Part shown: piece after piece, positions 1 through 64,000 of the stretch | How the letters are laid out: each line of letters opens with the position of its first letter | Position numbering within the stretch: the stretch's first letter is position 1 | From: Massilia sp. erpn | GTDB lineage: Bacteria > Pseudomonadota > Gammaproteobacteria > Burkholderiales > Burkholderiaceae_D | Assembly (NCBI RefSeq): GCF_024400215.1 | Contig: NZ_CP053748.1 | Coordinates: 1,612,001 to 1,676,000 of the forward strand | DNA: 64,000 nt | Direction: 5' to 3' | The notes under the pieces: generated by a model | What the model was told of the DNA's origin: nothing | Database searches by the model: none | Seen by the model: the letters and a program-made list of their open reading frames with translations, nothing else | Translations under genes and position numbers: made by a program

Positions 1-1982
<1,982 letters not shown>

Positions 1983-2065
1983 TTATCGTTATCGTTCTGT
2001 GCGCTGGCTAACAGTGGAGGCGTGCGGCGCTTGTATTCTGCCACCAGTTCCCTTACGCTGGGAGA

Positions 2066-2641
2066 ATGAAGCCTCTACTCTTGTTATTGCTTTTTGGTTT
2101 AGTCGCACCCGCCCCCAGCCCGGCGCAGGCAACAAGGCTGGACCCGCCCAAACTGGAAGTGTCGGTCAACCGCGTGAGCCTGGACGCCCTGCATATGTAT
2201 GAAGTGGGCGCCAGCGGCACCGTGCAGGCATCGCCAGCCAGTGTCTGGAAGGTGTTGACCAGCTATGACAAGATGGATGAATTCGTGCCCGACCTGCAGT
2301 CCTGCCGCGTGCTCTCGCGCAATGGCAATGAGGTGATCATCGAGCAGTTCGGCACGGCGCGCTTTCTGTTCATGTCCAAATCCATCCACCTGATCGTGCG
2401 CGCCACCGAACAGCCCATGTCGGCCATCGACATCGCGCTGATTTCGGGCGATATGAAGCATTACGAGTCGCGCTGGGAGCTGCAACCGGTGCCGGAAACG
2501 GGCGGCACGCGGGTGGTCTATAGCGGCCGCATGGTCCCCAACTTTTACGTGCCCGGCTTACTCGGGACGAACATCATCCGCGGCGACATCGAACGGATGA
2601 TGGTCGCCGTGCTCTCGCGCCTGGATAAGCGCGAACAGTGA
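2066..2641 (+). CDS. Exported SRPBCC/Coq10-START-like protein
   Basis: 191 residues with a Sec signal peptide (MKPLLLLLLFGLVAPAPSPAQA, cleavage probably after AQA). Residues about 45-185 resemble the SRPBCC (polyketide cyclase/Coq10/START) hydrophobic-pocket fold: YEVGASGTVQASPASVWKVL is the typical opening strand and helix, and a long C-terminal helix ends the domain. It probably binds a lipid or another hydrophobic ligand in the periplasm, but no substrate can be read from the sequence. It stands alone between divergent fadH and the convergent small gene at 2652-3104. No catalytic motif is visible. Confidence 0.75.
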   Translation: MKPLLLLLLFGLVAPAPSPAQATRLDPPKLEVSVNRVSLDALHMYEVGASGTVQASPASVWKVLTSYDKMDEFVPDLQSCRVLSRNGNEVIIEQFGTARFLFMSKSIHLIVRATEQPMSAIDIALISGDMKHYESRWELQPVPETGGTRVVYSGRMVPNFYVPGLLGTNIIRGDIERMMVAVLSRLDKREQ

Positions 2642-2651
2642 TCCGTTTGGA

Positions 2652-3104
2652 TCAGGCGGGGTAGTAATCGGGCGAACGCAACTCGGCGAAGTTTTCCAGA
2701 CTGCCGATACGGATCACCACTGGATTCAGGCTGAGCTGACTCTGCATGGCGCGCCAGGCGAATTGCCATTCCTGTTCAACTTCGTCCTGCGCATCCTTGG
2801 TGAAGGCGGCGCCCAGCGCGGCGCGCGCGCCGTATTCGACGGCGCCGTCGATACCCGCCCAATTCGGCAGCGTGCGCTGCACGGCGCGGTGGATGCGCTC
2901 ACCGAATTCCTCGGTATTGTGGATGACCAGACAGCTGTCGGCGCCGAAGTGGGCGAACAGCTCGCGGTCCCAGGCTTGCGAGAAGCTCAGGGTCAGGAAG
3001 CCGTTGGCCGGGCGCAGCACGAACTGTCCCGTCGTCAGGGCCTGTTCAAGTTCGCTGCGCGGGCCGTAACGGTGCAGGGTCGGGGGGCGTTGGTAGTCGT
3101 GCAT
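2652..3104 (-). CDS. Conserved hypothetical protein
   Basis: 150 residues, soluble, without signal peptide or membrane segment. I do not recognise a family. The N-terminus (MHDYQRPPTLHRYGPRSELE) and the spread of aromatic residues suggest a compact cytoplasmic domain. The gene starts 9 bp after the stop of the DUF2721 gene (3114-3608) on the same strand, so the two probably form an operon. Its 3' end nearly touches the convergent SRPBCC gene. Coding status rests on length, codon use typical of the neighbours and tight packing. Confidence 0.7.
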   Translation of the reverse strand: MHDYQRPPTLHRYGPRSELEQALTTGQFVLRPANGFLTLSFSQAWDRELFAHFGADSCLVIHNTEEFGERIHRAVQRTLPNWAGIDGAVEYGARAALGAAFTKDAQDEVEQEWQFAWRAMQSQLSLNPVVIRIGSLENFAELRSPDYYPA

Positions 3105-3113
3105 GGTGTTTCT

Positions 3114-3608
3114 TTACTCTTTATTGGGGCTGAGGACGGCGCTGGCCGTACCGGTATCGCCAGCTGTGCGTGGCGTATGGCGGACATGCCGGTGCGAGAG
3201 CATGAAGGATGAGGCAATGAAGATCTCGCGCAGCAGATATACAAAGCTTCCGATCAAGGTGCCCATGGCGATCACGAACAGGCCGGCCACGTACTTGTCC
3301 AGCGCCACATTGGTGGTGTCGCCGACGAACAGCAATGCAATCACGATGCAGACCAGCAGGCCGCAGGCGGTTGAAAGCGCAATGGCAACATTGATCAAAT
3401 GCGAACGCTTGTAGAGGATGTCCAGCTCATTCAGGTAGTTTTCGTTATAGCCTACATCAAGGCGGTCTTCCAGCGCGCGCGAACGGTCGATGATGCGCGC
3501 CAGACGGTTGGTCAGCACCACCAGCATGGTGCTCACGCCGGTCAGCAGGAAAACTGGCGCAATCGCCAACTGGATCGTGTGGCCGATGTCGCCCAACTGA
3601 ATGTTCAT
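3114..3608 (-). CDS. DUF2721 family inner-membrane protein
   Basis: 164 residues. Three hydrophobic segments are visible: about 10-32 (IQLAIAPVFLLTGVSTMLVV), 73-95 (VAIALSTACGLLVCIVIALL) and 105-130. Between the first two lies a charged segment with the NRLARIIDRSRALEDR motif that is characteristic of DUF2721 proteins. The function of the family is unknown. The gene probably leads a two-gene operon with the hypothetical gene at 2652-3104. The His-rich C-terminal tail (SHRHVRHTPR) is presumably cytoplasmic and looks disordered. Confidence 0.8.
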   Translation of the reverse strand: MNIQLGDIGHTIQLAIAPVFLLTGVSTMLVVLTNRLARIIDRSRALEDRLDVGYNENYLNELDILYKRSHLINVAIALSTACGLLVCIVIALLFVGDTTNVALDKYVAGLFVIAMGTLIGSFVYLLREIFIASSFMLSHRHVRHTPRTAGDTGTASAVLSPNKE

Positions 3609-3663
3609 GGAGTCCCGGATTTTTTATAGGTCTAAGCCCTTAGTTTAGCAGCCCGCGCGGTCC

Positions 3664-4620
3664 TTACCCAAAACGGCCGTTCTGGCGGAACTGCTCGGTG
3701 GCGTTGACCAGGGCGCGGCTGATGCCCGTTTCCATGGCCGCGTGGCCGGCGTCGGGGATCAGGTTCAGCACCGATCCGGGCCAGGACTGGTGCAGGCGCC
3801 AGGCCACATAGGGCGGGCAGATCACGTCGTAGCGGCCCTGCACGATGGTGGCGGGCAGGTGGGCGATGCGCTCCATATTCGACAGCAGCTGGTTGTCCTC
3901 GAAGAAGCCGAGATTGGCCATGTAATGCGTTTCGAGACGGCCCACGCCCAGGTCGAGCGTGTCCGACGGCGGTTCTTCCGGCTGCGGCATGAGGAAGACG
4001 CGGCGGCCTTCGAAACGGCTCCAGGCGCGCGCCGCCGGCCAGAATACCGCGGGATCGTCGCTGCCGATGCGTTTGACGTAGGCCTGCAGCAGGTCCATGC
4101 GCTCCTCGGCCGGGATGGGGGCGACGAATTCCTCGTACAGCTCGGGGTGGAACCATTGGGCGCCGTCGAGGAACCAGTCGACCTCCAGTTGGGTGCAGAG
4201 GAAGATGCCGCGCAGGACGAAGCCCAGGCAGCGTTCCGGATGCGCCTGGCCGTAGGCCAGCGCCAGGGTCGAACCCCAGGAGCCGCCAAAGACCAGCCAT
4301 TGCTCGATGCCGAACATGTCGCGCAGGCGCTCGATGTCGGCGATCAGCAGCTGGGTGGTGTTGTTGCGCACCTCGCCCAGCGGCGTGGATTTGCCGGCGC
4401 CGCGCTGGTCGAACAGGATCACGCGGTAGTGCTGCGGGTCAAAGAAGCGGCGGTGCTGGGGCGAGAGGCCGGCGCCCGGGCCGCCGTGCAGGAAGATCAC
4501 CGGTATGCCGTTGGGATTGCCCACCTCCTCCCAGTAAATCGTATGCAGCTCATCGACCGCCAGCATGCCGTGGCGCAGAGGGCTAATGGGCGGGAACAGG
4601 GAGGTGGAGAATTCGGGCAT
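3664..4620 (-). CDS. pip: Proline iminopeptidase (prolyl aminopeptidase)
   Basis: An alpha/beta-hydrolase of 318 residues. HGGPGAG at 45-51 forms the oxyanion loop, DQRGAGKS at 71-78 is the strand typical of the family, and GGSWGS at 112-117 carries the nucleophile Ser114. The matching Asp and His lie near the C-terminus (GRYDVICPP and DAGHAA). Known role: cytoplasmic release of N-terminal proline from peptides (MEROPS S33). The longer frame opens at 4680, but ATG 4620 has AAGGA at a good distance and gives the family-typical start MPEFSTSLFP. It is followed after a gap by the convergent-looking terminator zone of the TonB receptor. Confidence 0.92.
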   Translation of the reverse strand: MPEFSTSLFPPISPLRHGMLAVDELHTIYWEEVGNPNGIPVIFLHGGPGAGLSPQHRRFFDPQHYRVILFDQRGAGKSTPLGEVRNNTTQLLIADIERLRDMFGIEQWLVFGGSWGSTLALAYGQAHPERCLGFVLRGIFLCTQLEVDWFLDGAQWFHPELYEEFVAPIPAEERMDLLQAYVKRIGSDDPAVFWPAARAWSRFEGRRVFLMPQPEEPPSDTLDLGVGRLETHYMANLGFFEDNQLLSNMERIAHLPATIVQGRYDVICPPYVAWRLHQSWPGSVLNLIPDAGHAAMETGISRALVNATEQFRQNGRFG

Positions 4621-4692
4621 GGCTGTCCTTTGCGGTTGATGCCTGATTGTAGCGAATCGGCGCCGGAGGAGCAAAAACACCGGGGCGAAATG

Positions 4693-4722
4693 AAAAAAAG
4701 GCCCGGTGGAGGCTACCGGGCC
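4693..4722 (-). terminator. Rho-independent terminator of the TonB receptor gene
   Basis: On the minus strand an 8-bp perfect GC stem (GGCCCGGT/ACCGGGCC, loop 7 nt) is followed by seven T residues. It lies 28 bp after the receptor stop codon, in the right orientation to end that transcript before pip. Confidence 0.85.
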
Positions 4723-4749
4723 GAAAGGGTACAGCGGGAAAGCGTTTGA

Positions 4750-7700
4750 TCAGAACTTGTGGTTGTACTCCAGCGTGAAGCGGGTTGCGCGCGGCGAGGA
4801 ACGGCTCAGGATGCGCTGGTAGGACGGGTCAATGCGGTCGCCGGTGTTATAGGTTTCGCTGACCGAGAGCGCGGTCTGGCGGTTCAGAACATTGAACACG
4901 TCCACCTTCATGCGCAGCCCCTTGAGGAACAGCGGCTGGTAGGCCACGTTCAGGCCCAGTTGCACGTCCCACGGCAGGGTACCGCGGCTGCCGCGCAGGG
5001 CGGGCTTGTCGTCGCAATAGAAGAAGTTGGAGCCGTAGCCGCCGGCCGGATTCTGGCCGTCCGCGTTCTCGGATTTCGGCAGGTTGCCCATACAGTTGAC
5101 GGGGCGTCCCGAAGTCAGGTTCAGATTGCCGCCCACATTCCACTCCGGCGTCACCTGGTAGTAGCCGAAGGCCTTGACCACGTGGGTGTGGTTGTTGGGC
5201 AGCAGGCCGGTGGAGTAGCGCATCAGTTCCGGATGGTCCCAGTTCGGCGTGACGGCGACCTGGTAGGAACCGGTGGTGGTGTCCACCTGGCCCTCGCTAT
5301 TGCCCTTGTTCTGCGACCAGGTGTACAGCACCTTGCCGTACCAGCCGTTGCGCAGCGGGTGTTCGGCAAACAGGTTCAGGGCGATATAGGTACGGCGCAC
5401 CTTGGGCAAGCCGATATCGGCCGCCGTCAGAGGCACGCGCATGAAATTGCCGTCGCCCTTGATGTCGAGCAGCAGGGTGTTGTCCGCGCCCGGATTGATG
5501 ATGGCGCACTGGAAGGCGAACTTGCTGTCGTCGACCTTGTTGCGCACGGCCCAGGCGTGGATGGGGCGTGGATCGCAGTAGTCGTCGTTGGTGCTGCGCA
5601 GCTTGCGGTAAGTGGCCATGGCGCCGATATTCAGGCTGTCGGACCAGGCTTTCTCGAAGCCGAGCGCCAGTTCGTCCTGGTAGTTGGCCTTGATGTTCTG
5701 GGCCGCGATCTGACGCGCATCCTTGGGCTGGCCCCAGGCATTGCTGACCGAAACCGTGGGGCCGAGCGGCACCAGGCCGGTGGGCGCGCCGGTGGCGGGG
5801 TCGATGCCGGAATAGACGTAGTAGGTATCCGTGGCCAGGGTGTTGCCGGCCGCGTTGCGCGCCACATTGGTCGGCATCTGCAGATGGTAGCGGCCGGCGT
5901 TGGCGAAGACGCGGAAGGAGCTGTCACCCTTCACGTCCCAGCTTACGCCCAGGCGCGGCGCCAGCTGGTGGCGCTGCGAGATGAAGGGCTTGCCGGCCGT
6001 GTTGTAGTTGGTGAACTGCTCGTTGCGCAGGCCGACGGAGAGCAGCAGATTGTCGGTGGCCTGGTAACGATCCTCAATGTATTGCGCCGACTGGTCGGTG
6101 CTGGGGCGCGCCGTGTCGTAGAACATATGCTTGGTGGCGAAGTAGCCCTGCTTGCCGTAGCCGCCCGCCTGGGCCGGCGAAATTTGCGCGCCGTATGGCA
6201 GGGTGGCCGGATCGGCGTAGCGGTTGTAGGTCCAATAGCCGCCGCCGGCTGTCGATTCGCCCGTGACGGAGCGTACCTTGTTGCGGTCGATACCGATGCG
6301 CAGGGAGTGGTTGCCCAGCTTGTACTCGACGTCCACGCGCAGGGTGCGCTGCCAATCGCCCGAACCCGGCGCGGGCAGGTTGCCGGACACGGTTTGCGGC
6401 GTAGTGTAGGCGAAGCCGGGAATCTGGGCTTCCACCGGCGCGTTCACCTGCAGGATATCGGGGTTGTAGCCGTCCGGCGTCTGCACATGGGTGGTCTTGG
6501 ACTTGCCGTACAGGGTGGTCAAGGTCAGCTTGTCGGTCAGGTAGCCTGTGTATTTGAAGATATTGTCGGTGGCGCCGGCATTGGCGGGGCCGCAGCAGTT
6601 CACCCAGCTCATGCCATTCTTGTACACATTGTCGCGCTGCTTGGTGGCGTTGCTCCAGCCGTAGTAGCGCGAATTGGCCTCGGTCTTGTCGAAAATGCGG
6701 GTGTATTCGAAGTGGTGGTTGTCGCTCAGGTGGTAATCCAGCTTGGCCAGATAGCGCGGCGTCTTGCTCACGTTCTCGGTATAGCCGCCGCTGGAATTGA
6801 GCGTGGCCGTGGTGGCGCCCACGCTTTCCGATTCGCTGCGCTGCTGCTCGGCGGCGAGGAAGAAGAAGAGCTGGTCGCGGATCAGCGGGCCACCGACATA
6901 CGCGCCCACGGTGCGGCTGGTGGTCTTGTTGGCTTGGTTCCACTGGTATAACTGGCCGTCGGTCTTGGGATTGGAACCGGTGTTCGGATAGTAGGTATTT
7001 TTCTGCGAAGCGCGCAGACTATTGGGTGCGTACTGCACGCTTGCCCCTGCCTCCCAGCGGTTGGTGCCGGTTTTGGTGGTGATGTTCACCACGCCGCCAG
7101 TGGAACGGCCGAATTCCGCGCTGTAGCCGCCGGTCAGGATCTGGGCATTGGCGATGGCGCCGAAAGGCAGTTCCGAGCTGCCCACCTGGGTCAGGATATT
7201 CGTCACCGGGAAGCCGTTGATGTAGAAGGCATTCTCCGATGCGCCAGCGCCGCCGAAGCTGGGACCGGGAATACGGTTGTCACCCCGGTTGGTGCCGGGC
7301 GCCAGCTGGATGATGGCGCCCACATTCTGCGCGATGGGCAGGTTGTCGAGCTGCTTGGCGTTGAAGATGGCGCCGTTATTGGTGTTGCTGACGTCGATGG
7401 TCTTGCGCACACTGCTCACCGTGACCGTCTGCACGGCCTCGAAGGATGCTTCGATGCCCTGGCCCACCAGCGCTTCCACTTCCAGCGTGCGCTCGACGGC
7501 GCCATTGCGCTGCAGCTGCACCTTGTAGCGGCCGGGCGGCATGGAGGTGGCCTGGTAGCGGCCACGCGCATCCGGCGTCACGCTGCGGCGCACGCCGGTG
7601 GCCAGATTCTCCAGCAGCACGGTACTGCCCGCCGCCTCGCTGACCTGGCCGAAAATGGTGCCGGTGGCGTTCGACTGGGCGAAAGCCGGGGCCACCATGG

Positions 7701-7785
7701 CGGCCGAAACAATGCTGCTTCCGAATGCGATGGCGACTGCCCGCGCCATCACCTGTCTCCTGATCGTAGTTTTTTTGGTGTGCAT
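4750..7785 (-). CDS. Oar-like TonB-dependent receptor with carboxypeptidase-regulatory-like domain
   Basis: 1011 residues from ATG 7785. A signal peptide ends near APAFAQ. A carboxypeptidase-regulatory-like beta-sandwich follows (about 40-120, with GRYQATSMPPGRYKVQL). Next is a plug domain (about 130-240, GGYSAEFGRSTGGVVNITTK) and a large beta-barrel ending in the C-terminal Phe expected of outer-membrane proteins. Role by family: energised uptake of large ligands, often glycans. ATG 7749 is an alternative start with a better AGGAG site; I kept 7785 because it gives a fuller basic n-region. It is divergent from the ABC importer at 8024 and shares an upstream motif with the GH31 operon, so it probably brings that locus's substrate across the outer membrane. 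Confidence 0.9.
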   Translation of the reverse strand: MHTKKTTIRRQVMARAVAIAFGSSIVSAAMVAPAFAQSNATGTIFGQVSEAAGSTVLLENLATGVRRSVTPDARGRYQATSMPPGRYKVQLQRNGAVERTLEVEALVGQGIEASFEAVQTVTVSSVRKTIDVSNTNNGAIFNAKQLDNLPIAQNVGAIIQLAPGTNRGDNRIPGPSFGGAGASENAFYINGFPVTNILTQVGSSELPFGAIANAQILTGGYSAEFGRSTGGVVNITTKTGTNRWEAGASVQYAPNSLRASQKNTYYPNTGSNPKTDGQLYQWNQANKTTSRTVGAYVGGPLIRDQLFFFLAAEQQRSESESVGATTATLNSSGGYTENVSKTPRYLAKLDYHLSDNHHFEYTRIFDKTEANSRYYGWSNATKQRDNVYKNGMSWVNCCGPANAGATDNIFKYTGYLTDKLTLTTLYGKSKTTHVQTPDGYNPDILQVNAPVEAQIPGFAYTTPQTVSGNLPAPGSGDWQRTLRVDVEYKLGNHSLRIGIDRNKVRSVTGESTAGGGYWTYNRYADPATLPYGAQISPAQAGGYGKQGYFATKHMFYDTARPSTDQSAQYIEDRYQATDNLLLSVGLRNEQFTNYNTAGKPFISQRHQLAPRLGVSWDVKGDSSFRVFANAGRYHLQMPTNVARNAAGNTLATDTYYVYSGIDPATGAPTGLVPLGPTVSVSNAWGQPKDARQIAAQNIKANYQDELALGFEKAWSDSLNIGAMATYRKLRSTNDDYCDPRPIHAWAVRNKVDDSKFAFQCAIINPGADNTLLLDIKGDGNFMRVPLTAADIGLPKVRRTYIALNLFAEHPLRNGWYGKVLYTWSQNKGNSEGQVDTTTGSYQVAVTPNWDHPELMRYSTGLLPNNHTHVVKAFGYYQVTPEWNVGGNLNLTSGRPVNCMGNLPKSENADGQNPAGGYGSNFFYCDDKPALRGSRGTLPWDVQLGLNVAYQPLFLKGLRMKVDVFNVLNRQTALSVSETYNTGDRIDPSYQRILSRSSPRATRFTLEYNHKF

Positions 7786-7870
7786 GGTCGTTCTTCGTGA
7801 AGTGGTTAGATTGCCAATCCACGATAGGCCGCGCCCTGGAGCCGCGCCATCGACCATATCTAATCAACAC

Positions 7871-7884
7871 CATTAGAAAAATTT
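7871..7884 (-). promoter_or_regulatory. Shared upstream motif of the TonB receptor gene
   Basis: The minus-strand sequence AAATTTTTCTAATG begins 86 bp upstream of the receptor start. An identical 14-mer lies 83 bp upstream of the GH31 start (23547-23560). Identity, orientation and distance all match. Seen directly; a promoter or operator function is inferred. Confidence 0.5.
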
Positions 7885-8023
7885 GAAGCTGGCCACGCCC
7901 CGAGGGAAGCAAGAGAAAACGCCCGCTTTCCTTAACTATTTATAATGGACCGCATCAAATTTAGTCGCTGGCCGCGTGCCGGGGAGCGACTTATAGTCTC
8001 TGGAATACCACCATGACACGGCT

Positions 8024-9262
8024 ATGCGATCACACTTCTTCAAGGGTTTGCAGGGACTGACACTCAGTACGCTGATCGGCGCATTGCTGTGCGCTCCGGC
8101 CGCCTATGGCATGGAAACCGTGCGCGTCACCGTGGCCCACTACAGCAATGGCACGGCACCCTACTTCCGCCAGATGGCCGAGCAGTTCGAGCGCGCCAAT
8201 CCCGGCATCCGCATCAAGGTCGAGGATGTAAACTGGGACAGCCTGCTGCAAAAGCTGCAGATCGACGTGGCCGGCGGCGTGAACGCCGATATTTCCATCA
8301 TCGGCACGCGCTGGCTGCCCGAGATGCTGCAGGACGATCTGGTCGAGCCGCTGGACGGCTATATGGACCCGGCTTTCCGCGCGCGTTTCATTGGCGCCTT
8401 CCTCACGCCTGGCCAGGCCCAGGGCAAAACCTATGGACTGCCCATCGCCGCCTCGGTGCGCGGCCTGTTTTACAACAAACAGATGCTGGCCAAGGCCGGC
8501 TTCCCGGACGGTCCCACCACCTGGAGCGATGTGCTGCAGGCAGCGCGCCGCATCAAGCAGAACGGCGGCTATGGCTTTGGCCTGCAGGGCAAGGAGATCG
8601 AGACCGATGTGTACTGGTACTACGCGCTGTGGACGCACGGCGGCGAGCTGCTCGACGCGCAGGGCAAGCCCGCTTTCGCCTCCCCAGCCGCCATCAAATC
8701 GGCGAAGCTGTACCAGTCGCTGATCGGCGAAGGCCTGACCCAGCCCGGCGTCACCAGCTACAGCCGGGAAGACGTGCAGAACCTGTTCAAGCAAGGCCGC
8801 CTGGGCATGATGATCTCGGCCCCCTTCGTGGTGAAGCAGTTGCAGAAGGAAGTCCCCGGCATGCAATGGGGTATCGTCCCTATTCCCACGGCCGGCCGCG
8901 CCGCTACCTTTGCCACCACCGACTCCCTGATCCTGTTCAAGAATTCGCGCGTCAAGCGCTCGGCATGGAAGTTCATTGACTTCCTGTTCACCAAGGCGCC
9001 GCGCGTGGCCTTCACCAGCGCGGAAGGCTTTATGCCGACCACCCAGGAAGAAGCCGCCGATCCCGCCTTCGCCGATCCACTCACGCGCTCCTTTGTCGAC
9101 ATGCTGCCCACGGCCCGCTTCACGCCCACCGTGCAAGCCTGGGAAGACATCGCCAAATCCGTCAGCAACGCCATGCAGGCCGTGTATCTGAACCGGGCCA
9201 CGCCGGAACAGGCACTGGGTGCGGCCGCCGCCGAGGCGGAGCAGGCGCTTAAAAAAAATTGA
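8024..9262 (+). CDS. ABC importer periplasmic carbohydrate-binding protein (family 1)
   Basis: 412 residues with a signal peptide ([16 protein letters not shown], cleavage near residue 29). The family 1 extracellular solute-binding fold is indicated by [37 protein letters not shown] and the hinge-region stretch [19 protein letters not shown]. It captures a sugar or sugar acid in the periplasm for the permeases that follow at once. The stop is 11 bp before the permease ATG. It is divergent from the TonB receptor across 238 bp. No strong ribosome-binding site stands before ATG 8024; an out-of-frame ATG at 8013 is not used. Ligand identity cannot be read, but the locus content points to an amino-sugar acid or oligosaccharide. 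Confidence 0.9.
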
Positions 9263-9273
9263 AGGTGACAGCA

Positions 9274-10143
9274 ATGACGTCCGCACGCAAACCTTGGCTG
9301 CTGATCGCGCCCAGCCTGGCCCTGGCGCTGTTCATCATCGGCTATCCCGTGTTCCACATGGCTTACCAGTCGCTGCACGAGATTTCGCGCTTCGGCGTGG
9401 TGCGCGGCTTCGCCGGCCTGGGCAACTTCACCGGCATCTTCATCGACCCGGTATTTCACGCCACCCTGCTGCGCACCCTGATCTGGACGGTGGCCGTGGT
9501 GGGCGGTTCGCTGCTCATTTCCATGCCGCTGGCCCTGATCCTGAACCAGGACTTCCACGGCCGCTCGCTGGCGCGCACCATCATCATGCTGCCCTGGGCG
9601 GTGTCGCTGACGATGACGGCCATCGTCTGGCGCTGGGCCTTCAACGATGAATTCGGCATGGTCAATCTGAGCCTGCAGGCGCTGGGAGTGATCGACAAGC
9701 CGGTGCAGTGGCTGGCCAGCGCCGCGCTGGCCTTCCCGGCCGAGATCCTGGTCGGCATCATGGTATCGATGCCGTTCACCGTAACCCTGCTGCTGGGCGG
9801 CCTGTCTTCGGTGCCGCAGGATATTTACGAAGCGGCGCGCATGGAAGGCGCCACGGCCTGGCAGCAATTCCGCCTGCTGACCGTGCCCTCGCTGCGGCCC
9901 TTCATCAATATGGCGGTGGTGCTGAACGTGATCTATGTATTCAATTCCTTCCCCATCATCTGGGTGATGACGCAGGGAGGCCCAAGCAACTCCACCCATA
10001 TCCTCGTTACCTATCTGTATGAGCTGGGCTTCCGCCTGGGACGTCCGGGCCAGGCGGCGGCGATCTCGCTCATCATGCTGGCCATCCTGCTGGCGTTTAC
10101 CTGGCTGTATATCCGCATGCAGCCGAAGGAGGAAGCGGCGTGA
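9274..10143 (+). CDS. ABC importer permease (MalF/UgpA type)
   Basis: 289 residues with six predicted membrane helices, beginning [19 protein letters not shown]. The cytoplasmic EAA loop is visible as [20 protein letters not shown], which docks to the ATPase. The frame extends back to a TTG at 9259 that would overlap the binding-protein stop, but ATG 9274 has AAGGTG at the right spacing, so it is preferred. It forms an operon with the binding protein and the second permease. The ATPase partner is not here but on the other arm of the locus (17038-18129). Confidence 0.9.
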
Positions 10144-10985
10144 ATCCGAAACTGAAACGCAGCCTGTGGGCCTGGCTGGCGCTCTCGCCCTTCGTCGTCA
10201 TCATTCTCTTTCCCTTCGCCGTGATGCTCTTCACCGCGCTGAAGCCGGCCGAGGAAGTGTTCAGCTTCCCCACGCGCTGGCTGCCGGTGCAGTGGCGCTG
10301 GCAGAACTTCATCGATATGTGGCATGGGGCGAATTTCGGCCCGGCGCTGAAGAACAGCGTGATCGTCAGCATGGCGTCCACCGCGCTGACGCTGGCCGCC
10401 AGCGTACCGGCAGCGTATGCGATGGCACGTTTCCCCTTCCGTGGCCGCAGCCATTACCGCCAGTTCCTGCTGGTGACGCAGATGCTCTCCCCCATCCTGC
10501 TGGTGCTGGGCCTGTTCAAGATGGCGGCCAATATCTCATGGGATGGCGCCAATCTGGTGGACAGCCACTTCGGCGTAATCGTTGCTTACGCCGCCTTCAA
10601 TATCGCTTTCGCCGTGTGGATGCTGTCGTCCTACTTCGCCACCATTCCGCGCGACCTGGAGGAAGCGGCATGGCTGGAAGGCTGCGGCCAGGGACGGGCC
10701 GCGCTGCGCGTCTTCCTGCCGCTGGCGACGCCGGCCATCGCGGTCAGCTTCATCTTCACCTTCATCAACGCCTGGAACGAATTCGCCGTCGTCTACACCC
10801 TGATCCGCTCGCCCGAAAACAAGACGCTGACGGTGCAGATCGTGGACATGGTGGCCGGCCAGTACACCGTGGAGTGGCAGCTGGTGATGGCGGCCACGCT
10901 GTGCGCAACCATTCCCGTCGCCGTCCTCTTCGCCTGGCTGCAGCGCTTCCTGGTGGGCGGCCTGGCGCTCGGTTCCGTTAAATAA
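10140..10985 (+). CDS. ABC importer permease (MalG/UgpE type)
   Basis: 281 residues with six predicted membrane segments and the EAA loop ([20 protein letters not shown]). It starts with GTG at 10140, overlapping the stop of the previous permease by 4 bp (GTGA), and has AAGGAGG just upstream, so translation is coupled. The family is the carbohydrate-uptake-1 group of binding-protein-dependent permeases. It should pair with the permease at 9274-10143 and the UgpC-type ATPase at 17038-18129. Confidence 0.91.
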
Positions 10986-11010
10986 TCCCAACCACTGCAA
11001 GGAAAGCAGC

Positions 11011-11406
11011 ATGAGCAAACAAAAAATCGCCTACGGCAATGTGCCGTCCGGCGCGGGCGGACAGCGCCTGCCCTTCTCGCCGGCGGTGCGCGCCGGCGAC
11101 TTCGTCTACATCTCGGGCCAGGTGGCGATGAAGGAAAACGGCGAGATCGAATACGGCGGCATCGAGGCGCAGACGCGCACCACCATAGGCAATGTGCAGA
11201 AGGTGCTGGCACTGGCCGGCTGCACCCTGGAAGACGTGATCAAGGTCACGATCTGGCTGGACGACACGCGCGATTTCTGGACCTTCAACCGCGTTTACCA
11301 GGAATACTTCAAAGACCCGATGCCCGCGCGTTCCTGCGTGCAGTCGGCGATGATGGTGGACTGTAAGATCGAGATGGAAGTGGTGGCCTACAAGCCGCTG
11401 GACTAA
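11011..11406 (+). CDS. RidA family enamine/imine deaminase
   Basis: 131 residues of the RidA/YjgF/UK114 family (VRAGDFVYISGQVAMKENGE, GCTLEDVIKVTIWL, ARSCVQSAMM). RidA proteins hydrolyse the enamine or imine intermediates released by PLP-dependent beta-eliminating enzymes. It lies 25 bp after the last permease with AAGGAAAG before the ATG, as the last gene of the importer operon. Its presence beside a locus that also encodes a fold-III PLP dehydratase (15732-17054) suggests a dedicated role: converting that enzyme's 2-amino-acrylate-like product to the keto acid. The active-site Arg of the family is plausibly the one in PARSC. Confidence 0.88.
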   Translation: MSKQKIAYGNVPSGAGGQRLPFSPAVRAGDFVYISGQVAMKENGEIEYGGIEAQTRTTIGNVQKVLALAGCTLEDVIKVTIWLDDTRDFWTFNRVYQEYFKDPMPARSCVQSAMMVDCKIEMEVVAYKPLD

Positions 11407-11413
11407 GCTGGCC

Positions 11414-11438
11414 GGGGCCGCAGCTTCAGCGCGGCCCC
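11414..11438. terminator. Possible bidirectional terminator hairpin
   Basis: A perfect 8-bp GC arm pair (GGGGCCGC/GCGGCCCC) with a 9-nt loop sits between the convergent ends of the ridA-like gene and the aldolase gene. No T-tract follows on either side, so intrinsic termination is uncertain. Confidence 0.35.
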
Positions 11439-11452
11439 CTCCCAGCTTGACT

Positions 11453-12106
11453 CTATGCGCCGGCGGCTTCCTTGCGGATGGCCGCCAGGCGCGCCACGAA
11501 GGCGGCGGCGTTGGCCGTGACTTCGGCGTAATTGCCTTTCTTCGCCGGCCCCGTCATGCTGCCGCCGATGCCGACGGCGACAGCGCCATACTTGAACCAT
11601 GTGCCCAGGTTTTCCAGCGTCACGCCGCCGGTCGGCATCAGGGCGATATGCGGCAGCGGCGCGCGCAGGGCCGCCACGTAATGCGGGCCGACCGCATCGG
11701 CCGGGAAGACCTTGACGATGTCGGCGCCCGCCTCCGCCGCCTGCACCACCTCGGTCGGCGTCAGCGCGCCCGGCATGGACACGATCTGATAGCGGTTGCA
11801 CAGGCGGATCACGTCCACATTCACATTCGGCGCAATCATGAACTGCGCCCCGGCCAGAATCGCCAGGCGCGCCGTTTCCGTATCCAGCACCGTGCCAGCG
11901 CCAATCAGCACGCGGCCCGCGTGGCGTTCGCACAGGGCCTTGATCACGTCCAGCGCACCGGGCGTGGTGAAGGCCACTTCCAGCGCGCGCACGCCGCCTT
12001 CGATGCAGGCTTCGGCCTGCAGCAAGGCTTCCTGCGCCGAGTCGGCGCGCACGATGGCGACCATGCCCGCTTCGCGGATGGCCTGCAGGACTTCGAGCTT
12101 CATCAT
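11453..12106 (-). CDS. KDPG/KDPGal aldolase (Eda/DgoA type)
   Basis: 217 residues, the usual size for the class I aldolase family that cleaves 2-keto-3-deoxy-6-phospho-gluconate or -galactonate to pyruvate and glyceraldehyde 3-phosphate. Motifs: IREAGMVAIVRADSAQEAL, the phosphate/substrate loop LIGAGTVLD, and the Schiff-base lysine in DIVKVFPADAVGP; MPTGGVTLENLGTW is the late glycine-rich loop. The start overlaps the stop of the kinase gene (ATGA), so the two are co-translated. Which epimer it takes is unclear; 4-hydroxy-2-oxoglutarate aldolase activity is a further family option. Confidence 0.87.
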   Translation of the reverse strand: MMKLEVLQAIREAGMVAIVRADSAQEALLQAEACIEGGVRALEVAFTTPGALDVIKALCERHAGRVLIGAGTVLDTETARLAILAGAQFMIAPNVNVDVIRLCNRYQIVSMPGALTPTEVVQAAEAGADIVKVFPADAVGPHYVAALRAPLPHIALMPTGGVTLENLGTWFKYGAVAVGIGGSMTGPAKKGNYAEVTANAAAFVARLAAIRKEAAGA

Positions 12107-13104
12107 GGCGTCACCAGCTTTCTGGCGCGGGCGACGGCAATCGCACCCAGGCCCGCGAGCTGCGGCTGCAAGTCGTCCGGCACGACCGTGACTTCGCCGG
12201 AGAAGTAATCGTCGTTCTGTACCAGCAGGGCCAAGGCCTGCTTCAGAATCGGCTTGCCGGCGATGATGACGTCGATGCCGGGCCGCATGCGGATGGCATT
12301 GCTGTTCTTCAGCGTCAGCAGGTCCGCGCCCAGCACGGCGCCCAGCAGGAAATTGGCGCGGTCGTTGCGCTGGTAGATGGTGAACTGGTCCAGGGTGCGC
12401 ACATTGAAGCAGGCACGCCCCAGGCCGATGCGCTTGGCCAGCTCCGCGCCGGCCAGCAGCATCTCGGGGTTGATCTCGGTGGCGAAATCGCGGTCCAGCG
12501 AATCGGCCAGGATCGTATTGTGGGTGATGATGTGCAGCAGTTCGCCGGACAAGGTGGTGACGCAGCCGGTGATCTTGTTATTGCCATCGATGCAGACGAA
12601 CTTCGAATGCGATCCCGGCATGATCAACATGGCCGGGCCGCGCAGCGACAAGCGCTCGATCAGGCCCATGACCTCGACCTCTTCGCCGCGCATCATGTCC
12701 ATCTCTTCGCAGTTGTGCAGCCCGATATTCTCCACATCATTGCGCACACCGGGAACAAACCAGATAGGCTTGCTGAAAATATGCGGCAGCAGCTCGCACT
12801 CCATGCCCTGCGCCAGATCGGCGATGCCGGCGGGCGCCAGCACATGCGGAATCTCGTGCAGGCCGACATTCGAGGTGATCATGCCCGAAGCGAGCACCAG
12901 GTCCACCTCGTCCGGCGTGGCCCGGCCTTTTTCCAGCGCGGCGGCGATCGTATCGCGCACCGCTTCATCGAGCTTGCTACGGCTGCCGGTGATGGCGGTG
13001 TCGCGCACCCCCACCTGGGTGGCGGCCACACTGACCGCCTTGCCATCGCGCCAAAGCGTGATGCGGGTATTCGTCGTGCCGGTATCGATCGTCAATATCT
13101 TCAT
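12103..13104 (-). CDS. dgoK: 2-dehydro-3-deoxygalactonokinase-type kinase (DgoK family)
   Basis: 333 residues of the DgoK family, an ASKHA-fold kinase: phosphate-1 loop MKILTIDTGTTNTRITLW at the N-terminus, and MLIMPGSHSKFVCIDGN in the middle. It should phosphorylate 2-keto-3-deoxygalactonate, or the gluco epimer, at O6 to feed the aldolase encoded directly downstream with a 4-bp overlap. No galactonate dehydratase (DgoD) is present, so its substrate probably comes from another source; the fold-III PLP enzyme at 15732-17054 is my candidate supplier. It is transcribed away from the LysR gene across 296 bp. Confidence 0.86.
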   Translation of the reverse strand: MKILTIDTGTTNTRITLWRDGKAVSVAATQVGVRDTAITGSRSKLDEAVRDTIAAALEKGRATPDEVDLVLASGMITSNVGLHEIPHVLAPAGIADLAQGMECELLPHIFSKPIWFVPGVRNDVENIGLHNCEEMDMMRGEEVEVMGLIERLSLRGPAMLIMPGSHSKFVCIDGNNKITGCVTTLSGELLHIITHNTILADSLDRDFATEINPEMLLAGAELAKRIGLGRACFNVRTLDQFTIYQRNDRANFLLGAVLGADLLTLKNSNAIRMRPGIDVIIAGKPILKQALALLVQNDDYFSGEVTVVPDDLQPQLAGLGAIAVARARKLVTP

Positions 13105-13400
13105 TTGATTTGAATAAAAAATTAAATGGCAGGCACCGTTATATTCAAGCTCAATATTATCGCCATTATTACCTTTTCAAATATAACCGTTTCCCGCCAA
13201 TTGCGACAGCGACGAATATTAAGGCAGTCGTTCAAAAAAAATTAAGGTGACTCAAGCCTTTGATTTTATGCGCTTTCACGCCTTGCATTGGCATGTTTCA
13301 GCGCGCCCCGCACACAATTTCAATAATGGAATTGTGAAATTCATTTGATCTGGGTTATTATTGATACCGATTGCTCCACGATTATCAATATAACAGCAAT
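13105..13400. promoter_or_regulatory. AT-rich divergent control region dgoK/LysR
   Basis: These 296 bp separate the divergent kinase and LysR genes and are much richer in AT than the flanks. They contain an inverted repeat CACAATT...AATTGTG (13313-13336) about 65 bp before the LysR start. This is a plausible LysR-type site for autoregulation or control of dgoK. No small gene was seen here. Confidence 0.45.
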
Positions 13401-14294
13401 ATGGCACGCAAGCTCCCCCCGCTTAATTCACTGCGCGTATTTGAAACGGCTGCCCAGCGCCTGAGCTTCACGCGCGCGGCGGAAGAGCTGTGCGTGACCA
13501 CGGCGGCGGTCAGCCACCAGATCAAACTGCTGGAAGACCACCTGGGCATCAAGCTGTTTGTGCGCACCAATAATGTGCTGGCCCTGACCGTGGCGGGCGA
13601 ACGCTATCTGCCGCGCGTGCGCGAAGCGTTCCGCGCCCTGGCCCAGGCCACCGATGAACTGATGGACGAGAACAACGCGGTGCTGAAGGTGGCGGTGGCG
13701 CCAACCTTCGGCGCGAAGTGGCTGGTGCCGCGCCTGTACCGCTTTCTGGCCCAGCATCCCGAGATCCGCGTCGAAATCAATACCGACGGCGAACGCAATT
13801 ACCGCAACAGCGACATCACCATCGATTCGCGCCGCGCCGGCTTTGCCGATCTCAGTGTCGAACCTTTCCTGTCCACGGGCCTGATCCCGGTGTGCAGCCC
13901 GGAGCTGAAGGCGCGCATCCGCACGCCTTCCGATCTGGCCAGCGTCACGCTGCTGCATGAAGTCAGTCCGCTCAACGACGCCGACTATCCCAACTGGGAA
14001 GAGTGGCTGTCGGCGGCGGGCGTGGGCGATGTCGACGTGCGCCAGGGCTTGGTGTTCTCGCAGGCGCTGATGGCGCTGCAGGCGGCCATTGACGGCCAGG
14101 GCGTGGCGCTGGCCCAGCGCCTGCTGATCGATTACGACGTGGCGGCGGGCCGCCTGGTGCGCCTGTTCGATATTGCCACGCCGCTGCGCCTGCACTACTA
14201 CCTGATCCACGCGCCGGAAACGCGCAAGAACCCGGCCTTCCAGGCCTTCCGCAGCTGGCTGCTGGCCGAGTTGAATCATTCCGCCGGCGAGTAG
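13401..14294 (+). CDS. LysR family transcriptional regulator, GcvA-like
   Basis: 297 residues from ATG 13401. The first 60 carry the LysR winged helix-turn-helix (LPPLNSLRVFETAAQRLSFT, then TTAAVSHQIKLLEDHLG). The remainder is the periplasmic-binding-like effector domain, with the GcvA-subgroup appearance (KVAVAPTFGAKWLVPRLYRF). A TTG at 13371 would add ten residues, but the MARKLPPLN start is typical of the subgroup. It is placed centrally between the two arms of the catabolic locus, and its 3' end overlaps the D-aminoacylase stop by 19 bp. It is the likely pathway-specific regulator; its effector is unknown. Confidence 0.88.
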   Translation: MARKLPPLNSLRVFETAAQRLSFTRAAEELCVTTAAVSHQIKLLEDHLGIKLFVRTNNVLALTVAGERYLPRVREAFRALAQATDELMDENNAVLKVAVAPTFGAKWLVPRLYRFLAQHPEIRVEINTDGERNYRNSDITIDSRRAGFADLSVEPFLSTGLIPVCSPELKARIRTPSDLASVTLLHEVSPLNDADYPNWEEWLSAAGVGDVDVRQGLVFSQALMALQAAIDGQGVALAQRLLIDYDVAAGRLVRLFDIATPLRLHYYLIHAPETRKNPAFQAFRSWLLAELNHSAGE

Positions 14295-15754
14295 CGTTCT
14301 TCCTGCCGCCGCAGCACACGGCCATGGCGCGCCGCTGCCGGCACGCCGCCTTCCAGCGCCACTTCCCCGTTCACCAGCACGCAGACGATGCCGGCCGCCG
14401 CTTGTTTCGGCTGGGCGAAACTGGCGCGGTCGGCCACCGTCGCCGGATCGAACAGCACCAGATCGGCCCAGCAACCGACGGCGACACGGCCGCGCTGTTT
14501 CAGGCCGAAAGTGTCAGCCGAGAGGCTGGTCATGCGGCGGATGGCTTCCGGCAGCGTAAACAGCTGCTCCTCGCGGCAGTAGTGGCCCAGCACGCGCGGG
14601 AAGCTGCCCCACAAGCGCGGATGGGGATGGGCGTCGTGCGGCAGGCCGTCAGAGCCAATCATGGTATGTGGATAGGACAGCACGCGCCGCACATCATCCT
14701 CGCGCATCTGGAAATACACGGCGCCGGCCGGATGCAGGCGGCGCGCCGCTTCCTTCTGGTCCACGCCCCATTCGGCGGCGATATCCGAGAGATCGCGGCC
14801 CGCCATCTGCGGGTGGGCCTGCGACCAGCTGACCATGATGCGGATCACGCCATCCACGTAATCGGGATCGAGCACGGTGGAACCGGCCACATAGGGATAG
14901 GCATCAAGGCCCACGGCCTGCGTACGGCGGCGCTCCGTGATCAGGGCCAGCGTCTCGCTGCTGCGGCCCCAGTTGGCGGGACCGGCGCATTTGTGGTGCG
15001 ACAGCACCACCGGCAGGCGCGCCGCGCGGCCCGCGTCACAGGCTTCGTTGAGCGCATCGATCACGCCATCGTATTCGTCGCGGATATGCGAGGTGTAGAT
15101 GCCGCCATGTTCGGCCACCACGCTGGCGAGGGCAATCACCTCGTCGTTGTTGGCATGGCTGCTGGTCTTGTAGAACAGGCCGGAACTGAAGCCGAGCGCG
15201 CCGGCACGTATGCCTTCATCGAGCAGGGCGCGCATGGCGTCGATCTCCTGCGCCGTGGCGGGCGCCTCGGTGTCGCGCATGGCGTTCACGCGCAAGGTCG
15301 AGTGGCCAACCAGCATGCCGACATTGACGGCGGGCCGCGCATCCTGCACCGCGCTGGCATACTCCGCCACGCTGGCATAGCGGTAATCGGGCTGGGTGCC
15401 GATCAGCGACAGCGGTGCAGGCGGCGCCATCGTGGCCTGCCACGGCGCGAGGCTGATGCCGCAATTGCCGGTGATGACGGTGGTGACACCCTGGGTCAGT
15501 TTGGGCAGCATGGCTGGGGAATCCAGTACCTGCCGGTCGTCATGAGTGTGGACGTCGATGAAGCCGGGAGCCAGGGCCAGACCTTGCGCATCGATCAGGC
15601 GCGCGCCGGGCGGCGCTTGCAGCGATCCGGCGGCGGCGATGGCGGCGATGCGGCCTGCGCGCAGCGCCACGTCGGCGAGGTAGGCTGGACTGCCGCTGCC
15701 GTCGTAGACCTCGGCGTTGCGGATCAGCAGATCAGAAGAAGGTGTTGATGGCAT
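14276..15754 (-). CDS. N-acyl-D-amino-acid deacylase (D-aminoacylase family)
   Basis: 492 residues of the amidohydrolase-superfamily D-aminoacylase group. GFIDVHTHDD carries the metal ligands His69 and His71, and GNCGIS has Cys98, the additional ligand known in this family; GSDGLPHDAHPHPR near the end holds the late Asp. The annotated reaction is removal of the acyl group from N-acyl-D-amino acids. ATG 15754 is chosen; it overlaps the preceding gene by 23 bp, and ATG 15772 is possible. In this context N-acetyl-hexosaminate, formally an N-acetyl D-amino acid, is a reasonable substrate. Last gene of the six-gene operon. Confidence 0.87.
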   Translation of the reverse strand: MPSTPSSDLLIRNAEVYDGSGSPAYLADVALRAGRIAAIAAAGSLQAPPGARLIDAQGLALAPGFIDVHTHDDRQVLDSPAMLPKLTQGVTTVITGNCGISLAPWQATMAPPAPLSLIGTQPDYRYASVAEYASAVQDARPAVNVGMLVGHSTLRVNAMRDTEAPATAQEIDAMRALLDEGIRAGALGFSSGLFYKTSSHANNDEVIALASVVAEHGGIYTSHIRDEYDGVIDALNEACDAGRAARLPVVLSHHKCAGPANWGRSSETLALITERRRTQAVGLDAYPYVAGSTVLDPDYVDGVIRIMVSWSQAHPQMAGRDLSDIAAEWGVDQKEAARRLHPAGAVYFQMREDDVRRVLSYPHTMIGSDGLPHDAHPHPRLWGSFPRVLGHYCREEQLFTLPEAIRRMTSLSADTFGLKQRGRVAVGCWADLVLFDPATVADRASFAQPKQAAAGIVCVLVNGEVALEGGVPAAARHGRVLRRQEERYSPAE

Positions 15755-17054
15755 GGTGCACGGTGTAGTCATCGTCCACTGCCAGCAGCAGCGTCCATTT
15801 ATCGAAAGTGGTACAGGGGTGGGAAATGCCGCAGCCGACCAGATCGCCCACCTGCAGCGATTCGCATAGCGCATGGCCTTCCGGCAGGCGCAGATAGGCA
15901 TGCTGGTCGTTCATCTTCTCGATGCGCGCGCCTTCGGGCAAAGCCTGCGGCTTGGCGTCGCCGGGACGGTGGGCCAGCAGGGGCAATGGCAGGTCGATAT
16001 CGTAGGAAGCATCGCGCTTGCCCATGGATAGAATCGCCAACGTCGGCTCGGGACGCGACAGCACCACGCTCCATACTTCCAGCGCGGGCAGCAGGCCGTC
16101 CTTCAGCACCGCGCCTTCGCGCTCGCCCAGCTCCTGCGTCAGGCCGTGGTAAAAGCCATGGTCATTGGTCAGGTAGCAGCCGCTGCGCAGCACCGGCAGC
16201 ACGGGACGCGACAGGCCATCGATGCGCGAGAAACCGCGCGCCACCAGGTCGAAATAGGCAGAGCCGCCGGCGGAAAGCAGAATCTGCGTTCCGCCGAACA
16301 GGCCTTCCTTGTCGGCCTGGCGCACGATCTCCACGATCTGTGCGACGAAGGCGGATACCGCCTCCACATCGGCCGCGCGGTCATGGCTGACCAGCAGGCC
16401 TTCATAGCCTTCGATGCCGGCCAGCTCCAGCCCCGGCGCCTGCGCCACGGCACGCGCCAGCTCCAGCACCTGTTGCGCGCTGCGGCAGCCGGCGCGCTTG
16501 CCGGCGATGCCCAGCTCCACCAGCAGCGGCAAGGGGCGCTGCAAACCGCTGTGCTGCACCGCCTGCGACAGGCGGGCCACGCCTTCGGCCGAATCGACCA
16601 GGGCGAAGAACTCGAAGCCCGCGTCTTCCTTCATCAGATGCAGCACGGCGCGGATATCGGCCGGCGCCACCAGCTCATTGGCCAGCAGCACGCGGCGCAC
16701 GCCGAAGCGGTAAGCGATCTGCACCTGGCTGATGGTGGCCAGCGTGATGCCCCAGGCGCCATTGCCCAGTTGGGCGCCGAACAGCTGGGGGCTCATGGTG
16801 GTCTTGCCATGCGGCGCCAGCACCGCACCGTAGCGCTGGCAGAAGCGCTGCATCCAGTCCAGATTGTGCTGCAGGGCCGACTGCTTCAGCACAGCCACGG
16901 GGAAGCTGGTATCGCCCGCCAGCACATTCCAGCGCTGTACGCCGATGGCGCCCTGGCGCAGTGGTTCCGTGATGGGCAAGCCCTTCACGCCCGGTTGCAG
17001 CAATTGCTCTTCAAGGGAAGCGAGCGCCAGCCCGCCGTCAGGCAGCTTGTTCAT
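15732..17054 (-). CDS. Fold-type III PLP amino-acid deaminase (D-serine dehydratase / D-threonine aldolase-like)
   Basis: 440 residues. An alanine-racemase-like N-terminal barrel carries the PLP lysine Lys84 in [12 protein letters not shown]-terminal beta domain carries the metal-binding HxC motif as H412-P-C414, as in eukaryotic-type D-serine dehydratases. These metal-dependent enzymes act on D-configured beta-hydroxy-alpha-amino acids. D-glucosaminate is such a compound, and known bacterial D-glucosaminate dehydratases are PLP enzymes whose aldolase side activity was reported to need manganese (from memory). ATG 17054 gives the MNKLPDGG start and overlaps the ATPase gene by 17 bp; the frame upstream of it lies inside that gene. 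Natural substrate not proven. Confidence 0.83.
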
Positions 17055-18129
17055 GGGGATGATCCTGGTTGAGTCGCGCCCCGGTGGCGCTGTCGAAATA
17101 GTGTAGACGCGTTTCCGGCAACAGCAGCGAGAGCGCATCGCCCGGCTGCACGGCCAGCCGTCCGGCGGCGGCCACGCACAGCGGCTGGCCGCCCAGCTTC
17201 GCATACAGATGGGTTTCGGCGCCGGTCGGCTCGACCACCTCCACGCTCACGCGCACCTCGCCCTGTCCGGCGACAATGTGCTCGGGACGGATGCCAAGCG
17301 TGACGCGGCTGCCATGTTCGATGCCCGCTGCCTGCACATGGATGCGCGTGCCGTCGGCGCAGACCAGGCTTGCGCCGTATGTCTCACGCTGGATTTCACC
17401 TTCGATGAAATTCATGCCGGGCGAGCCGATAAATCCCGCCACGAAAAGATTGGCAGGACGATCGTACAGCTCCAGCGGCGCGCCCACCTGCTCGATACGG
17501 CCCGCATTCATCACCACGATGCGGTCGGCCATGGTCATGGCCTCGATCTGGTCGTGGGTGACGTAGATGATGGTGTTTTTCAGGCGCTGGTGCAGAGCCT
17601 TGATCTCGGTGCGCATCTGCACGCGCAGCTTGGCATCCAGGTTCGACAGCGGTTCGTCGAACAGGAACAGCGCCGGCTCGCGCACGATGGCGCGGCCCAT
17701 GGCCACGCGCTGCCGCTGGCCGCCGGACAGGGCGCGCGGCAGGCGCTCCAGATACGGCGTCAGATTCAGCATGCGCGCCGCCGCTTCGATGCGCGGGCGG
17801 AAGCTCGATTCCGGCTCCTTGCGCAGGCGCGGGCCGAAAGCGATGTTTTCGTACACCGACAGATGCGGATACAAGGCGTAACTCTGGAACACCATGCCGA
17901 TATTGCGCTGCTGCGGCGGCAGCTCATTGGCGCGCTTGCCGTCGATCAGCAAGGTGCCGCCGCTGATATCTTCAAGTCCCGCCACCATGCGCATCAGCGT
18001 GGTTTTGCCGCAGCCGCTGGGACCGACCAGCACAATGAACTCGCCGTGCGCGATGCGCAGGTCGACGCCATGCACCACCTGGTTATCGCCGTAGCGCTTG
18101 AAAATACCCTGGAGCTGAACGGTTGCCAT
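17038..18129 (-). CDS. ugpC: ABC importer ATPase (UgpC/MalK type)
   Basis: 363 residues with Walker [10 protein letters not shown] (36-44), Q-loop [20 protein letters not shown], signature [14 protein letters not shown], Walker [15 protein letters not shown] and the switch His in VTHDQ. A C-terminal TOBE-type regulatory region follows (about 235-350). It energises carbohydrate-uptake-1 importers. No permease is adjacent; the permease pair and binding protein at 8024-10985 lack an ATPase, so this is their probable partner. The gene lies 12 bp after the SDR stop and overlaps the next gene, so it is co-translated within the operon. The gene symbol is a family name and does not imply glycerol-3-phosphate transport. 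Confidence 0.91.
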
Positions 18130-18141
18130 GTGATGGATGCC

Positions 18142-18909
18142 TTAAAAATCTTCCAGCGTGAGTTCCTGCGCCATCACGCGGTTGCCCGCCATCAGGCCAC
18201 CATCGACCGGCAGCACCACGCCGGTGATCACGCGCGCGGCTGAGGAGGACAGGAACAGCGCCGCATCGGCGATATCGTCCGGCGTGGCGAAGTCGCCCAG
18301 AGGGTACCACTTCTTCAGCTTCTCCAGGATTTGCGGATCCTTGTCCACGCGCGCCTGCCAGGCCTGGGTTTTCACCGTGCCGGGACAGACGATGTTCGCG
18401 CGCACGCCGCGCCGGCCGCTTTCCAGCGCCAGCGCCTTGGTATAGCTCACCAGCGCCGCCTTGGCCGCGCTGTAAGCAGGATGGCCCAGCGCCGTCAGGC
18501 CGTTGACGGAGCCGATCAGCACGATGCAGCCCTGGCCGCGCTCCAGCATCGCCGGACGCACCGCCTCCACCGTGTTATAGGTACCGTGCAGGTTCAAGTT
18601 GATATCCGCATGCCAGGATTCCGGCGTGGTCGCCGCCAGCGTGGAGCAGGCGGCGGCACCCGCATTCGCCACCAGCACATCGACCGCGCCGTGCCGGGCC
18701 ACCGCCGCATGCACGGCAGCCTTGGTGGCGGCCGCGTCGGTGATATCGGCCTGCAGCGGCGTGCAATTGGCGATGGACGCCGCCAGCTCGGCCAGCTGCT
18801 GCGCGTCGCGGTCCAGCGCCAGCACATGGTCGCCCTGCGCCGCAAAACGTTCGCACAGGACGCGCCCGATACCGCCACAGGCGCCGGTGATAAGGACTAC
18901 GCGGCTCAT
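18142..18909 (-). CDS. SDR family oxidoreductase
   Basis: 255 residues of a classical short-chain dehydrogenase. The cofactor glycine motif is TGACGGIG (8-15), with NAGA in strand 4, and the catalytic Ser, Tyr and Lys lie in GSVNGLTALGHPAYSAAKAA. An Asp follows strand 2 (LALDRDA), which favours NAD over NADP. It might oxidise the anomeric carbon of a (N-acetyl)hexosamine or another sugar hydroxyl and thereby feed the pathway. The start codon overlaps the stop of the upstream gene (ATGA). Substrate unassigned. Confidence 0.85.
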   Translation of the reverse strand: MSRVVLITGACGGIGRVLCERFAAQGDHVLALDRDAQQLAELAASIANCTPLQADITDAAATKAAVHAAVARHGAVDVLVANAGAAACSTLAATTPESWHADINLNLHGTYNTVEAVRPAMLERGQGCIVLIGSVNGLTALGHPAYSAAKAALVSYTKALALESGRRGVRANIVCPGTVKTQAWQARVDKDPQILEKLKKWYPLGDFATPDDIADAALFLSSSAARVITGVVLPVDGGLMAGNRVMAQELTLEDF

Positions 18910-20162
18910 GATGCGCTCCGATCGAAATGGTGAAGGGCCGCGCCCAGCGCATCCAGACGTTCACTGCGCAGCAAGCCATGGTTATAAAACGCGAAATCGC
19001 GGATGCCCAGCGCCGCCAGTCCCGCCAGCGCCTGCGGCAATTGCGCCCCATCGCCCAGGTCCGGCGCCCCCGGCCGCAAAATCGCCCGCACTTTCACGGC
19101 TGAGCCCATGTCCGATTTGGGGTCAGACCCCAAGGTGGACACGGACTCGCCCGTAGTGGGCAGGCGGCGCAGGGTGTCGTGGGCGTCGGCGATGACGCGG
19201 GCGGCGTCGGCTTCGTAGAAGGGGACTTCGAGCCAGTCGGCTGCTGCCGCCAGGGCGCGCAGGTCGCTGCCTTCGATCCAGCTTTGGGCAGTGGGGCGCT
19301 GCACGGTCGGGATCACGGCCAGTTGCACGCCCGCTGGCAGTCCGGCGCGGATGGTGCTTACCACTTCAGTCACCACTGCCTGGCGCTGGCGGATGTAGGC
19401 GGCCAGCTCCTGGTCGTCCAGCAGGTCGGCGGCGAGCCAGGCGGCGGCTTGCGCTTCGATGGCGTCGACCGGAGCTTTCAGGTAGGCGTCGATGCGGCCG
19501 GCGATGCGCTGGCGCAGGCCGGCGCCGTCGATGCCGGCATCACCTGCGGCTTTGACGCAGGCGTCGCAGAAGCACAGGCCGAGCATGGTGTCTAGCCAGA
19601 CATTGCTGCGCAGCTGGGCAAATTCGTGGTGGTAGCCGTGGGCATAGGGCAGCCAGCCCGGGGTTTCCAGCACCACGCTGCGCACGCCCTGTCTGGCGGC
19701 GTCGCATGCGAGCGCCACGGCGTATTCGAATACCGCCGGCTGTGCTGGACACAGGCTGTAGACATAGCTGTCGCCAAAGGCATTGCGCGCCGTGTACTGT
19801 GGATAGGCCGCGCCCAGGCGGCTGTTATGCAGCAGCACCGTCCACGCATGCACGTTCAGGCGGCCATCGTCGGCCAGCTCGGCGAAAAGCCGGCGCAGGG
19901 CCGGATCGGAATGCGGCTGGGCGCGCAGTTCACCATAGCGCTGGTGATCGGGATCGAAATAGACCACGCCATCTTCCGGGAAGACGACGCGGCCGCCGCT
20001 GCGCGCATTCGGGCGCAGGAATTTGCCGGCGTGATAGCTGGCCGCCAGCGTCACGCCATTCAGGCCGCGCTCCAGCGTCTTGGCGATGAAGGCGGGCACG
20101 CCCTCTTCCGCCACGTCCCATGGATAGGCGTACAGCGATCGGTATGCCGAAGTTTTCTTCAT
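18906..20162 (-). CDS. Unrecognised protein, probably TIM-barrel glycoside-hydrolase-like
   Basis: 418 residues from ATG 20162, which overlaps the GH31 stop (TAATG). I do not recognise the family with certainty. The opening (SLYAYPWDVAEEGVPAFIAK, then LERGLNGVTLAASYHAGKF) and later strands such as VHAWTVLLHNS and SVVLETPGWLPYAHG look like a beta/alpha barrel of the kind found in uncharacterised glycoside hydrolases. A Cys-rich CFCDAC motif lies mid-protein. No signal peptide, so it is presumably cytoplasmic. Near the C-terminus the coding sequence contains an imperfect GTCC...GGAC palindrome (19110-19140), read in frame as STLGSDPKSDM. Its role in the operon is open; a sugar-processing step is an inference from context. 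Confidence 0.6.
   Translation of the reverse strand: MKKTSAYRSLYAYPWDVAEEGVPAFIAKTLERGLNGVTLAASYHAGKFLRPNARSGGRVVFPEDGVVYFDPDHQRYGELRAQPHSDPALRRLFAELADDGRLNVHAWTVLLHNSRLGAAYPQYTARNAFGDSYVYSLCPAQPAVFEYAVALACDAARQGVRSVVLETPGWLPYAHGYHHEFAQLRSNVWLDTMLGLCFCDACVKAAGDAGIDGAGLRQRIAGRIDAYLKAPVDAIEAQAAAWLAADLLDDQELAAYIRQRQAVVTEVVSTIRAGLPAGVQLAVIPTVQRPTAQSWIEGSDLRALAAAADWLEVPFYEADAARVIADAHDTLRRLPTTGESVSTLGSDPKSDMGSAVKVRAILRPGAPDLGDGAQLPQALAGLAALGIRDFAFYNHGLLRSERLDALGAALHHFDRSAS
19110..19140. repeat. GTCC...GGAC palindrome inside a coding sequence
   Basis: Two 15-nt arms, TTGGGGTC and GACCCCAA at their cores, flank a single A with three mismatches. The outer GTCC/GGAC ends resemble those of the palindromes after minE and prfA. 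It is read in frame by the host gene. Confidence 0.6.
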
Positions 20163-23100
20163 TATTTGCCTGCCTTGTCGCCCTCGAAACCAATGACTGT
20201 AGCATTGGCCCAGTTGGCGCACACTTTGGCCGCGTCCTTACCGTGCGCGCCCAGGGTGCGCAGACTCAGAAGCGAGACACCACGGATGTCCAGCTCCGGT
20301 TTGACCACGGCCGGCGCCGCGATCAAGCCGCTATCGAACAGCAATTTGCCGTCGCCGTGCACCTGGAATTGCAGGCCACCCGCCTGGCGGCAGCTGTCGT
20401 CGATACCGACGTCGGCGCGGAACAGCTGCCAGTCGCCGCTCAGGCGGTAATCGACCTGGCTTTGCGCCGCCACCGGCAAGCCCTTGCTGAATTTCAGGCC
20501 ATTCATCTGCAGCAGGCGCGGCTTGCTCAGATTGCGGCTGAGGTCCGGCTTCGCTTCCGACAGCGCCAGCTGCTGCTTGGCGCGGTTCGGCGCGGGCGCT
20601 TCCAGCACACGGAATTCGGAAATGGTGATCGGGTTCACCTGCGGCGGCAGGAAGGCGTTGAAGGCCTTGGCCTGCTTGCCGTTGCCATTGGTGGCGGTGA
20701 CCATCGGATCGTTGGTGCTCTCGTCCTGGCCCTGCTCCTGGGTGCTCAGCACGCGGAAGCGGAACAAGCTGCCCGCCTTGGCCGGGAATTCGACCTTCTG
20801 CTTGCCCTCCACCATTTTCAGGCGGCCGGTGAAGACCGGCTGGCCCCATTCGCCATTGCGGTCGCCCAGATAAATCTCGAAGTCGCGCACCTGTCCGCTC
20901 TGCCAATGCTTGTCGTTGCGCGGCGAGATTTCGAAGCCGTTGATCATGCGCCGTTCGCCCAGCGCCAGCGTGAATTCGTGCGCGCCGGTCTTCTGCGACT
21001 GGTCGCGGATGGTGCGGAACCAGGTGTCGGGCTTGTCGTCGAAAGCGTTTTCCAGCTTGTGGCCCGGTTCTTCGGCCGGACGGTTCAGCACCAGGATGCT
21101 GTCGGCCGCCACCGCGTTACCCAGGTCGGGCGCGGCGCCGAAGGCCGGCGTCTGCGCCAGCACGGCATCGCTGGCGATGGCCAGGTCGAAGCGGTAGGCC
21201 GCGCGCACGCTGGTCTTCTCCGATTTGGCGTGCACCGTGCCGTATTTGGCTTGCGCGTCATAGAACCAGCCCGCGCCGCCCTTTTCGAAGTCGCCCAGCG
21301 TGGCGTATTCCTTCAGTGCCTTGCCGCCCAGCGCCAGCGCTTGCGGCTTGACGCGGGTATGCACTTGCAGGCGGTAGACGCGCTGCTCTTCCTGTCCCGC
21401 ATACTTGCCCTGCACCGCGCCGACCTCCACGCTGATATCGCCGGCGCGGTCCTGCGGCGCCTGCACCGTGAACTGCTGGCTGCTGAAAGCGCCGTCCTTG
21501 TACTGGCGCGTGTTGCCGTCATCCTCGTACATGGTGAAGGCGGACTGGCCATGCGGATAGATATCCAGGGTCAGCACATCCTTCGGCACCTGGCCGTCGT
21601 ACAGGGCGGATGGGTACATCGGGATGATGGCGCCGGCGCGCACCAGCACCGGCAGCTTGTCCAGCGTGACCGGATAATCGATCACTTTGCCGGATGCTCC
21701 CGCTTCAATCACGCGGCCATCCCAGTAATCGACCCACTGCCCCTGCGGCAGATAGATATTCTTGCGCCAGCCCTTGCTGGCCGCCTGGCTGCGGTAGACC
21801 GGCGCCACGAGGAAATCGCGGCCCAGCAGGAACTGGTATTTGTACGCTTCATCGTTGGCATGCGGATCGGCCGGATGGTCCCACATCAGGCCACGCACGA
21901 TGGGCGCGCCGGTCTGCTCGGCTTCGCGCGAATAGGTGTACATATACGGCGTCAGGCGCATTTTCAGCTTCAGGTAGTCGCGGTTGATGCTGCGGTAAGG
22001 CTCGTCGAACCACCACGGATGCTTGCGTTCATTTTTGGCCCAGCCGGACATCCCCATCAGCACCGGCGTGAAGGCCTTCCATTGCAGGTCGCGCGTATAG
22101 GTTTCCGGGCTGCCGCCGAAGATGCCGTCCACATCGCCCGTGGCGTAAGCCTGGCCCGACAGGCCGGAACCGATCAGGGTCGGAATATGCCAGCGGATAT
22201 AGTCCCAGCTGCCCGACTGGTCGCCGGTCCAGGTCACGGCGTAGCGCTGCATGCCGGCCCAGCCCATCACGGTCCAGATGAAGGGGCGCGCATCGGAATT
22301 GGACAGGATGCCGTCGGCCGCCGCCTTGTTCGCATCAAGCGCAAACTGGTAGCCCTGGCCGGTCCAGGCCACGTCCAGCTTCTGCGCGCGGCTGCCGGCC
22401 GTGCCGACTTCCCACTTGATCTTGTCAACGCCGTTCTCGGTCCACAGGCCGGTGCGGAAGCCGTACTGCTTCAAGCCTTCCACCACTTTCGGCAGATCGG
22501 TGTAGCCGCAGCCATAACCGTCGTTGGGCAGAATCCAGCCGCCCGGCATATCGTGTTCGCGGTATTTGGCGGCCACCGACAGCACCACATCGGGCGTAGT
22601 GCCGGTCGGACCATCGCTCCAGCCGGGCGGCGTGGTGCCGGGCTTCTTCACATTGTCCTTGTCGTTGTAGCAGTCGGCGTCGCCGTACTCGTAGGCCCAG
22701 CGCGGCAGCAGGGCGGCGCGGCCGGTCAGCTCGGTGTAGGCATCCAGCACCTTGTGGATCGAGCCGCCCGCGAAGTAATAGGCGTCGAAGCGGTTCTCGC
22801 GGTGGCCTGCGGTGATGAACTCATTCGAGCGGAAATCGTAACTGCCATTGGCCCAGGTGTTGCGCAGCACGCCGTAGCCGCCGCTGGTCATATAGAAGGG
22901 CGCCGGGCTGGGACGGTCGCCCTCCTCCCAGCCGCCCGAATACGAGATCGGCAGCTCCTTACCCTTGAAGCTGTAGGCGCCGTTCTGCTGGCCGCCGCCG
23001 AAGAAGTGCTCGTTCGCCGTGGTGGACAGGGTCTGGAAGCTGCTGTCGGCCGACAGTTCCAGCGGCTGCATCTCGCGCCAGACCAGGGTCTGGTTATCGG

Positions 23101-23464
23101 CCTTGTACAGCTCGAAGCGCAGCGGCTTCTTGTAGATGCGCAGGGCCAGCGCCTCGGTCTGGATCAGGTGATGGTCAGGCAGCTCGCTGTGGCGGAAGGC
23201 CACGGCGGCGTAATCGGTCTTCAGCACGATGGGCGCGGCCTTGTCGCCCGCGCCGCTGAACTTGCCCTGCGGGCCGGCCAGGATGCGGAACACATCCGGG
23301 CGCAGCAGCTCCACGCGCAGCGCCACGCCCTTGTCCGTCGCCAGTTCCAGCTTGCTGTCCTTCTGGGCGAATTTGTTCAGATTGCCGACCGGCGCGGCGC
23401 TGGCGCTCAGGCACAGCAGGGTGGCGGCGGTGGCGAACAGGGTTTTGCGAAGCACTGGCAGCAT
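20162..23464 (-). CDS. Exported glycoside hydrolase family 31 enzyme with C-terminal binding modules
   Basis: 1100 residues from ATG 23464, which begins the signal peptide LRKTLFATAATLLCLSASAA. The GH31 barrel holds the likely nucleophile Asp in KLDVAWTGQGY (about 363) and the acid/base Asp in WTGDQSGSWD (about 413), followed by TGDVDGIFGGSPETYTRDLQ. A proximal beta-domain follows, then a discoidin-like module (about 775-955) and a C-terminal NPCBM-like module. The active-site wording resembles bacterial glucosyl/isomaltosyl-transferring GH31 enzymes (from memory). Alpha-glucosidase, transglycosidase or alpha-N-acetylgalactosaminidase activity are all known in the family. It heads the six-gene operon and is predicted to be periplasmic or exported. 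The longer frame starts with GTG 23494 without a ribosome-binding site. Confidence 0.87.
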   Translation of the reverse strand: MLPVLRKTLFATAATLLCLSASAAPVGNLNKFAQKDSKLELATDKGVALRVELLRPDVFRILAGPQGKFSGAGDKAAPIVLKTDYAAVAFRHSELPDHHLIQTEALALRIYKKPLRFELYKADNQTLVWREMQPLELSADSSFQTLSTTANEHFFGGGQQNGAYSFKGKELPISYSGGWEEGDRPSPAPFYMTSGGYGVLRNTWANGSYDFRSNEFITAGHRENRFDAYYFAGGSIHKVLDAYTELTGRAALLPRWAYEYGDADCYNDKDNVKKPGTTPPGWSDGPTGTTPDVVLSVAAKYREHDMPGGWILPNDGYGCGYTDLPKVVEGLKQYGFRTGLWTENGVDKIKWEVGTAGSRAQKLDVAWTGQGYQFALDANKAAADGILSNSDARPFIWTVMGWAGMQRYAVTWTGDQSGSWDYIRWHIPTLIGSGLSGQAYATGDVDGIFGGSPETYTRDLQWKAFTPVLMGMSGWAKNERKHPWWFDEPYRSINRDYLKLKMRLTPYMYTYSREAEQTGAPIVRGLMWDHPADPHANDEAYKYQFLLGRDFLVAPVYRSQAASKGWRKNIYLPQGQWVDYWDGRVIEAGASGKVIDYPVTLDKLPVLVRAGAIIPMYPSALYDGQVPKDVLTLDIYPHGQSAFTMYEDDGNTRQYKDGAFSSQQFTVQAPQDRAGDISVEVGAVQGKYAGQEEQRVYRLQVHTRVKPQALALGGKALKEYATLGDFEKGGAGWFYDAQAKYGTVHAKSEKTSVRAAYRFDLAIASDAVLAQTPAFGAAPDLGNAVAADSILVLNRPAEEPGHKLENAFDDKPDTWFRTIRDQSQKTGAHEFTLALGERRMINGFEISPRNDKHWQSGQVRDFEIYLGDRNGEWGQPVFTGRLKMVEGKQKVEFPAKAGSLFRFRVLSTQEQGQDESTNDPMVTATNGNGKQAKAFNAFLPPQVNPITISEFRVLEAPAPNRAKQQLALSEAKPDLSRNLSKPRLLQMNGLKFSKGLPVAAQSQVDYRLSGDWQLFRADVGIDDSCRQAGGLQFQVHGDGKLLFDSGLIAAPAVVKPELDIRGVSLLSLRTLGAHGKDAAKVCANWANATVIGFEGDKAGK

Positions 23465-23546
23465 GGGGCGGGTCCGGTCTGGTGAATGTTGCACAGAATG
23501 TACACAAGCCCGGCCGCAAAGGCCAGCGACGCTTTTTCACCGGCCG

Positions 23547-23560
23547 CATTAGAAAAATTT
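23547..23560 (-). promoter_or_regulatory. Shared upstream motif of the GH31 operon
   Basis: AAATTTTTCTAATG on the minus strand, 83 bp upstream of the GH31 start. It is identical in sequence and orientation, and nearly in distance, to the motif upstream of the TonB receptor (7871-7884). Co-regulation is inferred. Confidence 0.5.
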
Positions 23561-23609
23561 AAGGGCCGCGGATGGCGCCGCCAAACCCTTTGGGCGCGAT
23601 GTGCAAAAA

Positions 23610-23631
23610 ATAATTTCCAAATGGAAATTAT
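23610..23631. promoter_or_regulatory. Perfect palindrome upstream of the signal-peptidase-like gene
   Basis: Nine-bp perfect arms, ATAATTTCC and GGAAATTAT, flank AAAT; the site ends 39 bp before the ATG and runs into the AT-rich TATATTAATTTACAAT, which offers a -10 element. It looks like a dimeric repressor site; the regulator is unknown. Confidence 0.5.
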
Positions 23632-23670
23632 ATTAATTTACAATATTGGCAACTTCAGAAAGAGCGGGCT

Positions 23671-24591
23671 ATGCGGGAAATATCCAGGCCAATATTGGCG
23701 TTTGCCTTAAGCATCTTTGCCCCACCTTTGGGCTTGCTGTACGCGGGCCGCTGGGCTGCGGCGCTATTGATGGGCGTGCTGGCCTTGTCGCTGGAGCTGG
23801 CGCTGTCCTTGCGCTTGCTCGAGCTGCCCTACGACCGGCTCAACACGCAACTGCCATTCCTCCTGGCTTTGGGCGCCGCACTCTGGGCTTTTTCGGCCGC
23901 CAAGCAGGCGCCGCAAGGCGTCCGTCCCTGGTATGCCCGCTGGCCCGGCCTGCCCGGCCTTTGCGCGCTGGCCATCATCGTGTTTGCCGGCTGCCGCATC
24001 TTTCTCTACCAGCCCTTTCCGGTCGCCTCGCGCGCCATGGAACCCACCTTCCAGCCTGGTTCCCGCATCCTGGCGCAAAAATTCGGCTATGGCCATTACA
24101 GCTGGTATGGCATGCGCTTCGGCAGCCAGGCCATCACCGCCCCGATCCGGCGCGGCGACATTCTGCTGTTTGAATCGCCGGTCGGCATACAACGGCCGAT
24201 CTATACCATGCGCGTGGCCGGCCTGCCCGGCGACCGCATCGTCTATCGCAATAAACAGCTCTTCATTAACGGCCAAAACAGCCAGCTGGGACCGGATGGC
24301 GAATACCAGTCCGACGGCATGGTGGGCGCCTTGCAGCGCCAGCACAACCGCCTCGATGGCACGGACTTCGCCACCCTCGAAAATCCCGACAAGCCACAAC
24401 TACAGAAAGAGGCCGACAACTTCCCCTTCCGCGAACATTGCCATTACAGCGAAAGCGAAATCCGCTGCGAAATCCCGCCCGGCCACTACTACATGCTGGG
24501 CGATAACCGCGACTACAGCAACGACAGCCGCTACTGGGGCTTTGTGCCGGCCAGCCATATCGTCGGCAAATTCGTCAAAACCCTCCGCTGA
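23671..24591 (+). CDS. Signal peptidase I homologue lacking catalytic Ser and Lys
   Basis: 306 residues of peptidase family S26. Three to four hydrophobic segments (about 8-25, 28-47, 60-78, 95-113) precede the periplasmic domain, more than the two of a standard proteobacterial LepB. Box B reads ASRAMEPTFQPG, so the position of the nucleophile Ser is Ala122. Box D reads YTMRVAGLPGD, so the general-base Lys is Met180. Box E is intact (GDNRDYSNDSRYWG, 277-290). Codons were checked: GCC for Ala122 and ATG for Met180. It should therefore fold as a signal peptidase but not cleave; Staphylococcus SpsA is a known family parallel. It stands alone between divergent GH31 and the small gene at 24746. 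Confidence 0.88.
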   Translation: MREISRPILAFALSIFAPPLGLLYAGRWAAALLMGVLALSLELALSLRLLELPYDRLNTQLPFLLALGAALWAFSAAKQAPQGVRPWYARWPGLPGLCALAIIVFAGCRIFLYQPFPVASRAMEPTFQPGSRILAQKFGYGHYSWYGMRFGSQAITAPIRRGDILLFESPVGIQRPIYTMRVAGLPGDRIVYRNKQLFINGQNSQLGPDGEYQSDGMVGALQRQHNRLDGTDFATLENPDKPQLQKEADNFPFREHCHYSESEIRCEIPPGHYYMLGDNRDYSNDSRYWGFVPASHIVGKFVKTLR

Positions 24592-24627
24592 GCATACAGC
24601 GTCGGGGTTCTCCCCTACCCGCGCATG

Positions 24628-24738
24628 CCTCGTTTAACCGGGCAATGTCTCGTTTATCCTCGTTTTTGTAACTGACTTCCGGGAACTCTCAGAGGAAGAA
24701 CCCACTCCAACGTGGTATCTCCACGAGCAAAAACGAGG
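24628..24738. repeat. CTCGTTT repeats upstream of the small gene at 24746
   Basis: CCTCGTTT or TCTCGTTT occurs three times in direct orientation (near 24628, 24648 and 24658) and once inverted (AAAAACGAGG at 24729-24738, pairing with CCTCGTTTTT at 24658-24667). The inverted copy lies just before the start codon and covers its ribosome-binding site, so an operator or a translation-control hairpin is possible. Confidence 0.4.
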
Positions 24739-24745
24739 CAAAACC

Positions 24746-25207
24746 ATGAAAGGCGAGGCCTTTACCGTAGATATACCACCCACCATCTACTTCAAGTTAT
24801 CCACGCATCTGTTCCACACCTTCGACAAGCGCCAGCCCGGCGAAGTGGCAACCCAAGCCATCCGCACCTGGCTCGCAGCCGAACGCGGCAAAGCCAGCGG
24901 CCGCGGATATCAATGGAAGAGCTTGTTTCTGCCTGACAGTACCGAACTGCGCATGCACTATCGCGGCGATTACTACTACGCCAAAGTCGAGGGCGACCGG
25001 CTGATGTACAACTACGAACCCGTTTCGCCGCGCGAATGGACCCTGCTCGTCACCGGCACTGTGCGCAATGCCTGGCGCGATATCTGGATACGGCGCAATG
25101 CCGGCGAATGCTGGTTGCGCGCATCGATGTGGCGCAGTCAAAACTCGGTTGAAGCCCTGCTTCCCTATGCCGAGCGGCGCCGGCACGCCCGCCGCAGTAC
25201 TGACTAA
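24746..25207 (+). CDS. Hypothetical protein of unknown family
   Basis: 153 residues, basic, soluble, no signal peptide. The opening (MKGEAFTVDIPPTIYFKLST) and the segment DKRQPGEVATQAIRTWLAAE look like a helical, possibly DNA-associated, N-terminal part. The C-terminal half is rich in Trp, Tyr and Arg (LLVTGTVRNAWRDIWIRRNA). GAGG stands nine bases before the ATG. A strong terminator follows directly, so it is an independent unit. I do not recognise it; the repeat-bearing leader and the basic tail suggest a regulatory or nucleic-acid-related role only weakly. Confidence 0.7.
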   Translation: MKGEAFTVDIPPTIYFKLSTHLFHTFDKRQPGEVATQAIRTWLAAERGKASGRGYQWKSLFLPDSTELRMHYRGDYYYAKVEGDRLMYNYEPVSPREWTLLVTGTVRNAWRDIWIRRNAGECWLRASMWRSQNSVEALLPYAERRRHARRSTD

Positions 25208-25210
25208 AAC

Positions 25211-25241
25211 AAAACAGCCAGCTCGCAAGCTGGCTGTTTTT
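25211..25241. terminator. Strong rho-independent terminator
   Basis: AAAACAGCCAGCT and AGCTGGCTGTTTT form a 13-bp perfect stem around CGCA, ending in a T run on the plus strand and an equivalent A/T flank on the other. It serves the gene at 24746 and, being symmetric, probably also phaB from the other side. Confidence 0.9.
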
Positions 25242-25258
25242 CGTGGGCAGGCCGCCGC

Positions 25259-25999
25259 TTAGTACATATGCTGGCCGCCGTTGATGGCGATATTCGCGCC
25301 GGTCACGAAGGCCGCTTCTTCCGAAGCCAGGTAGGCGACCAGGCCGGCCACTTCTTCCGGCTTGCCCAGGCGCGACATCGGGATCTGCGGCAGGATTTTC
25401 GATTCCAGCACTTCCTGCGGGATCTCCATCACCATCTTGGTGCCGATATAGCCCGGCGAGATGGTGTTCACGGTCACGCCCTTGCGCGCCACTTCCAGCG
25501 CCAGCGCCTTGGTGAAACCGTGTACGCCGGCCTTGGCGGCCGAGTAGTTGGTCTGGCCGAAAGCGCCTTTCTGGCCGTTCACGGAGGAGATATTGATGAT
25601 GCGTCCCCAGCCGCGCTCCACCATGCCGTCCGCTACCGGCTTGGTCATATTGAAGACGGAATCCAGATTGGTGCCCATCACCGCGTCCCAATTGGTTTTG
25701 TCCATCTTCTTGAACGTCATGTCGCGGGTGATGCCTGCGTTATTCACCAGCACATCGACCGGACCGATATCGCGCTCGACCGCCGCGACACAGGTCTGGG
25801 CCGAATCGTAATCGGCCACGTCGCAGGGATAGGCCTTGAAGTCATAGCCCTGGTCGCGCATCGTCGCCAGCCAAGATTCATGCGTCTTGTTCGATGGGGA
25901 ATACGTGGTTACTACCTTGTAGCCCAGGGCTGCCAGTTTGATGCATACCGCTTCGCCGAGACCACCCATGCCGCCTGTTACTAATGCAACTCGTGCCAT
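25259..25999 (-). CDS. phaB: Acetoacetyl-CoA reductase
   Basis: 246 residues of the SDR family in the PhaB subgroup. TGGMGGLGEAVC binds the cofactor, NNAGITRDMTFKKMDK is the typical PhaB stretch, and NISSVNGQKGAFGQTNYSAAKAG holds the Ser-Tyr-Lys triad. It reduces acetoacetyl-CoA with NADPH to (R)-3-hydroxybutyryl-CoA, the monomer for polyhydroxybutyrate. It follows phaA by 37 bp in the same operon. No polymerase (phaC) lies in this window. Confidence 0.94.
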   Translation of the reverse strand: MARVALVTGGMGGLGEAVCIKLAALGYKVVTTYSPSNKTHESWLATMRDQGYDFKAYPCDVADYDSAQTCVAAVERDIGPVDVLVNNAGITRDMTFKKMDKTNWDAVMGTNLDSVFNMTKPVADGMVERGWGRIINISSVNGQKGAFGQTNYSAAKAGVHGFTKALALEVARKGVTVNTISPGYIGTKMVMEIPQEVLESKILPQIPMSRLGKPEEVAGLVAYLASEEAAFVTGANIAINGGQHMY

Positions 26000-26036
26000 A
26001 TGTTATCCCCTGTGTTTTACGTTCAAAAAATACTGC

Positions 26037-27215
26037 TTAATCGCGTTCCAGCGCCAGCGCCACGCCCATGCCGCCGCCGATGCACAGCGAAGCCAGGCCT
26101 TTCTTGGCGTCGCGGCGCGCCATTTCGTGCAGCAGCGTCACCAGGATGCGCGCGCCCGAAGCGCCGATCGGGTGGCCGATGGCGATGGCGCCGCCATTCA
26201 CGTTGATCTTGCTGGTGTCCCAGCCCATTTCGCGGTTGACGGCGATCGCCTGCGCTGCGAAGGCCTCATTGATCTCCATCAGGTCCAGCTCCTGCGGCGT
26301 CCAGCCGGCTTTCTGCAGGCACAGTTTGGAAGCCGACACCGGCCCCAGGCCCATCACGGCCGGATCCAGGCCGGACGAGGCGTAGGACTTGATGCGCGCC
26401 AGCGGTTTCAGGCCGAGCTGCTTGGCCTGGGTGGCCGACATCATGATCACGGCAGCAGCGCCGTCGTTGATGCCGGAAGCGTTACCGGCGGTCACGCTGC
26501 CCTCTTTCGAGAACGCCGGACGCAGCGACGACAACGCGTCCAGCGTAGAGCCGGCCTTGATGTATTCGTCGCTGTCGAAGACGATGCTGCCCTTCTTCTG
26601 CACGATTTCCAGCGGCAGGATCTCATCCTTGAACTTGCCGGCTTTCTGCGCGGCTTCGGCCTTTTGCTGCGAGGCCAGCGCGAACTCGTCCTGCTCGGCG
26701 CGCGAAATCTCGTATTTCTTCGCCACGTTCTCGGCCGTCACGCCCATATGGTACTGGTTGTACACATCCCACAAGCCATCGACGATCATGGTGTCGACCA
26801 TCTTGGCGTCGCCCATGCGGAAGCCGTCGCGCGAACCGTTCAGCGCATGCGGCGCGGCGCTCATGTTTTCCTGGCCGCCGGCGATGATGATATTGGCATC
26901 GCCGCATTTGATGGCTTGCGCCGCCAGATGGGTGGCTTTCAGGCCGCTGCCGCACACCTTGTTGATGGTGTAAGCCGGAATGGCGGAGGGCAGGCCGGCC
27001 TTGATCACGGCCTGGCGCGCCGGGTTCTGGCCCACGGCGGCGGTCAGCACCTGGCCCAGGATGGCTTCGCTGATCAGGTTGGGGTCGATGCCGGTTTGCG
27101 TCAACAGGCCCTTGATGACGTGGGCGCCCAGTTCGGCCGCCGAAATCTTGGCCAGGCTGCCGCCAAATTTGCCGACCGCGGTACGGCCCGCGGCTACGAT
27201 AACTACATCATCCAT
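26037..27215 (-). CDS. phaA: Acetyl-CoA acetyltransferase (beta-ketothiolase)
   Basis: 392 residues, the usual thiolase size. The acylated cysteine lies in [11 protein letters not shown] near residue 88, the histidine in [11 protein letters not shown], and the second cysteine in [11 protein letters not shown]. The enzyme condenses two acetyl-CoA to acetoacetyl-CoA for phaB encoded next. The leader holds a small inverted repeat (27231-27247) and, further upstream, an FNR-type box with a well-placed -10, so oxygen limitation may raise expression. It could also act in the degradative direction. Confidence 0.93.
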
Positions 27216-27230
27216 TTGTTTCTCCAGTGT

Positions 27231-27247
27231 GCTGAAAGTTTTTCAGC
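27231..27247. promoter_or_regulatory. Inverted repeat in the phaA leader
   Basis: GCTGAAA and TTTCAGC are perfect 7-bp arms around three bases, 16 bp upstream of the phaA start. It may be an operator or a leader hairpin that affects translation. Confidence 0.35.
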
Positions 27248-27352
27248 GAGGTTGGTCAAGCAATATCGTTGGTTTCATTCTAACGAACAGCGTGGGCCTA
27301 TTCCAGTAGTCTCTTACTGGAAATCTGGGGTGTGCATTGACGTAGAGCAGAA

Positions 27353-27395
27353 ATGCTAATTGTTGAGGGAAAAAGAACGTTTGATATAAATCAAG
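27353..27395 (-). promoter_or_regulatory. Candidate class II FNR/ANR promoter of phaAB
   Basis: TTGATATAAATCAA (27382-27395) matches the FNR consensus TTGAT-N4-ATCAA exactly. A minus-strand -10-like TAGCAT at 27358-27353 implies a start near 27346, which places the box centre at about -42, the class II position. The site lies between the convergent-free end of metR and phaA, pointing at phaA. Confidence 0.6.
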
Positions 27396-27429
27396 TTTGC
27401 TGCAATTGTGCACAAAAAGACAATTATCG

Positions 27430-28338
27430 TTACGACAATAATTCGATACCGTCCAGCGTGCGCGCGCACTGTTCCCGTATCACATTCACAAAGTCGAGCA
27501 CGAAGGCTTTCTGCCGCAAAGCGTCCGGCACCGACACGAACAGATCGCTCCACAAACCCTGGTCGCCGACCGGGCGCGCGCTCACATAGTCGTAATCCAC
27601 ATAGTTTTTGATGGCCCAATTCGGCAGCGCGGCCACGCCGCGGCGGCTCGCCACCAATTGCAGCACGGCCACCGTCAGCTCGGCCGTGCGGCGCTGGTAA
27701 TGGATGCCGGCCGGCTTCAGCACTTCGCGGATCAGGTCGATGCGCGACTCCGGCACCGGATAGGTGATCAGGGTTTCGCCTTCAAAGTCGGCCGCTTGCA
27801 GGCGGCGCTTGGCCTGCAATTTATGCTTCAGCGCCATCACCGTCAGGATTTCAAAACGGAACAGCGGGAAGGTGGCGAACTCGCTGGCGTAGTTAGAGCC
27901 AATCACCAGGTCGGCATTGCCGGCGCGCAGCAGGTCGCAAGGTTCGCTGTGGAAGCCCGAGACCAGGTCGATTTCCACTTCCGGCCAGCGCTGGCGGAAT
28001 TCGTCCATGACCGGCATCAGCCAATCGAAGCAGGTATGGCATTCGAGCGCCACGCGCAACTGGCCCTGGTCGCCCTGGGACAGGCGGGCCACATCGCGTT
28101 CGGCTTGCTCGATTTCCGGCAACAGGGTGTCGGCCAGGCGCAGCAGGCGCGCGCCGGTGGCGGTGAACCCGATGGGCACGGTCTTGCGCTCGAACAGGGG
28201 ACCGCCGTAGCGGTCTTCCAGCAGCTTGATCTGATGCGACAGGGCCGATTGCGTCAGATTCAGCAATTGTGCAGCGCGCACCAGACTGCCGGCCGAGCGC
28301 AGCGCGGACAGGGTGCGGAGATGGCGGATTTCCAGCAT
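27430..28338 (-). CDS. metR: LysR family regulator of methionine biosynthesis
   Basis: 302 residues. The N-terminal winged helix-turn-helix (MLEIRHLRTLSALRSAGSLV, then TQSALSHQIKLLEDRYGG) and the effector-domain stretches LRVALECHTCFDWLMPVMDE and GVAALPNWAIKNYVDYDY match MetR well. Known role: homocysteine-responsive activator of metE. It is divergent from metE, with a perfect MetR box between them, which supports the assignment. It ends shortly before the phaA promoter. Confidence 0.93.
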   Translation of the reverse strand: MLEIRHLRTLSALRSAGSLVRAAQLLNLTQSALSHQIKLLEDRYGGPLFERKTVPIGFTATGARLLRLADTLLPEIEQAERDVARLSQGDQGQLRVALECHTCFDWLMPVMDEFRQRWPEVEIDLVSGFHSEPCDLLRAGNADLVIGSNYASEFATFPLFRFEILTVMALKHKLQAKRRLQAADFEGETLITYPVPESRIDLIREVLKPAGIHYQRRTAELTVAVLQLVASRRGVAALPNWAIKNYVDYDYVSARPVGDQGLWSDLFVSVPDALRQKAFVLDFVNVIREQCARTLDGIELLS

Positions 28339-28347
28339 GGTTTTGTA

Positions 28348-28360
28348 TGAAAATCTTTCA
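28348..28360. promoter_or_regulatory. MetR binding site
   Basis: TGAAAATCTTTCA fits the MetR consensus TGAA-N5-TTCA exactly and lies between metR and metE, 9 bp before the metR start and about 88 bp before the metE start. Confidence 0.75.
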
Positions 28361-28447
28361 AGTTAAGACGCAAAATCTTTCGTTTTTATTATGGGAAGAA
28401 TTGTCGCACACTCTACATCACCAATATTTAATGCGGATGACAATTTC

Positions 28448-30841
28448 ATGAATGCAATTCAGACCCATATCCCCGGCTTTCCGCGCATCGGCGCCGCGCG
28501 CGAGCTGAAATTCGCGCTGGAACGCCACTGGCGCGGCGAAGCGGGCGAAAGCGAACTGGAAGCGGTCGGCCGCGAACTGCGCGCCCGCCACTGGGCGCAG
28601 CAGCGCGCCGCCGGCCTCGATTTCGTCACCGTCGGCGATTTCGCCTACTACGACCACGTCGCCAACCATATCCAGCTGTTCGGCTGCGAACCAGCCCGCT
28701 TCGGCTTCGGCGCGCATGATTCGGCGCTGGCGCGCTACTTCACGATGGCGCGCGGCGGCCGTACCGACGCCGCCTGCGGCCACGCTCCCGGCTGCGGCCA
28801 TGCCGCTCATGCTGGACACGCGCTGAAAATGACCAAGTGGTTCGACACCAACTACCACTACCTGGTGCCGGAATTCTCGGAACAGACCGCCTTTGCCCTG
28901 GCCGGCGAGCGTCTGCTGGGCGAAGTGGCGGAAGCGCAAGCCCTGGGCCATCCGGTCAAGGCCGTACTGCTCGGCCCCTTGAGCTTCCTGTATCTGGGCA
29001 AGGAGCGCGCGGCGGCCGAGGGCTTCTCCCGCCTCGACCTGCTGGAGCGCCTGCTGCCGGTGTATGGCGCGCTGCTCAGCCGCCTGAAGGAGCAGGGCGT
29101 GGCCTGGGTCCAGATCGACGAGCCGATTCTCGGCCTGGACCTGCCCTCCGCCTGGCGCAATGCCTTTGAACAGGCTTACTGGCAGCTCAACCAGGCCGGC
29201 GCCCAGCTGCTGCTGGCCACCTATTTCGCCCCGCTCGAAGAGAACCTGAGCCTGGCCTGCCGCCTGCCGGTCGCCGGCCTGCATGTGGATGGCGTGCGCG
29301 CCGCGCATGAGCTGATCAATGTGGCCGACTGGCTGCCGGCGCACAAGGTGCTGTCGGTCGGCATCCTCGACGGCCGCAATATCTGGCGCAGCGATCTGGA
29401 TGCGGCCCTGGCCCGTCTGGCGCCCGTGCTGGCCAAGCGCGGCGGCAAGCTGTGGCTGTCCACCTCCTGCTCCCTGCTGCACGTGCCGTTCAGCCTCGAC
29501 GCCGAAACCCGGCTCGATCCGGAACTGAAAAGCTGGCTCGCCTTCGCCGCCGAAAAACTCGGGGAACTGGCCGTGCTGAAAGCGGCGGTGGCGCCGGGGA
29601 GCGCAGACCATGCCGGTGCCGGCCAGTCCGCCGCTGCGGCCGACGCCGAGACGACCGCAGCGGCGCTGGCCGATGCCCGCGCCCGCATCGCTGCCCGCCG
29701 CGCCAGCGCCCGCGTCCACAATGCCGCCGTCGCCGCGCGCCTGGAGGCCGTGGCCGCCGATCCGCAAGCCGACCGCCGCGCCGCGCCGTTCGCCCAGCGC
29801 CAGCAAGTGCAGCGCGAACGCCTGCGCCTGCCCGCCTTCCCGACGACAACCATCGGCTCCTTCCCGCAAACCCCGGCCATCCGCGCTGCGCGCGCCGCCT
29901 TCAAGCGCGGCGAGCTGACGGCCGCCGCCTACGAGGCCGCGATGCGCGAGGAAATCGCCTACGCCATCGAGCGCCAGGAAATCCTCGGCCTGGACGTGCT
30001 GGTGCACGGCGAGGCCGAACGCAACGATATGGTCGAATACTTCGGCGAGCAGCTCGACGGCTTCGCCTTCACCCAGAACGGCTGGGTGCAGTCCTATGGC
30101 TCGCGCTGCGTCAAGCCGCCCGTGATCTATGGCGATGTGGCCCGCCCCGCCGCCATGACCGTAGCCTGGACCGTGCACGCGCAAAGCCTGACGAAAAAGC
30201 CCGTGAAAGGCATGCTGACCGGTCCCGTCACCATCCTGCAATGGTCCTTCGTGCGCGACGACCAGCCGCGCGAGCGCACCGCGCTGCAGATCGCCCTCGC
30301 CATCCGCGACGAGGTGGCCGACCTGGAACAGGCCGGCATCGCCGTGATCCAGATCGACGAACCGGCCGTGCGCGAAGGCTTGCCGCTGCGCCGCAGCCAG
30401 TGGCACGCCTATCTGGACTGGGCGACGAAAGCTTTCCGCCTGAGCGCCAGCGTGGCGCGCGACGAAACCCAGATCCACACCCATATGTGCTACGCCGAGT
30501 TCAATGACATCCTGCCGCAGATCGCCGCCATGGACGCCGACGTCATCACCATCGAGACCAGCCGCTCGGATATGGAGCTGCTGGCCGGCTTCGGCCAGTT
30601 CCGCTACCCGAACGAGATCGGTCCCGGCGTGTATGACATCCACTCGCCGCGCGTGCCCTCGGCCGCCGAGATGACGGCCCTGCTGCGCAAGGCCAGCGCC
30701 GTCATCCCGCCGTCCAATCTATGGGTCAACCCGGACTGCGGCCTGAAGACGCGCGGCTGGGACGAAACCAATCTGGCCCTGGCCAATATGGTCAGCGCGG
30801 CGCGCCAGCTGCGGGCCGAGACACAGGCCACGGCGGCATAA
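28448..30841 (+). CDS. metE: Cobalamin-independent methionine synthase
   Basis: 797 residues from ATG 28448 (start [15 protein letters not shown]). Two homologous barrels are visible. The second has the zinc ligands in [11 protein letters not shown] and [13 protein letters not shown], and the folate-site motif [12 protein letters not shown]. The enzyme methylates homocysteine from 5-methyltetrahydrofolate-glutamate. The frame extends upstream to 28391, but that part overlaps the promoter. Odd: residues about 104-126 contain a His/Cys-rich insert ([18 protein letters not shown]) just before the conserved [11 protein letters not shown]. The linker around 395-460 is Ala-rich. Regulation by divergent MetR is expected. 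Confidence 0.95.
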
Positions 30842-30869
30842 AAACGGCTGTAACACGCATGGATGCTAG

Positions 30870-30911
30870 GGGGAGCGCGCTTTGATTCAAGCAAAGCCAC
30901 TCCCCTTTCTT
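30870..30911 (+). terminator. Terminator after metE
   Basis: GGGGAG pairs with CTCCCC and, inside it, GCTTTG with CAAAGC around a 7-nt loop; TTTCTT follows. It ends the metE transcript 29 bp after the stop and before minC. Confidence 0.65.
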
Positions 30912-30965
30912 GATTTTCCACAGTAGAATGCTGGGGCCGGGCCAGCCCCACTTTTACGATCGTTT

Positions 30966-31724
30966 ATGTCCTTCCAGAAGCCCATCGAAATCAAGATTTC
31001 CACCGTCGTCGCCGTTTCCGCCATCCTCTACACCTCGGATCGCATCGCGCTCGACGCCGCACTGAACGAAATGACCGGCGGCGTGCCGGACTTCTTCGAA
31101 GGCGACCTGGCCGTGATCGACGTCGGTTCCCTGGCGCCCGGCTGCGAGCGCATCGACTGGGCCAGCACCATCGCCCTGCTCAGGAAATACCGCCTGAATC
31201 CGGTGGCCGTGCGCAACGCCACGCCGGACATGGTGGAAGAAATCCAGGCCCACGGCCTCTCGCTCGACAGCGGCAAGCGTGACGAGCCGGCGCCACCCGC
31301 GCCCGCTCCGGCCAAGGCGGCACCGGCCGCGCCGGCCACCGCCACCGCCCCAGCCCAAGCTCCGGCCGTGGGCGCCGGCGGCACCATGATCATCGACACC
31401 CCGGTGCGCGCCGGCCAGCGCATTTACGCACGCGGCGGCGACCTGATCGTCATGGCCGTGGTCAACAACGGCGCGGAACTGATCGCCGACGGCAGCATCC
31501 ACGTCTACAACACCCTCAACGGCCGCGCGCTGGCCGGGGCGTCCGGCAAAACCGACGCCCGCATCTTCGCGCTCTCGATGGCGCCCGAACTGCTGTCGAT
31601 CGCCGGTGTGTATAGCACCTTTGAAGACGGTTTCCCTGCGGCCCACGCGCGACAGCCCACACAAATCAGGCTCGTCGGCGACCGACTGGATATACAATCT
31701 GTCAATTCCGCAACCCGCGCATAA
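30966..31724 (+). CDS. minC: Septum site-determining protein MinC
   Basis: 252 residues. The N-terminal FtsZ-inhibiting domain (about 1-100) is followed by a Pro/Ala-rich linker (APAPAKAAPAAPATATAPAQ) and the C-terminal beta-helix that binds MinD and dimerises (DTPVRAGQRIYARGGDLIVM, NNGAELIADGSIHVY). It blocks Z-ring assembly away from midcell. The operon order minC-minD-minE is standard; minD starts 27 bp later. Confidence 0.95.
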   Translation: MSFQKPIEIKISTVVAVSAILYTSDRIALDAALNEMTGGVPDFFEGDLAVIDVGSLAPGCERIDWASTIALLRKYRLNPVAVRNATPDMVEEIQAHGLSLDSGKRDEPAPPAPAPAKAAPAAPATATAPAQAPAVGAGGTMIIDTPVRAGQRIYARGGDLIVMAVVNNGAELIADGSIHVYNTLNGRALAGASGKTDARIFALSMAPELLSIAGVYSTFEDGFPAAHARQPTQIRLVGDRLDIQSVNSATRA

Positions 31725-31751
31725 AGCACGGCACTCAAAAAAGGATTATTT

Positions 31752-32567
31752 GTGGCAAGAATTATTGTTGTGACGTCCGGCAAGGGCGGTGTCGGCAAAA
31801 CGACTTCCAGCGCCAGCTTCGCCAGCGGCCTGGCCCTGCGCGGACACAAGACCGTGGTCATCGACTTTGACGTTGGCCTGCGCAATCTGGACTTGATCAT
31901 GGGCTGCGAACGCCGCGTGGTGTACGACCTGATCAATGTCGTCAATAAAGAAGCCTCGCTGAACCAGGCCCTGATCAAGGACAAGCACTGCGACCACCTG
32001 TTCATCCTGCCCGCCTCGCAGACGCGCGACAAGGACGCGCTGACCGAAGAGGGCGTGGAAGAGGTGCTGCACGAGCTGATCAATATGGGCTTCGAGTACA
32101 TCATCTGCGACTCGCCGGCCGGCATCGAGCATGGCGCCCTGATGGCGCTGACCTTCGCCGACGAAGCGCTGATCGTGACCAATCCCGAAGTCTCGTCGGT
32201 GCGCGACTCCGACCGCATTCTCGGCATCATCCAGGCCAAATCGCGCCGCGCCCAGTCCGGCGGCGAACCGGTGAAAGAGCACTTGCTGATCACCCGCTAC
32301 GCGCCGAAACGCGTGGAAGCGGGCGAAATGCTGTCCTTCACCGACGTGCAAGAGATCCTGCGCATTCCCCTGATCGGCATCATTCCCGAATCGGAGCAAG
32401 TGCTGCACGCCTCGAACCAAGGCAATCCCGCCATCCACTTCAAGGGCACCGACGTCGCGAACGCGTACGAAGACGTGATCTCGCGCTTCCTCGGCCACGA
32501 AACGCCGCTGCGCTATACCAACTACGAAAAGCCAGGTCTCCTGCAGCGTATTTTTGGAGCAAAGTAA
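31752..32567 (+). CDS. minD: Septum site-determining ATPase MinD
   Basis: 271 residues with the deviant Walker A motif SGKGGVGKTT (9-18) including the signature Lys11, and switch region IVTNPEVSSVRDSDRI. The C-terminal amphipathic helix (EKPGLLQRIFGAK) is the membrane-targeting sequence. It recruits MinC to the membrane in an ATP-dependent, MinE-driven cycle. It starts with GTG at 31752, with AAAAAAGGA before it. Confidence 0.97.
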   Translation: MARIIVVTSGKGGVGKTTSSASFASGLALRGHKTVVIDFDVGLRNLDLIMGCERRVVYDLINVVNKEASLNQALIKDKHCDHLFILPASQTRDKDALTEEGVEEVLHELINMGFEYIICDSPAGIEHGALMALTFADEALIVTNPEVSSVRDSDRILGIIQAKSRRAQSGGEPVKEHLLITRYAPKRVEAGEMLSFTDVQEILRIPLIGIIPESEQVLHASNQGNPAIHFKGTDVANAYEDVISRFLGHETPLRYTNYEKPGLLQRIFGAK

Positions 32568-32819
32568 ATGGCCCTGCTTTCCTTTTTATTTCCCAGCAAG
32601 CCGAAATCGGCCAATGCGGCCAAGGAACGGCTGCAAATCATCATCGCCCGCGAACGCAACGGCCGTAGCGGGCCCGACTTCCTGCCCGCCCTGCACAAAG
32701 AGCTGATCGAAGTCATCTCCAAGTACACCAAGGTCAACGCCGACGACATCAAGATCTCGCTCGACCGCCAAGGCAACCTCGAAGTCCTCGACGTCAACGT
32801 CGTCCTCCCCGACGCTTGA
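32568..32819 (+). CDS. minE: Cell division topological factor MinE
   Basis: 83 residues. The N-terminal membrane/MinD-contact part ([32 protein letters not shown]) is followed by the beta-alpha topological-specificity domain ([19 protein letters not shown]). It stimulates MinD ATPase and gives pole-to-pole oscillation. It begins immediately after the minD stop codon. Confidence 0.96.
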
Positions 32820-32840
32820 CCTCCGTTTGATCTTCCTCAA

Positions 32841-32878
32841 CAAATGTCCACCCTGGTGTCAGGCACCGGGGTAGGACA
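32841..32878. repeat. GTCC...GGAC palindrome, first copy after minE
   Basis: AATGTCCACCCTGGTG and a near-complement ending AGGACATT form an imperfect hairpin of 38 nt. It is the same family as the copies at 32891-32941 and 36876-36924. Confidence 0.7.
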
Positions 32879-32890
32879 TTCTTTGCGTTA

Positions 32891-32941
32891 AATCAAACAA
32901 TGTCCGACTCTGGTGCCTGACACCAGGGTGGGACATTGTTT
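32891..32941. repeat. GTCC...GGAC palindrome, second copy after minE
   Basis: TCAAACAATGTCC and GGACATTGTTTGA flank a CTGGTGCCTGACACCAG core; the whole 51-nt unit is nearly palindromic. It almost repeats the unit after prfA. It lies between convergent genes and may end transcription from both sides. Confidence 0.75.
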
Positions 32942-32957
32942 GATGCAGATCAAAGGC

Positions 32958-33440
32958 TTAGCGGGCGGCGAGCAGCTCGGCGGCGACTTTGGCGCAGGCG
33001 TCGATGTGCTGGTTGCCGATCTGGCGGAAGGCCATAAAGCCGATCGCGGCGGAGGCGATCTGGCCGGCGATCGGGACGATCCGCGTGGCTTGCTTGGCCA
33101 GCAGCTTGGCGCCGCTGCGCCGCAAGAGCTGCAGCACCAGCTCCTTGGTGATCAATTTTCCAATCAGCATGCCGCCGACGCTGAGCGCGGCTTCATACGC
33201 GATCAGGCGGAATTTCGGCTGCAGACGCTCGATCTGGGCCGGGGTCAGGCCGAATTCGTGGTTGATGTCGTCGATCACGGCGGCAAACAGGCCCAGGTCG
33301 GCCGCCAGATCCACGCCCGGCAGCGGCACGGCGGCAATCCCGGCCGAGACGGCGGCGCGGCGCTTGACGATGCGCCGGCAGCGGGCTTTCACTTCCTCAA
33401 TATCGCGCTCCGAGGCGGGCATCAGGGTCCAGTCAGGCAT
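32958..33440 (-). CDS. Hypothetical protein with hydrophobic segments (DUF697-like)
   Basis: 160 residues. A charged N-terminus is followed by hydrophobic stretches about 30-65 (AAVSAGIAAVPLPGVDLAAD), 85-105 and 125-145 (IVPIAGQIASAAIGFMAFRQ). The pattern of small-residue-rich hairpins around a P-x-PGVD motif resembles DUF697/YcjF-type membrane-associated domains, but I am not certain. It stands alone, convergent to minE, behind two palindromic repeats. Confidence 0.65.
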   Translation of the reverse strand: MPDWTLMPASERDIEEVKARCRRIVKRRAAVSAGIAAVPLPGVDLAADLGLFAAVIDDINHEFGLTPAQIERLQPKFRLIAYEAALSVGGMLIGKLITKELVLQLLRRSGAKLLAKQATRIVPIAGQIASAAIGFMAFRQIGNQHIDACAKVAAELLAAR

Positions 33441-33641
33441 GCGGCAGCGCTCCTATGCAATATTGCAATTTTTGTAAAATTTCATTGATTCGCGTGTTTT
33501 TCCAGTGTACCGTGTTATCGCCAGACGGGTCCGCACCGCCTCAGGATGGAATTTCTTAATGGAACGTTACAGTTCGTGAAGATGTGAATTGTAAATCCCT
33601 GTTATTATTCCTGTAACCATTGTTTAACAAGCCTGTCTTCT

Positions 33642-34331
33642 ATGAGAATCGTTGTACTCGATAAAGAACGCAATCAGACGGACTTGATCTGCCAGGTGCT
33701 CAGCTCGGCCGGCCATGTCTGCCATGGCTTCCAGTCCGGCAAGGATGCGCTGAACCAGCTGCGCCGCGAGAATTACGATATGCTGATCCTCGACTGGCAA
33801 ATCGAGGACATCAATGCCGCCGAGCTGCTGCGCCGCGCCCGCGAGCGCCTGCCGGAGCCGGCACCCGTCATCTTCATGACCACCACCTCGGGCGAGGACG
33901 ATATCGTGGCCGGCCTGGCCGCCGGCGCCAATGATTACCTGGTCAAGCCGCTGCGGCGCAGCGAACTGGTGACGCGCGCGCAAGCCATGCTGCGCCGCGC
34001 CTATCCGGCCCAGAACGGGGCGGAACAGCTGCAATTCGGTCAATATGTGTTTGAAACCCGCCCCGGCCGCCTGCTGCGCGACGGCCTGGTGCTCGATGTG
34101 ACGCACAAGGAATTCTCGCTGGCCCTGCTGTTTTTCCGCAATATCGGCCGCCCGCTGTCGCGCGCTTACATCCATGAGACCGTGTGGATACGCGAAACCG
34201 ATGTCCCTTCACGCACCATGGATACCCATGTCTCGCGCGTGCGCAACAAGCTGCAGCTCAAGCCGGAGAACGGTTTCCGCCTGGTGCCGGTCTACAGTTA
34301 CGGCTACCGGCTGGAGAAACTTGGCGCTTAG
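33642..34331 (+). CDS. OmpR/PhoB-family response regulator, orphan
   Basis: 229 residues: receiver domain 1-120 with the phospho-acceptor Asp51 (LILDWQIED), and a winged-helix DNA-binding domain 130-229 (ETVWIRETDVPSRTMDTHVS, RVRNKLQLKPENGFRLVPVY). The usual acidic pair near the N-terminus is reduced to a single Asp (VVLDKER), which could weaken magnesium binding. The conserved switch Lys is present in DYLVKPL. No histidine kinase lies next to it. About 85 bp separate it from hemA, so it is probably its own unit. Confidence 0.88.
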   Translation: MRIVVLDKERNQTDLICQVLSSAGHVCHGFQSGKDALNQLRRENYDMLILDWQIEDINAAELLRRARERLPEPAPVIFMTTTSGEDDIVAGLAAGANDYLVKPLRRSELVTRAQAMLRRAYPAQNGAEQLQFGQYVFETRPGRLLRDGLVLDVTHKEFSLALLFFRNIGRPLSRAYIHETVWIRETDVPSRTMDTHVSRVRNKLQLKPENGFRLVPVYSYGYRLEKLGA

Positions 34332-34416
34332 CAGGCCCGCCACAGTCTGGGCAAGAAAATGTACCGGGAGGAACATCACGGTATAATGTCGGCCAACGCC
34401 TGCCAAAATTCCAGAA

Positions 34417-35691
34417 ATGCAAGTTCTTGCCGTCGGCCTCAACCATACCACTGCGCCTGTCGCCCTGCGCGAACGGCTGGCGTTCGCGCCTGAGCAGCTG
34501 GGTACGGCGGTGACGGCGGCGCGCAACTGGTTCCAGCGCCTGGACAACCGTTTCAGCGACGAGGCGGCCATCCTGTCCACCTGCAACCGCACCGAGCTGT
34601 ACGCGGCCAGCGGCGCCGACAACGGCCTCGACGCGGGCGCCCATTTCCTCGCCGATTTCCACAAGCTCAACTACGCCGAACTGCGGCCCCACCTGTATCT
34701 GCTGCCCCAGCACGATGCGGTGCGCCACACCTTCCGCGTCGCCTCCGGCCTGGATTCGATGGTGCTGGGCGAAACCCAGATCCTGGGCCAGATCAAGGAC
34801 GCCATCCGCACCGCCGACGAGGCGGGCGGCCTCGGCACCTATCTGCACCAGCTGTTCCAGCGCAGCTTCTCGGTCGCCAAGGAAGTGCGCAGCACCACCG
34901 AAATCGGCGCCCACAGCGTCTCGATGGCGGCCGCCGCCGTGCGCCTGTCGCAGCGCATCTTCGACAAGATCGCCGAGCAGAATGTGCTGTTCATCGGCGC
35001 CGGCGAAATGATCGAACTGTGCGCCACCCACTTCGCGGCGCAGAATCCGAAGTCGATCACCATCGCCAACCGCACCATGGAGCGCGGCGAGCTGCTGGCG
35101 CACCGCTTCAACGGCCGCGCCATGCGCCTGGCCGACCTGCAGAACCAGCTGCACCAGTACGATATCGTCATTTCCTGCACCGCGTCCTCGCTGCCCCTGA
35201 TCGGTCTGGGTCTGGTGGAACGCGCCATCAAGGCGCGCCGCCACAAGCCCATGTTCATGGTCGACCTGGCCGTGCCGCGCGATATCGAAGCGGAAGTGGG
35301 CCGCCTCAACGACGTCTTCCTGTACACGGTGGACGATCTGGGCAAGGTGGTGCAGACCGGCCTGGAAAACCGCCAGGCCGCCGTGGCCCAGGCCGAAGCC
35401 ATCATCGAAACCCGCGTGCAATCGTTCATGCACTGGATCGACGACCGCGCCGTGGTGCCGGTGATCCAGGGCCTGCAGGAAAGCGGCGAAGCGATCCGCC
35501 AGCTGGAACTGGAACGCGCGCGCAAGATGCTGGCCAAGGGCGAGGATGTGGAAGCCGTGCTGGAAGCCCTGTCCAAGGGCTTGACCGCCAAATTCATGCA
35601 CGGCCCGCAACAGGCCCTGCACCGTGCCCAGGGCGACGAGCGCGCCCAGCTGGCCACCCTGCTGCCCCAGCTGTTCCGCGGCCGCCGTTAG
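34417..35691 (+). CDS. hemA: Glutamyl-tRNA reductase
   Basis: 424 residues. The nucleophile Cys56 is in [10 protein letters not shown], the substrate loop in [18 protein letters not shown], and the NADPH fold around [17 protein letters not shown]; a C-terminal dimerisation helix region follows. It reduces glutamyl-tRNA to glutamate-1-semialdehyde, the first step of tetrapyrrole synthesis. hemA followed by prfA (85 bp) and prmC is a conserved order in proteobacteria. Confidence 0.96.
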
Positions 35692-35776
35692 CGCCCGCCT
35701 GTCCTGCGGCCGCCTGTCCTGCGGCGGCCTTGCCGTTTTTCCCGCGCGCCGCGCGCCCCTCACCGAATCGACTGCC

Positions 35777-36853
35777 ATGAAACCATCAATGCTGGCCAAG
35801 CTGGACCAACTCGCCAACCGTCTCGTCGAACTCGACGAATTGCTGATGGCCGAAGGCGCCACGGCGAATATGGACAGCTACCGCAAGATGACGCGCGAGC
35901 ATGCCGAACTCGGCCCCCTGGTGGAGCTGTACAAGAACTACCAGCAGGCCCAGACCGACATCGCCGCCGCCCAGGAGATGCTGGCCGATCCCGAAATGAA
36001 GGACTTCGCCCAGGACGAGATCGATGCGGCCAAGGCGCGCATGGCCGAGCTGGAACTGGCGCTGCAGAAAATGCTGCTGCCCAAGGATGCGAATGACGAG
36101 CGCAATATCTTCCTCGAAATCCGCGCCGGCACCGGCGGCGACGAGTCGGCCTTGTTCGCCGGCGACCTCTTGCGCATGTACACCCGCTTCGCCGAGCGCA
36201 ACCGCTGGCAGGTGGAAATCGTCAGCGCCTCGGAAAGCGACCTGGGCGGCTACCGCGAAGTGATCGCGCGCCTGATCGGCCACGGCGTGTATTCCAGGCT
36301 CAAGTTCGAATCGGGCGGCCACCGCGTGCAGCGCGTGCCGGCCACCGAAACCCAGGGCCGCATCCACACCTCGGCCTGCACCGTGGCCGTGATGCCGGAA
36401 GCGGACGAAGTCGAAGACGTGCACATCAATCCAGCCGACTTGCGCATCGACACCTACCGCGCCTCGGGCGCGGGCGGCCAGCACATCAACAAGACCGATT
36501 CAGCCGTGCGCATCACCCACCTGCCGACCGGCATCGTGGTCGAATGCCAGGACGACCGCTCGCAGCACAAGAACAAGGCTTCGGCCATGAAGGTGCTGGC
36601 GGCGCGCATCAAGGACGTGCAACTGCGCGAGCAGCAGTCGAAGGAAGCGGCCACGCGCAAGAGCCTGATCGGCTCGGGCGACCGCAGCGAGCGCATCCGC
36701 ACCTACAACTACCCGCAAGGGCGCATGACCGACCACCGCATCAACCTCACGCTGTACAAGCTCGATATGATCATGGATGGCGAGCTGAACGAACTCACGG
36801 GCGCCCTGTCCGCCGAACACCAGGCCGAGCAGCTCGCCGCCCTCGGCGACTAA
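35777..36853 (+). CDS. prfA: Peptide chain release factor 1
   Basis: 358 residues from ATG 35777 ([20 protein letters not shown]); the frame is open upstream into hemA but that part is not family-like. The GGQ loop is seen as [10 protein letters not shown] (about 230-238), and the preceding catalytic-domain stretch is [20 protein letters not shown]. It recognises UAA and UAG. It is followed by a 49-nt palindrome and by dsbB-prmC; PrmC methylates the GGQ glutamine, so the neighbourhood is functionally linked. Confidence 0.97.
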
Positions 36854-36875
36854 GCCCTCCGCGTTTGATCTGCCG

Positions 36876-36924
36876 CAAACAATGTCCGACCCTGGTGCCT
36901 GACACCAGGGTCGGACATTGTTTG
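36876..36924. repeat. Near-perfect 49-nt palindrome after prfA
   Basis: Two 22-nt perfect arms (CAAACAATGTCCGACCCTGG and two more bases) flank the 5-nt loop CCTGA. It belongs to the same family as the two units after minE. It lacks a T-tract but is very stable and may act as a terminator or mRNA stabiliser for prfA. Confidence 0.8.
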
Positions 36925-37016
36925 ATTGGGCGCAAAGGCGGGTTAAGGGCGGTATAAGGCCGGGGGTGCGGGGTTTGTGGGAGAATGGCGCGGATCTTAA
37001 TTTCTTTCTTTTCACG

Positions 37017-37484
37017 ATGACTTCTCGCTCTGTCTTGTTTTCGGTGGCCGCGGCCAGCTTCGGCATGATCGCGGTGGCAATGTATCTGCAGCATGTGATG
37101 GATTTGCTGCCCTGTCCGCTGTGCGTGATCCAGCGCTATCTGTTTATCGCCATCGGCCTGACGGCGCTGATCGGCGCCTTTGCCCAAAAGCCGAAGCTGG
37201 GCGCGGGCCTGGGCTTGCTGGCGGCGCTGGGCGGGATCGGCGTGGGCGCCAAGCATTTGTATGTGCTGGCCCATCCCGGCCTGTCCTGCGGCATCGACCC
37301 GATGGAAACCTTCCTCAATAAAATCCCGACCGCGACCTTCCTGCCGTGGGTGTTCCAGGCCGATGGCCTGTGCGAGAACGCCACCGAGGGCTTCTTCGGC
37401 CTGTCGATTCCGCAGTGGGCCGTGGTGTGGTTCGGCATCTTCGCGCTGGTGTCGCTGTGGACGCTGCTGCGCCGCCGCGCATGA
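37017..37484 (+). CDS. dsbB: Disulfide bond formation protein B
   Basis: 155 residues with four membrane helices. The first periplasmic redox pair is Cys33-Cys36 (CPLC) and the second is Cys91 and Cys119 on the large loop. It reoxidises DsbA and passes electrons to quinones. ATG 37017 gives the expected short N-terminus; the frame upstream runs through the palindrome region. The stop overlaps the prmC start (ATGA). Confidence 0.93.
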   Translation: MTSRSVLFSVAAASFGMIAVAMYLQHVMDLLPCPLCVIQRYLFIAIGLTALIGAFAQKPKLGAGLGLLAALGGIGVGAKHLYVLAHPGLSCGIDPMETFLNKIPTATFLPWVFQADGLCENATEGFFGLSIPQWAVVWFGIFALVSLWTLLRRRA

Positions 37485-38311
37485 GCCAGCATGTGCAGGC
37501 CGGTGCGACGGTCGCTTCGCTGCAGCAGCAAACACGCCTGGATGCGGTGGATAACCGCATCCTCGTCTGCCATGCGCTGGGCTTGAACCGGGTCGGCCTG
37601 ATTACGCAGTCGGAGCGCACGCTGACCGCGGCCGAGGCGGCGCGCCTGTCGGACCTGATCGAGCGCCGCCTGCGCGGCGAGCCGGTGGCCTATATCATCG
37701 GCCAGCGCGAATTCTATGGCCTGGCGTTCGAGGTGAGCGGGGCGGTGCTGATTCCGCGCCCGGAAACCGAGCTGCTGGTGGAACTGGCGCTGGAGCGCCT
37801 GCCGCCGCGCGGCCGGGTGCTGGATATGGGCACGGGCAGCGGCGCCATCGCCGTCGCGCTGGCGCATAGCCGGCCCGATGCCGCCGTCAGCGCCCTCGAT
37901 GTCAGCCCTGAGGCGCTGGCCGTGGCGCAGCGCAATGCGGCAGCCAACCAGGCTGCGGTGCGCTTCCTGCACAGCAGCTGGTATGCGGCGCTGGAGGACA
38001 GCGAGCGCTTCGAGCTGATCGTCTCCAATCCCCCCTATATCGCCAGCGGTGACCGCCATCTGTCCGAGGGCGATCTGCGCTTCGAGCCGGTGGGCGCGCT
38101 GACCGACCATGCCGATGGCTTGTCGGCCCTGCGCACCCTCATTGCCGGCGCGCCGCGCCATCTGCTCGGCCAGGGCTGGCTGCTGATGGAGCATGGCTAC
38201 GACCAGGCCGCCGCCGTGCGCGCCCTGCTGGCCGCAGCGGGCTACCTGGAGGTACAGAGCTGGCAGGATCTGGCCGGCATCGAGCGCGTGACGGGCGGCC
38301 GCCTGGCTTAA
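37481..38311 (+). CDS. prmC: Release factor glutamine N5-methyltransferase
   Basis: 276 residues. An N-terminal helical domain is followed by a class I SAM methyltransferase domain: VLDMGTGSGAIAVALA for SAM, and the NPPY active-site motif in IVSNPPYIASGD. The motif LIPRPETELLVELAL is also diagnostic. It methylates the GGQ glutamine of release factors, encoded nearby. It is translationally coupled to dsbB and overlaps the convergent kinase-like gene by 4 bp at its end. Confidence 0.95.
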   Translation: MSQHVQAGATVASLQQQTRLDAVDNRILVCHALGLNRVGLITQSERTLTAAEAARLSDLIERRLRGEPVAYIIGQREFYGLAFEVSGAVLIPRPETELLVELALERLPPRGRVLDMGTGSGAIAVALAHSRPDAAVSALDVSPEALAVAQRNAAANQAAVRFLHSSWYAALEDSERFELIVSNPPYIASGDRHLSEGDLRFEPVGALTDHADGLSALRTLIAGAPRHLLGQGWLLMEHGYDQAAAVRALLAAAGYLEVQSWQDLAGIERVTGGRLA

Positions 38312-39384
38312 GCGCGCTGCGCCAGGCGAGCCAGCGCGGCCAGCAGGGCGCCGGCGCTGGCCGGCTTGTACAGCAGCGCATCGTATTCTTCCCGCGGCGT
38401 TTGCGCCGCATGCAGCAGCAGGGCCGGCGCCGCCGCGCCATGGCGTGCGCGCAGCCTTTGCCGCAGCAGGCTGGCGTCGATGCCGGAGACCTGGTCGGCG
38501 CACAGCAGCGCCTCGTCCCGGCCCAGCTGCCCGGCCAGCTGCAGGGCGTCTTCCATATCATGCGCGGCCAGCACGTCGCAGCCGGCGCCCAGCAGCAGCT
38601 CGGTCAAATAGTCGCGCATGGCGGCCAGCGGTTCCAGCACGACGATGCGGCGGCCAGCCGCGGCCAAGGCCAGGTCCGGCGGCACCGGCAGCAGCACCTC
38701 GCTCTCCGCCGCCGGCGGACAGGCCAGCGCGATGGCGTGGCCGGGCCAGGGCGCGGCCTGCGCCCGCAAAGGACTGCGCAGCGCCTGCGCCAGCTGGATG
38801 GCGCTGCCCAAGGCCAGTGCCGCCGCAGCCGGAGCCTGGGTCCGGCCGCGCAGGGGATGCTCCAGGCAGCCGCCGGACACACCACTGCCAGACACGCTGC
38901 AATGCAGCCAGGCGCCGTCCGCCTCCTGCTGCCAGGCCAGCGCCAGCCGCACGCTGCCGCCCGGGCTGACGGCGGCAGCATGGCGCAGCAGCTTGCCCAG
39001 CAGCCGCGGCACGGCCTCGCGGTCGATCACCGCCACCGGCGGCAGCGCGCCCAGATCGCACTGGAAGGCCGCCGCCTGCTGGTGCGCCAGGCGCGCACCC
39101 AGCGCAGCCACTTCCTGCAGCAAACCATGCAGATACGCGGGTGCAGCCACCGTTTCCGGCGCTTGCAGCTCCCAACGCACAAAGTCCTGCAAATCCTCCA
39201 GCAGCGCCAGCTGCTGCTCCGCGCTGGCGGCCAGCGCCTGGCCCGCCTCCCCCGCCAGCAGGGCGGCCTGCTGCAGGCGGGCCCAGGGCGCGCGCAGATC
39301 GTGTGCCAGGGCGACCAGCATGGCACTGCGCACCTGGGCTTCCAGCGCCGGCGCGGCAGGAACGCTGTCCGTTCCCTCTCTCAT
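38308..39384 (-). CDS. Degenerate hybrid histidine-kinase-like protein
   Basis: 358 residues. Residues about 15-75 look like a dimerisation/phospho-acceptor domain with LVALAHDLRAPWARLQQAAL (His28). Residues about 95-235 are the remains of an ATPase domain: the N-box reads LLGKLLRHAAAV and no clear G1 (DxGxG) or G2 motif is seen. Residues about 240-355 resemble a receiver (RRIVVLEPLAAMRDYLTELL, a Lys in LLYKPAS). The start overlaps the stop of the response-regulator gene (ATGA), so the two are one unit. The missing ATP motifs suggest no kinase activity; a phosphatase, phosphotransfer or scaffold role is inferred. Confidence 0.7.
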   Translation of the reverse strand: MREGTDSVPAAPALEAQVRSAMLVALAHDLRAPWARLQQAALLAGEAGQALAASAEQQLALLEDLQDFVRWELQAPETVAAPAYLHGLLQEVAALGARLAHQQAAAFQCDLGALPPVAVIDREAVPRLLGKLLRHAAAVSPGGSVRLALAWQQEADGAWLHCSVSGSGVSGGCLEHPLRGRTQAPAAAALALGSAIQLAQALRSPLRAQAAPWPGHAIALACPPAAESEVLLPVPPDLALAAAGRRIVVLEPLAAMRDYLTELLLGAGCDVLAAHDMEDALQLAGQLGRDEALLCADQVSGIDASLLRQRLRARHGAAAPALLLHAAQTPREEYDALLYKPASAGALLAALARLAQRA

Positions 39385-40169
39385 TGCGCCGCTCCCTGCC
39401 GGTGCATGCTCTGGCGGTAGGCGCGCGGCGTCAGCGCCATATGCGCGCGGAAGGCGGTGGCGAAATTGGCGGCGCTGTTATAACCTACTTGCAGGGCGAT
39501 ATCCTGGATGTCGAGCGTGGTGCCGGCCAGCAGCTCACAGGCGCGCTCCATGCGCTGCTGCGCCAGGCAGCCGAAAACCGTCATGCCGGTACGCTGGCGA
39601 AACACCTGGCTCAGGCGTTTTTCATGGGTGCCCACAGCATCAGCGATATCGGCCAGGGTCAGCAGGGCATCGAGATGGGTGCTCAGCAGCTGGCGCACGG
39701 CATCCACCAGCACCTGCTCCGGATCGTGGCGCACCGTCTCGCGCGGCGCCCGCGCGCGGCCGCGTGCCAGCTCCAGGTGGATGCGCACGCGCAGGGCCAC
39801 TTCCTCCGCGCTATAGGGCTTGCGCACATAGTCCACCGCGCCGGCCATCAGGCCAGCCACGCGTTCGTCGGGATCGTCGTGCGCGGAAAGAAAGATGATG
39901 GGAATATGGCGGGTGGCGCTATCGGCTTTCAGCAGGCGGCAGGCGGCCAGGCCATCCATCACCGGCATGCAGACATCGAGCAGGATCAGGTCGGGCGGGC
40001 GCGCCAGCGCATACTGATAGCCTTGGTGGCCATCGCCGACGGCGCTGACGCGGTAGCGCTGGCGCCGCAACAGCTCGGCCAGGGCGCGCTGTTGCGGCGG
40101 CGAGTCGTCCACGATCAGGATGCGCGGCGGCTCCAGGCGGCTGAAGTGATGGTCAATGACGGCACTCAT
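39381..40169 (-). CDS. Response regulator with AraC-type DNA-binding domain
   Basis: 262 residues. The receiver domain (about 15-135) has the acidic pair in ILIVDDSPP, phospho-acceptor Asp65 in LILLDVCMPVMDG, and the switch Lys in DYVRKPYSAEE. The C-terminal AraC domain (about 165-255) contains two helix-turn-helix units, the second in ALQVGYNSAANFATAFRAHM. It should regulate target genes after phosphorylation. It is the upstream partner of the degenerate kinase-like gene, and the adhesin gene ends 108 bp before its promoter side. A role in controlling that adhesin is possible but unproven. Confidence 0.88.
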   Translation of the reverse strand: MSAVIDHHFSRLEPPRILIVDDSPPQQRALAELLRRQRYRVSAVGDGHQGYQYALARPPDLILLDVCMPVMDGLAACRLLKADSATRHIPIIFLSAHDDPDERVAGLMAGAVDYVRKPYSAEEVALRVRIHLELARGRARAPRETVRHDPEQVLVDAVRQLLSTHLDALLTLADIADAVGTHEKRLSQVFRQRTGMTVFGCLAQQRMERACELLAGTTLDIQDIALQVGYNSAANFATAFRAHMALTPRAYRQSMHRQGAAQ

Positions 40170-40277
40170 GGCGGTAATCGGTAGGCGTATTCCGATTATG
40201 CGCCGCCTCTATCGCGCGCACAAAAAGATTTTCATATTAACAATTATGATGCAAGCCAGATCCGGGCCCAGGCCCGC

Positions 40278-43200
40278 TCACAGCGCACCGACCAGGCTCA
40301 GGCCGCCCGCCCCGTACTGGCTGCCCACCAGGGCGGCATCCTCGGCCATGGCGGCCACGGTTTCGGCCCGGCCATGGACGGCCAGATAAGCCTGCCATTG
40401 TTGCGCCGAGGCCGCAGCCGGGTCTTGCTGCAAGTTCAGGTACAGCTGGCGCACGAAGGCGGCATCGTCCAGCTGGCCGAAACGGCTGGCGAATTCCGGC
40501 GACTGAATAAAGCCGTTCGCCAGCATGCCATCGGCCATGCCGCTGGCGACCCAGAAGCGGAAGCCATCCACATCGCCAGCGCGGCCCAGGATCAGGTGAT
40601 AGAGCATGCCGACCTCTTGCAGGACCTGCGCCCTGGCCTGGGTAAAGCCCAGGTCGACGGTACGGCCGGCAAACTCGCCCAGCTCGATCTGGCGCAAACC
40701 GTCCTGCACGCCGGCCGTATCGCCCAGCAGTACCGAACCGTCGCGGCCGAGGTCCAGATGGTACTGGCTGCTGGCGCCGCCGTAGACCACGGTATCGCTG
40801 CCATCGCCGCCCACCAGCCAGTCGCTGCCGGCGCCGCCGTCCAGCCGGTCATTGCCGGAATTGGCGATCCAGCCCTGTTCCCGCTGGTGCACGATGCCGC
40901 CCAGGGCAAAGCCGTCGGCACTGAGCCAGGCTCCCTTGTGCTCGGCCAGTTGCGCGATCCCGCTCAGTATCTGGCCCTGCGCCTGCTTGAACGGCACGCG
41001 GTCGAAGTACTGGAGCCAGTCCGCCAGCTCCACGCTGCTGGGCGCGCGGTCCAGCGCGTTGCGGTACAGCTGTTGCACATAGGCCGCGCTGTCCAGTTTG
41101 ACGATGCCATCCCGGCCCTCCTCGGCCAGCAGCATGGCGACCGCCAGCCGCTCGCCGGTCAAACCGCTGGCGGCCCAGAAGTTCAAGCCCGCCAGGTCCG
41201 GCGCGCGATGGAAGGCGGCGTGATACAGCAGTGACAATTCCTGCAGCCGCGCCGCGCTGGCGGAGGTGAACTGCAGCAGGGCCTCACTGCCATTCAGCTC
41301 GGCCGCCGTGAGTGTTTCGCTGGCCGTGCTGCTGCTCAGGGCCATCTGATGCTTGGCCAGCACGGTGCCCTGGGCCGTGACATAGAACTGCCATTCACCC
41401 ACATCGCTGCGCCCGCCCTGCAGCGAATCGCTGCCGCTGCCGCCTTCCAGCCGGTCGTTGCCGGCGCCGCCGGCCAGGCGGTCGTCGCCGCTGCCGCCAT
41501 TCAGGTAATCATTGCCGGCCGCGGTGGCCAGCACATCGTTGCCGCCATTGCCATACAAGGTGTCGTTCTCGTTTCCGCTGCTGAGCACAATGCTTTGCGC
41601 CGCCTCGTCGCCGATGATGAAGTTCTTGCCGCTGCCACCGCGCACATTGGCGGCGCCTATCAAGGCAGCGAAATCGACGCGCTCCAGCTGAATCAGGCTA
41701 TCCCTGCTCAAGGCATGCGTATCGATCACCAGAGCGGTGGCGCTGCCGTCCGTGGGCGCACCGCTGCCGGGCGCTGCCGAAACTGCCGGGTTGCCGGTGA
41801 TCAGGATGGGCTGCTCAGGCGTCTGGCTGGCGCTCAGCGTCAGCGTGCGGTCGGCCAGCCAGGCGCCTGGCGGCAGGCCATCGAGGAAAAGACGGGCCTG
41901 TTCTACCATCGCCGCGCGCGACACCGGATCCAGCATGGTGCCCTCATCGACCCGGCCAATCAGGTCGATGCCGGCCTGGGCCATGGTCAGCAGTACCGTG
42001 GGACCGCTGGCTTCCAGGCCGATACCGACGGGCAGGCTGGCGATCAGGCTGGCGCTGATGCCGGCCGCGTTCACGCCAATGCCGAGCGGAATGTCGGCCA
42101 GCACCGCGTGCGGCGTCCGCGGATCTTCCGCCCGCGCGGCCGTGATCACCGGCACCTGCATGGTCATGGTCTGGACACCGGTGCGCGGATCGCTGCCGGT
42201 GGTTGTCAGCACCGTGACGCCATCCACCGTGCTGGGCGTGCCGGGAGTGGGCGTGAGCACCGACAGCGTAAACGGCGCGCTGGCCACGCTGACATTGCCG
42301 GCCGCGTCGCTGAAGGCGCTGCCGACCACCTGCAGCGACGCGCTGCCGCCGCCCGCCTGCGGCGTGAACACCACGCTATAGTGGGTACCGCTGCCGCTGA
42401 AGCTGGACAAGCTGCCACCCGTCGCCAGCAGGTCGTCGATGGTCAACACGCCCGCTTCGCTCAGGGTCAGCGTCAGCATCACCGAACCACCCTGGGGTAC
42501 CGAGGCATTGCCGCCGATGCTTACCGTGGGCGCCGTGGTGTCGATGGTATAGCTGGCGGCATAGGCCGTGCTGGCATTGCCGGCCGCATCGCGCACCCGC
42601 ACTTGCAGCACATTGCTGCCGCTCAGGGTCTGGTTGGGCAGGCTCCAGCTGCTGCCGCTGACCAGGGCCGCTGTCCAGCTCTGCCCATTGTTGAGGGAAA
42701 CTTCCACCACCTCGCCGGCGGCCGGCGCCGCGCTCAGGGTACCGCTCAGGCTTTGCAGCGGATTGTTGGTGATCAGGTCGCTGCCACTGCTGCCGCTGTC
42801 CGAGTTGAAGGCCACGCCGCCCGCCTGCGCGGCCGGGGCCACGGTATCGATCGCCAGCGCCGGCAAGGCGCCGCTGCTGCCGGCGTTGCCCGCCGCATCG
42901 GTATAGGCACCGGACAGGGTAATGCTGGCCGTGCCGTTCGGCACGCCGGCCGTGGGCGTGAACTGGGCCGTATACACGCGCGGATTGGCGCTGGCCGTCA
43001 GATTGCTCAAGGTGCCGCCGCTGACCACGATATCGTCGATGCCGAAGCTGCTGGGCACCTCGCTGAAGGTGAAGCTGATGACGGCCGGTGTCACGCCATT
43101 GGCCGTGGCGACATTGCTGGTGATGGCGACCGTGGTGGGCGTATTGTCGACGACGTAGGGCAGGATCAGTTCCGCGCTGTGGTTGCCGGCCGTATCGGCC

Positions 43201-46200
43201 ACGCGCACGCGCAAATTGCCGCTGCCGCTCAAGGTCTGGCCGGCCAGGGTCCAGCTGGTGGCGCCCACGCCGCTGGTGGCGGCGCTTTGCCAGCTGACGC
43301 CATCGTTGAGCGAGACCTCCACGCTGTCACCGGCCGCCAGCGGCGCATTCAGCGTGCCGCTCAAGTCCTGGGCGGCGCTGTTGGTGATCAGATCGGTGGC
43401 GCTGACGCCGCTGTCGTTGGAGAAGACGACGCTGCCGGCCGCCGCCACCGGTGGCAGGGTGTCGATGCTGATCGACGGGCCGCCGGCGGCGGCGCCGGCA
43501 TTGCCCGCGATATCGCTGTACAAGCCGCCCGCCACGCTGATGCTGGCCGTGGCGCTGGCCGTATGCGGCGTGGGCGTAAACAAGGCCGTGTAGACGGCCG
43601 GATTGGCGGTGACGGCAAAGCCGCTCAAGCTGCCGCCGCTGACGCTGATATCGCTCTCGGCAAAGCCGGCCGGCGCTTCGCTGAAGGTGAAGGTCAGCAA
43701 CGCGGTCTGGCCCGCATGCAGGGCGCCGGCGCTGCTGGTGATGCTCAGGGTCGGCGCCAGGGTGTCGATGCTGAGCGCCGGTCCCGCCACGGCCCCGCCC
43801 AGATTGCCCGCCAGGTCGCTGTACAGGCCCGCCGCCAGGCTGATGCCGGCCGGGCCGTTGCCGCCCGGCGTGGGCGTAAACACGGCGCTGTACACCAGCG
43901 GGTTGGCGGTGACGGCAAAGCCGCTCAAGCTGCCGCCGCTGACCGTCAGGTCGCCGATGGTGAAACCTTGCGGCGCCTCGCTGAAGGTAAAGGTCAGGGT
44001 CGCCGTTTCGCCGGCGCGCAGCGCGCTGGCGCTGCTGCTCATGCTCATGGTGGGCAGCCCGGTATCCAGCACATAGGCGGCGCTGGAGACGGCGCCATGG
44101 TTGCCCGAGGCGTCGCTGACGCGCACCTGCAGGCTGCCGCTGCCGGACAGCACGCGCGGCGCCAGCGCCCAGCCCGGCGCGCCCACCGTGGCCACCGCCG
44201 CCACCCAGTTCGCGCCCTGGTCGAAGGACACTTCCACCACCTCGCCCGTCGCCAGCGGCGCGCTCAGCGTGCCGCTGATGGTCTGCATGGCGATATTCGT
44301 CACCAGGTCGCTGTTGCTGGCGCCGCTGTCGGCCGAGAAGCTGACGCTGCCATTCGTGCTGCCGGGCAGCTGGGTATTGACGATGATGGGTGCCATGGCC
44401 GCCGCGGCGCCGGCATTGCCGGCCGCATCGCTGTAGCTGGCGCCCGCCACCGCGACGGTGCCGCTGCCGCCGCTCTGGCCCATGGCGGGCGTGAAGATGG
44501 CGGTGTACACCAGCGGGTTGGCGCTCTGGCCGAAGCCGCTCAGCGTGCCGCCGCCGACCGTGATATCGCCCAGGGCGAAGCCCAGCGGCGCTTCGCTGAA
44601 GGTGAAGGTGATCGTGGCCAGCTCGCCCGCCTTGAGCGTGGCGGCATTGCTGCTGATGCTCAGGCCCGGCGCCAGCGTATCGATGCTGATCAGGGGCGCG
44701 GCGCTACCGCCGCCGGCATTGCCGGCGGCATCGGTGTACTGGCCGGCGGCCAGCGTCACGCCGCTGCTGCCGCTCAGGCCCGCCGTGGGCGTCAGCACGA
44801 CGGTGTAGACGCGCGGATCGGCGGTGACGCCGAAGGCGCTCAGGCTGCCGTTGCTGGCCACCAGATCGGCCACGGTGAAGCCGGTCGGCGCTTCGCTGAA
44901 GGTGAAGGTCAGGGTGGCGCTTTCGCCGGCCTTGAGCGTGCTGGCGCTGCTGCTCACCGTCATCGTCGGCGCGCTGGTGTCGATCACATAGCCGGCCGAG
45001 AAGGCGGGGCCGGTATTGCCGGCCGCGTCGCTGACGCGCACCTGGATGCTGCCGCTGCCGCTCAGCAGCTGGCTGGCCAGCACCCACTGGTTGCTGCCGG
45101 CGCCGCTGGCGGCGCTCAGCCAGCTGGCGCCATTGTCCAGCGAAACTTGCACCAGCTCGCCCGCCACCAGATTGGCGTCCAGCGTGCCGCTGATGGTTTG
45201 CAGCGGCGCATTGGTCAGCAGATCGCTGTTGCTGGCGCCGAAGTCGGCCGAGAAGCTGATGGCATTGCCCTGGGTCGTTGGAGCCAGCGTATCGATGGCG
45301 ATGGCCGGTGCGCTGGCATTGCTGCCCGGGTTGCCGGCCGCATCGAAGTAGGCGGTGCCGGCCACGGTGATGCTGGCGCTGGCCGACGCCAGGCCGGCGC
45401 CGGGCGTGAAGACGGCCGTGTACACCAGCGGATCGGCGGTCGCCGCCAGCGCGCTGATGCTGCCGTTGCTGGCCGCGATGTCGGCCAGCGAGAAACCGCT
45501 GGGCGCGTCGCTGAAGGTGAAGGTCAGCGTGGCGCTCTCGCCCGCTTTCAGGCTGGTGGCGCTGCTGGCGATGCTCAGCGTGGGCGCCAGCGTATCGACG
45601 CTGATGGCGGGCGTCGTGCCGCCGCTGCCGCTATTGCCGGCCAGGTCGCTGTACAGGCCGTTGCCCAAGGTGACCGTGGCGCTGCCGCTCAAGCCCGGCG
45701 TGGGCGTCAGCAGCACGGTGTAGACCAGCGGATTGGCGGTGGCGGTAAAGCCGCTCAGCGCACCGCCGCTGGCGATCAGGTCGCCGATGCCGAAACCCAC
45801 CGGCGCTTCGCTGAAGGTGAAGCTGATGGTGGCGCTTTCACCGGCCTTCAGGCTGCCGGCGTTGCTGCTGATGGCCACCGTGGGCGCAGCCGTATCCAGC
45901 ACATAGGCGCTGCTATACGCCGCGCCATGGTTGCCGGCCGCATCGGTGACGCGCACCTGCAGCGTATTGCTGCCGGCAAGGGTTTGGTTGGCCAGCGTCC
46001 AGGCGCTGCCGCCCACATTGGCGGCGGCGCTCTGCCAGGTCTGGCCGTTGTCCAGCGAGACTTGCACGCTATCGCCTGCGCCCAGCACGCCGCTCAGCGT
46101 GCCGGCGATGGTTTGCGCCGCCGTGCGCGTGACCAGATCGCTGGCGCTGCTGCCGGTATCGGCCGAGAACAGCACGCTGGCGCCGCTGATGGAAGGCGGC

Positions 46201-49200
46201 AGCGTATCCAGGCTGATGCTGGGCGAGCCGCCCGCCTGGCCGCTATTGCCGGCGGCATCGGTGTAGGCGCCGGCCGGCACGCTGATGCTGGCGTTGCCGG
46301 CAGCGATGCCGGCCGTCGGCGTGAACACGGCGGTATATACGGCCGGGTTGGCGCTCTGCGTCAGGTTACTGAGCGTGCCATTGCCGACGCTGATGTCGCC
46401 CAGGCTGAAGCTGGCCGGCGCTTCGCTGAAGGTGAAGGTGATCAGGGCCGTGTCGCCGGCCTTGAGCGCGCTGGCGTTGCTGCCGATGCTCAGCGTCGGC
46501 GCCAGGGTGTCGATCATGATGGGGTCCATCGTGGCCGCGGTGCCGGCATTGCCCAGGCTATCCTGGAAACGGCCGGCGGCGATGCCGATCGCGCCGCTGC
46601 CGGCGGCCAGGGCGGCGGCCGGCGTGAACACGGCGGTGTAGACCAGGGGATCGGCGGTCGCCGCCAGTCCGCTCAGCACGCCGCCGCTGACGGCGATATC
46701 GGAAGCCGTGAAGCCGACCGGCGCGGCGCTGAAGGTAAAGCTGATGGTGGCCGTTTCGCCCGCCTTCAGCGCGCCGCTGCTGCTGGTGATGGCCACGCCG
46801 GGCGCCACCGTGGCATAGCTGACGGCGGGGGTCAGCGCCGCCTGTCCGCCATTGCCCGCCAGGTCGCTATAGGCGCCGGCCGCCACCGTGATCGAGGCTG
46901 TGCCGGAAGCCTGGCCTGCGGTGGGCGTGAAGATGGCGGTATACACGCGCGGATCGGCGCTGGCCGCGAAGCCGCTCAGCGTGCCGCCCGCCACCGTGAT
47001 ATCGCCCCGCGTGAAGCCGTCCGGGATTTCGCTGAAGGTGAAGGTCAGCTTGGCGGTGTCGGCGCTGGTAAGGAAGGCTTTGCTGCTGGTGATGCTCAAG
47101 CTGGGCGCGGCCGTGTCGAAAGCGTAGCTGGCGCTGTAGGCTGTGCCGTGGTTGCCGGCGGCGTCGCTGACGCGCACCTGCAGCACGCCTGCGCCACCCA
47201 GGGTCTGGCCGGCCAGGCTCCAGGCATTGCTGCCGGCACTGGCGCTGGCGGCCGTCCACGTCAGGCCGTTGTCGAGCGAGACTTCCACGCTTTCCCCGGC
47301 GGCCAGGTTGGCGTTCAAAGTGCCGGAAATAGTCTGGGCCGCCACGCTGGTGATCAGATCGGTGGCGCTGGCGCCAGTGTCGTTGGAGAACAGCACGCTG
47401 GCGCCGGTGGTGCTGGGCGCCTGGGTATCGATGCTGATGCCCGGCACGCTGCCGCCGGTGCCGGCATTGCCGGCGGCGTCGGTATAACTGCCGGCCGCCA
47501 GCACGATGCTGGCGGTCGTGCCATTCTGTCCCGGGTCGGGCGTGAACACGGCGGTGTAGACCAGCGGATTGGCGGTGGCGCTCAGCGTGCCCAGGACGCC
47601 GCCACTGACCGTCAGGCCGGCGGCGCTGAAACCGTCCGGCGCTTCGCTGAAGGTGAAGGTGATGACGGCGGTCTCGCCGCCTTTCAGCGCGGCGGCGCTG
47701 CTGCTGATGACAACACCGGGTGCACCGCTGTCGAACACATAGGCGGCCGCATAGGCCGGCCCGGTATTGCCTGCCGCATCGGCCACGCGCACCATCAGGG
47801 TATTGCTGCCGCTCAGGGTCTGGCCCGCCAGGGTCCAGTTATAGCTGCCGGCGCTGGCTGTGGCCGTGCTCCAGGTGGCGCCGTTGTCCAGCGAAACCTG
47901 CACGCTCTCGCCATTCGCCAGCAGGGCGCTGAGCGTGCCGGAAAGGGTTTGCGCCGCCGTGTTGGTAATGAGGTCGCTGCTGCTGCTGCCGCTATCGGCC
48001 GAGAAGCTGACGCTGGCCCCGGTGGTCAGCGGCGCCAGCGTGTCGATGACGAGGCTGGGCGGGCTGCCGCTGCTGCCGCTATTGCCGGCGGCATCGGTAA
48101 AGGTGCCGCCGGCAACGCTGATGACGGCGCTCACGCCCTGCACCCCGGCCGTCGGCGTGAACACGGCGGTATACACCAGCGGATTGGCCGTGGCGGCCGG
48201 TGCGCTCAGCGTGCCGCCGCTGACCGTCACATCGGCGGCGCCGAAGCCGGACGGCGCTTCGCTGAAGGTGAAGGTGATAGTCGCGGTCTGGCCGGCGCGC
48301 AGGGTGGCGGTATCGCTGCTGATGGTCAGGCTTGGCGCCAGGGTGTCGATGCTGATGGCCGGACCGGTGGCGGCGCTGCCGCTGTTGCCGGCCGTGTCCA
48401 CATAGCTGCCGGCCGCCACGCTGATATTGGCCGCGCCGCTGGCCAGATTGCCGGTAGGCGTGAAGACGGCGCTGTACACCAGCGGATTGGCGGTGACGGC
48501 AAAGCCGCTCAAGGTGCCGTTGCTGACGCTGACGTCGGAGGCGGTGAAACCGGCCGGCGCATGGTTGAAGGTAAAGGTCAGCGTGGCGCTCTGCCCCGCT
48601 TTCAGGGCCGAGGCGCTGCTGCTGATGGTCATCGCCGGCGCCTGGGTGTCGAGGCTGATGGCGGGCATGCTCGCCGCCAGTCCGCCATTGCCGGCCAGGT
48701 CGCTCCAGCTGCCGGCGGCCACCGACATGCCGGCCGTGCCGCCATTCACGCCGCTGGATGGCGTGAAGACGGCGGTATACACCAGCGGATTGGCGCTGAC
48801 CGCCAGCCCGCTCAGGGTGCCGCCGCTGACCGCCACATCGGCCGCGCTGAAGCCGGACGGCGCTTCGCTGAAGGTGAAGGTGATGTTCGCCACCTCACCC
48901 ACGCGCAGGCTGCTGGTGTCGCTGCTGATACTCAGACCCGGCTGCACGGTATCCAGCACATAGGCGGCGCTGTAGGCCGGACCATGGTTGCCGAAGGCGT
49001 CGCTGACGCGCACTTGCAGGGTGTTGCTGGCCGCCAGCGTCTGGCCGGCGAGGGTCCAGCTGCTGCCACCCACCGCAGCGCTGGCGATGCTCCAGTTGAG
49101 GCCATTGTCGAGCGAGACTTCGACCCGTTCGTCGGCCGCCAGCGGCGCGCCGAGGGTGCCGGAAATGCTCTGCGCCGCCGTGTTCGTAACCAGATCGCTG

Positions 49201-52200
49201 CTGCTGGCGCCAGTGTCGGCCGAGAAGGCGACGCCGGTGATGGCCGTCGTTGGCGGCAGGGTGTCGATGCTGATGGCAGGCGTGCCGCCCGCCGTGCCGG
49301 CATTGCCCGCCAGATCGGCGTAGGCGCCGCCGGCAATGCTGATGCTGGCCGTGCCGCTGGCCTGGCCGGCGGTGGGCGTGAAGACGGCGGTGTAGACCAG
49401 GGGGTTGAGTGTGGCGCCAAAGCCGCTCAGGGTGCCGCCGCTGGTGATCACATCGCCCGCCGTAAAGCCCACCGGCAGCTCGCTGAAGGTGAAGCTGATG
49501 GTGGCCGTTTCGCCCGCGCTCAGCGCGCTGTCGCTGCTGCTGATGGTGACGCTGGGCGCCTTGGTATCGATGGCGATGGCGGGCGTGCTGCCGGCCCCGC
49601 CCAGATTGCCCAAGATGTCGCTGTAGGCGCCGCTGGCGACGCTGATACTGGCCGTGCCGCCCTGGGTGTTGGCGGCCGGCGTGAAGGTGGCCGTATACAC
49701 CAGCGGGTTAGCGGTGACGGCGAAATTGCCCAGCACCCCACCGCTGACGGCCACATCGCCCAGCACAAAACCCAGCGGCAGGCTGCTGAAGGTAAAGCTG
49801 ATGGTGGCCGTTTCACCGCTCTTCAGCGCCGCCACGTCGCTGCTGATGCTCAGGCTGGGACCGAGGGTGACGATGGAGATCGCCAGCGATGCGGCGCCGG
49901 CGCCGCTGTTGCCGGCGACATCGGTATAACTGCCGCTGGCCAGCGAGACGCCGCCCAGCAAGCCGCTCAAGCCGCTGTTGGGCGTGAACTCGGCAGTGTA
50001 GATGCGCGCGTTGGCCGTCGCGCTCAGGTTGGACAGGGTGCCGCCCACCGCAGTCAGGTCGGCCAGCGAGAAGCCGGCCGGCGTCTCGCTGAAGGTGATG
50101 GTGATGATGGCGCTTTCGCCGCTTTTCAGCACACTGACATTGCTGCTGATGGCGGCCGTCGGGCCGCTGGTATCGAGCACATAGGGATTGCTGCTGGCCG
50201 CGCCACTATTGCCGGCGGCGTCCGTCACCCGCACTTGCAGGGTGCCGCTGGTACCGCTCAGCGTGCGCCCCGCCAGCGACCAGGTATTGCTGCCGGTACT
50301 GGCGCTGGCCGTGCTCCAGCTGGCGCCGTTGTCGAGCGAAACCTGGACCGACTCGCCGGCCGCCAGGTTCGCGCTCAAGGTGCCGCTGATGGTCTGCGCC
50401 GCCACATTGGTGATCAAGTCGCTATTGCTGCTGCCGCTGTCGGCCGATAAGGCCACGCTGGCCCCGGTGGTGGCGGGCGCCGTGCTGTCCAGAGTATAGC
50501 TGCGCGTCAGCGGCGTGCTGCTGCCACCGATATTCGTCACCTTCACCTGCAGGGTACCGCTGCCGCCCAGGGTCTGGCCGGCCAGCGACCAGGTGCTGGC
50601 GCCCACGGCGGCGCTGGCCGTGCTCCAGCTGAGGCCATTGTCGAGCGAAACCTGGACCGATTCGCCGCTGGCCAGCGCCGCGCTCAGCGTGCCGCTGATG
50701 GTTTGCGCCGCCACATTGGTAATCAAGTCGCTATTGCTGCTGCCGCTGTCGGCCGAGAAGGCCACTGTCAGCACCGTGGTGCTGCTGGGCACCGCCGCGG
50801 TCACCGTGGTCGTGCTGTTGCTGGTGACGGCGCTGCCGTCGTTGACGCTGACGGTGAAGGTGGTGGTGGCGCCCAGGCCTGCCGCGCTCTGGAAGACCAG
50901 CGCTTGCAACGCCGCCTGGGCGGCGGCCGGTGCGGCGGCGGCATGGGTATAAGTGGCGCCGCCGTCGCTGCTGCTGAAACCGGAAGCGGCCAGCGAGGCC
51001 GCCGTGAATACGCCTTTGGCCGCGCTGTCCAGGGTGATGGTGACGATGACGGTGGCGCCCACATCGGGATCGCTGAGCGTCATGCCGCCAAAGGGCTGCA
51101 GGGTGCCGCCCGCCGCCACACCCTGGCCGGCCTGGGCGCCACCGATGGCCGCCGCATCGTTGACCGAGGTGATGCTCAGCACCGTGCCCGTGTTCGGCGT
51201 GCCGGCCAGGCCCTTGCTGTCGGTCGGCGTCAGGGTAAACGTGGTGCTGATCACGGCGCCCACGGCGGCCTGGTTGGCGGTGGGCGTGAACTGCAGGGCT
51301 TTCAGCGAGGCGGTCAGCGCCGCCGGGCTGGCGGCGCTCAGGGTATAGCTGCCGGCGCTGCCGGACAGGCCGGCCCCGCTCAGGGTGCCGTTGGCGCCGT
51401 TATAGCTGATGACCAGGCTGACATTGTCGCCATTGGCATCGGCCACGGTGACGTTGGCAAACGGCAGCAGGCTGGCGCCGTCACTGCCGCTGGCGGCCGC
51501 CGCGCCGCTGATGGTGGGCGCGCTATTGCTGGTATTCGAGACCGTGATCGGCACCGAGCCAACCGCGATGCTGACATTGCCGATCACGCTGTTCCAGTCG
51601 TCGCCGGCGGCCAGCGTGTAGGCGTGGCCGCTGGCGGCGGTGCCGCCGTCCTTGGTCATCAGGGCCGCCACCGCCGCCACATCGGCGCCGCTCAAGGTGA
51701 CCGAGAAGGAGGTGGCGCTGGTCACTTCCACATTGCCGGAAGTGCTCAGGGTGCGCGTGCCGCCAGCCTGGCCGCTGAGGATCAGTTTGGCGACATTGAT
51801 GTCATTGGCCGCGCCCACCACGCTCACCAGGTTGTTGCCGGTCACGGTCAGCACATGGCTGGTGGCGTCATAGCTGGCCGAGGTGATCACCGGCAGCTGC
51901 ACATTGGTGACGACGATGGCGTTGGCCGTCAGGTCGACGCCGGCGCCGGCATTGCTGTCCCAGTTCAGCGCCGCCGCCAGATTGAAGGTGCTGCCGTCCA
52001 CCGCCAGCACGCCGTTATTGTTGAGCAGGCCGTTGATGGCCAGCTTGTCGGCCGCGTTCAGCGTGATGCTGAACAGGGTGTTGCTGAGGGCGCTCACCAC
52101 GGGCGAGGTCAGGGTATAGCTGCCGCCCTGGCCGCTCACGGTGATCTTGCTGGGATCGATGGCGTCGCCGGCATTGATGCCCACGGCCGTCACGCTCAGC

Positions 52201-53342
52201 ACGCCGCTGCCGGCGTTGTAGGCGGCGGCCGAGATGGTGGCGGCCACGCGCGGATTGACCACCACGATATCGTCCACCGCGATCTGGGCCCCCACGCTGG
52301 CCGAGATGCGCACCCCGCCGATCGCCTGGAAATTGCTGTTGCCCGCCAGGTTCAGGGTGCCGAAGGTATTGATGGCCACCCCGGTCAGCGTGGCCGGCGT
52401 GCCGATTGGCGCATAACTGCTGTCCAGCGCCTGCACGGTGAAGGTGCCCGACAGCAGCCAGCCCAGGTCGGCGCTGCTCAGTTTCAGGCTGGTCAGGTCG
52501 AAGATGCCGGCATTGGCGCGGAGCTCCAGGTATTCCGGCGCGGTCAGGATGCCGGTGGCGCGCACATGGGAACTCCACAGGCCAAGCGAGGACGTGATAT
52601 TGCTGATGGTCAGGCCGCCGCCGCCCGAGCTTTTGGCATAGATGTCGAAGCCGGTGCCCAGGTCGTTCAGTACCGAGATGGTCTGGCCGCTGAGGATGCC
52701 GGTCAGCGCGCCCGCCACCACGCTGGTGATAGGCACCGTGCCCCAGGTGATGGTGCCGCTGACGCCACCGTTCACCAGGCCCAGGGTGTAGTCATAGGCA
52801 TCCTGCGCCGCATAGCTGATGGCGGCCGGCGCTTCGATCGTGCCATGGCTGTATTCCAGCAGCCAGTCGCCGCCGCGCGCGCCGGCCCCGGTCAGGCCGG
52901 TGGAGGCGGCGATATCGGCGCCGGTGGCGGCCGACAAGCCGTCGACGAAGGCCAGGCCGGCGCCGCCCTGCGCCACATTGCAGCCATACAGCAGAATGTC
53001 GCCACCGCTGCGCAGGGCAGCGCCCCAGTCGCGCAAGGCGTCGGCATAGCTGGCCAGGGTGCTGCCATCGAGCGTGCTGCCGCCCAGGCGCAGCTGGCCG
53101 GCGGCACCGTGGGAAACGATCTGGATGCTATCCAGCTCCGCATAGGCTTGCAGCACGTCCGCGATCTGGCGCACGCCATCCTGGCGGCCATCCAGCATGA
53201 CCACCTGCACGCCGGCCTTGGCCCCCGCTGCCAGTTCCTGGGCGCCGGCCACCGTGGGATCGATGAACAGCACGCTGCGGCGCAGCGGCGGGTCCGCCAG
53301 GCTGTCGGCAAAGCGGCCAAAGGGCAGCGCGGGATGGTTCAT
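40278..53342 (-). CDS. Giant RTX/Ig-like repeat adhesin (DUF4347, DUF4214)
   Basis: 4354 residues; ATG 53342 has AAGGAG eight bases before it. Residues about 22-165 form a DUF4347 domain (SVLFIDPTVAGAQELAAGAK, YGCNVAQGGAGLAFVDGLSA). Cadherin-like segments follow to about 850. From about 851 to 3697 runs an array of two Ig-like unit types. RTX nonapeptides lie near 3920-3970 (GGSGDDRLAGGAGNDRLEGG) and again near 4160-4190. Two DUF4214 domains (about 4015-4130 and 4245-4350) close the protein. There is no Sec signal; type I secretion is likely, but no type I exporter genes lie in the window. It probably acts at the cell surface in attachment or biofilm; calcium binding is expected from the RTX repeats. 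Confidence 0.92.
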   Translation of the reverse strand: MNHPALPFGRFADSLADPPLRRSVLFIDPTVAGAQELAAGAKAGVQVVMLDGRQDGVRQIADVLQAYAELDSIQIVSHGAAGQLRLGGSTLDGSTLASYADALRDWGAALRSGGDILLYGCNVAQGGAGLAFVDGLSAATGADIAASTGLTGAGARGGDWLLEYSHGTIEAPAAISYAAQDAYDYTLGLVNGGVSGTITWGTVPITSVVAGALTGILSGQTISVLNDLGTGFDIYAKSSGGGGLTISNITSSLGLWSSHVRATGILTAPEYLELRANAGIFDLTSLKLSSADLGWLLSGTFTVQALDSSYAPIGTPATLTGVAINTFGTLNLAGNSNFQAIGGVRISASVGAQIAVDDIVVVNPRVAATISAAAYNAGSGVLSVTAVGINAGDAIDPSKITVSGQGGSYTLTSPVVSALSNTLFSITLNAADKLAINGLLNNNGVLAVDGSTFNLAAALNWDSNAGAGVDLTANAIVVTNVQLPVITSASYDATSHVLTVTGNNLVSVVGAANDINVAKLILSGQAGGTRTLSTSGNVEVTSATSFSVTLSGADVAAVAALMTKDGGTAASGHAYTLAAGDDWNSVIGNVSIAVGSVPITVSNTSNSAPTISGAAAASGSDGASLLPFANVTVADANGDNVSLVISYNGANGTLSGAGLSGSAGSYTLSAASPAALTASLKALQFTPTANQAAVGAVISTTFTLTPTDSKGLAGTPNTGTVLSITSVNDAAAIGGAQAGQGVAAGGTLQPFGGMTLSDPDVGATVIVTITLDSAAKGVFTAASLAASGFSSSDGGATYTHAAAAPAAAQAALQALVFQSAAGLGATTTFTVSVNDGSAVTSNSTTTVTAAVPSSTTVLTVAFSADSGSSNSDLITNVAAQTISGTLSAALASGESVQVSLDNGLSWSTASAAVGASTWSLAGQTLGGSGTLQVKVTNIGGSSTPLTRSYTLDSTAPATTGASVALSADSGSSNSDLITNVAAQTISGTLSANLAAGESVQVSLDNGASWSTASASTGSNTWSLAGRTLSGTSGTLQVRVTDAAGNSGAASSNPYVLDTSGPTAAISSNVSVLKSGESAIITITFSETPAGFSLADLTAVGGTLSNLSATANARIYTAEFTPNSGLSGLLGGVSLASGSYTDVAGNSGAGAASLAISIVTLGPSLSISSDVAALKSGETATISFTFSSLPLGFVLGDVAVSGGVLGNFAVTANPLVYTATFTPAANTQGGTASISVASGAYSDILGNLGGAGSTPAIAIDTKAPSVTISSSDSALSAGETATISFTFSELPVGFTAGDVITSGGTLSGFGATLNPLVYTAVFTPTAGQASGTASISIAGGAYADLAGNAGTAGGTPAISIDTLPPTTAITGVAFSADTGASSSDLVTNTAAQSISGTLGAPLAADERVEVSLDNGLNWSIASAAVGGSSWTLAGQTLAASNTLQVRVSDAFGNHGPAYSAAYVLDTVQPGLSISSDTSSLRVGEVANITFTFSEAPSGFSAADVAVSGGTLSGLAVSANPLVYTAVFTPSSGVNGGTAGMSVAAGSWSDLAGNGGLAASMPAISLDTQAPAMTISSSASALKAGQSATLTFTFNHAPAGFTASDVSVSNGTLSGFAVTANPLVYSAVFTPTGNLASGAANISVAAGSYVDTAGNSGSAATGPAISIDTLAPSLTISSDTATLRAGQTATITFTFSEAPSGFGAADVTVSGGTLSAPAATANPLVYTAVFTPTAGVQGVSAVISVAGGTFTDAAGNSGSSGSPPSLVIDTLAPLTTGASVSFSADSGSSSSDLITNTAAQTLSGTLSALLANGESVQVSLDNGATWSTATASAGSYNWTLAGQTLSGSNTLMVRVADAAGNTGPAYAAAYVFDSGAPGVVISSSAAALKGGETAVITFTFSEAPDGFSAAGLTVSGGVLGTLSATANPLVYTAVFTPDPGQNGTTASIVLAAGSYTDAAGNAGTGGSVPGISIDTQAPSTTGASVLFSNDTGASATDLITSVAAQTISGTLNANLAAGESVEVSLDNGLTWTAASASAGSNAWSLAGQTLGGAGVLQVRVSDAAGNHGTAYSASYAFDTAAPSLSITSSKAFLTSADTAKLTFTFSEIPDGFTRGDITVAGGTLSGFAASADPRVYTAIFTPTAGQASGTASITVAAGAYSDLAGNGGQAALTPAVSYATVAPGVAITSSSGALKAGETATISFTFSAAPVGFTASDIAVSGGVLSGLAATADPLVYTAVFTPAAALAAGSGAIGIAAGRFQDSLGNAGTAATMDPIMIDTLAPTLSIGSNASALKAGDTALITFTFSEAPASFSLGDISVGNGTLSNLTQSANPAVYTAVFTPTAGIAAGNASISVPAGAYTDAAGNSGQAGGSPSISLDTLPPSISGASVLFSADTGSSASDLVTRTAAQTIAGTLSGVLGAGDSVQVSLDNGQTWQSAAANVGGSAWTLANQTLAGSNTLQVRVTDAAGNHGAAYSSAYVLDTAAPTVAISSNAGSLKAGESATISFTFSEAPVGFGIGDLIASGGALSGFTATANPLVYTVLLTPTPGLSGSATVTLGNGLYSDLAGNSGSGGTTPAISVDTLAPTLSIASSATSLKAGESATLTFTFSDAPSGFSLADIAASNGSISALAATADPLVYTAVFTPGAGLASASASITVAGTAYFDAAGNPGSNASAPAIAIDTLAPTTQGNAISFSADFGASNSDLLTNAPLQTISGTLDANLVAGELVQVSLDNGASWLSAASGAGSNQWVLASQLLSGSGSIQVRVSDAAGNTGPAFSAGYVIDTSAPTMTVSSSASTLKAGESATLTFTFSEAPTGFTVADLVASNGSLSAFGVTADPRVYTVVLTPTAGLSGSSGVTLAAGQYTDAAGNAGGGSAAPLISIDTLAPGLSISSNAATLKAGELATITFTFSEAPLGFALGDITVGGGTLSGFGQSANPLVYTAIFTPAMGQSGGSGTVAVAGASYSDAAGNAGAAAAMAPIIVNTQLPGSTNGSVSFSADSGASNSDLVTNIAMQTISGTLSAPLATGEVVEVSFDQGANWVAAVATVGAPGWALAPRVLSGSGSLQVRVSDASGNHGAVSSAAYVLDTGLPTMSMSSSASALRAGETATLTFTFSEAPQGFTIGDLTVSGGSLSGFAVTANPLVYSAVFTPTPGGNGPAGISLAAGLYSDLAGNLGGAVAGPALSIDTLAPTLSITSSAGALHAGQTALLTFTFSEAPAGFAESDISVSGGSLSGFAVTANPAVYTALFTPTPHTASATASISVAGGLYSDIAGNAGAAAGGPSISIDTLPPVAAAGSVVFSNDSGVSATDLITNSAAQDLSGTLNAPLAAGDSVEVSLNDGVSWQSAATSGVGATSWTLAGQTLSGSGNLRVRVADTAGNHSAELILPYVVDNTPTTVAITSNVATANGVTPAVISFTFSEVPSSFGIDDIVVSGGTLSNLTASANPRVYTAQFTPTAGVPNGTASITLSGAYTDAAGNAGSSGALPALAIDTVAPAAQAGGVAFNSDSGSSGSDLITNNPLQSLSGTLSAAPAAGEVVEVSLNNGQSWTAALVSGSSWSLPNQTLSGSNVLQVRVRDAAGNASTAYAASYTIDTTAPTVSIGGNASVPQGGSVMLTLTLSEAGVLTIDDLLATGGSLSSFSGSGTHYSVVFTPQAGGGSASLQVVGSAFSDAAGNVSVASAPFTLSVLTPTPGTPSTVDGVTVLTTTGSDPRTGVQTMTMQVPVITAARAEDPRTPHAVLADIPLGIGVNAAGISASLIASLPVGIGLEASGPTVLLTMAQAGIDLIGRVDEGTMLDPVSRAAMVEQARLFLDGLPPGAWLADRTLTLSASQTPEQPILITGNPAVSAAPGSGAPTDGSATALVIDTHALSRDSLIQLERVDFAALIGAANVRGGSGKNFIIGDEAAQSIVLSSGNENDTLYGNGGNDVLATAAGNDYLNGGSGDDRLAGGAGNDRLEGGSGSDSLQGGRSDVGEWQFYVTAQGTVLAKHQMALSSSTASETLTAAELNGSEALLQFTSASAARLQELSLLYHAAFHRAPDLAGLNFWAASGLTGERLAVAMLLAEEGRDGIVKLDSAAYVQQLYRNALDRAPSSVELADWLQYFDRVPFKQAQGQILSGIAQLAEHKGAWLSADGFALGGIVHQREQGWIANSGNDRLDGGAGSDWLVGGDGSDTVVYGGASSQYHLDLGRDGSVLLGDTAGVQDGLRQIELGEFAGRTVDLGFTQARAQVLQEVGMLYHLILGRAGDVDGFRFWVASGMADGMLANGFIQSPEFASRFGQLDDAAFVRQLYLNLQQDPAAASAQQWQAYLAVHGRAETVAAMAEDAALVGSQYGAGGLSLVGAL
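42250..50790 (-). repeat. Tandem Ig-like coding repeats in the giant adhesin
   Basis: Two unit types of about 95-100 codons recur. Type A has LKAGETATITFTFSEAPxGF, I count 18; type B has SADSGSSNSDLITNVAAQTI, I count 10. Runs of one to three A units follow most B units. Long unit-to-unit nucleotide similarity makes the region prone to recombination and to misassembly. Confidence 0.8.
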
Positions 53343-53627
53343 GGGACGACTCCTTGCCAGCAAAGGAAGCCTTACACACAAAGGGATACTCGGGACAGAC
53401 TTGAGCCGATTATCGGGAGATTCGTCCTATTCACAAAATATTCGCCGCGCGCAAAAGCTTTGTCCGTGCGCGCAAAATTTAAACTTATTCGTCTATTAAG
53501 AACTGTGGTCTGACAAGCAGCTTGCCAGCTTTGCTAAAATGGCTTTTTTGCCGCGCCCGGCGGAATGGGCCGATTTCGGTTACTCTCTGCACCAATCTTT
53601 TATTGCTGCACTCGAAAGGAACATCAA
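53343..53627. promoter_or_regulatory. Divergent adhesin/gshA promoter region
   Basis: 285 bp between the giant adhesin and gshA. A possible gshA -10 (TAAAAT at 53535-53540) has a CTGACA 19 bp upstream. The adhesin side is AT-rich around 53400-53500. No operator or small gene is clear. Confidence 0.3.
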
Positions 53628-55220
53628 TTGCCCAATCTTCTGACACGCCGCCTGGCCCTGCTGGCCGATGCCCAGCACCGCCCGCTGCTGAGCGGAGGCC
53701 TACGCGGCATTGAGCGCGAAACCCTGCGCGTCCAGCCGGACGGCCATCTGGCGCACACGCCCCATCCGCCGGCGCTGGGTTCGGCCCTGACCCACCCGCA
53801 GATCACCACCGATTACGCCGAGACCCTGCTCGAATTCATCACCCCGGCCGAGCATGACATCGCCGAGACCCTGCACAAGCTGGACGCCATTCACCGCTTC
53901 AGCTACGGCAAGCTGGGCGAGGAGCTGCTGTGGAGCCAGTCCATGCCCTGCCAGCTGCCGTCCGAGGACGCGATCGAAATCGCCTGGTACGGCAAGTCGA
54001 ACCTGGGCATGCTCAAACATGTGTACCGGCGCGGTCTGGCCCTGCGCTATGGCAAGGCCATGCAATGCATCGCGGGCATCCACTACAACTACTCGCTGGA
54101 CGAGGACCTGTGGGCCCTGCTCAATCATGAGGAAAACGGCGACCGCAAGCTGACCGCCAAGGCTTACCAATCGGAAGCCTATCTGGCGACGATACGCAAT
54201 TTCCGCCGCTACAGCTGGCTCCTGATGTATCTGTTCGGCGCCTCGCCGGCCCTGGCCAGCGGCTTCCTGCGCGGCCAGCCGCACAAGCTTGATACGCTGT
54301 CGGCCGATACCCTGTACCTGCCGTATGCCACCAGCCTGCGCATGAGCGACCTCGGTTACCAGAACGACGCCCAGTCCGGCCTCAGCCCGCACGAAAATTC
54401 GCTGGACAGCTATGTGGCGACGCTGACGCGCGCCGTCAACCAGCCTTACGAACCGTATCAGCGCATCGGCACCAAGCGCGATGGCGAATGGGTGCAGCTG
54501 TCGACCAATGTGATCCAGATCGAGAACGAGTACTACTCGACCATCCGGCCCAAGCGCGTGATCCGCACCGGCGAGCGGCCGATCCAGGCGCTGTGCCTGC
54601 GCGGCGTGCAGTACATCGAAGTGCGCTGCATGGACGTCGACCCCTTCGAGCCGGTCGGCATCAGCCTGGAAACGGGCCGCTTCCTGGACGCCTTCCTGCT
54701 GTTCTGCGCGCTGGAAGAGAGCCCCACCATTTCCGAGGACCAGAGCCGCCTGTACGCGCAGAATTTCGCGCGCACCGTGAAGGAAGGCCGCCGTCCCGGC
54801 CTGACCCTGAACCGCGACGGCGAAGAAGTGGCGCTGCGCGACTGGGGTCAGCAACTGCTGGAACGCATCCGCCCGGTGGCGGCCCTGCTGGACCAGGCGC
54901 GCGGCGACGGCGTGCATGCTGCCTCGCTGGCGGTGCAGGCGGCCAAGCTGGACGATCCGGCACGCACACCCTCGGCGCGCGTGCTGGACGAGCTGCGCGC
55001 CAATGGCGGCTCGTTTGCCGCCTTCGGCCTGCGCCAGAGCGAGCGGCATGCGGCCTACTTCCGCGCCCACCCCGCCAATAGCGAAGAGGAAGCCTACTTC
55101 GGCCAGCAGGCTGCGGAATCGCTGGCGGAACAGGCCGCGCTGGAACGCAGCCAGACCGGCAGCTTCGACGATTATGTGCAGGCTTACCGCGCCAGCAATC
55201 TTTGTCCCAACTGCGAGTAA
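53628..55220 (+). CDS. gshA: Glutamate-cysteine ligase
   Basis: 530 residues of the proteobacterial GshA type ([20 protein letters not shown] near the start, [30 protein letters not shown]). It joins glutamate and cysteine with ATP, the first and rate-limiting step of glutathione synthesis. I place the start at TTG 53628, because AAAGGAA lies at the right distance and the protein then begins [14 protein letters not shown]; the upstream ATG 53565 has no such site and would add 21 unfamiliar residues. The deacetylase-like gene follows after 18 bp. Confidence 0.94.
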
Positions 55221-55238
55221 GACCGGCAGAAGAGCAGC

Positions 55239-56285
55239 ATGCTGACCTTTTACAACGAACAGCACGACCAGCACCGCGCCCGCCATGAGCTGGTGCGCGG
55301 TGAGGCCACGCCCTGCCTCGAAACGCCGGCGCGCGCCGAAGCCGTGCTGGCCGAGCTGGGACGGCGCGGCCTGGGCCGCATCGTCACCCCGCATGGCGTG
55401 CCGCTGATGTCGCTGGAGCGCGTGCACCAGCCGCGCTACCTGCACTTCCTGCGCCATGCCTGGACCGAGTGGCAGGCGCTGGCGCCGGCCAATGCCGGCA
55501 AGGATGCCTTCCCCTCCGGCTGGCCGGTGCGCAGCTTCCGCGCCGATATCGAGCCGCAAGGCTTCGACGCCCGCCTCGGCCTGTATTCGCGCGACACGAT
55601 TTCCCCCATCACGGCCGGCACCTGGACCGCCGCCAAGACCGGCGCCGACTGCGCCGTGAACGCGGCCCATGCGCTGCGCCTGGGCGAGCGCGCCAGCTTC
55701 GCGCTGACGCGACCGCCGGGCCACCATGCCGGCGCCGATTTCAGCGGCGGCTCCTGCTACCTGAACAATGCGGCGCTGGCGGCCCAGCACCTGCTGGACG
55801 ACGGCCTGCGCCGCGTCGCCGTGCTGGACCTCGACTGCCACCACGGCAATGGCACGCAAAGCATCTTCTACGACCGCGCCGATGTGCTGTGCATCTCGCT
55901 GCACGCCGACCCGCGTTCCAGCTATCCCCACTACCTGGGCCACGCCGACGAAACCGGCGACGGCGCCGGCTATGGCTATAACGTGAACATGCCGCTGGCA
56001 CCGCAACAGCCGAATGCCCAGGCCTGGTTCGCGGCGCTGGAGACCGCTTGCGTGCGCCTCGCCATGTACGGGCCGGAAGCGCTGGTGGTGGCGCTCGGCG
56101 TCAACACCTTCCAGGGCGACCCACAAGGCGGCCTGGGCCTGCTCAGCGCCGACTTCCTGCGCGTGGGCGAGCGCCTGGCCTATCTGGGCCTGCCCACCGC
56201 CTTCGTCTTCGAGGGCGGCAGCGCCATCCGCGAACTGGGTGTGAACGTGGTGAATGTGCTGGAAGGCTTCGAAACCGCGCAGTAA
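55239..56285 (+). CDS. Histone-deacetylase/acetylpolyamine-amidohydrolase-like protein with altered active site
   Basis: 348 residues, full length for the class II deacetylase/AphA fold. Kept: the His pair in RPPGHHAGAD (162-163) and zinc ligands Asp199 and His201 in LDLDCHHGNGTQ. Changed: the third zinc ligand, normally Asp in GVDTF, is Asn289 (GVNTFQGDP), and the catalytic Tyr, normally in EGGY, is Ser328 (FEGGSAIRELG). Codons AAC and AGC were checked. The spacing of 39 between these two sites equals that in known AphA enzymes. Hydrolase activity is therefore doubtful; ligand binding or a changed reaction is possible. It probably shares an operon with gshA. Confidence 0.85.
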   Translation: MLTFYNEQHDQHRARHELVRGEATPCLETPARAEAVLAELGRRGLGRIVTPHGVPLMSLERVHQPRYLHFLRHAWTEWQALAPANAGKDAFPSGWPVRSFRADIEPQGFDARLGLYSRDTISPITAGTWTAAKTGADCAVNAAHALRLGERASFALTRPPGHHAGADFSGGSCYLNNAALAAQHLLDDGLRRVAVLDLDCHHGNGTQSIFYDRADVLCISLHADPRSSYPHYLGHADETGDGAGYGYNVNMPLAPQQPNAQAWFAALETACVRLAMYGPEALVVALGVNTFQGDPQGGLGLLSADFLRVGERLAYLGLPTAFVFEGGSAIRELGVNVVNVLEGFETAQ

Positions 56286-56451
56286 GAGCGTGTCCACGCC
56301 CATCTGCAGGCAATATGGTCAAAGCGTCACTTAAGTGTTGCTATTCGACCCCAGATACATCGCGCTTCTTGCTCTGCCCCTACCTCAGCGATATTGTTGA
56401 CAGACGTTCGCGCAACACTGTCGGCATTCAGTACATCTGGGGAGATCGGGC

Positions 56452-58182
56452 ATGAGCATCAAGGACTTGAAAATCGGCGTACGCATCGGCGGCGGCTTTG
56501 TGATTCTGCTGATCCTCGTGGTGGCGATGGCCTTGCTGGGTGTGGCGCGCATGAGCCAGATCCAGGACCAGCTGCTGGACATCGCCAAGGTCAATAATGT
56601 CGAGGCCCAGCTGCTGATCAAGATGCACGACTCCATCCTCGACCGTTCCGTAGCCACCCGCAACCTGGTGCTGCTGACCGATGTAAACGAGATGAAGCCG
56701 GAGGCGGCGCGCATCGAAGAGGCCGAGAAAAAATACCGCGAGGCCGAGGCGGAACTCAATCGCATGTTCAACACCCTGGCCGATACCACCGAACACGAAA
56801 AAACCGCGATCGTGAAGATCCGCGCCAGCGAGCAGGCGGCCCTGCCCCTGGTGCGCAAGCTGGCCGAACTCGGTCTGGCCAACAAGAGCGAGGAGGCGAC
56901 GCCCTTCCTGATGAAGGAAGTGCGGCCGGTCCAGCAGCGCTGGCTGGACGATATCAATGAGTTGATCGCCTTCGAGGACAAGCTCAATCAGGAGGCGATC
57001 CAGGAAGCGGAAAGAGTGTATTCCACCGCGCGCAACTGGATGCTGGCGATCACCGTGGCGGCCATCGTCTTCGGCCTGGCCATCGCCTGGTGGATCACGC
57101 GCAGCGTGACCGAGCCGATCAATGCCGCGGTGGAGGCGGCGCAGACCGTGGCCTCGGGCGACCTGACGCGCGAAATCCACGTCAACACCCGCGACGAAAC
57201 CGGCCTGCTGCTGAAGGCGCTGAAGGAAATGAGCGGCAGCCTGGAAGGCATTGTCGGGCGGGTGCGCCATGGCACGAATGCGATTGCCGTGGCTTCGTCG
57301 GAAATCGCCAACGGCAATATGGACCTGTCCTCGCGCACCGAGCAGCAGGCCAGCTCGCTGGAGGAAACCGCCTCCTCGATGGAGGAGCTGACTTCCACCG
57401 TGCAGCAGAATGCCGACAATGCGCGCCAGGCCAACCAGCTGGTGGTCTCGGCCACCGAGGTGGCAGTGAAAGGCGGCAGCATCGTCACGCAAGTGGTGGA
57501 AACCATGGGCGCCATCAATGCCTCGGCCACCAAGATCGTGGACATCATCAGCGTCATCGACGGCATCGCCTTCCAGACCAATATCCTGGCGCTGAACGCC
57601 GCGGTGGAAGCGGCGCGCGCCGGCGAACAGGGACGCGGTTTTGCCGTGGTGGCCTCCGAGGTGCGCAATCTGGCGCAGCGCTCGGCCGCCGCCGCCAAGG
57701 AGATCAAGGCCCTGATCGGCGACTCGGTGGAAAAGGTCCAGACCGGCAGCAAGCTGGTGGACGAGGCGGGCGGCATCATGCAGGAAGTGGTGAAGAGCGT
57801 GCAGCATGTAAGCGACATCATCAGTGAAATCACCTCGGCCAGCGTGGAACAGTCGACCGGCATTTCCCAGGTCAACCAGGCCATCGTGCAGATGGACGAT
57901 GTGACGCAGCAGAATGCTTCGCTGGTGGAACAGGCGGCGGCCGCCGCCGGCTCGCTGAAGGACCAGGCCGAAGGCCTGGTGCAGGTGGTCAGCGTGTTCA
58001 AGATCAACGGCGGCGCGGCGGACAGCCATGCCAGCGCAGCCAAGCCGCAGGCGCGCCCTGTGGCGGCAGCCATGCCCAAGCCGGCGCCACGCAAGATCGC
58101 CACGGTCAAAGCCGCTGCCGCCCCGCGCAGCACCGCCGCCGGCAAACCGGCGGCGGGCGGCGATGACTGGGAAGAATTCTGA
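56452..58182 (+). CDS. Methyl-accepting chemotaxis protein with CheR/CheB tether
   Basis: 576 residues. Membrane segment 1 is at about 10-32, a four-helix periplasmic sensor domain at about 33-185, segment 2 at about 190-211, HAMP to about 265, then the signalling coiled coil with the hairpin tip [20 protein letters not shown] and [21 protein letters not shown] flexible Pro/Ala-rich linker ends in DWEEF, which fits the xWxxF pentapeptide that tethers CheR and CheB. The ligand is unknown. GGGGAG lies eight bases before the ATG; CCCCAGAT 80 bp upstream could pair with that site. Confidence 0.93.
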
Positions 58183-58247
58183 TTCAAACACGCCGTCAAA
58201 CTGCCTTTCGCTGATGCGCAGCTAGCCGGAACAGGGCCGGCCCTGCT

Positions 58248-58276
58248 AGGATATGTGGACAGTGTCCACATATCCT
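58248..58276. promoter_or_regulatory. Perfect palindrome before the crotonase gene
   Basis: AGGATATGTGGACA and its exact complement flank a single G (29 nt in all), ending 10 bp before the ATG. It could be a repressor operator or, as RNA, a hairpin that limits translation; there is no clear ribosome-binding site after it. Confidence 0.55.
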
Positions 58277-58286
58277 TCTTGCAACC

Positions 58287-59105
58287 ATGACGAAACAGCA
58301 GCGCGTCACCACCACCCTTGCCGACGGCCTGGCCTATGTGCGCCTGGCACGGCCCGAACAGCACAATGCCATCGATTTCGACATGCTGCATGCGGTGGTG
58401 AAGGCCGCCCGCAGCCTGCGCAAACAGCCGGGCGTGCGCGCCGTCATCGTGCATGGGGAAGGCCCCTCGTTCTGTTCCGGCCTGGATTTCAAAAGCGTGC
58501 TGGCGCGGCCCATGCGCGGGCTGCTGCACTATGCGCAGCTGTGGTACTTCTGGCGCAATAACTTCCAGGACTGGAGCATGGGCTGGCGCGACGTGCCGGT
58601 GCCCGTGATCGCGGCCATCCACGGCAACTGCTTCGGCGGCGGCATCCAGCTCGCGCTGGGCGCCGACATCCGCATCGCCACGCCGGATGCGCGCCTGTCG
58701 CTGATGGAAGCGAAATGGGGCCTGATTCCCGATATGGGCGGCGTGGCCCTGCTGCGCGAACTGGTGCCGATCGATGTGGCCAAGGAGCTGGTGCTCTCCG
58801 GCCGCGTTTTCAGTGGCGCGGAGGCGAAGGAACTCAAGCTCGTCACCCACCTGGCCGACGACCCGCTGGCGGCGGCTGAAGCCCTGGCCGCCGAACTCTC
58901 GACCCGCTCGCCGGATGCCCTGGCCGCCGGCAAATTCCTGCTGCAGCGGGCCTGGAGCAAATCGGAATCCGGCGCACTGGCGCAGGAGCGGCGCTGGCAG
59001 CGCCGGCTGATGGGCTTTGCCAATAACCGCATCGCCATCCAGAACAACAAAGGCGGCAAAGCGGCGGAAGGCAAGGCTTACCAGGCGCGCCGCATACAGG
59101 GTTAA
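58287..59105 (+). CDS. Enoyl-CoA hydratase/isomerase (crotonase) family protein
   Basis: 272 residues. The oxyanion-hole strands are visible in VIVHGEGPSFCSGLDFKSVL and HGNCFGGGIQLALGADIRIA, and SLMEAKWGLIPDMGG holds the usual acidic position. The family hydrates or isomerises acyl-CoA thioesters; the substrate cannot be told. It lies 104 bp after the MCP and ends 22 bp from convergent aceE, as a single-gene unit behind a perfect palindrome. Confidence 0.87.
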   Translation: MTKQQRVTTTLADGLAYVRLARPEQHNAIDFDMLHAVVKAARSLRKQPGVRAVIVHGEGPSFCSGLDFKSVLARPMRGLLHYAQLWYFWRNNFQDWSMGWRDVPVPVIAAIHGNCFGGGIQLALGADIRIATPDARLSLMEAKWGLIPDMGGVALLRELVPIDVAKELVLSGRVFSGAEAKELKLVTHLADDPLAAAEALAAELSTRSPDALAAGKFLLQRAWSKSESGALAQERRWQRRLMGFANNRIAIQNNKGGKAAEGKAYQARRIQG

Positions 59106-59127
59106 GGCGCGCCCGGACTGCGGCGAT

Positions 59128-61797
59128 TTACACGGAGGCCGGATCGACCTTGCCGACGTCGATGCCGTAGCGCTGGATCGCCTCGGCGACCCGGCTGCGC
59201 GGGATCGCACCATCGTCGGCCAGAGCCTTCAAGGCAGCCAGCACGATGAAGTGGCGGTCCACCTCAAAGAACGTGCGCAGCGATTCGCGCGTGTCGGAGC
59301 GGCCGAAACCATCCGTGCCCAGGGAGACGAAGCGGCGCTGCTCGACGAAGGGGCGGATCTGGTCGCCAACGATCTTCATATAGTCCGTCGCCACCACCAC
59401 CGGACCCGCGCGATCCCGCAGGCATTGCTGCACATAGGGAACGCGCGGCTCGCTTTCGGGATGCAGCATATTCCAGCGTTCCACCGCCAGTCCTTCGCGC
59501 CGCAGCTCGGTCAAGCTGGTCGCGCTCCACACATCGCTGGATACACCGAAGTCCGTCTTCAGCAACTCGCCCGCCGCAATGACTTCACGCAGGATCGCAC
59601 CGCAACCCATCAACTGCACATGGGGCTTGCCTTGTGCCGCGCTACCCCCACTAAACAGGTAGAGTCCCTTGAGAATGCCCTCTTCCGTGCCTTCCTGCAG
59701 CGCGGGGTTCGGGTAGTTTTCATTGAGCAGGGTGATGTAGTAGTAGATGTCTTCCTGTTCCACATACATGCGGCGCAGCCCGTCCTGGATGATGACCGCC
59801 AGCTCGTAGGCAAAGGTCGGATCGTAGGAGACGCAGTTCGGGATGACCGAGGACAGCACATGGCTGTGGCCATCATCGTGCTGCAAGCCTTCGCCCATGA
59901 GGGTGGTGCGGCCGGAGGTGGCGCCCAGCAGGAAGCCTCGGGTGCGTGCATCGCCCGCCGCCCAGGTCAGGTCGCCCACCCTTTGCAGGCCGAACATGGA
60001 ATAGAAGATATAGAAGGGAATCGTGGCCAGGCCATGGTTGCTGTAGGCCGTTCCGGCCGCGATCCAGGAGGAAATCGCGCCGGACTCGTTGATCCCTTCC
60101 TGCAGGATCTGGCCGTCCTTGGCCTCCTTGTAGTAACTGAGCTGGCCGGCATCCTGCGGCGTGTAGAGCTGTCCAAGATAGGAATGGATGCCGATCTGGC
60201 GGAACAGGCCTTCCATGCCGAAGGTGCGCGATTCGTCCGGCACGATCGGGATCACAAGCTTGCCCAGCTGCGGGTCTTTCAGCAGCGTGGTCAGGATGCG
60301 CACGAAGGACATGGTGGTCGAGACGCCGCGCTCGCCGCTGTCCTTCAGTTGCGTGGCAAAGGTGCTGAGCGGCGGCACCGCCAGCGGCGCCACCTTGCTG
60401 ATGCGGGCCGGGATGTAGCCGCCCAGGTCCGCCCGGCGCTGCGCGAAGTAGCGCGCCTCCTCGCTGTCCGGCGCGGGCTTGAGATAGGGCATCTCCGCCA
60501 GCTGCTCGTCCGACACCGGCAGCGCGAAGCGGTCGCGGAAGGCGCGCACCGCGTCCGCGCTCATCTTCTTCAACTGGTGGTTGATGTTCTGGCCTTCGCC
60601 GGCCTCGCCCATGCCGAAACCCTTGACCGTCTTGACCAGAACCACCGTGGGACGGCCCTCGGTGCGCACGGCTTGCGCGTAGGCCGCGTAGACTTTCTCC
60701 GGATCGTGGCCGCCGCGCGTCAAAGCCCAGATTTCATCGTCCGACAGATGCGCCACGAGTGCCAGCAATTGCGGATATTTGCCGAAGAAATGCTCGCGCA
60801 CGTAGGCGCCGTTTTGCGACTTGAAGGTCTGGTATTCGCCGTCCACGCATTCCATCATGCGCTGGCGCAGCAAGCCTGTGGTATCGCGCTTGAGCAGATC
60901 GTCCCAGCCGCTGCCCCACAGCACCTTGATGACGTTCCAGCCCGCGGCGCGGAAAGTGCCTTCAAGTTCCTGAACGATCTTGCTGTTGCCGCGCACCGGT
61001 CCATCCAGGCGCTGCAGATTGCAGTTGACGACGAAGATCAGATTGTCGAGCCGCTCGCGGCCGCCCAGCGAAATCGCCGCCAGCGATTCCGGCTGGTCCA
61101 TCTCGCCGTCACCCAGGAAGGCCCAGACCTTGCGGCCCTGGTGCTTCAGCAGCCCACGGTATTCCAGATAGCGCATGAAGCGCGCCTGGTAGGCGGCCGT
61201 CAACGGGCCAAGCCCCATGGACACGGTGGGGAACTGCCAGAAGTCGGGCATCAGGCGCGGATGGGGATAGGATGACAAGCCCTCACGTCCCGCTTCGCGG
61301 CGGAAGTTGTCCAGTTGCGCTTCGCTGATGCGTCCTTCCAGGTAGGCGCGTCCATAGATGCCGGGCGCCGAGTGGCCCTGGATGTAGACCATATCGCCGC
61401 CAAAGGTGTCGGTGCGGCCACGGAAGAAGTGGTTGAAGCCGACGTCATACAGGACGGCGGCGGATTGGTAGGTGGCGATATGCCCACCCACATTGGAATG
61501 CTTGCCGGCCCGCAGCACCATGACCATGGCGTTCCAGCGGATATAGGCGTTCAGGCGCTGTTCCACGCCGAGGTCGCCCGGATAGGCTGGCTGGCGCTCG
61601 CGGGAAATGGTGTTGACATACGCCGTCGTCACCCGTCCGTGCAGATCGCCGTGCTGGGTGACATCAAAATCCGTCAGCTGGTCGATCAGATAGTGGGCGC
61701 GCGGCCGGCCTTCGGCCGCGACGACGGCTTCCAGCGCCGCCAGCCACTCTCGTGTCTCTTGCGGATCGACGTCGGGAATTACAAGGGGCTGGCTCAT
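59128..61797 (-). CDS. aceE: Homodimeric-type pyruvate (2-oxo acid) dehydrogenase E1, orphan copy
   Basis: 889 residues, full length for AceE. The TPP motif reads LGDGEMDQPESLAAISLGG (about 227-245) with NCNLQRLDGPVRGN after it; the usual DE of GEMDE is DQ here. The C-terminal transketolase-like domain is complete. ATG 61797 has AGGAG at good distance. No E2 or E3 gene is near, so it must borrow them or serve another 2-oxo acid; the Pseudomonas MdeB protein for 2-oxobutyrate is a family precedent. It is divergent from marR, with three TTGCATTTGCAA-type boxes between them. Confidence 0.9.
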   Translation of the reverse strand: MSQPLVIPDVDPQETREWLAALEAVVAAEGRPRAHYLIDQLTDFDVTQHGDLHGRVTTAYVNTISRERQPAYPGDLGVEQRLNAYIRWNAMVMVLRAGKHSNVGGHIATYQSAAVLYDVGFNHFFRGRTDTFGGDMVYIQGHSAPGIYGRAYLEGRISEAQLDNFRREAGREGLSSYPHPRLMPDFWQFPTVSMGLGPLTAAYQARFMRYLEYRGLLKHQGRKVWAFLGDGEMDQPESLAAISLGGRERLDNLIFVVNCNLQRLDGPVRGNSKIVQELEGTFRAAGWNVIKVLWGSGWDDLLKRDTTGLLRQRMMECVDGEYQTFKSQNGAYVREHFFGKYPQLLALVAHLSDDEIWALTRGGHDPEKVYAAYAQAVRTEGRPTVVLVKTVKGFGMGEAGEGQNINHQLKKMSADAVRAFRDRFALPVSDEQLAEMPYLKPAPDSEEARYFAQRRADLGGYIPARISKVAPLAVPPLSTFATQLKDSGERGVSTTMSFVRILTTLLKDPQLGKLVIPIVPDESRTFGMEGLFRQIGIHSYLGQLYTPQDAGQLSYYKEAKDGQILQEGINESGAISSWIAAGTAYSNHGLATIPFYIFYSMFGLQRVGDLTWAAGDARTRGFLLGATSGRTTLMGEGLQHDDGHSHVLSSVIPNCVSYDPTFAYELAVIIQDGLRRMYVEQEDIYYYITLLNENYPNPALQEGTEEGILKGLYLFSGGSAAQGKPHVQLMGCGAILREVIAAGELLKTDFGVSSDVWSATSLTELRREGLAVERWNMLHPESEPRVPYVQQCLRDRAGPVVVATDYMKIVGDQIRPFVEQRRFVSLGTDGFGRSDTRESLRTFFEVDRHFIVLAALKALADDGAIPRSRVAEAIQRYGIDVGKVDPASV

Positions 61798-61872
61798 GGC
61801 ATATCTCCTGGAAAATAGAAAAGGCAATGTTGTTGGGCTGCTTCATGGATGCAAGACGCAATGATCGATGAA

Positions 61873-61932
61873 TTGCATTTGCAATCATAGCATTTGCAAT
61901 CGTTTGGGTGTGAGATAGAATTGCATTTGTAA
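61873..61932. promoter_or_regulatory. Operator-like boxes between aceE and marR
   Basis: TTGCATTTGCAA (61873-61884, a perfect inverted repeat), TAGCATTTGCAA (61888-61899) and TTGCATTTGTAA (61921-61932). The first two are 15 bp apart. The same motif pair, with the same 15-bp spacing, lies upstream of the E1-like gene (63552-63578). MarR binding is inferred. Confidence 0.65.
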
Positions 61933-61958
61933 TCGAAACAAGGTGGGAGGAAATGCTT

Positions 61959-62408
61959 ATGACAGCGAAGGAACCGGATCTTTGGTTCTCATTTGTGCGC
62001 GCGCATCGCACGATGATTCGGGAGGTGGAGCGGCGTTTGGCGGCAGCCGGCCTGCCCAGCTACGCCTGGTATGACACGCTGTGGGGTCTGGAAAGCGGAC
62101 CTGATGGCACCAGGCGGATGCACGAACTGGCTGATGCGCTGGCCATCGAACGCTACAACCTGACAAGGCTGGTGGACCGGCTGGAACAGGAAGGACTGGT
62201 GACGCGTTCCCGTTCGGCTGAAGACGGCCGGGCCGCCTATGCCGCCATCACAAAGGAGGGGCGCGCGCTGCGCAAGAAGATGTGGAAGGTGTACGAATCC
62301 ACCGTCGCCGAACTCTTCCTCAAGCAGTTCAGCGCCAGCGAGCAAAAAACCCTGGCTGATGGACTGGACCAGACTATCGAAGCCGTTCGAGCCGCCACCG
62401 GCCCGTAG
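61959..62408 (+). CDS. MarR family transcriptional regulator
   Basis: 149 residues from ATG 61959, which has GGAGG at eight bases; ATG 61953 is too close to that site. The winged helix-turn-helix is visible as MHELADALAIERYNLTRLVD followed by RLEQEGLVTRSRSAEDGRAA. MarR proteins bind inverted repeats as dimers and release on binding small ligands. It is divergent from aceE and convergent with the E1-like gene, and both promoters carry its likely boxes. Confidence 0.9.
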   Translation: MTAKEPDLWFSFVRAHRTMIREVERRLAAAGLPSYAWYDTLWGLESGPDGTRRMHELADALAIERYNLTRLVDRLEQEGLVTRSRSAEDGRAAYAAITKEGRALRKKMWKVYESTVAELFLKQFSASEQKTLADGLDQTIEAVRAATGP

Positions 62409-62410
62409 TT

Positions 62411-63508
62411 TCATACAAGACGGTAGCGCTTCAGTGCCTCTTCCGCCCGGCATAGCGGAATGGTGCCTTCATCCCCAAGCGCCTTGAGCGCCATGGCGGC
62501 AATCCATTGGGCGCTGGCCGTGCCGGCGCCCCAGCGATGGGAGTCGGCGCCAAGTGCCACAAAGCGCGCCGGCACGAAGCCGCCGATCTGGCTGGCAATA
62601 TTCTGCGCATACCCGGTCACGGCCAGCACCGGCGATGCGCTGCCGGCCAGGCAGGCCTGGAGATGCGCGCTGCTTTTCTCCGACCGCGGGTGCAGTGTAT
62701 GCCAGCGCTCCGCAGCATAAGCATCGCGCGCCAGGCGCGTATAGCTTGGGCAGCTCCAGATTTCACTCGCCACATCCCAATCCTGCTGCAGAAGTTCGGC
62801 CGCATGCCTCACTTGCGACAAGGCTTTGCCCGCCCCGAGCAAGCGCACGCTTGCCGTGGAGGCCTGGAGGGGTGCAACGCGGTACATGCCCTTGAAAGCG
62901 TGCTGTCCGTCGCTCGCCGACAATGCGCGCGCATCGCCGTCGTCGGCATGTGCCGAGAAATAGACGAATCCCGGTTCGCCATCTATATAGAGCGCGTGCA
63001 GTGCCGCACGCAGGATGGCGAGTATTTCGGCGCCAGAGGCGGGGTCGTATGGCGTGCCGTCTGCTATGGCGGACAGCCACAGGGGCAAGGCCGGCTGCAC
63101 GCTCTTCGGCCAGCGTGAACTGAATGCCTCCGCGTCGTTGCAGAAGATGCCCTGGCTTGCCGTTTCCGCCAGCACCGCGCGCAGCCCCGCAATGGATTCC
63201 GAGCGCATCAGGTAGAGCAGCGGCTTCTCGCGTCGCTGGCATTCACTGCCCAACCACAGGGGCCAGGCGCTTATATTGCGATGGCCTCCGGCTGCGCTGG
63301 AATGCCAATTCCCGTCCCGCTCGGCCGCCCGGACAATCCAGGCACTGCCCTGCTCCAGGCGACTGGCTATCGCCTGCATCGCTGCATGCGGCGATGCGCT
63401 CCTGCAATGCGCATCCAGGACATCGTCGTCCAGCCGCGCCAGGCAGCTTGCGGCGGCGTGACGCACTTCCCGCACCGGCTCCGGCAGATGAAAACGCTCC
63501 CAACCCAT
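62411..63508 (-). CDS. E1-like protein corresponding only to the C-terminal part of AceE
   Basis: 365 residues from ATG 63508. Residues about 154-365 align by eye with AceE residues about 656-889: YDPASGAEILAILRAALHAL with YDPTFAYELAVIIQDGLRRM, and AYAAERWHTLHPRSEK with GLAVERWNMLHPESEP; the C-terminal ends match too. The N-terminal TPP-binding domain (GDG...NCN) is absent, so it cannot be a working E1 alone. The first 150 residues are divergent. The frame is open with no internal stops and is sparsely Cys-containing, so it looks like a maintained gene, not a fresh remnant. It may be a regulatory or structural partner of the aceE product. An in-frame ATG at 63547 abuts the boxes and is less likely the start. 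Confidence 0.8.
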   Translation of the reverse strand: MGWERFHLPEPVREVRHAAASCLARLDDDVLDAHCRSASPHAAMQAIASRLEQGSAWIVRAAERDGNWHSSAAGGHRNISAWPLWLGSECQRREKPLLYLMRSESIAGLRAVLAETASQGIFCNDAEAFSSRWPKSVQPALPLWLSAIADGTPYDPASGAEILAILRAALHALYIDGEPGFVYFSAHADDGDARALSASDGQHAFKGMYRVAPLQASTASVRLLGAGKALSQVRHAAELLQQDWDVASEIWSCPSYTRLARDAYAAERWHTLHPRSEKSSAHLQACLAGSASPVLAVTGYAQNIASQIGGFVPARFVALGADSHRWGAGTASAQWIAAMALKALGDEGTIPLCRAEEALKRYRLV

Positions 63509-63551
63509 GGCATGCCTCTTGTCACGGGCGGGTTTTCTCCCACCCATACGA

Positions 63552-63578
63552 TTGTAATTGCAACGATTGTAAATGCAA
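63552..63578. promoter_or_regulatory. Operator-like boxes upstream of the E1-like gene
   Basis: TTGTAATTGCAA (63552-63563) and TTGTAAATGCAA (63567-63578) on the plus strand, 15 bp apart; read on the minus strand they are TTGCAATTACAA and TTGCATTTACAA. They match the boxes at 61873-61932 in sequence and spacing. Confidence 0.62.
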
Positions 63579-63619
63579 TCGCATGGGGGATCAAGCTTGC
63601 TGCGGCATCAGCAGGAAAA

Positions 63620-64000
63620 TTACAATTTCAACTCCAACGTGACACGCAATGTCCGGTAAGTTGCAGTGGACGACCATTGGTCGAAGGAGCTGTTCGCGTC
63701 GAAATAACGGCTGCTTGCCAAAGAATTTTGATGCAGCAGGTTCAATGCCGTCGCCCGGACTTGTACCTTAGGGCTGAACTTCCACAAGGCATACAGGTCC
63801 AGTTGCCGTTTCGGCCCGATATAAGCGCTTTGCGTGAGCGATGTGCGGGCCGATCTCCCGCCTTGGTAAGCAAAATTGCCGCCTATCGTGAGCGGCAGGC
63901 TGGCTGGCCGGAAGTCGGCACCGATGCCGCCACTGACCGGCGTTTGTTTCTCCAGCCGGTTATCCGGCCCGGGCACCGCATCCACCTTCGACCAATTGCG
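63620..64000 (-). CDS. TonB-dependent receptor, C-terminal part, cut by window edge
   Basis: The open frame runs from the window edge to the stop at 63620. The visible part is the end of a beta-barrel: NWSKVDAVPGPDNRLEKQTP, then alternating strands such as LDLYALWKFSPKVQVRATAL and the last strand YRTLRVTLELKL. The C-terminal residue is Leu instead of the usual Phe. Its N-terminal signal peptide and plug are outside the window. The GTG-started shorter reading is only a shadow of the same frame. Ligand unknown. Confidence 0.85.
   Translation of the reverse strand, partial: RNWSKVDAVPGPDNRLEKQTPVSGGIGADFRPASLPLTIGGNFAYQGGRSARTSLTQSAYIGPKRQLDLYALWKFSPKVQVRATALNLLHQNSLASSRYFDANSSFDQWSSTATYRTLRVTLELKL

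What the first reader, a model, noticed from the sequence alone, without database searches (positions are those of the whole stretch)
8024..23464. Putative pathway for an oxidised N-acyl amino sugar (hexosaminate) in a two-armed locus
Seen: sugar-type ABC importer, RidA, KDPG-type aldolase, DgoK-type kinase, LysR regulator, D-aminoacylase, HxC-motif fold-III PLP enzyme, importer ATPase, SDR and GH31 in one locus. Known: N-acetyl-hexosaminate is formally an N-acetyl-D-amino acid, and hexosaminate is a D-configured beta-hydroxy amino acid, so the acylase and the PLP enzyme fit as deacylase and dehydratase; RidA clears the enamine; kinase and aldolase finish to pyruvate and glyceraldehyde 3-phosphate. 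As I remember, a marine-bacterial pathway for oxidised chitin monomers uses similar logic. Inference: this locus encodes a terrestrial relative with ABC import and an SDR that may make the acid. DgoK favours the galacto series as an alternative.
Basis: partly seen in the sequence, partly recalled or inferred. Interest (0 to 1): 0.75.

Follow-up and report, generated by a model that had tools for sequence, protein, structure and literature searches.

The report
Oxidative GalNAc-breakdown gene cluster
A bacterium related to Massilia appears to eat the amino sugar N-acetylgalactosamine by first oxidising it and then treating it like a D-amino acid, in place of the textbook route that starts by adding phosphate; this is a prediction from genomes, not yet tested at the bench.

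Summary
The logic (N-acylase, PLP deaminase, RidA, kinase, aldolase) is that of the marine Ong pathway for oxidised GlcNAc, but this is not that pathway: the acylase forms its own clade with an invariant pocket signature, the genome has no AA10 LPMO, and the kinase is DgoK, not KdgK. Evidence points to GalNAc. (1) The GH31 resembles alpha-GalNAcases. (2) Among 145 genomes of the window's family, 13 have this GH31: in 9 of the 10 without the cluster it lies 2.4-2.6 kb from the aldolase gene of the canonical GalNAc (aga) route; in the 3 with it, it lies in or beside it and that aldolase is absent. (3) Six sister clusters carry aldolases with the galacto-type residue. Best reading: GalNAc is released, imported, oxidised by the SDR, deacetylated, deaminated to 2-keto-3-deoxygalactonate, phosphorylated and cleaved. 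Nothing is shown biochemically. Weak points: the window's own aldolase looks gluco-type, two Lysobacter genomes carry both routes, and the 418-aa protein's step is open. No such route appeared in the paper listings seen.

The parts
4750..7857 (-). TonB-dependent receptor with CarboxypepD_reg domain; probable outer-membrane uptake (membership in the system is tentative)
   Evidence: 52-53% identical receptors lie beside the GH31 orthologue in aga-type loci L137 and L140 (2 of the loci read)
8024..9262 (+). sugar ABC importer, solute-binding protein (signal peptide by eye)
   Evidence: orthologues 59-66% in Leeia, Solimicrobium, Sapientia, Undibacterium clusters
9259..10143 (+). ABC importer permease (MalF-like position)
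   Evidence: orthologues 71-74% in sister clusters
10140..10985 (+). ABC importer permease (MalG-like position)
   Evidence: orthologues 67-75% in sister clusters
11011..11406 (+). RidA (enamine/imine deaminase; OngD counterpart)
   Evidence: 75-81% in sister clusters
11453..12106 (-). KHG/KDPG-type aldolase; PTGG (Thr) at the V154/T161 site, Ala-Ile in strand beta-1 (by eye)
12103..13104 (-). DgoK-type 2-keto-3-deoxygalactonate kinase
   Evidence: PF05035; best PDB match 2-oxo-3-deoxygalactonate kinase 3r1x, E 4.4e-13; no NCBIfam match
13371..14294 (+). GcvA/DsdC-type LysR regulator (start may be 13401)
14276..15748 (-). D-aminoacylase-like deacetylase of a distinct clade (signature F193, G290, T292, Y298, Q348 in PpOngB numbering); proposed N-acetylgalactosaminate deacetylase
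15732..17054 (-). fold-III PLP enzyme with D-ser_dehydrat domain (OngC counterpart); proposed galactosaminate ammonia-lyase
17038..18129 (-). ABC importer ATPase (UgpC/MalK type)
18142..18909 (-). SDR; proposed GalNAc 1-dehydrogenase (acidic residue 33 after beta-2, NAD-type by recalled rule; S134-Y146-K150)
18906..20162 (-).
20162..23494 (-). secreted (signal peptide by eye) GH31 + F5/8-C + NPCBM, nearest to GH31 alpha-N-acetylgalactosaminidase

Best explanation
The locus encodes an oxidative, initially non-phosphorylating route for N-acetylgalactosamine (GalNAc). Inferred steps: (1) the secreted GH31 frees GalNAc from alpha-GalNAc glycans; (2) a TonB receptor and the ABC importer bring it in; (3) the SDR oxidises C1 to N-acetylgalactosaminate (via the lactone); (4) the 418-aa hydrolase, whose gene overlaps the SDR gene, opens the lactone or frees the aldonate from a glycoside; (5) the acylase removes acetate; (6) the PLP enzyme, helped by RidA, removes water and ammonia to give 2-keto-3-deoxygalactonate; (7) DgoK phosphorylates it; (8) the aldolase gives pyruvate and glyceraldehyde 3-phosphate. 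It stands in for the aga route (kinase, deacetylase, isomerase, tagatose-bisphosphate aldolase). Shown here: the gene set, its conservation, the acylase clade and the genomic swap. Not shown: any activity.
For: GH31: best PDB matches are the GH31 alpha-GalNAcase (E 2.9e-120; next 3.6e-57); the two recalled catalytic Asp align. Swap: of 13 GH31-bearing genomes among 145 of the family, 9 have AgaZ (PF08013) 2449-2572 bases from GH31, 3 have the acylase clade of this cluster, 1 has neither, 0 have both; four aga-type loci were read. AgaZ is absent from 14 of 14 betaproteobacterial genomes with the cluster that were searched. In the 80 loci, all 12 with GH31 in reach also have a DgoK-like gene, found in 20 of 80. 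Galacto series: DgoK here versus a KdgK-like PfkB kinase in the one Ong-like cluster whose kinase I read (L075); aldolases of six sister loci have Val at the KDPG/KDPGal-deciding site, and 4 of 4 tested pass the KDPGal-aldolase cut-off. Source of the acid: no AA10 LPMO in 14 of 14 betaproteobacterial genomes with the cluster, LPMO in 5 of 5 distinct genomes with Ong-like clusters searched; the SDR was seen with the first kind, not with the second. Acylase: own clade at 100/100, signature invariant in 18 of 18 rows (17 genomes), metal and carboxylate ligands kept.
Against: The window's own aldolase has Thr at the deciding site and scores over the cut-off for KHG/KDPG, not KDPGal; in the Undibacterium clusters no aldolase was matched in reach. 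Both Lysobacter genomes searched also have AgaZ, an AgaS-like gene and LPMO; in L. antibioticus the GH31 stands beside the aga genes, on another contig than this cluster. Five of 16 genomes with the cluster have no GH31 orthologue at E up to 1e-100. The SDR's substrate cannot be read from sequence, and the 418-aa protein's step is undecided. Absence of AgaZ alone is weak evidence, as only 18 of 145 family genomes have it. Genomes are related, so the Fisher values overstate significance.
Confidence: 0.7

Rival explanations
1. Terrestrial version of the Ong pathway: the substrate is N-acetylglucosaminate (from chitin oxidation by others, scavenged).
For: Same chemistry and gene kinds as ongB, ongC, ongD; the acylase scores 465 bits against PpOngB; the window's aldolase is KDPG-type; true OngB-clade clusters exist in the same order.
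Against: Acylase outside the OngB clade and lacking its Ala193/Ser290/Ser292/Gln298; DgoK instead of KdgK; no AA10 LPMO in the genome; GH31 alpha-GalNAcase relative in the operon.
Confidence: 0.12
2. A catabolic locus for N-acyl-D-amino acids (D-Ser/D-Thr type) that happens to lie beside sugar genes.
For: Acylase and PLP enzyme are homologues of D-aminoacylase and D-serine deaminase; the regulator is GcvA/DsdC-like.
Against: DgoK-like kinase, sugar importer, SDR and 418-aa protein recur with the acylase across Oxalobacteraceae, Leeia and, without the importer, Lysobacter; two pocket Met of AfDam are replaced by Ala and Gln.
Confidence: 0.06
3. Variant of the best explanation: the route handles a GalNAc-ended disaccharide. 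The SDR oxidises the reducing end after import and the 418-aa protein is a cytosolic glycosidase that splits hexosyl-galactosaminate, as OngA does for GlcNAc-GlcNAc1A in the periplasm.
For: The 418-aa model resembles GH153/GH42 glycosidases and shows no signal peptide by eye; in Chitiniphilus (L075) its gene follows an ong-ordered set and a PfkB kinase, and none of the four other L075 genes scanned was a GH20; the importer's nearest NCBIfam models, all far below cut-off, are for oligosaccharides.
Against: GH31 exo-action would give the monosaccharide; the 418-aa family was not matched beside GH31 in the four aga-type loci listed, so it goes with the aldonate step, which a lactonase would fit as well.
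Confidence: 0.35

Closest known systems
Ong pathway for GlcNAc1A, Pseudoalteromonas prydzensis (PMC9537276)
   Same: D-aminoacylase-like deacetylase, fold-III PLP deaminase and RidA act on an N-acetyl-hexosaminate; a kinase follows, then (hypothesised there) an aldolase
   Different: own acylase clade, DgoK not KdgK, ABC importer not SSS, LysR not RpiR, SDR and 418-aa protein added, no LPMO in the genome and no GH20 in the locus; proposed galacto substrate
Canonical aga GalNAc pathway (AgaK/AgaA/AgaS/AgaZ)
   Same: same proposed sugar; orthologous GH31 beside it in related genomes
   Different: phosphorylation first versus oxidation first; none of its enzymes seen in the locus
DgoK/DgoA branch of D-galactonate catabolism (recalled)
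   Same: kinase family; aldolase type in sister clusters
   Different: 2-keto-3-deoxygalactonate would come from an amino acid by PLP chemistry, not from galactonate dehydratase
GH31 alpha-N-acetylgalactosaminidase (6m76, 7f7q/7f7r)
   Same: sequence, both recalled catalytic Asp
   Different: substrate of the window enzyme untested
PgaB GH153 domain and GH42 (fold of the 418-aa protein)
   Same: TIM-barrel glycosidase fold
   Different: 10-15% identity over the matched part; own family; no signal peptide; function unknown

Membership tests
Ong pathway (GlcNAc1A) | acylase in the OngB clade with Ser290/Ser292/Gln298 | tested here: not met
   window acylase in a separate 100/100 clade with Gly/Thr/Tyr at these places
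Ong pathway (GlcNAc1A) | fold-III PLP deaminase | tested here: met
   41-48% to PLP enzymes beside OngB-clade acylases
Ong pathway (GlcNAc1A) | RidA gene (OngD) | tested here: met
Ong pathway (GlcNAc1A) | PfkB-type KDG kinase (KdgK) | tested here: not met
   kinase is PF05035 DGOK
Ong pathway (GlcNAc1A) | AA10 LPMO in the genome | tested here: not met
   0 matches to PF03067
Ong pathway (GlcNAc1A) | activity on GlcNAc1A | not testable with these tools
   needs an assay
Subtype V amidohydrolase / D-aminoacylase fold family | Cys97/His222/His252 metal site, Asp368, carboxylate ligands Lys254/Tyr285/Arg379 | tested here: met
   all conserved in the window acylase
AfDam-type D-aminoacylase | hydrophobic pocket (Phe191, Met254, Leu298, Met346) | tested here: inconclusive
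   Phe kept, the Met254 place is Ala, the place of PpOngB Gly348 is Gln where AfDam has Met; loop position 298 aligns uncertainly
GH31 alpha-N-acetylgalactosaminidase (GH31_18) | nearest to characterised alpha-GalNAc members, catalytic Asp pair | tested here: met
   (residue numbers recalled); CAZy subfamily assignment itself not run
KDPGal pathway | DgoK kinase | tested here: met
KDPGal pathway | KDPGal aldolase (Val at 154) | tested here: not met
   Thr in the window and NCBIfam KDPGal model at 157 of 207 bits; met in six sister loci by residue, 4 of 4 tested by NCBIfam
Canonical aga pathway | AgaS and AgaZ in the genome | tested here: not met
   no PF08013 match; best AgaS-model match 43 bits, against 402-407 bits for the gene beside GH31 in aga-type loci (all below the model's cut-off of 529)
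GH153/GH42 (418-aa protein) | fold and family membership | tested here: inconclusive

The most novel reading that the evidence does not exclude
An undescribed GalNAc catabolic route, oxidation-first and amino-acid-like, has taken the place of the phosphorylating aga pathway in part of the Betaproteobacteria and reached Lysobacter; it contains a GalNAc 1-dehydrogenase of the SDR family, an N-acetylgalactosaminate deacetylase clade, and an enzyme family (the 418-aa protein; 1858 relatives found, no functional name among the 120 listed) whose activity on amino-sugar aldonates is new. A broader form of it, with the 418-aa protein and SDR as a pair, reaches Alphaproteobacteria and Acidobacteria.
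Probability: 0.55. Interest if true: 0.85.

Novelty: new variant of a known kind. Interest (0 to 1): 0.75.

Why it matters
The 2022 paper on the Ong pathway states that catabolism of GlcNAc, GalNAc, ManNAc and MurNAc is in all cases initiated by phosphorylation (PMC9537276, text read). A GalNAc route that begins with oxidation would break that rule, explain how bacteria with a GalNAc-releasing GH31 but without aga genes use the sugar, give a function to a large unnamed protein family, and warn genome annotators that an absent aga operon does not mean an inability to use GalNAc. It is testable with a handful of purified enzymes and cultivable strains.

Tried and rejected
Chitin/LPMO reading: rejected as main reading because. 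Plain N-acyl-D-amino-acid locus: rejected on co-conservation. NCBIfam names for SBP and SDR: too general to name a substrate. SDR against PDB: one close structure without a functional name (5tt0), the rest generic. Whether the 418-aa protein is a glycosidase or a lactonase could not be settled; the fold search gives a shared fold only. Paper searches for GalNAc-aldonate catabolism gave nothing on the point in the listings seen: searches (1 paper; 20 of 39 listed; 7 papers; 15 of 16 listed; 15 of 120 listed, mostly unrelated) had the two Ong papers and an Aeromonas chitin paper that looked for Ong genes (PMC11653859, passages). These searches cover only open-licence PMC papers. Position 298 of PpOngB aligns by sequence to Tyr of the window and to an Arg of AfDam, while the paper pairs it with AfDam Leu298; I therefore use the column as a marker of the clade, not as proof of a contact.

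Rows dropped: neighbourhood tables keep tblastn hits with coverage of at least 0.45 and E up to 1e-12 (coverage 0.3-0.4 and E up to 1e-8 or 1e-10); one short acylase hit (L103) was left out of the tree; one row of that tree (L124, outside both clades of interest) has an internal stop; the weak partial PF08013 hit of G267 (35.9 bits) counts in the 18 but was left out of the Fisher test (17). L071 was not held and not searched. The ORF picker sometimes chose a wrong-strand frame; gene identity was taken from tblastn. The EfNag31A residue numbers (D455, D508), the NAD rule for SDRs and the DgoK/DgoA background beyond the passages are recalled. On re-checking for this report I corrected three statements: the acylase rows come from 17 genomes, the Duganella/Rugamonas PLP gene is nearest to the window's, not to that of Chitiniphilus, and L. 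antibioticus GH31 is on another contig than its cluster.
Full report
What is there. The stretch 8024-23494 holds four blocks: SBP-permease-permease-RidA on the + strand (8024-11406), aldolase and DgoK on the - strand (11453-13104), a LysR gene on the + strand (13371-14294), and a second - strand arm GH31, 418-aa protein, SDR, ABC ATPase, PLP enzyme, acylase (23494 down to 14276). In that arm the joins are -1, -4, +12, -17 and -17 bases with the starts I chose, so it reads as one operon. GH31 and SBP have signal peptides by eye; the 418-aa protein has none. A TonB-dependent receptor lies just outside (4750-7857). The whole genome is 6.148 Mb in one contig. The nearest named loci are Massilia sp. 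BJB1822 and Pseudoduganella violacea, with 96-100% identity for the genes in reach other than the 418-aa one, which is 90-91%.

Comparison with the Ong pathway. I read parts 1-4 of 9 of PMC9537276 and parts 1-4 of 8 of PMC12017989. OngB deacetylates GlcNAc1A, OngC (fold-III PLP) deaminates the product to KDG, KdgK phosphorylates it, RidA (OngD) is needed for growth on GlcNAc1A. The pocket residues given there are Ser290, Ser291, Ser292, Gln298, Glu226 and small residues at 193, 256, 348, with Thr at 292 in D-aminoacylases. In an alignment of 60 acylases all 18 rows of the PpOngB clade have A193, S290, S292, Q298. The window and its kin, 18 of 18 rows (17 genomes), have F193, G290, T292, Y298, Q348; metal ligands and carboxylate binders are kept. 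In the tree the OngB clade and the window's clade are each at 100/100; AfDam lies elsewhere, with weak support (79/39, 81/74) for the order between the groups. So the window enzyme is neither OngB nor clearly AfDam-like.

Two kinds of cluster. The scan for the 418-aa protein kept the best 80 of 130 loci. Their neighbourhoods differ. Kind A (window, Undibacterium, Solimicrobium, Sapientia, Leeia, Lysobacter) has acylase at 66-74% (97% in the two nearest), SDR, PLP, RidA, a DgoK-like kinase and often the importer. GH31 is within 10 kb in 12 of the 80 loci, in different orientations, and all 12 also have a DgoK-like gene, seen in 20 of 80. The kinases of Leeia and Lysobacter are a different branch, 29-33% to the window's where matched; one of them, L036, was checked as PF05035. 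Kind B (Chitiniphilus, Andreprevotia, Chitinolyticbacter; L072, L075, L078, L079) has PLP-RpiR-acylase-RidA in the order of ongCRBD, then the 418-aa gene; in L075 the gene between RidA and the 418-aa gene is a PfkB kinase nearest to KdgK (338 bits, below the model's cut-off of 400), and no SDR was matched. AA10 LPMO occurs in 5 of 5 distinct kind-B genomes, in 0 of 14 kind-A Betaproteobacteria and in 2 of 2 kind-A Lysobacter. This fits a gluco pathway fed by LPMO for kind B and another source of acid, the SDR, for kind A. The SDR keeps Ser134, Tyr146, Lys150 in 59 of 59 rows, and an acidic residue at 33 (Asp in 56, Glu in 3), which by a recalled rule favours NAD. Many alphaproteobacterial and acidobacterial loci keep the 418-aa gene next to an SDR, some with acylase or RpiR genes; a Gfo/Idh/MocA gene was confirmed in two of them.

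Why GalNAc. [quoted passage not shown] Second, its neighbours elsewhere: in 145 genomes of the family, 13 have a GH31 orthologue, 4 have the kind-A acylase (over 700 bits; one of the 4 has no GH31) and 18 have PF08013. Of the 13, 9 have AgaZ 2449-2572 bases from GH31, 3 have kind A, 1 (G403) neither, none both. Reading four aga-type loci showed beside GH31: L140, an AgaS-family gene (407 bits), a ROK kinase, AgaZ (PF08013), AgaR (338 bits, cut-off 260), NagA (225.7 bits, cut-off 225.65) and a sugar transporter; L138, AgaZ over its cut-off, ROK kinase, AgaS-family gene; L137, AgaZ over its cut-off and an AgaS-family gene; L136, PF08013, ROK and a SIS-domain gene. Third, AgaZ is absent from 14 of 14 kind-A Betaproteobacteria. 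Against the AgaS model, these 14 reach at most 43 bits, where the aga-type loci reach 402-407 and the two Lysobacter 410-441. Fourth, the galacto-type tail: DgoK in kind A, and aldolases with Val at the site that decides between KDPGal and KDPG (V154/T161; PMC4915726, passages) in six sister loci (two genomes of the Leeia genus, two Lysobacter, Solimicrobium, Sapientia); 4 of 4 tested exceed the NCBIfam KDPGal-aldolase cut-off.

Results against it. The window lineage (window, L055, L056) has a different aldolase, Thr at that site, KHG/KDPG by NCBIfam, although strand beta-1 has the Ala-Ile of KDPGal aldolases by eye; in PMC4915726 a V154T KDPGal aldolase still preferred the galacto-type product (table passage), so activity is possible but unproven. 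In the Undibacterium clusters no aldolase was matched in reach. The two Lysobacter genomes keep both routes, and in L. antibioticus GH31 goes with aga on another contig. GH31 is missing from 5 of 16 kind-A genomes. The genomes compared are related, so the Fisher values (3e-11 for GH31 against either route) are not clean probabilities. In Duganella and Rugamonas loci the 418-aa gene is paired with a PLP gene 71-74% identical to the window's, without acylase, SDR or kinase in reach, which I cannot explain.

How it most likely works. GalNAc is released by GH31 and imported; the SDR oxidises it at C1; the 418-aa protein, whose gene overlaps the SDR gene by 4 bases, opens the lactone or splits a glycosyl-aldonate; acylase, PLP enzyme with RidA, DgoK and aldolase then follow. 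That the 418-aa gene was not matched beside GH31 in the four aga-type loci listed, yet occurs in kinds A and B, ties it to the aldonate. All catalytic assignments are inferences.

Novelty. The chemistry is of the Ong kind, so this is a new variant: another sugar series, another source of the acid, another kinase, an additional protein family. The listings showed no report of such a route for GalNAc; in the review PMC12118421 the passages seen describe a five-step route through phosphorylated intermediates, and the word 'oxidative' occurs 0 times. A Bacteroides study of a GalNAc locus (PMC11992087, outline and passages) likewise starts with a GalNAc kinase.

Noticed in passing
L057, L058, L060, L062, L114 (Duganella, Rugamonas, Oxalobacteraceae), around 10001-12500: The 418-aa family is paired with a PLP gene 71-74% identical to the window's (44-46% to that of Chitiniphilus), but no acylase, SDR or DgoK lies within 10 kb; in L062 an amino acid permease and a class-V aminotransferase are next to it.
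   Followed up: partly
L090-L134, mostly Alphaproteobacteria, also Acidobacteria and Gemmatimonadetes loci: The 418-aa gene is usually next to an SDR gene (SDR matched in 56 of the 80 loci), sometimes with acylase, RpiR or a Gfo/Idh/MocA gene nearby: perhaps a wider family of pathways.
   Followed up: partly
PDB 9g5m/9gv8: This structure, named only 'Amidohydrolase family protein', falls in the OngB clade with the Ser290-Ser291-Ser292/Gln298 signature, so it is probably an N-acetylglucosaminate deacetylase.
   Followed up: partly
   Followed up: no
G257:C18:26360-29648 (Lysobacter sp. ISL-50): The GH31 orthologue is matched in two overlapping pieces in different frames, so it may be broken or misassembled.
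   Followed up: no
G403:C38:180376-183774: A GH31 orthologue (78%) in the same genus with neither AgaZ nor the acylase found in the genome and no aga-like neighbour matched within 10 kb.
   Followed up: partly
window 40278-53381, - strand: A 4367-codon open frame; very long protein, not examined.
   Followed up: no
window 23671-24591, + strand: A signal-peptidase-I-like (Peptidase_S26) gene divergent from the GH31 operon.
   Followed up: no
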